DNA of 20,108 bases, taken from positions 1 through 20,108 of the forward strand of contig CALATC010000175.1 in NCBI GenBank assembly GCA_937891475.1, in the 5' to 3' direction. The translations under genes and the position numbers were made by a program. The notes below the pieces were generated by a model that did no database searches, was not told the origin of the DNA, and saw nothing but the letters and a program-made list of their open reading frames with translations. Below are positions 1-20,108 of this stretch, in pieces. This DNA is from an uncultured Granulicatella sp. (GTDB taxonomy: Bacteria; Bacillota; Bacilli; Lactobacillales; Aerococcaceae). The stretch's first letter is position 1, and each line of letters begins with the position of its first letter.

Positions 1-97
1 CTAAAATTCGAGCCTCGGTCTCGAATTTTCCTTCCACTAGTAACCATCTCCATGGTTACTAGTGGGCTTGTTATTATAATCAGTATTTTCTCTTTAT
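1..97 (-). repeat. Structured repeat element copy A (long form, cut by window edge)
   Basis: Minus-strand copy of the window's repeat family; its second half lies outside the window. Reading the minus strand, it has a terminal AGAAAATACT segment, a perfect 14-bp hairpin (CCACTAGTAACCAT pairing with its complement at about 33-64, loop of 4), the AAGGA segment, and the AAATTCGAG / CTCGAATTT hairpin. The terminal segment near 82-97 matches copies B and C. It lies after element B in the transcription direction of the sensor kinase operon. Confidence 0.75.
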
Positions 98-138
98 TCA
101 CTTGGTCAATTCTAAGGAAATAATGGGCTAAACAAAAT

Positions 139-269
139 GAGAAAATACTTCTCAATATAGTAACAAAGGACGGTAGCAGACTTGCCTTACAAGTCTCATA
201 CCTAAAATTCGAGCCTTAGTCTCGAATTTCCCTTACTATCGTACTTGTTACTATGGAAAGTATTTTCTC
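139..269 (-). repeat. Structured repeat element copy B (medium form)
   Basis: About 131 bp with perfect 12-bp inverted ends, GAGAAAATACTT at 139-150 and its complement at 258-269, followed inward by TAGTAACA pairing with TGTTACTA. Inside it holds the AAATTCGAG / CTCGAATTT hairpin and the GGTA...TACC helix that encloses a GACTTG / CAAGTC hairpin, then the conserved CGTCC. It lacks the extra variable hairpin seen in copies A, D, H, K and L. It begins 21 nt after the sensor kinase stop codon. Confidence 0.85.
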
Positions 270-290
270 TTTATCAACTATATCATTCGC

Positions 291-1967
291 CTAATTAGAA
301 ATAGGAATCGTTAAGTATACTTTTGTATAAGAATTTTCTACTGAATCAAATTCCATTTTAAACTCTTCTCCAAAATATAATGCTAATCGTTCTTTTACAT
401 TTTGAATTCCAACTCCACCTAATGCTTTATTGGAAGTACCTTGTTTCTTTAATCCTACTCCATTATCTTCAATCGTAATTTTAATAGAAGGAGATTGGTA
501 TCGAACCGTCAATTGTATTTTTCCTGGACGATTAATTTCCTTAATACCATGATAAATAGCATTTTCTACTAATGGTTGAAGTACTAATTTAGGTAATAAA
601 ATATCTGGAATATTTTCATCCACTTGAATCTCATAAGATAACTTTTCTTCATATCGTTGTTGCTGAATATACAAATATTGTCTTACATGATCCACTTCTT
701 TTGTAAGAGGGATTAAATCTTCTCCTCCATTTAAAGCTAATCTAAAATATGTTGCGAGTGCTTTAGTAATAGACACAACTCGATTAGTATCTTGGAACTC
801 CGCCATCCAAATAATGGTATCCAATGTATTATAAAGAAAATGTGGATTAATTTGACTCGATAAAGCCTTTAACTCATAAACTCTTGCCAATTGCTCCTGC
901 TCTCTAGCTTCCATCATTAATTGTTCTAAGTGATTTAGCATATGATTAAAATGATGCGCTAATTGTTGAAATTCACTAGCACCATTTGGAATCGCTCGTA
1001 AATCAGTTTTCCCTTTTTCAACTTCCTGCATGGTCTCTTCCAAGTGTTGAATTGGAGATAAATGATGTCTCAAAATAATAACCATTCCAATTGAACAACC
1101 AATAAAACTTAAAATCGCAATACTAAAAACAATCATAAATAATTGCTTCGATAATTGTTCCAACTGTGAAAAAGTACTAACTCCTACTAATACCCAATTA
1201 CAATTATCAATAGAAGTTTTGTGTACAAAAAAGTTTTTCCCAATCATAGAATCCATTGGACTTTTAGCAATATCTTCTGCGGACATTTGCTTATCAACAG
1301 ATTGAAAAACTTCATTATCAGGATGATAAATGATTTTTCCCTCTGTATTAATCACAAACGCATATCCTTCCCGACCAAGAGAAAGTTCCTTAATATAATT
1401 TTCAAGAGCGTGAGAATCGATATCAAATCGAACGACTCCTAAACTTTCCTTTGTTTTTGATAAAATTTCTTGACTAATAGATAACACATATTTATCATTT
1501 TGCAAGCGACTTGGTAATAATACCGGGTTGTGAGATAAGTCAATCGCTTGTTGATACCATTCTTGCATCATTAATTCATTCGAATTGGCAGATTGAAGAT
1601 TTTGATCACTTGAAATGATTCTTCCATCTTTTGTTACAACCGTCATTGAAACAAAGTGTTCATTACTTTTCACAAAGGTCTCTAACCAATTTCGAATACT
1701 TATTTGCGAATTATTTTCTTGTCCTTGGGCAAATTGAACAACTTCTGACTCATTAACAATAGCGTTAACTGTATACTTTAATTGAGAGACATACTGTTCA
1801 ATATAACGAGCACTTGTATCAATTCTAGCGGTTGTTTGCCCGGATACGTTCTCTTTAAATAATTCACTACTTTTCCAATAAAAGACACTTCCAACAAGAA
1901 TTAAAATCAAAAATAGCATTCCCAATAAATAGGTAGTTAATTTGATAAACAAGGAATTTTTCTTCAT
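291..1967 (-). CDS. YesM-type sensor histidine kinase of a two-component system
   Basis: Membrane sensor kinase that should phosphorylate the response regulator encoded just upstream. The 558-residue protein has a transmembrane segment at about 8-30, an extracellular sensor region at about 31-275 that looks like a Cache-type domain, a second transmembrane segment at about 276-299 and a HAMP-like linker. The His_kinase (PF06580) motif INPHFLYN places the phospho-accepting histidine at H376. ATPase motifs are VENA (467-470), DNGVGL (501-506) and GGVG (517-520). The start is an ATG with GGGAG 7 nt upstream and overlaps the regulator stop by 4 nt, so translation is coupled. The order with ccdA-etrx-msrAB resembles the pneumococcal TCS09 (ZmpR/ZmpS) locus, from family knowledge. 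The stimulus is unknown; redox or cell-surface stress is an inference from context. Confidence 0.93.
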   Translation of the reverse strand: MKKNSLFIKLTTYLLGMLFLILILVGSVFYWKSSELFKENVSGQTTARIDTSARYIEQYVSQLKYTVNAIVNESEVVQFAQGQENNSQISIRNWLETFVKSNEHFVSMTVVTKDGRIISSDQNLQSANSNELMMQEWYQQAIDLSHNPVLLPSRLQNDKYVLSISQEILSKTKESLGVVRFDIDSHALENYIKELSLGREGYAFVINTEGKIIYHPDNEVFQSVDKQMSAEDIAKSPMDSMIGKNFFVHKTSIDNCNWVLVGVSTFSQLEQLSKQLFMIVFSIAILSFIGCSIGMVIILRHHLSPIQHLEETMQEVEKGKTDLRAIPNGASEFQQLAHHFNHMLNHLEQLMMEAREQEQLARVYELKALSSQINPHFLYNTLDTIIWMAEFQDTNRVVSITKALATYFRLALNGGEDLIPLTKEVDHVRQYLYIQQQRYEEKLSYEIQVDENIPDILLPKLVLQPLVENAIYHGIKEINRPGKIQLTVRYQSPSIKITIEDNGVGLKKQGTSNKALGGVGIQNVKERLALYFGEEFKMEFDSVENSYTKVYLTIPISN

Positions 1968-2698
1968 GATTCTACTCCCTTTTGAAATTGTTTGGGTGTA
2001 ACGCCGACAATTTGTTTAAATCGAACTGAAAAATAATTCACATCTTCCATTCCTACTGCTAAAGCTACTTCATAAATTTTCATGGATGTAGATAATAGTA
2101 GTACTTTTGCTTTATTCATTCGTTGAGTAATGACATAATCTTGAAATGTCATTCCTAGCTTTTTCTTAATTAAGACACTGACATAATTAGGAGTAAAGCC
2201 TAATTGTTCTGCTACTTTTACAAGAGACAGGTCAGGATTATCTAATTGACTATGAATAAGTTTTTCAATTTCTGTTTCTTCTGAAACGATATCTACTTGG
2301 TGAATTTGGTTTTCTTTTCGTTCTTTTTCTAATTTACCAACGACTGTGACAAAAAAGGCTTCAATTTCTTTTTTAGAAATAGGTTTTAGTAAATAATCGT
2401 CTGCTCCTAATTTTAATGCAGATAATAGGTAATCAACGTAATCATATCCTGTTAGAAATACGATATGTGTATGTGGATAGTGTAATTTAACTTGTTGAGC
2501 TAGTGTAATGCCGTCCATTTGTGGCATATTGATATCTGTTAGTATGATGTCGGGTTGTTGATGTTGAATCATTTCCCAAGCTTGTTTGCCATTTTCAGCT
2601 TCTTTTACATCTGAAATTCCCAATTGTTTGTAATCTATTAGTGAAGTTAGTCCTCTTCTAACAAGAGATTCATCTTCGACAATTAACAGTGAATACAT
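1964..2698 (-). CDS. YesN-type response regulator (receiver plus AraC DNA-binding domain)
   Basis: Transcription factor partnered with the overlapping sensor kinase. Residues 1-120 form a receiver domain with acidic residues in VEDE (7-10), phospho-acceptor D55 in LTDINMPQMDG, T83 and K105. Residues of about 140-244 form an AraC-family double helix-turn-helix (LSLVKVAEQLGF then MKIYEVALAVGM). The chosen start, reading MYSLLIVEDE, has GGAGGG 6 nt upstream; an in-frame ATG 21 bases further upstream precedes that ribosome site and is less likely. It overlaps the kinase gene by 4 nt. It follows msrAB in the same direction, separated by repeats C and D. Its targets are unknown; in pneumococcus the related pair controls a surface zinc metalloprotease. 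Confidence 0.93.
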   Translation of the reverse strand: MYSLLIVEDESLVRRGLTSLIDYKQLGISDVKEAENGKQAWEMIQHQQPDIILTDINMPQMDGITLAQQVKLHYPHTHIVFLTGYDYVDYLLSALKLGADDYLLKPISKKEIEAFFVTVVGKLEKERKENQIHQVDIVSEETEIEKLIHSQLDNPDLSLVKVAEQLGFTPNYVSVLIKKKLGMTFQDYVITQRMNKAKVLLLSTSMKIYEVALAVGMEDVNYFSVRFKQIVGVTPKQFQKGVES

Positions 2699-2758
2699 TC
2701 TCATCCCTCCTATTTCCATTATACTCCGCCTTTTTCAAAAAATTAACCGAAAGTATGC

Positions 2759-2884
2759 ATAAAGAGAAAATACTTCACTTTATAGTAACAAAGGACGGTA
2801 TCAGCCTTGCTTTGCAAGTCTCATACCTAAAATTCGAGCCTCGGTCTCGAATTTTCCTTACTATGGGAAGTATTTTCTCTTTAT
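2759..2884 (-). repeat. Structured repeat element copy C (medium form, 18-bp perfect terminal inverted repeat)
   Basis: 126 bp bounded by a perfect 18-bp inverted repeat (2759-2776 and 2867-2884). Internal parts, read on the minus strand: ATAGTAAGGA, hairpin AAATTCGAG / CTCGAATTT, then GGTAT...ATACC enclosing an ACTTG / CAAGG hairpin, then CGTCCTT. AAGGA and TCCTT can also pair. It stands head-to-head with copy D in the msrAB to response-regulator gap and ends about 60 nt before the regulator start. Confidence 0.9.
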
Positions 2885-2922
2885 TCATTACGTCCATTCA
2901 TTTATATGACTCACAACTCGAA

Positions 2923-3059
2923 AAAACTTGCCATAGTAGCATTAGTCCAATAAGCCAAAGATGGCTTATTGGACAGGAAAATTTGAGACCCTAGGCTCAA
3001 ATTTTAGGCATGAAACCAAAGGTTTGCTGCCGTCCTCCTGCTACTATAGCTAAAGTTTT
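2923..3059 (+). repeat. Structured repeat element copy D (long form)
   Basis: About 137 bp with ends AAAACTT / AAGTTTT and CATAGTAGCA / TGCTACTAT. It carries a perfect 13-bp hairpin (GTCCAATAAGCCA, loop AAGA), then the AAATTTGAG / CTCAAATTT hairpin, then GGCA...TGCC enclosing AAACC AAA GGTTT. Its right end lies 14 nt after the msrAB stop codon. On the transcribed minus strand its far end runs into TTTTTT, as in an intrinsic terminator. Confidence 0.9.
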
Positions 3060-3073
3060 ATTCATAAAATTTA

Positions 3074-4189
3074 TTATTTAACAAAATCAACCAAAAATCC
3101 ATAGCCTTTTTCTTCCATATCTGCTAACGGAATAAAACGAATAGCGGCACTATTAATGCAGAAACGTAATCCACCTTTGTCTCGAGGGCCATCATCAAAC
3201 ACGTGTCCTAAATGAGAATTAGCAATACGACTACGAACTTCAATTCGTTTCATATTAAAACTTGTATCTTCCTTATAAGTCACTACTTCTGAAGAAATAG
3301 GCTTTGTAAAACTTGGCCAACCACAACCAGAATCAAATTTATCTTTTGAAGAGAAAAGTGGTTCTCCAGTTGCTACGTCCACATAAATACCTGCTTCATG
3401 ATTATCCCAATATTCATTAGAAAAAGCCATCTCTGTACGATTTTCTCTCGTAACTGCATATTGTTCTTTTGTCAAAGTTTTTTTCAATGTTTCATCATCT
3501 GGTAATGGGAATAAACTAGGATCAATCACTGGATCATTTGCTTTATTCACATCAATATGACAATAGCCGTTTGGATGTTTCTTTAAATAATCTTGATGGT
3601 AATCTTCTGCAACGACGAAGTTTCTAAGATTTTCTCTTTCAATTGCTACCTTTTTCCCTAATTGTTCTTCTTTTTCTGCTACTACTTGTTCAACAATTTC
3701 TTTATCTTCATCATTTTGATAATAAATTCCTGTTCGATATTGACGACCTACATCATTTCCTTGTTTATTGACTGATAGTGGATCAATCACTCTAAAGTAA
3801 TATAATAAAATTTCTCGAAGAGATACGACTTTTGCATCATAAGTAATTTTCACTGTTTCTGCATGATCTGTATCATGAATTAATTGATAGTTTGTTGTTT
3901 CTACTTTCCCATTTGCATACCCACTTACTGCATCTTCTACTCCATTAATTCTTGAGAAATATTCTTCTAAGCCCCAGAAACAGCCACCTGCTAAATAGAT
4001 TTCTTTCATCTCTTTTTCCCCCTTATTTTCTGATTTGTTAACCTCTTGTTGATTAATTAATGAACTAACCTTCTTCTCAATTGGATTTCCATTCGCCTGA
4101 ACTGTTGCTGTTGAAGGATGAATGACATAATATGAAGCAATCAGCAATACAATTAACGCTACGACTCCAATCAATATTTTTTTATCCAT
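3074..4189 (-). CDS. msrAB: Membrane-anchored peptide methionine sulfoxide reductase MsrA-MsrB fusion
   Basis: Reduces both S- and R-methionine sulfoxide in oxidised proteins, here on the outer face of the membrane. From the chosen ATG (MDKKILIG, ribosome site GGAG 8 nt upstream; an in-frame GTG three codons earlier overlaps that site) the protein is 371 residues: membrane anchor at about 5-23, MsrA domain with GGCFWG and catalytic C70, and MsrB domain from about 240 with SGCGWPSF (C289) and [11 protein letters not shown] (catalytic C344). The two CxxC zinc pairs of many MsrB proteins are absent, so this is a zinc-free form. It lies in the ccdA-etrx-msrAB order, and Etrx is the likely reductant. 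It is flanked on both sides by head-to-head pairs of structured repeats. Confidence 0.96.
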
Positions 4190-4208
4190 TTTACCCACTC
4201 CTTATATT

Positions 4209-4328
4209 GAGAAAATACTTCTACATATAGTAACAAAGGACGGTAGCAGCCTTGCTCTTGCAAGTCTCATACCTAAAATTCGAGCCTAGGTCTCGAATTT
4301 TCCTTACTATAATTAGTATTCTTTTCTC
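4209..4328 (-). repeat. Structured repeat element copy E (medium form)
   Basis: About 120 bp, very similar to copy C. The ends GAGAAAATACT and AGTATT-CTT-TTCTC are complementary apart from a 3-nt insertion. It contains the AAATTCGAG hairpin, the GGTA...TACC helix around ACTTG CAAGAG CAAGG, and CGTCCTT. On the transcribed minus strand it ends about 19 nt before the msrAB start, directly next to that gene's ribosome site, so its folding could affect msrAB translation. Confidence 0.87.
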
Positions 4329-4360
4329 TAGGTTCTCTCATATATGATTCACAACCCGAA

Positions 4361-4433
4361 AAGACTTGCCATAGTAGCATTAACATGAAACAGAAGGTTT
4401 GCTGCCGTCCTCTGCTACTATAGCTTAAGTCTT
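4361..4433 (+). repeat. Structured repeat element copy F (short form)
   Basis: A 73-bp short version lacking both the variable hairpin and the GAG / CTC hairpin. The ends AAGACTT / AAGTCTT and CATAGTAGCA / TGCTACTATAG pair; inside are AAAC / GTTT and the conserved GCTGCCGTCC. The GGCA partner of TGCC is not present, so that helix is lost. It is head-to-head with copy E and begins 13 nt after the etrx stop codon. Confidence 0.82.
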
Positions 4434-4446
4434 ATTCATAAAAACA

Positions 4447-4998
4447 TTACATCTTATCAAGATACTTCTGTATATCCTCATTTGCTAAATGCCCCGGATG
4501 AGCTTGTACTAATTCTCCATTTTGATTAATAAACACAGATGTTGGATATCCAATTACTCCTACTTGTTTAAAGAAATCCGGAGTTTCTGCCATTAATACT
4601 GGTAAATTTTTATAGTCTAAACCTGAAAACCATTCTTTAAAATCTTCTGCTTTTTTCTCACGATTTACACCAGGCGCTACTACACTTAAAATGACTGTAT
4701 CATCTGAATGATTAGCTGCTAAAGAATCTACTTCCGATAATCCTGCTAAACATGTTGGACACCATGAAGCCCAAACTTTGATATACACTTTTTTCCCTTT
4801 ATAATCTGATAAATTGACTGTTTTTCCATCAAACGTTTTAAACGAAGCTTCCACTACTTTTTTAGAACTACTAGTTTCTTTCTTGTCTTTTGATACTGCT
4901 TCATTTGAAGGTTTCGTTGCATCTGCTTGCTTATTTCCCATTGGTTGACACGCTCCTAATAATAAACTAGCTCCAATAAATACATATTTCCATTTCAT
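4447..4998 (-). CDS. etrx: Extracytoplasmic thioredoxin-like lipoprotein (TlpA/ResA type)
   Basis: Thiol-disulfide oxidoreductase on the outer membrane face, expected to carry electrons from CcdA to MsrAB. The 183-residue protein has a lipoprotein signal with lipobox LLGAC and lipidation at C17, a Ser/Lys-rich linker at about 25-50, then a thioredoxin fold with active site WASWCPTC (C80, C83) and a later cis-proline segment GYPTS. The start has GGAG 8 nt upstream, and the gene follows ccdA by 17 nt, implying one transcript. The name follows pneumococcal Etrx by synteny and architecture; it could equally be labelled a generic TlpA-family protein. Confidence 0.92.
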   Translation of the reverse strand: MKWKYVFIGASLLLGACQPMGNKQADATKPSNEAVSKDKKETSSSKKVVEASFKTFDGKTVNLSDYKGKKVYIKVWASWCPTCLAGLSEVDSLAANHSDDTVILSVVAPGVNREKKAEDFKEWFSGLDYKNLPVLMAETPDFFKQVGVIGYPTSVFINQNGELVQAHPGHLANEDIQKYLDKM

Positions 4999-5015
4999 TT
5001 TTCATTCTCCTATCC

Positions 5016-5708
5016 TTATAAAAATAATACTTGTAATTGTTGGATAATAATCCAAACACCCATTGCAATAATAACAATTCCACCAATTTTCTTTAATAAA
5101 AATAATTGTTTCTTCGCAAGATTGAAGGCTTTCATCGCAGCGGTTGAAGCAATCGATAATACTAAAAATGGAATCGATAATCCTAAAATATAAATTCCTA
5201 ATAAAAACATTCCGTAAAAAACACTCGCTTGTTGAGTTGCCACTAATGTTAAGACTGAACTTAAAACAGGACCTACACATGGTGTCCATCCAAAACTAAA
5301 GCTCAATCCTAATAAATAACTACTCCATAATGACTTCTCATTTTTTGTTTCAAATTGTACTGTTTTTTGTTTTTGTAAAGACGTTAATTGAAATACTTCC
5401 ATTTGATGCAATCCTAGTAAAACAATAATAGTTCCTAAAACTAAATGGAAATAAGGATTATACAATAATTGTCCTAACAAACTAGCAGCAAATCCTAATA
5501 CAAAGAAAATTGTTGAAATTCCTGCTACAAATAGAAATGTTCGAACGACTGGTAGCACCGCGACTTCAAATTTTCCAATTTTAATACTGCGATTTCCTCT
5601 TTCACTCATTAATACTCCAAAATAAACCGGAAACAGTGGTAATACACACGGAGAGAAAAATGATAATAATCCCGCAGCAAAAATGCTTCCCCATAATAAA
5701 ATATCCAT
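5016..5708 (-). CDS. ccdA: CcdA cytochrome c biogenesis / DsbD-family thiol electron transporter
   Basis: Polytopic membrane protein of 230 residues that moves reducing equivalents from cytoplasmic thioredoxin to extracytoplasmic thioredoxin-like proteins. About six hydrophobic segments are visible. The redox cysteines are C21 in SPCVLPLFP and C144 in TPCVGPVL, one in each half of the pseudo-symmetric fold, as expected of the family. It is the first gene of the ccdA-etrx-msrAB redox-repair group and, with no cytochrome c genes nearby, probably serves MsrAB through Etrx. The ribosome site is AAGAAGG before the ATG. Confidence 0.95.
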   Translation of the reverse strand: MDILLWGSIFAAGLLSFFSPCVLPLFPVYFGVLMSERGNRSIKIGKFEVAVLPVVRTFLFVAGISTIFFVLGFAASLLGQLLYNPYFHLVLGTIIVLLGLHQMEVFQLTSLQKQKTVQFETKNEKSLWSSYLLGLSFSFGWTPCVGPVLSSVLTLVATQQASVFYGMFLLGIYILGLSIPFLVLSIASTAAMKAFNLAKKQLFLLKKIGGIVIIAMGVWIIIQQLQVLFL

Positions 5709-5740
5709 TTATACACCTTCTTCTTGTAATGTTTGAATTT

Positions 5741-5746
5741 ATTATA
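5741..5746 (-). promoter_or_regulatory. Candidate -10 box for the ccdA operon
   Basis: The minus strand reads TATAAT about 32 nt before the ccdA start, in the only gap between a terminator and this operon. No convincing -35 box is visible at the right distance, so only the -10 is proposed. Confidence 0.35.
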
Positions 5747-5812
5747 ATCATTTGTGTTTAAAGAAAACATAGAATCCCCTACACAAATACATGAATTTAA
5801 TATGATAATAGT

Positions 5813-5843
5813 AAAAAATGAAGTAGGCATTCTACTTCATTTT
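5813..5843 (-). terminator. Rho-independent terminator after the amidohydrolase gene
   Basis: Perfect 12-bp stem AAAATGAAGTAG / CTACTTCATTTT with a 5-nt loop, ending in a T run on the minus strand, 8 nt after the amidohydrolase stop codon. The plus side is also T-rich but has no gene feeding it. Confidence 0.85.
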
Positions 5844-5850
5844 CTTTTTC

Positions 5851-7437
5851 TTAAACTTCATAAACTTTTTTACCATTGATATAAGTCGCTACGACAGTTG
5901 TTTTCAAAATTTCTTCTGGACTTTCTTCTAAGAAATTTTTCGATAAAATTACAAAGTCTGCATAATTTCCAACTTCTAATGTTCCAATATCTAAGCGACT
6001 TAATGATTTTGCTGCTCCATTTGTATGAGCAAACAAAGCCTCTTTAGCGCTAATTCTTTGTTCAGGCATTAATGCTGGTTCAGGAAGACCTTCTACGGTT
6101 TGACGAGCTACAGCAAAATACATCGTTTCAAATGGAGTTACATTTAGCACTACTGGAGTATCTGTTCCAAATGCTAAAGTCGCACCATGTTGAATAAAGG
6201 ATTGGAATGGAAACATTTGTTTTGCACGAGTTTCCCCAACTTCTTCATCTAATGTTTCATACCCGACTAATAAGTGACTTGGTTGAACTGAAACAATGAG
6301 AGATTTCTGAGCAGTCAGTGGTAAGTCTTTCGGATCCATTACTTCTAAATGCTCAATCGTATTGAATTTATAAGGAGCATCAAATGGATATTTTTCTTGC
6401 GCTTGTTTGAAATTCAATAATGTTAATTCTACTGCTCTATCTCCAACGGTATGGATACGCATTGGCCATCCTTCTTGGTTGGCTAATAAAGTCAATCGTT
6501 CCATTTTTTCTTCCGTTAAAAGTGGACCTCCTACATCTCCTTCAAAAAATGGCATTGGGTATGGTTCTTTTAAGTAAGCTGTATGCGAACTTGTTACGCC
6601 ATCATAAAACTGTTTCACGCCACCCATTTGTAACATTGGAGATTGGTACATTTGATAGAAACGACGATTTTCTTCAACGTCTTCACGCATTGCTGGGAAG
6701 AAACTCACTCGAACTGTTGCATCATCTTCTACACTAGAATAAAGTTTTGGATAAACAATATCATCTGGGCTTTCCCCTGTTAACGCAACATCGCCAACTG
6801 CTGTAATTCCCATCGCATTCAAATGTTTCATATAGTCTAGTAATGCCACTTTCGACTCAGCTTCATAAATTGCTAGTACTTTAGATAAATAGTAAATCGC
6901 AATTGCTTCTAAAAAGACTCCTGTTAACTCGCCATCTTTTTTAACAGCTTCTCCTCCAATTTCAGAAGGAATGTTTTCACTCGTTAAGCCTAATTCTTCT
7001 AGTGCCTTTGTATTAAGCCAAATCGTGTGTGCATCACCAGCAATCAAACAGATTGGAACTTCATTGGAAGCTTTATCTAAATCTTCTTTTGTTGGTAAAA
7101 CTTGTTGTCCAAAATCACTCGCATACCAACCAATTCCAATCTTCCATCCATTATACACAGGAATTTCTTTTGCTTGAGCTACTACTTCTTCAATTGAAGG
7201 AGCTCCGACTGCTTTCATCTTTCCTAAATGAATTAGACTGGATAAATATAAATGTACATGCGCATCAATGAATCCAGGAGTCACCATTTTGTCCCCAGTA
7301 TCAATTATTTTTCCGTCTACTTCTTCATGATAAGGAAGAATATTCGTAATCTTCCCATCTTTTATTTCTAATATTCCTTCAGTCGTTTCTTTTGAATCTC
7401 CAATAAAGAGATATTTACTTTTTACAAAATAATGCAT
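5851..7437 (-). CDS. Amidohydrolase family protein (Amidohydro_3, YtcJ-like)
   Basis: Predicted cytoplasmic metal-dependent amide hydrolase of 528 residues, the usual length for the YtcJ-like group; the substrate is unknown. Visible family motifs are DAHVHL with metal ligands H60 and H62, GDAHTIWLN, RIHTVGDRAVE, NTIEHLEVMD and the late AFGTDTPV with the catalytic aspartate. There is no signal peptide. The start ATG comes 1 nt after the stop of the upstream PotD-like gene, and its GGAG ribosome site lies in that gene's last codons, so the two are translationally coupled. The pairing suggests it may act on an amide or acylated amine related to what that binding protein captures; this is inference only. 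Confidence 0.9.
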   Translation of the reverse strand: MHYFVKSKYLFIGDSKETTEGILEIKDGKITNILPYHEEVDGKIIDTGDKMVTPGFIDAHVHLYLSSLIHLGKMKAVGAPSIEEVVAQAKEIPVYNGWKIGIGWYASDFGQQVLPTKEDLDKASNEVPICLIAGDAHTIWLNTKALEELGLTSENIPSEIGGEAVKKDGELTGVFLEAIAIYYLSKVLAIYEAESKVALLDYMKHLNAMGITAVGDVALTGESPDDIVYPKLYSSVEDDATVRVSFFPAMREDVEENRRFYQMYQSPMLQMGGVKQFYDGVTSSHTAYLKEPYPMPFFEGDVGGPLLTEEKMERLTLLANQEGWPMRIHTVGDRAVELTLLNFKQAQEKYPFDAPYKFNTIEHLEVMDPKDLPLTAQKSLIVSVQPSHLLVGYETLDEEVGETRAKQMFPFQSFIQHGATLAFGTDTPVVLNVTPFETMYFAVARQTVEGLPEPALMPEQRISAKEALFAHTNGAAKSLSRLDIGTLEVGNYADFVILSKNFLEESPEEILKTTVVATYINGKKVYEV

Positions 7438-7438
7438 A

Positions 7439-8527
7439 TTACAACTCCATTTTAAAATTTAAAAAGGCATCATTATAGTTGGAAATCCATTCTGTTCCAA
7501 GATATTCATAATGCTCTAAACTTTCAATGACTTCTTGTGATGGATAAAATGTTTCATCTGACACCACTTCTTCATCTAATAATTCTTTTGCAGCTTCATT
7601 TGGTGTAGCATATCCTACAAACGCTGCATTTCTAGCTGCATTTTCAGGACGAAGCATAAAGTTAATAAACGCATACGCTCCTTCAATATTTTCCGCATTA
7701 TATGATAACGCAAAGTTATCTGTCCAAACAGCACTTCCATCTTGCGGTAAAATATACTGAACAGCAGGATTCGCTTCTGCTACAGCAGCGGCATCTCCTG
7801 AATAACCAATTCCGATCGGCGCTTCTTCTAATTTCATCATTGTTTTAATTTCTTCATTTAATACAGCACGCACATTTGGATTTAATGATTTAATTTTCAA
7901 TTCTGCTTCTTTTAATTGCGCTGCATCTTTTGAATTGAGTGAGTAACCTAATGATTGCAATGCTAATCCCATTGTTTCACGATTTCCATCTAGTAATAAA
8001 ATTTTATTACGGAATTCACTCTTCCATAAATCATTCCAAGTTGTAATACTTTCTGGATCGATATATTTTGTATTCACCATAATTCCAACAGTCCCCCAGA
8101 AATAAGGAACTGTATATTGATTTCCAGGATCCACTGGACTATTTAATAAAAATGGCGAAATATTTTCTAAACCTTTAATTCTTGAATGATCCAATGGTTG
8201 TAATAAATTCTGATTGACTAATTTTGTAATACTCGATTCACTTGGAAATACGATATCATAACGAGTACCACCTTGTTTTAATTTTGCTTCCATTGCATCA
8301 TTTGAATCGAATGTTTCATAAACCACTTGAATATTTGTTTCTGCTTCAAATTCTTTAATCAAATCTGGGTCAATATAATTTCCCCAGTTAAATAAATAGA
8401 GCTGCTGTTTTTCACTAGAAGCAGATTCATCTGCCGAAATTTCTTGCGATTGAATATATTTTTTTACTCCTAATAGTAAAAGTACAACGACTAAAATCGA
8501 TAAAATTAAAGACACTAATTTTTTCAT
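7439..8527 (-). CDS. Orphan PotD-like spermidine/putrescine-type substrate-binding protein
   Basis: Extracellular polyamine-type ABC binding protein. From the preferred ATG (MKKLVSLIL, GAGG 6 nt upstream) it is 362 residues; an ATG four codons earlier is possible. It has an N-terminal membrane segment at about 4-23 without a lipobox cysteine, so it may stay as an uncleaved anchor, then YLFNWGNYIDP, the ETFDSNDAMEAKL segment and PYFWGTVGI, all closely parallel to the PotD at 14037-15107. No ABC permease or ATPase gene accompanies it. It is coupled to an amidohydrolase gene. It may share PotABC or deliver a related substrate; specificity cannot be read from sequence. Confidence 0.88.
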   Translation of the reverse strand: MKKLVSLILSILVVVLLLLGVKKYIQSQEISADESASSEKQQLYLFNWGNYIDPDLIKEFEAETNIQVVYETFDSNDAMEAKLKQGGTRYDIVFPSESSITKLVNQNLLQPLDHSRIKGLENISPFLLNSPVDPGNQYTVPYFWGTVGIMVNTKYIDPESITTWNDLWKSEFRNKILLLDGNRETMGLALQSLGYSLNSKDAAQLKEAELKIKSLNPNVRAVLNEEIKTMMKLEEAPIGIGYSGDAAAVAEANPAVQYILPQDGSAVWTDNFALSYNAENIEGAYAFINFMLRPENAARNAAFVGYATPNEAAKELLDEEVVSDETFYPSQEVIESLEHYEYLGTEWISNYNDAFLNFKMEL

Positions 8528-8567
8528 GAAAAACCTCATTTCTCTCTTGTTATTTTACAATAAGTTG

Positions 8568-8596
8568 ATAGTAATAAAATATCGCTTTCACGTCAA
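8568..8596 (-). promoter_or_regulatory. Promoter of the PotD-like/amidohydrolase operon with a cre-like site
   Basis: The minus strand shows TTGACG, a 17-nt spacer, then TACTAT. The spacer holds TGAAAGCGATATTT (8577-8590), which resembles the CcpA cre consensus with two departures, so carbon catabolite repression is plausible. The -10 is about 40 nt before the start codon. Confidence 0.6.
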
Positions 8597-8629
8597 CTAG
8601 TACGTTCTGAAATGGAAAAATTTTTACAG

Positions 8630-8667
8630 AAAAAAAGAAATTGAACGAATAAACGTCCAATTTCTTT
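8630..8667 (-). terminator. Rho-independent terminator after pepD
   Basis: Stem AAAGAAATTGGACG pairing with CGTTCAATTTCTTT (one mismatch), 6-nt loop, running into a T run on the minus strand. It lies 26 nt after the pepD stop codon. Confidence 0.85.
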
Positions 8668-8693
8668 CCAGTCAAAATCTTACTTAAATACGA

Positions 8694-10673
8694 TTATACC
8701 CATTCTCCATTAGCATTTACTTTGTATCCATCTGGGGTTGTCGTATTTACTAATAATTCTCCTGAATCATTCACATAATACCATTTACCATCAACTTCAA
8801 ACCACTGAGAAGCTTTCATTGCTCCTGATGATTCTAAATAGTACCATTTATCATGATCTAGCAACCATCCGGTTTCCATCGCTCCTGAACCATTTAGGAA
8901 GTACCATTCACCTTTATCTTTAATCCACCATTTTTGCATATAACCACTTTGATCTAAGTAATACCAAGTTCCATCTTGATTGAACCATCCAGTAACTTTT
9001 TCATCTCCTCTATACATCACCCACTGATTATTTTCTTGAATCCAACCACCAATTGTAAGTTTTGTATCAGCTGTTACTTCTTTTAAGCTAGAAATATCGA
9101 TAAAGTTTCCAGTTAATGGAGTTTTATTTTCAATCGCTTTTTCCATTTTTTCTTCAGTGGCTTTCATAATCTTGAAGACTGTTTCAGCTACTTTCATTGA
9201 TTTTGCAGTATAACTATCAGCCGTTGCTCGAACATATTCATTTGACTGATTACGATATTGGTTAATTAATTTTGTTTGATAAGTGAATAAAACTTCCTCT
9301 AATTCTTCCCAATTTGATTTAATCGTTTTACCAAATAAATCTTTATGTTCTGTTACCATCTTATCAATATGGTCTGCAACCCAATACCATGAATCAGGAT
9401 TATATTTACTTCCTCTTACTTGGTAAGCTTTAAAAGTATCTTTAATGTGCCCAAAATATGGAACGTATGGAGTGTTACGTGAACGACTTAAGCCAAACCA
9501 CATAATTCCTCCTAATTCACTAGGTAAATCTTGACGAATTTGATACACATGGGGGTCAATAACATTTTCATTACCTGGTGCATATTTATATTTTGCTTGT
9601 TCTGCTTCTGGTAAAGCCTTAATATTATCTTTTGGAGTATAGTCATTATAAAAATCATATCCTGGAACTTCATCATCTGGAATAAATCCTTCAGATAATG
9701 TTTCAAAACGATTTCTTTGAATTTTAATGGCATCTGCTACTGTATAATCTCTACGTGGAGTGTCTTGTAAAAATTCATAATATTCATCTTGATAAGTAAC
9801 TGATGATTGAGGATTTAATAATTTAATACCAGCATATTGTCTTGAACGATTACGTTCATCTAACTTAGGCGCATAACTTGCTGCTAAATGAAATTTTCCA
9901 TTCACTTCTTTATAAGAGCCAGCTTTTTTAGCTGTTTCGATGATACCTTTTGAAGCAATAACATTATTTGTATCTGATAAATTCAATGCACCAAGGAAAT
10001 AAGTGTTTGGCATAATAGAGAATTTATCATCTGGATATTTATACGCAACATATTGATGTCCAGAATAAATTTCCATATACCATAACTCATTTTTATCTGC
10101 AATCATAATATTATTTCCTTCAGCAGATCCTTTTTCATCAATGACTTTTGCTAAAAGTTCTACCCCTTCACGTGCGGTTTTTACACGTGGTAAAATTAAT
10201 GTTGTCATAGCTGCTTCTGCAATTCCATCTTTAACAAGTGGATCTACTTCTAGAACATCTTCTCTTGGAGTTGTTGTTAATGTAGCTGTTAAAGAAACCC
10301 CATATTCATTGAATCCATGTTCATCAAAAATTCCTTCATCTGTATCTCTAGAATCATCTGCTACAGAAGTATATTTAAATTCATGACGTAAATGAGGATA
10401 AGTGAATCCTGTAGACACATCTTCTAACATTGCTCCTTCTGCATAATCTTTTGCAGGATTTACAATGAAATTCTTATTATGTGTATGTTGTCCTGGTGTA
10501 GTTCCATCACCTTGCTTATATGGATAATCTTCCGTACGACCATATAAAATGGAACCGTCTTTCGTTAATCCTTTTCCAATAATAAAACCTGAACACGCTT
10601 CTACAGATTGTAATGATAATACTGTACCAATAATAACGCTTGACAATAATAGTTTTGTAATTTTTTTATCCAT
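8694..10673 (-). CDS. pepD: Secreted C69-family dipeptidase with C-terminal cell-wall (choline-type) binding repeats
   Basis: Ntn-type cysteine peptidase of the C69 family fused to a surface-attachment tail; 659 residues, longer than intracellular PepD (about 470). Residues 1-26 are a signal peptide ending SVEA, directly before C27 in ACSGFIIG. In this family that cysteine becomes the N-terminal nucleophile, so secretion processing may itself activate the enzyme. The C69 domain runs to about 480, with GRTEDYPY following. From about 540 to the end are roughly five repeats of the W-x(n)-WYY type (GWFNQDGTWYYLD, GWLLDHDKWYYLE and similar), as in CW_binding_1 proteins that hold choline-bearing teichoic acid or glucans. 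The ribosome site is AAAGGAG 8 nt before ATG. It is a single-gene unit with its own promoter, cre site and terminator. Confidence 0.93.
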   Translation of the reverse strand: MDKKITKLLLSSVIIGTVLSLQSVEACSGFIIGKGLTKDGSILYGRTEDYPYKQGDGTTPGQHTHNKNFIVNPAKDYAEGAMLEDVSTGFTYPHLRHEFKYTSVADDSRDTDEGIFDEHGFNEYGVSLTATLTTTPREDVLEVDPLVKDGIAEAAMTTLILPRVKTAREGVELLAKVIDEKGSAEGNNIMIADKNELWYMEIYSGHQYVAYKYPDDKFSIMPNTYFLGALNLSDTNNVIASKGIIETAKKAGSYKEVNGKFHLAASYAPKLDERNRSRQYAGIKLLNPQSSVTYQDEYYEFLQDTPRRDYTVADAIKIQRNRFETLSEGFIPDDEVPGYDFYNDYTPKDNIKALPEAEQAKYKYAPGNENVIDPHVYQIRQDLPSELGGIMWFGLSRSRNTPYVPYFGHIKDTFKAYQVRGSKYNPDSWYWVADHIDKMVTEHKDLFGKTIKSNWEELEEVLFTYQTKLINQYRNQSNEYVRATADSYTAKSMKVAETVFKIMKATEEKMEKAIENKTPLTGNFIDISSLKEVTADTKLTIGGWIQENNQWVMYRGDEKVTGWFNQDGTWYYLDQSGYMQKWWIKDKGEWYFLNGSGAMETGWLLDHDKWYYLESSGAMKASQWFEVDGKWYYVNDSGELLVNTTTPDGYKVNANGEWV

Positions 10674-10770
10674 CCCTATCTCTCCTTTTGTAAGCTTATT
10701 TATTTATATTAATCACACAAACTTCACACACTCTTCTAGTCACTTCCCTCTCGTGTATTTTGTCGCCTAT

Positions 10771-10799
10771 ATTATACGTCTAAATGTTTACGCTTTCAA
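10771..10799 (-). promoter_or_regulatory. pepD promoter
   Basis: The minus strand has TTGAAA (10794-10799), a 17-nt spacer and a perfect TATAAT (10771-10776), predicting a start near 10764 and a leader of about 90 nt. Confidence 0.82.
10785..10798 (-). promoter_or_regulatory. CcpA catabolite-responsive element (cre) over the pepD promoter
   Basis: TGAAAGCGTAAACA on the minus strand matches the cre consensus TGWAARCGYTWNCW at all but one position. It overlaps the -35 box, so CcpA binding should block RNA polymerase and repress pepD when sugar is plentiful. Confidence 0.75.
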
Positions 10800-10838
10800 T
10801 CGTTCTTCCTAATTTTTAATGAAATTATTATTCTATAC

Positions 10839-10880
10839 AAAAAACATCCGTTTAAGTAGATTACAACTTAAACGGATGTT
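10839..10880 (-). terminator. Rho-independent terminator after the hypothetical gene
   Basis: Perfect 15-bp stem AACATCCGTTTAAGT with its complement, 8-nt loop, followed by six T on the minus strand. It separates the hypothetical gene from the pepD promoter. Confidence 0.92.
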
Positions 10881-10926
10881 TCATCAAGAACTAGTTTAGT
10901 AAGAAAAAATGTCACATCTATCTAAA

Positions 10927-11457
10927 CTAACCTTTAAAATCTCCTTGTCTTGTTTCAATAATTTTCATTGCTGCACGAATGACGTGAAATTCATCTATTA
11001 ATTTTGCAATTAACTCATAATTACGATCAGTTAACCTACCTGATAATATTTTATGAGAAAATTGATGAAAATTATCTAGATGTTCTTCAATACTCATTAA
11101 CATCTCCTTAGCATCTTTATGACGATACTTTTTAGCAATATGTGCTACTTCTTCAGAAAATAATGCCAAATTATTTTCATGAATGGTAGTATTTTTTCCT
11201 TCTGGTACTAAATCATTTGCTTCGTAACAAGTTAAGAATTTTTGTTCAATTGTATTACAAACAAAAACAACTCCTATTTGCGAAACATATTTTTTCTCTT
11301 CCGGACGTTGTTCTTCATTTTTATTATACTCTACTAAAGTTCCAAGTTGTCTTCCTACCCATTTTGGAAGCTGTTCACTACTGACTTCAAATCGCTCCTG
11401 TGCTCTTTGAGCAAAATGATCCGTCCATGTATAATTTGGTCCAAATGAAAGTCCCAT
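10927..11457 (-). CDS. Conserved-looking hypothetical protein
   Basis: Not recognised. The 176-residue soluble protein has no signal peptide or membrane segment. Residues 8-40 (TDHFAQRAQERF, then EQLPKWVGRQL) followed by strands such as IGVVFVCNT and KFLTCYEA suggest a small alpha/beta domain, faintly like RelE/DUF4258-type folds; that is only an impression. Residues of about 95-176 are helical and charged, ending KIIETRQGDFKG. AAAGGAG precedes the ATG. It forms a single-gene unit with its own candidate promoter and strong terminator, between argS and pepD. Confidence 0.8.
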   Translation of the reverse strand: MGLSFGPNYTWTDHFAQRAQERFEVSSEQLPKWVGRQLGTLVEYNKNEEQRPEEKKYVSQIGVVFVCNTIEQKFLTCYEANDLVPEGKNTTIHENNLALFSEEVAHIAKKYRHKDAKEMLMSIEEHLDNFHQFSHKILSGRLTDRNYELIAKLIDEFHVIRAAMKIIETRQGDFKG

Positions 11458-11484
11458 AACATGACTCCTTTATATTCATATAAT

Positions 11485-11556
11485 TCAGTAAAGTGAGAAT
11501 TCAATCCAATTAGATAATTTTATCCGCCTAAATACACTTTCTATAAAAAAACACAT
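11485..11556 (-). CDS. Possible 23-codon small ORF in the leader of the hypothetical gene
   Basis: ATG with AAAGGTGGG 4 nt upstream, reading MCFFIESVFRRIKLSNWIEF and three more residues before TGA, ending 27 nt before the start of the downstream gene. It could be a leader peptide or chance; the residue mix (hydrophobic then basic) is not diagnostic. Confidence 0.2.
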   Translation of the reverse strand: MCFFIESVFRRIKLSNWIEFSLY

Positions 11557-11626
11557 CCATCCCACCTTTCCTATTAACGATTTAGGATAGAATAAAAAAT
11601 AAAATTGTGAAATAGTTCTCAATGTG

Positions 11627-11655
11627 ATTTTATCAATCCTTTTACTGAATTTCAA
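11627..11655 (-). promoter_or_regulatory. Candidate promoter of the hypothetical gene
   Basis: TTGAAA (11650-11655), 17-nt spacer, TAAAAT (11627-11632) on the minus strand, just after the argS-side terminator region. It implies a leader of about 160 nt before the gene. Confidence 0.5.
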
Positions 11656-11676
11656 CTGAACTTTCTTCTATAAAAC

Positions 11677-11712
11677 AAAAAAACTCCCACTTGCCAGGTA
11701 AACAAGTGAGAG
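11677..11712 (-). terminator. Rho-independent terminator of argS
   Basis: Stem CTCTCACTTG pairing with CAAGTGGGAG (one mismatch), 9-nt loop, then seven T on the minus strand, beginning 10 nt after the argS stop codon. Confidence 0.92.
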
Positions 11713-11721
11713 ATAGGATGG

Positions 11722-13413
11722 CTACATTTCGTCTGGAGATTCTACTCCTAAAATTGCAAGACCTTGTTTTAAGATAACAGCTGTTGCTTCTACTAATGCT
11801 AAACGAGCATTTAGTCCTTCATCTTCTTGTAAGATACGGCTGTTTGCATAATATTTATTGAAGGCTTGCGCTAGAGAAATCACATATTTAGAAATAACAG
11901 AAGGTTCAAATTTGCTTTCTGCGTATTTCACAATATTTGGATAATTTTCAATTTGTTTTAATACTTCCCATGCATAGTCATCTTCTAATGATAATGCTTG
12001 AGATAAATCAACTGAAACTCCTGCTTTTCTTAAAATACTCATTGCACGAGCACGAGTATATTGAACATAAGGTCCAGTTTCTCCTTCGAATTGAACAACT
12101 TCTTCTAAGTTGAAATCGAAGTTATTTGTACGATCGTTTTTCAAATCGTGGAAGATTACCGCACCTACCCCAACTTGTTTTGCAACTTGTTCTTTGTTAG
12201 GTAAGTTTGGATTTTTAGCTTCAATTTGTTTTAAAGCTAATTCTTCAGCTTCACGTAAAACTTCTTCTAATAAGACGATTTTACCTTTACGTGTTGATAA
12301 TTTTTTACCACCTAATGTAATTAAACCAAAGCCAACGTGAATCATGTTTTCTTGCCAATCACGACCCATTTCATTTAATACAGCTTTTAATTGTTTAAAG
12401 TGGTTTGCTTGTTCATTTCCTACAACATAAATGTTTTTAGCGAAATCATAAGTTTCTTTACGGTAATGTGCAGCAGCTAAATCACGAGTGATATATAATG
12501 TCGCACCATCTGATTTTTTAATTAATGCAGGTGGTAAGTCATATTTATCTAAGTGAACAACTGTTGCCCCACGGTCGATTGTTGTAATTCCATTATTTTC
12601 TAAGTATTCAACAATTGGATCCATTTTATCATTATAGAAAGCTTCACCATTATAAGAATCAAATGTAATTCCTAAAATATCATACACACGATTGAATTCT
12701 TTTAATGATTCTGATTTGAACCAATTCCATAGTTCTTCTGCTTCAGCATCGCCATCTTCTAATTTCTTGAACCATGCACGACCTTCATCTTCTAAAGAGC
12801 TATCTCGTTCTGCTTCATCATGGAATTTAACGTATAAACGTAATAATTCTGCGATTGGATCTTGTTCAACGGCTTCTTTTGTTCCCCATTTTTTATAAGC
12901 AACGATTAATTTACCGAATTGTGTTCCCCAGTCTCCTAAGTGGTTGATTTTAATTGGGTTATAACCAACTTTTTTCTCTAAGTTAGCAATAGCATTCCCA
13001 ATAACTGTTGAACGTAAGTGACCCATTGACATTGGTTTTGCAATATTTGGACTAGACATATCCACTATAGCATTACGTCCTTGTCCAAAATCAAAGTTAC
13101 CATAGTTTTCTCTTTGTTCTAAAACAGTGTGTAATGTTTCATCTGCAAATTTACCTTTTGATAGGAAGAAGTTTGCGTAAGGTCCCATTGCTACTGCTTG
13201 GCTAATATGTTCATCAGCAACTGCTTCAACGATTTCTTGTGCAATTGCTTGAGGTGCTTTACGTAATACTTTTGCAAGTGAGAATGCTGGGAAAGCTAAG
13301 TCCCCTTGTTCTGCATATTTTGGAACTTCAATCATTTTATAAATTTCTTCAAACGATAAATGTTCGCTAATTGTTTTATGAATTTGTTCTGCAACTATTT
13401 TTTTGTAATCCAT
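11722..13413 (-). CDS. argS: Arginyl-tRNA synthetase
   Basis: Class I synthetase that charges tRNA-Arg. At 563 residues it has the usual length: N-terminal Add-1 domain at about 1-90, then the catalytic core with SPNIAKPMSMGHLRS. The HIGH motif reads SMGH, a variant known in lactic acid bacteria and streptococci and not a defect. The core also has INHLGDWGTQFG, the KMSKS-equivalent KLSTRKG, and a C-terminal DALR anticodon-binding domain ending ILGVESPDEM. The ATG has AAGGAG 8 nt upstream. Expression is controlled by the T-box leader just upstream, so it should rise when uncharged tRNA-Arg accumulates. Confidence 0.98.
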   Translation of the reverse strand: MDYKKIVAEQIHKTISEHLSFEEIYKMIEVPKYAEQGDLAFPAFSLAKVLRKAPQAIAQEIVEAVADEHISQAVAMGPYANFFLSKGKFADETLHTVLEQRENYGNFDFGQGRNAIVDMSSPNIAKPMSMGHLRSTVIGNAIANLEKKVGYNPIKINHLGDWGTQFGKLIVAYKKWGTKEAVEQDPIAELLRLYVKFHDEAERDSSLEDEGRAWFKKLEDGDAEAEELWNWFKSESLKEFNRVYDILGITFDSYNGEAFYNDKMDPIVEYLENNGITTIDRGATVVHLDKYDLPPALIKKSDGATLYITRDLAAAHYRKETYDFAKNIYVVGNEQANHFKQLKAVLNEMGRDWQENMIHVGFGLITLGGKKLSTRKGKIVLLEEVLREAEELALKQIEAKNPNLPNKEQVAKQVGVGAVIFHDLKNDRTNNFDFNLEEVVQFEGETGPYVQYTRARAMSILRKAGVSVDLSQALSLEDDYAWEVLKQIENYPNIVKYAESKFEPSVISKYVISLAQAFNKYYANSRILQEDEGLNARLALVEATAVILKQGLAILGVESPDEM

Positions 13414-13447
13414 CTTGACACTCCTTCTTTTTATATAAATGATAAAT

Positions 13448-13690
13448 AAAAAAGCCCCTAATCAAGCAACCTTGACTAGAGACGAGATAACCCGTGGTAC
13501 CACTCTTATTGTTTAAAATCTTAAACCACTTTAAACTTTTTTAACGGTAAGCGACCGGATTACTCTACTACATTCGAATAATCATTTCCAAAGTGCGGTT
13601 CATTTACTTCATCATGACCGGCTTCCACCAACCCAGCTCGCTAAAACAGATATCCGTAAACTACTCTCTTCTTCATAAATGTTTATTATT
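13448..13690 (-). promoter_or_regulatory. T-box riboswitch leader of argS (arginine type)
   Basis: The minus strand carries the T-box core AGAGTGGTACCACGG (13493-13507), an antiterminator/terminator region and a terminator stem CTAGTCAAG / CTTGATTAG ending in a T run (13448-13482). Stem I features are AAGAGAGTAG near 13660-13670 and the GAGCTGGG...GGTGGAAGCC distal part. The likely specifier is CGC (Arg) in TGAACCGCACTTTGGA at 13595-13597, matching the downstream gene. The specifier call rests on the familiar flanks GAA-C-codon-ACTTTGGA and is less certain than the T-box itself. Confidence 0.93.
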
Positions 13691-13699
13691 TATAGGACG

Positions 13700-13728
13700 A
13701 TTATAACAAGCGATAGAATATTTGTCTA
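13700..13728 (-). promoter_or_regulatory. argS promoter
   Basis: TAGACA (13723-13728), 17-nt spacer, perfect TATAAT (13700-13705) on the minus strand, just before the T-box leader. Confidence 0.82.
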
Positions 13729-13768
13729 GTAATTTTATAATAAACTTTATAACGCAAATAAAAGAAAA

Positions 13769-13841
13769 AGACTTTGCATAGTAGCAAGAGACTTGCTTTG
13801 CAAGGCTGCTGGCGTCCTAATACTACTATCACACAAAGTCT
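13769..13841 (+). repeat. Structured repeat element copy G (short form)
   Basis: 73 bp with ends AGACTTTG / CAAAGTCT and ATAGTAG / CTACTAT, inner hairpin ACTTG CTTTG CAAGG and conserved GCTGGCGTCC. The variable and GAG / CTC hairpins are absent. On the minus strand the closing stem runs straight into TTTTTCTTTT, so with copy H it is the only terminator-like structure after the potABCD operon. Confidence 0.85.
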
Positions 13842-13883
13842 AACTCATAAACGCACTCTCATAAATAACCGCTCAATAAGAAA

Positions 13884-14024
13884 AGACTTTGCATAGTAGT
13901 ATGAGTAATAAAATCTGAGAAGACAGATTTTATTACAGGAAATTTCGAGACCTGAGGCTCGAAATCTAATAATGAGACAGTAAAGCTGTTTGCTGCCGTC
14001 CCCTATTACTATATAGCAAAGTCT
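13884..14024 (+). repeat. Structured repeat element copy H (long form)
   Basis: 141 bp with perfect ends AGACTTTGC / GCAAAGTCT, then ATAGTAGT / ATTACTAT. It carries a perfect 12-bp hairpin TAATAAAATCTG (loop AGAAGA), the TTTCGAG / CTCGAAA hairpin, an ACAG / CTGT hairpin and GCTGCCGTCC. The four-base helix partner of TGCC is not evident here. It begins 12 nt after the potD stop codon. Confidence 0.88.
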
Positions 14025-14036
14025 AATTCGCAATCA

Positions 14037-15107
14037 TCAGTTGCGGAAAATCTTAGCCTCCAAGAACAAGTCATTATACAACCCTAATAACTCAGAACCT
14101 AGATTCTCATACACTTCCATATGTTCCATTTGCTCATCCGAAGGATAAAAAGTCTCATTACTTGTTACTTCTTCCGGCAATAACTCTAACGCATCTTTAT
14201 TCGGAGTAGAATATCCAACATATTCCGCATTTTGAGCAGCCACATCCGGTCTCAATAAAAACGAAATAAAACGATACGCACCATCATAATTTTTAGCAGT
14301 TTTCGGAATCACAATATTATCAAACCATAAGTTCGTTCCCTCTTCCGGTAAAACATACGCTAAATCTTCATTTTTCTCCAACATCTTCGCAGCTTCCCCA
14401 GAGAATGATACCCCAATCGAAGCTTCCTCTTGTGCCATATACGTCTTCATCTCATCCGCAATAATCGCTTTAGCATTTGGCATCAATGTTTTCAAAAATT
14501 TACCTGCTTCTTTCACAACCTCAGGATCCTTTTCATTCAAAGAATACCCTTGCGTTTGAAGCGCAATTCCCATCATTTCTCTAGCACCATCGATAAATAA
14601 AATTGAATCTTTATAGTCCTCTTTCCATAAATCAGACCACTTCGTAATTTCGCCTTCAGCAATATTTTTTGTATTATAAATAATTCCTAAAGTTCCCCAG
14701 AAATAAGGAATACTATAACGGTTATTTGGATCAAAACTCTTATTCAAGAATTTCTCATCTAAATGTTCCATTCCTTCAATTTTAGAATAATCTAATGGTA
14801 CTAATAAATCTTCTTTTAACATTTTATGAATCGCATATTCACTTGGAATTGCCACATCATAATTTGTTCCACCTTGTTTAATTTTTGTATACATCGCTTC
14901 ATTTGAATCAAATGTTTCATAAATGACTTTATAGCCAGTCTCTTCTTCAAACTGAGTAATTAAATTAGGATCAATATAGTCTCCCCAGTTGTATACAATA
15001 ATTGTATCAGGATTTCCTGCAATAGCTGTTTCAAAATTTTTTCTAAAAAGTAATAATCCAAAACTTGCGACTAAAATTGCCCCAACAAACATCATTAATC
15101 GCTTCAT
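14037..15107 (-). CDS. potD: Spermidine/putrescine ABC transporter substrate-binding protein
   Basis: Captures polyamines outside the membrane for PotABC. The 356-residue protein has an N-terminal membrane segment at about 4-22 with no lipobox cysteine, then the PotD signature stretches VYNWGDYIDP, ETFDSNEAMYTKIKQGG, PSEYAIHKM, PYFWGTLGI and LWFDNIVIPK, highly like streptococcal PotD. It is the last gene of potR-potABCD, and its ATG overlaps the potC stop by 4 nt. No ordinary terminator follows; structured repeats H and G occupy that place. Confidence 0.96.
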   Translation of the reverse strand: MKRLMMFVGAILVASFGLLLFRKNFETAIAGNPDTIIVYNWGDYIDPNLITQFEEETGYKVIYETFDSNEAMYTKIKQGGTNYDVAIPSEYAIHKMLKEDLLVPLDYSKIEGMEHLDEKFLNKSFDPNNRYSIPYFWGTLGIIYNTKNIAEGEITKWSDLWKEDYKDSILFIDGAREMMGIALQTQGYSLNEKDPEVVKEAGKFLKTLMPNAKAIIADEMKTYMAQEEASIGVSFSGEAAKMLEKNEDLAYVLPEEGTNLWFDNIVIPKTAKNYDGAYRFISFLLRPDVAAQNAEYVGYSTPNKDALELLPEEVTSNETFYPSDEQMEHMEVYENLGSELLGLYNDLFLEAKIFRN

Positions 15108-15940
15108 CGGATTACCCCCTTCGCTAAATCATTTTCAATATTTTTCTGATTTAATCGTTTTGCTTGGTATTGTTGAATGAAATAATATCCAATAACTAAA
15201 ATTAATGAGAATAAGAACATTAATGTACTTAAAGCATTAATTTGTAAACTAATTCCTTGACGAGCTCTTGAATAAATTTCAACCGCAATTGTAGAGAATC
15301 CATTTCCTGTTACGAAGAAAGTTACTGCAAAATCGTCTAATGAATACGTAAATGCCATAAAGAATCCACTTAAAATTCCAGGTGTAATGGATGGTAAAAT
15401 AATACGTGTTAATACTTGAGAACTTGTTGCCCCTAAATCTCGTGCTGCTGTAATCATTGAACGATTCATTTCTGTTAATTTTGGTAAAACCATTAAAACA
15501 ACAATCGGAATATTAAACGCAATATGAGAAAGTAGTACTGACCAAAATCCTAATTTGAATCCAATAAATGTAAATAAAATTAATAAACTTGCCCCGATAA
15601 TAACGTCTGGTGAAACTAATAAAATATTATTCATTCCAAGAACAAATTGTTTTCTTCTATTTGAACGAATAAAGTCAATCATAATCGCACCAAGTGTTCC
15701 AATAATCGTTGCACATAGCGCTGATAATAAGGCTAAAATTAAAGTATCAATGACAATACCAATCAATCTTGTATCTCCAAGAACAGCTTTATAATGCTCT
15801 AAAGTAAAAGATTGGAAATCATTCATTCCTCCACCACTATTAAATGAATAATAAATCAAATAGAAAATAGGAGCATACAATACTGCAAATACAAATACTA
15901 AATAAGCATTTGATAACCAATGATTTTTCTCTAATTTCAT
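15104..15940 (-). CDS. potC: Spermidine/putrescine ABC transporter permease PotC
   Basis: One of two membrane subunits of the polyamine importer; 278 residues with about six membrane spans. The EAA loop that docks with the ATPase reads TAARDLGATSSQVLTRIILP near residues 160-180. The start ATG shares one base with the potB stop (TAATG) and has GGAGGAG upstream. The 3' end overlaps potD by 4 nt. Confidence 0.96.
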   Translation of the reverse strand: MKLEKNHWLSNAYLVFVFAVLYAPIFYLIYYSFNSGGGMNDFQSFTLEHYKAVLGDTRLIGIVIDTLILALLSALCATIIGTLGAIMIDFIRSNRRKQFVLGMNNILLVSPDVIIGASLLILFTFIGFKLGFWSVLLSHIAFNIPIVVLMVLPKLTEMNRSMITAARDLGATSSQVLTRIILPSITPGILSGFFMAFTYSLDDFAVTFFVTGNGFSTIAVEIYSRARQGISLQINALSTLMFLFSLILVIGYYFIQQYQAKRLNQKNIENDLAKGVIR

Positions 15941-16749
15941 TATGCTTCTCCTCCTTTTCTACGATCACGTGTTACAAACATTAAGACAATCATCGCTACA
16001 ATTAAGACAACCCCAATAGTTGAACCCATTCCCCAGTTTTGCGTTACTAAGAAATGTTGCTCTACGGCAGTCCCTAATGTAATCACACGATTTCCTCCAA
16101 TTAAACGAGTTAACATGAATAGTGATAGTGATGGAATAAATACTGCTTGAACACCACTTCTTACACCACTCATCGTTAATGGAATCACGACATTTTTTAA
16201 AGTTTGCCAAGGAGTAGCACCAAGGTCACGGCTTGCTGCAATTAATGAACTTGGTAATTCTTGTACTGCATTAAAAATCGGTAAAATCATAAATGGTAAT
16301 TCAATATAAGCTGCTACCGTTAAGAAACTAAAATCCGTAAATAAAAATTCTTTTGGAGCAATTCCAAATAATGATAAGAATTGATTTACTGTACCTGTTT
16401 GGCTAAAAATACCAATAAATGCATAAGCTTTTAATAATAAATTCACCCATGTTGGCAAAATGATTAATAATAACCATAAATTTTTATGCTTTGTTTTACT
16501 TAAAAAGTAAGCTGTTGGATAACTCACAACTAAAGTCACTAATGTTACTAAAAAGGCATACCATACTGAGTTAAATGTCATTTCTAAATAATTACCAGAA
16601 GTAAAATAATTCGTATAGTTTCCAATCGTTAATTGATTATTAATATCGAAAAATGATTTATAGAAAATCATTGCCAAAGGCGCTACTACAAATAATGCCA
16701 ACCATAAAAGATATGGAATGGAAAAAAACATACGAGAATTTTTACTCAT
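15940..16749 (-). CDS. potB: Spermidine/putrescine ABC transporter permease PotB
   Basis: Partner membrane subunit of PotC; 269 residues, about six spans, EAA loop [20 protein letters not shown] near residues 170-190. GGAGG precedes the ATG, which overlaps the potA stop by 8 nt. The tight overlaps through potABCD imply coupled translation and balanced subunit supply. Confidence 0.96.
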
Positions 16750-17851
16750 TACTATCGTCCTCCACTTCCTCGTAGCTTTCTAGACGTGCATCAAATTCTT
16801 CTTCACTTTCTCCAAAACGCATTACGTGAATATCTTGTGGCTCAAAGTATAATCCAACTTTTGATCCCACTTCTGCTTTCTTCGTTGAGTGAATCATCCA
16901 CTCATTTTTATTTTCGTCATAACAAATAATTTCATAGTGAACTCCACGGAATAATTGTGTATCCACTTCAACGGTTAATTTCCCTTTATCTACACTAGTT
17001 AGAGATAAATCTTCCGGACGAATAACGATTTCAACCTTTTCATTTGGACGCATACCAGCATCGGCACATTCAAATTCTTTTCCAACAAATTCTACTAAGT
17101 AGTCTTCTTTCATCACACCAGCAACGATATTACTTTCACCAATAAAGTCCGCAACGAAACGGTTGATTGGTTCATCATAAATATCTACAGGAGTACCTGA
17201 TTGAATAATTTCTCCACCATTTAGTACGAAGATTTCATCACTCATCGCAAGAGCTTCTTCTTGGTCATGAGTTACGAAAATAAATGTAATACCTAAACGT
17301 TGTTGTAATTCACGCAATTCATACTGCATATCTGTTCTTAATTTTAAGTCTAGCGCTGATAATGGTTCATCTAATAATAGAACCTCTGGTTCATTCACTA
17401 ATGCACGAGCAATTGCTACACGTTGTTGTTGTCCTCCAGACATTTGAACGATTTCACGTTTTTCATAGCCAGATAATTGAACTAATTTTAATGCTTCAGA
17501 AACTTTTTGTTTGATTACATCTTCTGGTAATTTTTTCAAACGTAACCCGAATGCAATGTTTTCAAACACATTCATATGAGGGAATAATGCGTAGTCTTGG
17601 AATACAGTATTTACTTTACGTTTATTTGGTGGTAAATCAGTAACATCTTCTCCATTTAAAGTAACAGAACCAGTTGTTGCATCAGTAAAACCAGCAATGA
17701 TACGAAGAATCGTAGTTTTACCACATCCTGAAGGTCCTAATAATGTATAGAATTTTCCTTTTTCAATTTCAAAGTTAATATTTTTTAATACTTGAGTATC
17801 ATCATAAGATTTTGTAACATTTTCAAATGTAATAATTGCATTGTTGGACAT
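16742..17851 (-). CDS. potA: Spermidine/putrescine ABC transporter ATP-binding protein
   Basis: ATPase that powers the importer. From ATG ([12 protein letters not shown]) it is 369 residues. Visible motifs are Walker A GPSGCGKT (39-46), Q-loop [10 protein letters not shown], signature MSGGQQQR, Walker B VLLLDEP with D161/E162, and the H-loop THDQEEAL, followed by a C-terminal TOBE-type regulatory region from about 240. An upstream extension in frame would overlap potR and lacks a good ribosome site, although the AAGGAAGG before the chosen ATG is rather far away and a TTG four codons upstream cannot be excluded. It follows potR by 22 nt. Confidence 0.95.
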
Positions 17852-17873
17852 GTTTCGTACCAATCCTTCCTTT

Positions 17874-18416
17874 TTATAAATAAGAATTTGTTGCGACAAT
17901 TAACACCTTACTTATTTCATTGCCAGCATTTTTAATTTGATGTTTAGCAGAAGCTTCAAAATAAAAAGATTCTCCTTTTGAGACAACTTCTATTTGTTTT
18001 CCTACTTTTACTTGTACTTTACCTTCTAGAACATATCCAAAAGTTTCGGATAATGATGGTTGGAACACTTTGTATTCCCCTTGAGGTTTAAACTCTAATA
18101 TTACAGGTTCCATTTCATGTTCATTCGAATCTGGATTTAACCAAGTCACTATCGTTTTATGCTTTGGATCCTCCATCACGGTCATATCTTCAGGCCCATA
18201 AACGGTTAAAGCTTCTTCTGGTCCATCTTCAAAGAAATCTTTTGGAGCACATCCTAATACTTCTAAAATATCAAAAAATGTGTCCATCGATGGCGAACTT
18301 AGATCGTTTTCTAATTGGGAAATATATCCTTTAGATAAATCCGTCCTCTCGGCTAATTCTTCTTGGGTAAGTCCTTTTTGAACACGCAGAGCTTTCAAAT
18401 GACTCCCTATTTCCAT
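17874..18416 (-). CDS. potR: XRE-cupin transcriptional regulator of the pot operon
   Basis: DNA-binding regulator, probably sensing polyamine through its cupin domain. It has an N-terminal helix-turn-helix at about 6-60 ([21 protein letters not shown]) and a C-terminal cupin_2 barrel at about 105-178 ([13 protein letters not shown], then [17 protein letters not shown]). Two adjacent ATG codons are possible; the second is chosen because GGAGG is 6 nt before it and only 3 nt before the first. It is the first gene of the pot operon, next to a palindrome in its own leader, which points to autoregulation. The name potR is by context; PuuR-like would also fit. Confidence 0.9.
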
Positions 18417-18432
18417 CATATCCCTCCATTCT

Positions 18433-18449
18433 TTAAACTTAAAGTTTAA
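18433..18449. promoter_or_regulatory. Palindromic operator candidate for PotR
   Basis: Perfect 17-bp palindrome TTAAACTT-A-AAGTTTAA between the predicted transcription start and the potR ribosome site. A further AAGTTTA half-site lies in the promoter spacer (18475-18481). This is the arrangement expected for repression by an XRE dimer. Confidence 0.65.
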
Positions 18450-18463
18450 TCACACTATGACTC

Positions 18464-18491
18464 ATTATACTCTAAGTTTAGTAATAGTCAA
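18464..18491 (-). promoter_or_regulatory. potR-potABCD promoter
   Basis: TTGACT (18486-18491), 16-nt spacer, perfect TATAAT (18464-18469) on the minus strand, about 45 nt before potR. Confidence 0.85.
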
Positions 18492-18505
18492 CAAATAAAT
18501 TACAC

Positions 18506-18543
18506 AAAATAAAAAAAAGAACCCTATACAATGTATAGAGTTC
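18506..18543 (-). terminator. Rho-independent terminator after the repeat array
   Basis: Stem GAAC and CTATAC pairing with GTATAG and GTTC around a 3-nt loop (one internal mismatch), followed by eight T on the minus strand. It ends transcription from the fructokinase side after the four repeats I-L, which would therefore be transcribed as one long 3' region. Confidence 0.85.
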
Positions 18544-18559
18544 AAATGAATAGATATAG

Positions 18560-18640
18560 AAAATGATCATGCATAGTAACACTAAAGCCATGAAACTAAA
18601 GGTTTGCTGGCGTCCTCTTCAACTATTAAAAAGTCAATTT
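18560..18640 (+). repeat. Structured repeat element copy I (short, degenerate)
   Basis: Short form of about 80 bp. The ends AAAATGA and TCAATTTT are imperfectly complementary and ATAGT pairs with ACTAT. Inside are GCCA...TGGC enclosing AAAC / GTTT and the conserved GCTGGCGTCC. First member, by coordinate, of a four-copy same-direction array. Confidence 0.7.
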
Positions 18641-18680
18641 TATTAACGTGCTTTCATATTAGTTCCGTTCAAATAGAAAA

Positions 18681-18755
18681 GACTTCTCACAGTGCAGCTA
18701 TAAGATTCGCATTTGCAAAGCTGCTAGCGTCCAATATGCTACATTCAGCGAAGTC
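18681..18755 (+). repeat. Structured repeat element copy J (short form)
   Basis: About 75 bp with ends GACTTC / GAAGTC, inner helix GCTA...TAGC and conserved GCTAGCGTCC. The second end helix (AGTAGCA in other copies) is damaged here (AGTGCA). The GCTA/TAGC pair is a fourth sequence version of the same helix. Confidence 0.72.
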
Positions 18756-18786
18756 AATTATCATTAACGTACCCTAAAATAGAAAC

Positions 18787-18916
18787 GACTCCTTACAGTA
18801 GCATTGGTAATATAAGCCACTTTGGCTTATATTACTGGAAAAATCAAGACCTAGGCTTGATTTTTAGGTATGAGACCGCAGGGCTGCTGCCGTCCATCGC
18901 TACAGTATAAGAAGTC
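18787..18916 (+). repeat. Structured repeat element copy K (long form)
   Basis: About 130 bp: ends GACT / AGTC and GTAGC / GCTAC, variable hairpin GGTAATATAAGCCA / TGGCTTATATTACT, AAATCAAG / CTTGATTT hairpin, GGTA...TGCC helix with one G-U pair, conserved CTGCCGTCC. The AAG / CTT pairing replaces GAG / CTC of other copies. Confidence 0.85.
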
Positions 18917-18960
18917 AGACTTATTAACGTACCCTAATATTATTTCCGTTCAGAAAGAAA

Positions 18961-19094
18961 TGACTTTTTCATAGTAGCACTATTAATATAAGCCAAGTAT
19001 GGCTTATATTAAAGGGAAATTCGAGACCTTAGGCTCGAATTTTAGCCATGAAACCGAAGGTTTGCTGGCGTCCCATGCTACTATAAAAAAGTCA
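18961..19094 (+). repeat. Structured repeat element copy L (long form)
   Basis: About 134 bp with 19-bp terminal inverted repeats (TGACTTTTTCATAGTAGCA against its complement, one mismatch). It carries the TTAATATAAGCCA / TGGCTTATATTAA hairpin, the AAATTCGAG / CTCGAATTT hairpin, GCCA...TGGC enclosing AAACC GAA GGTTT, and CTGGCGTCC. It begins 15 nt after the fructokinase stop codon. Confidence 0.9.
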
Positions 19095-19109
19095 ATTTCT
19101 TGAAATATT

Positions 19110-19976
19110 CTATTTTAAAAGAGCCTTCGCCATTGCTAAGCATCCGATTGTTGCTGCATTATTCCCTAAAGCCGGAGTTTGTATATACTCATCTACTGAA
19201 GGATATCCAACATAACCATTCATTAATTTTTCGAATTCTTGTTTCACTTTTTTCAATAAATGAGTTTGTTGCATAACTCCTCCACCTAAAACAATTACTT
19301 CAGGCGCTAAAATTAATGTTGTATTATAAATACATTGAGCAGCATAGTAAGCTTCAATATCCCAAATCGGATCAGTAGGCTCTAATTCAAATGCAGGACG
19401 ACCAGCTTTTTCTTGTAAAGCAGGTCCAGCTGCTAAACCTTCTAAACAGTCAGAGTGGAAAGGACAAACACATTTAGCATTATCTTCCGGGTGACGTTTA
19501 ACAATCATATGACCCATTTCTGGGAAGTTCATTCCACCTACAAATTCTCCGCGCTGGATAGCTCCACCACCAACACCGGTTCCAAATGTATAATATACTA
19601 AGCTTTCTAAATCTTTTCCGTGACCAAAATAATATTCGCCATAAGCTGCTGCATTCACATCTGTAGTCCAATTAATTGGAACATTTAAATGACGATTTAA
19701 TTCACCAATGAAATCATAATTTTGCCATGCTAATTTTGGAGTAGAAGTAATGTATCCAAATGTAGCAGATTTTTTATTACTATCAATTGGTCCAAAAGCA
19801 CCTACACCAACTGCTTCTAATTCTTGCTCATATTTTTTAAAAAATTCAAAAACTTTCGGTAAAGTTTCTTCTGGAGTTGTTGTTGGAATTGAAATTCTTT
19901 CTAAAACTTCCATATCATGATTTCCAATCGCACAAACAAATTTTGTACCACCAGCTTCGATACTACCTAATACCAT
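19110..19976 (-). CDS. scrK: ROK-family fructokinase
   Basis: Cytoplasmic sugar kinase, most like the ScrK/GmuE fructokinase branch, converting fructose to fructose 6-phosphate. From ATG (MVLGSIEAGGTKF, preceded by TGGAGGAATT) it is 288 residues; a longer reading frame runs back through a terminator and is rejected. Motifs: phosphate-binding GSIEAGGTKF, catalytic D106 in WTTDVNAA, GTGVGGGAI, and a zinc site around H156, C169, C171, H174 and C177, which is typical of ROK sugar kinases. Glucokinase or mannokinase activity cannot be excluded. A TATAAT at 20007-20012 may supply its own promoter. No sugar transporter gene is in view. Confidence 0.9.
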   Translation of the reverse strand: MVLGSIEAGGTKFVCAIGNHDMEVLERISIPTTTPEETLPKVFEFFKKYEQELEAVGVGAFGPIDSNKKSATFGYITSTPKLAWQNYDFIGELNRHLNVPINWTTDVNAAAYGEYYFGHGKDLESLVYYTFGTGVGGGAIQRGEFVGGMNFPEMGHMIVKRHPEDNAKCVCPFHSDCLEGLAAGPALQEKAGRPAFELEPTDPIWDIEAYYAAQCIYNTTLILAPEVIVLGGGVMQQTHLLKKVKQEFEKLMNGYVGYPSVDEYIQTPALGNNAATIGCLAMAKALLK

Positions 19977-20015
19977 ATAAAATTCCTCCAATATATTGAT
20001 AATTGTATTATATAC

Positions 20016-20046
20016 AAAAAAAGACAAGTAAGCTAGCACTTACTTG
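20016..20046 (-). terminator. Rho-independent terminator after tRNA-Pro
   Basis: Perfect 8-bp stem CAAGTAAG / CTTACTTG with a 6-nt loop, followed by a run of seven T on the minus strand, 8 nt after the tRNA. Confidence 0.85.
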
Positions 20047-20054
20047 CCAATGAA

Positions 20055-20108
20055 TCGGGAATACAGGATTCGAACCTACGACCCCTTGGTCCCAAACCAA
20101 GTGCTCTA
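20055..20108 (-). tRNA. tRNA-Pro (anticodon TGG), 5' part beyond the window
   Basis: The minus strand reads the anticodon stem CTTGG / CCAAG with loop TTTGGGA, giving anticodon TGG at 20092-20094, a T-arm with GGTTCGAATCC and an acceptor 3' strand ending TCCCGA. CCA is not encoded after the discriminator A. The D-arm and 5' acceptor strand are cut off. Confidence 0.93.

Follow-up and report, generated by a model that had tools for sequence, protein, structure and literature searches.

The stretch of Granulicatella DNA analysed here (20,108 nucleotides, hereafter the window) carries twelve copies of a modular palindromic repeat. We interpret it, with moderate confidence, as a BOX/EFAR-like non-autonomous DNA element occupying the positions of terminators, with rare spread and homogenisation among its copies.

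A modular palindromic repeat in the window

A sequence-only reading of the window had proposed twelve copies sharing one layout, and a search with a covariance model (R1) recovered all twelve, at the places proposed and with coordinates agreeing to within a few bases. Eleven copies served to build R1 and therefore match it by construction; copy A, which was left out, still matches (39 bits), its 3' end being cut by the window edge. The shared layout is borne out. The outermost stem is P1, with a left side rich in A and a right side rich in T. It encloses the other modules: an optional P2 hairpin, an optional P3 hairpin (GAGACC-NN-GGCTC), and P4, whose stem holds a conserved TGA/TGC internal loop and is followed by GTCC; P4 bears the CTGCCGTCC-like motif, and its unpaired letters are strongly conserved. 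Compensatory changes are seen among the window copies alone. Outside P1, the flanks contain inverted repeats of at least 8 nt in 29 of 133 copies, compared with about 1.6 in shuffles. The copies are listed below, with notes on orthologous sites in G011, a collinear Granulicatella chromosome, that come from alignment.

Copy A, 1..97, reverse strand: P1 end, P2 and P3, with P4 and the second P1 arm past the window edge; R1 match at 1-89, 39 bits, cut off.
Copy B, 139..272, reverse strand: P1-P3-P4; R1 107.2 bits at 143-266; the G011 orthologue has an extra P2 hairpin.
Copy C, 2757..2886, reverse strand: P1-P3-P4, inverted partner of D; R1 102.7 bits at 2768-2876.
Copy D, 2921..3061, forward strand: full P1-P2-P3-P4; R1 103.8 bits; sub-threshold match to Rfam family RF02616, 39.2 bits at 2971-3034.
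Copy E, 4207..4330, reverse strand: P1-P3-P4, inverted partner of F; R1 101.1 bits at 4213-4322.
Copy F, 4359..4435, forward strand: short form P1-P4; R1 60.8 bits.
Copy G, 13766..13844, forward strand: short form; R1 37.7 bits; P1-P2-P3-P4 at the orthologous G011 site.
Copy H, 13881..14026, forward strand: full form; R1 81.7 bits.
Copy I, 18560..18641, forward strand: short form; R1 53.9 bits at 18561-18640; a decayed form at the G011 site.
Copy J, 18677..18759, forward strand: short form; R1 36.5 bits; J and its spacer are missing at the G011 site.
Copy K, 18783..18920, forward strand: full form; R1 94.7 bits; kept in G011 with paired P4 changes.
Copy L, 18958..19098, forward strand: full form; R1 101.7 bits; missing at the G011 site.

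While the modules had been described correctly, the earlier account of the layout needs correcting as to arrangement: orientations are mixed (A, B, C and E reverse; D and F-L forward), C/D and E/F form inverted pairs, and I-L form a direct array in which the spacers between units are also alike. As claimed, the copies lie between genes; none is in a credible gene, and the sole overlap with an open reading frame is that of C and D with a mechanical GTG frame at 2689-2994. The density of twelve copies in 20 kb, described as very high, holds locally; the average in G011 is about one per 13 kb, with six in the collinear stretch.

Spread in Granulicatella and Streptococcus

Independent support for the family comes from at least 134 further copies found by R1 in G011. 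Copies in relatives, whose absence would have counted against an active family, are plentiful: two related Granulicatella genomes, G011 and G012, bear the repeat, and R1 detects it in 165 of the 197 Streptococcus genomes scanned. A further 14 partial pieces of the family were listed. Weak R1 matches in G217 (31-36 bits) were left uncounted, as they seem to belong to a different modular element, one with two P3-like hairpins. When window positions 2700-4480 were compared with a phage collection, the only three matches all fell at about 3098-3467, inside the msrAB gene; positions 2700-3075 gave no match in a plasmid collection.

Gene ends and the nature of the constraint

Mapping the copies relative to genes, as the sequence-only reading had suggested, revealed a bias to gene 3' ends, just past stop codons (median distance past the upstream stop codon 25 nt for the G011 copies). 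Of 126 copies, 41 lie between convergent genes, where the intergenic length is 11% of the total, and 2 lie between divergent genes, where it is 13%, an enrichment in the first setting and a depletion in the second. In 65 of 83 cases the motif is on the strand opposite to that of the gene, and both orientations occur. Position and shape together suggest a terminator role, in which the repeat would take over terminator hairpins and then serve as a terminator itself, often a two-sided one. Two candidate signals were dropped: the T-tract asymmetry between orientations was weak (p 0.09), and a replication-strand orientation bias could not be separated from gene direction (27 copies against 14 in convergent settings, p 0.06).

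Within the stems, G.U and A.C mispairs are equally rare (49 and 57), while a tRNA control gave 42 G.U and no A.C. The constraint on the stems therefore looks to act at the DNA level; the exception is one P3 base pair, with 17 G.U and 1 A.C.

An Rfam search, also suggested by the earlier reading, found no family that reaches its threshold on the copies. Below threshold, RF02616 (SSRC8_2, the S. pyogenes sRNA SSRC8; gathering threshold 72 bits) matches P3 and P4, copy D being the best in the window, and it matches 12 of 14 streptococcal loci fetched at 24-56 bits (best 56), all below 72. P3 and P4 align to model positions 144-211 of RF02616, so the SSRC8 "sRNA" probably contains a piece of the repeat. 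In S. pyogenes, SSRC8 is reported to have been seen both on Northern blots and by circular RACE, and Table 4 of the same paper gives stretches around model positions 144-211 in many streptococci (PMC3675131). The account of SSRC8 there describes one sRNA gene and mentions no repeat nature (PMC3675131).

These observations bear on a rival reading, that the copies are a structured RNA family (a regulatory sRNA or cis element, compare SSRC8) spread by duplication. The similarity to RF02616 in the window and in streptococcal copies speaks for it, as do the detection of SSRC8 as RNA, the conserved unpaired P4 letters, the same gene setting of the copy in many of the fetched streptococcal loci and the P3 pair with G.U far above A.C. 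Yet G.U is overall no commoner than A.C, both orientations relative to genes occur and the RF02616 scores stay below 72 bits, and we regard an RNA family as improbable. The earlier suggestion of an element that is mobile and non-coding, or a structured RNA, or both at once can be narrowed: G.U and A.C mispairs in similar numbers, together with mixed orientations and a location past stop codons, favour a DNA-level element at terminator sites over a dedicated RNA.

Change, gain and loss at orthologous sites

Among 22 hand-picked orthologous pairs of copies, 50 of 113 changed base pairs were altered on both sides and still Watson-Crick; both-side changes numbered 62 in the same 22 pairs, compared with 14.7 expected if the sides changed independently. 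Part of these double changes are swaps of whole modules rather than point changes, and modules as well as array units are gained and lost at orthologous sites. Module exchange (ectopic conversion) may keep the copies alike and palindromic, and hairpin-templated correction possibly also contributes to keeping them palindromic.

Among copies with both flanks placeable, 28 of 30 in G012 have a counterpart in G011 and 21 of 30 in G011 have one in G012; since most placeable sites are common to the two genomes, movement is slow. At 536 orthologous gene ends, the repeat is present in both species at 24 and in one species at 13. The E/F pair is missing at the orthologous G011 site, and an E/F-like pair is present in G012.

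The common sites, together with the tandem arrays and their conserved spacers, are what one would expect if the copies were only host terminators, immobile, duplicated together with the DNA around them and subject to conversion among themselves. This explanation appears distinctly improbable, given that several copies (E/F, J and L, and some at further orthologous ends) occur in one species only, and that one Streptococcus locus holds a copy 87% identical to a Granulicatella copy in flanks without a G011 match.

At 4 of 6 discordant ends taken as informative, a plain hairpin of 10-18 bp stands at the site in the other species; the six were judged among the 13 discordant ends after the sequences were seen, at sites partly chosen by eye. 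Against a background rate of 157 in 990, the excess gives p 0.007 for 4 of 6, p 0.015 for 4 of 7 once end 17568, a doubtful one, is added, and p 0.14 for 4 of all 13. The pattern is suggestive, in that some orthologous gene ends carry the repeat in one species and a plain terminator-like hairpin in the other. At sites 182976 and 563820, the plain hairpin has arm letters in common with P1, so the hairpin may be a collapsed copy and not an empty target. No fully clean insertion was found among these sites; at 236922 the far flank differs too. The sequence-only reading had missed this apparent exchange with plain hairpins, along with the RF02616/SSRC8 link, the spread in Streptococcus and the bias to gene 3' ends.

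Another explanation would be a classical MITE, an insertion sequence reduced by deletion, mobilised in trans by the parental transposase via its terminal inverted repeats and simply tolerated at gene ends. Such terminal repeats, the high copy number, the preference for intergenic sites and occupancy that differs between species would fit it, but we consider it unlikely. Direct-repeat target-site duplications showed no excess in 133 copies (3.61 compared with 3.59 shuffled), a test weakened by uncertain ends and by the age of most copies, and were set aside as a signal; moreover, hairpins stand at several unoccupied sites. For the BOX/EFAR-like element that we favour, rare spread would depend on a putative trans-acting enzyme acting on folded DNA. 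The Y1 transposase (PF01797) that goes with REP/RAYT systems was rejected as mobiliser, since its presence does not track the repeat: repeat-bearing G012 has none, G011 has two matches, one of them broken, and Y1 also occurs in G001, G002 and G014, in which searches with copy D and with R1 did not find the repeat.

Discussion

The earlier description of the repeat as BOX-like in style and not in sequence agrees with our data, as the copies are modular with paired ends and their profile does not match a BOX (boxA/boxB/boxC) consensus; homology to BOX was rejected on the latter ground. BOX of S. pneumoniae and S. suis resembles the window repeat in being modular, short, bounded by paired ends and enriched between convergent genes, according to the sections of PMC3049150 that deal with it. 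The same sections report hardly any BOX elements beyond S. pneumoniae, S. mitis and S. suis (PMC3049150), a narrow host range compared with that of the window family. SPRITE, as outlined there, likewise has AAAA/TTTT ends, a terminator-like form and positions near gene 3' ends, but consists of one 18 bp duplex and a U-rich tract (PMC3049150), whereas the window element has several branches, among them the conserved P3 and P4. No named family had been recognised in the sequence-only reading, and we found no openly licensed paper naming the repeat in its title or abstract opening.

The EFAR elements of Enterococcus faecalis are reportedly modular palindromic repeats built from sequence types, and are said to use stem-loop sequences as targets, with stem remnants at their ends. 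The likeness to the window repeat lies in modular palindromic make-up and perhaps in stem-loop targeting; R1 had matches in none of 105 genomes scanned of the EFAR host family, Enterococcaceae. We take Efa-1 to be EFAR. Efa-1 is given as 163 nt long with 65 copies in the part of PMC2267715 that concerns it. Our best reading is that the window repeat is a new family of a known kind.

A bolder extension, which we put forward only tentatively, is that such repeats are genus-wide transposable terminators. They would replace or occupy intrinsic terminators, have their stems kept perfect by hairpin-templated or inter-copy correction, and collapse back to plain terminator hairpins, so that in streptococci and Granulicatella a terminator could turn into a mobile repeat and the reverse.

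Small streptococcal repeats are, according to PMC3049150, almost entirely restricted to S. pneumoniae, S. mitis and S. suis. In contrast, the family in the window occurs in most Streptococcus genomes scanned and in at least 134 copies in a Granulicatella. The data further suggest that an Rfam sRNA family holds a fragment of the repeat. The family ties mobile repeats to transcription terminators in a way that can be tested, and the paired arm changes between close relatives provide a natural test of how palindromes stay perfect.

Results

The repeat resolves into four stem modules. P1 is the end stem, with typical arms AAAAGACTT..CATAGTAGCA; P2 is an optional variable hairpin; P3 is an optional hairpin, GAGACC-NN-GGCTC; and P4 is made up of a four-base stem (variants include GGCA/TGCC, GCCA/TGGC and GGTA/TACC), an internal loop of TGA/TGC and a small hairpin, with GTCC after it. 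The modular layout proposed by the sequence-only reading is borne out in the aligned copies. Window copies C/D and E/F form inverted pairs, and I-L form a direct array whose spacers resemble each other.

A covariance model (R1) was built from eleven window copies, leaving out copy A, which is truncated at the window edge. It was searched against the window and G011, a complete Granulicatella-genus chromosome of 1.74 Mb in which positions 1,725,204-1,742,588 are collinear with the window (identity is ~92-95% over the longest blocks of the alignment and falls below this in some). The best 150 of 172 matches at E <=0.01 were aligned and gave 146 separate copies; these comprise the twelve first described in the window, including A, and at least 134 in G011, a lower bound because the alignment stopped short of the 22 weakest matches, some of which hit counted copies on their other strand. 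A sequence profile added 14 further partial pieces.

Other features of the window
7439-8539 and 14037-15107: two related genes, which we take to encode PotD-like solute-binding proteins, near one transporter operon, presumably of spermidine/putrescine type
8694-10673: C69 peptidase gene with choline-binding repeats, absent at the collinear G011 site; best long G011 matches (~72-75%) lie elsewhere in G011
13475-13685: T-box leader (Rfam), upstream of a gene that we read as argS

To map genes in G011 we used a home-made caller, which predicted 1541 ORFs covering 88% of the chromosome. In keeping with the intergenic placement described for the window, 126/134 copies have their midpoint outside ORFs, the other 8 lying inside ORFs predicted by this caller. 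The intergenic copies occupy 83 tandem, 41 convergent and 2 divergent settings; convergent and divergent gaps make up 11.4% and 13.4% of intergenic length (gaps >=60 nt), so that convergent settings are in excess (p = 2e-10) and divergent ones in deficit (p = 5e-6). Tandem copies lie at a median of 25 nt past the upstream stop and 182 nt before the next start, with the motif strand opposed to the genes in 65 of the 83 (p = 2e-7).

Direct-repeat flanks indicative of target duplication showed no excess in a weak test (3.61 versus 3.59 shuffled, 133 copies). Inverted repeats of >=8 nt outside P1 occur at 29/133 copies, against ~1.6 in shuffled pairs, the independent count being lower because some arms are common to sister copies. 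Several flanks read A-tract, stem, T-tract, like intrinsic terminators. Work on the EFAR repeat reportedly found that stem-loops serve as targets and that remnants of stems persist at repeat ends.

Gene ends were compared over the covered part of G012, a second repeat-bearing Granulicatella genome, counting copies <=60 nt from the stop. Among 536 orthologous ends, 24 carry the repeat in both genomes and 499 in neither; it is confined to G011 at 7 ends and to G012 at 6. Seven of the 13 discordant ends (8709, 17568 [doubtful], 539263, 775494, 1259298, 1471873 and 1577779) were set aside by judgement as remnants, arrays or copies outside the search window. At four of the remaining six (236922, 392625, 508672 and 563820) the repeat-free species has a plain 10-18 bp hairpin, as do 157/990 background ends (copies within 100 nt excluded); end 182976 has a two-part hairpin missed by this criterion, and at 1729275 no hairpin was found in the repeat-free species. 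Binomial p is 0.007 for 4/6, 0.015 for 4/7 and 0.14 for 4/13, and since the ends were chosen after the sequences had been inspected, the hairpin count is support, not proof. The plain hairpins at 563820 and 182976 have arm letters in common with the repeat, so a repeat may equally well have collapsed to a terminator or inserted into one; at 236922 the difference extends to the far flank.

Selection on RNA from one strand is expected to favour G.U over A.C pairs. No such excess was seen overall in G011 stem cells (3011 Watson-Crick, 49 G.U, 57 A.C and 124 other, excluding a conserved A.G column), against 553, 42, 0 and 0 in a control of 27/34 tRNAs, seven having been removed by a format filter. 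One basal P3 pair is an exception (G.U 17 vs A.C 1 in 146 copies) and points the other way.

Turnover was followed in 22 orthologous copy pairs, hand-picked from G011/G012 placements and window alignments, at least one of which (L188:7116 vs 1728012) is doubtful. Of 594 stem cells, 74 were gapped and 520 comparable; a check confirmed the column pairing used for G012. No change was seen in 407 cells and a one-sided change in 51; both sides had changed in 50 cells that were still Watson-Crick and in 12 others, where independence predicts 14.7 two-sided changes. At least some double changes are module swaps, as in P4 at G011 64376 versus its G012 orthologue, which makes exchange between copies a likely cause. 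Copy G is short in the window and full in G011, and copy B lacks the P2 that its G011 orthologue has.

The R1 scan found the repeat in 165/197 Streptococcus genomes, which are a sample of a larger set; up to 18 candidates were scored in each. Among named genomes, 17/18 streptococcal and 0/15 others matched.

Matches in named streptococcal genomes (examples)
S. parasanguinis: 36
S. xiaochunlingii: 25
S. australis: 24
S. azizii: 20
S. pseudopneumoniae: 5 and 6
S. suis: 1 in each of two
S. cuniculipharyngis: 0

Within G011's own family 3/76 genomes matched, and five other genomes of its genus gave no matches. The weak matches of the third genome, G217, are probably another element: at loci L277 and L283 the end stem is another one and encloses two P3-like hairpins in tandem (AGACCTTGGCT apex), a modular repeat distinct from the present one. 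G217 has 20 weak matches, suggesting that P3 is a module common to both repeats. Enterococcaceae, with E. faecalis not singled out, gave 0/105 under the same stricter filters that detected the repeat in Streptococcus.

At 18/30 streptococcal loci (e.g., L250:1501-1640) the ORFs on either side of the copy agree in size and spacing, and a 19th, L259, is similar with a longer second ORF. In L250, the one locus run against Pfam, these ORFs are yqeH-like and yhbY-like; the position between ORFs of these sizes has apparently long been kept, inside an apparent operon. Another streptococcal copy (G102, L245:1501-1640) is 87% identical to a G011 copy in flanks without a G011 match, and may have been transferred horizontally.

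Discussion

The sequence-only reading recognised no named family, and at gathering threshold Rfam likewise finds only the T-box and tRNA in the window, with no match on the repeat copies. RF02616 (SSRC8_2), the family for the S. pyogenes sRNA SSRC8, scores below threshold in the window (39.2 bits, E 5.6e-8) and in 12 of 14 fetched loci (24-56 bits; threshold 72), the other two, both from G217, giving no match; model positions 144-211 align to P3+P4. SSRC8 was detected in S. pyogenes by Northern blot and circular RACE, and Table 4 places SSRC8-homologous stretches of other streptococci within nucleotides 142-250 (PMC3675131). Membership of RF02616 was rejected on score, SPRITE was ruled out by a structure test, and REP/RAYT failed an enzyme test (Y1 transposase). 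A weak test for the target duplications of a classical MITE detected none. The unlikeness to BOX noticed earlier held up in a sequence test against a BOX consensus. With EFAR compared through its described features, the repeat is probably a new family of an already known type.

We infer that the repeat functions as a terminator. The best reading of our data is that of a palindromic DNA repeat in terminator positions, old at most placeable sites, whose modules and arrays are exchanged and which rarely moves.
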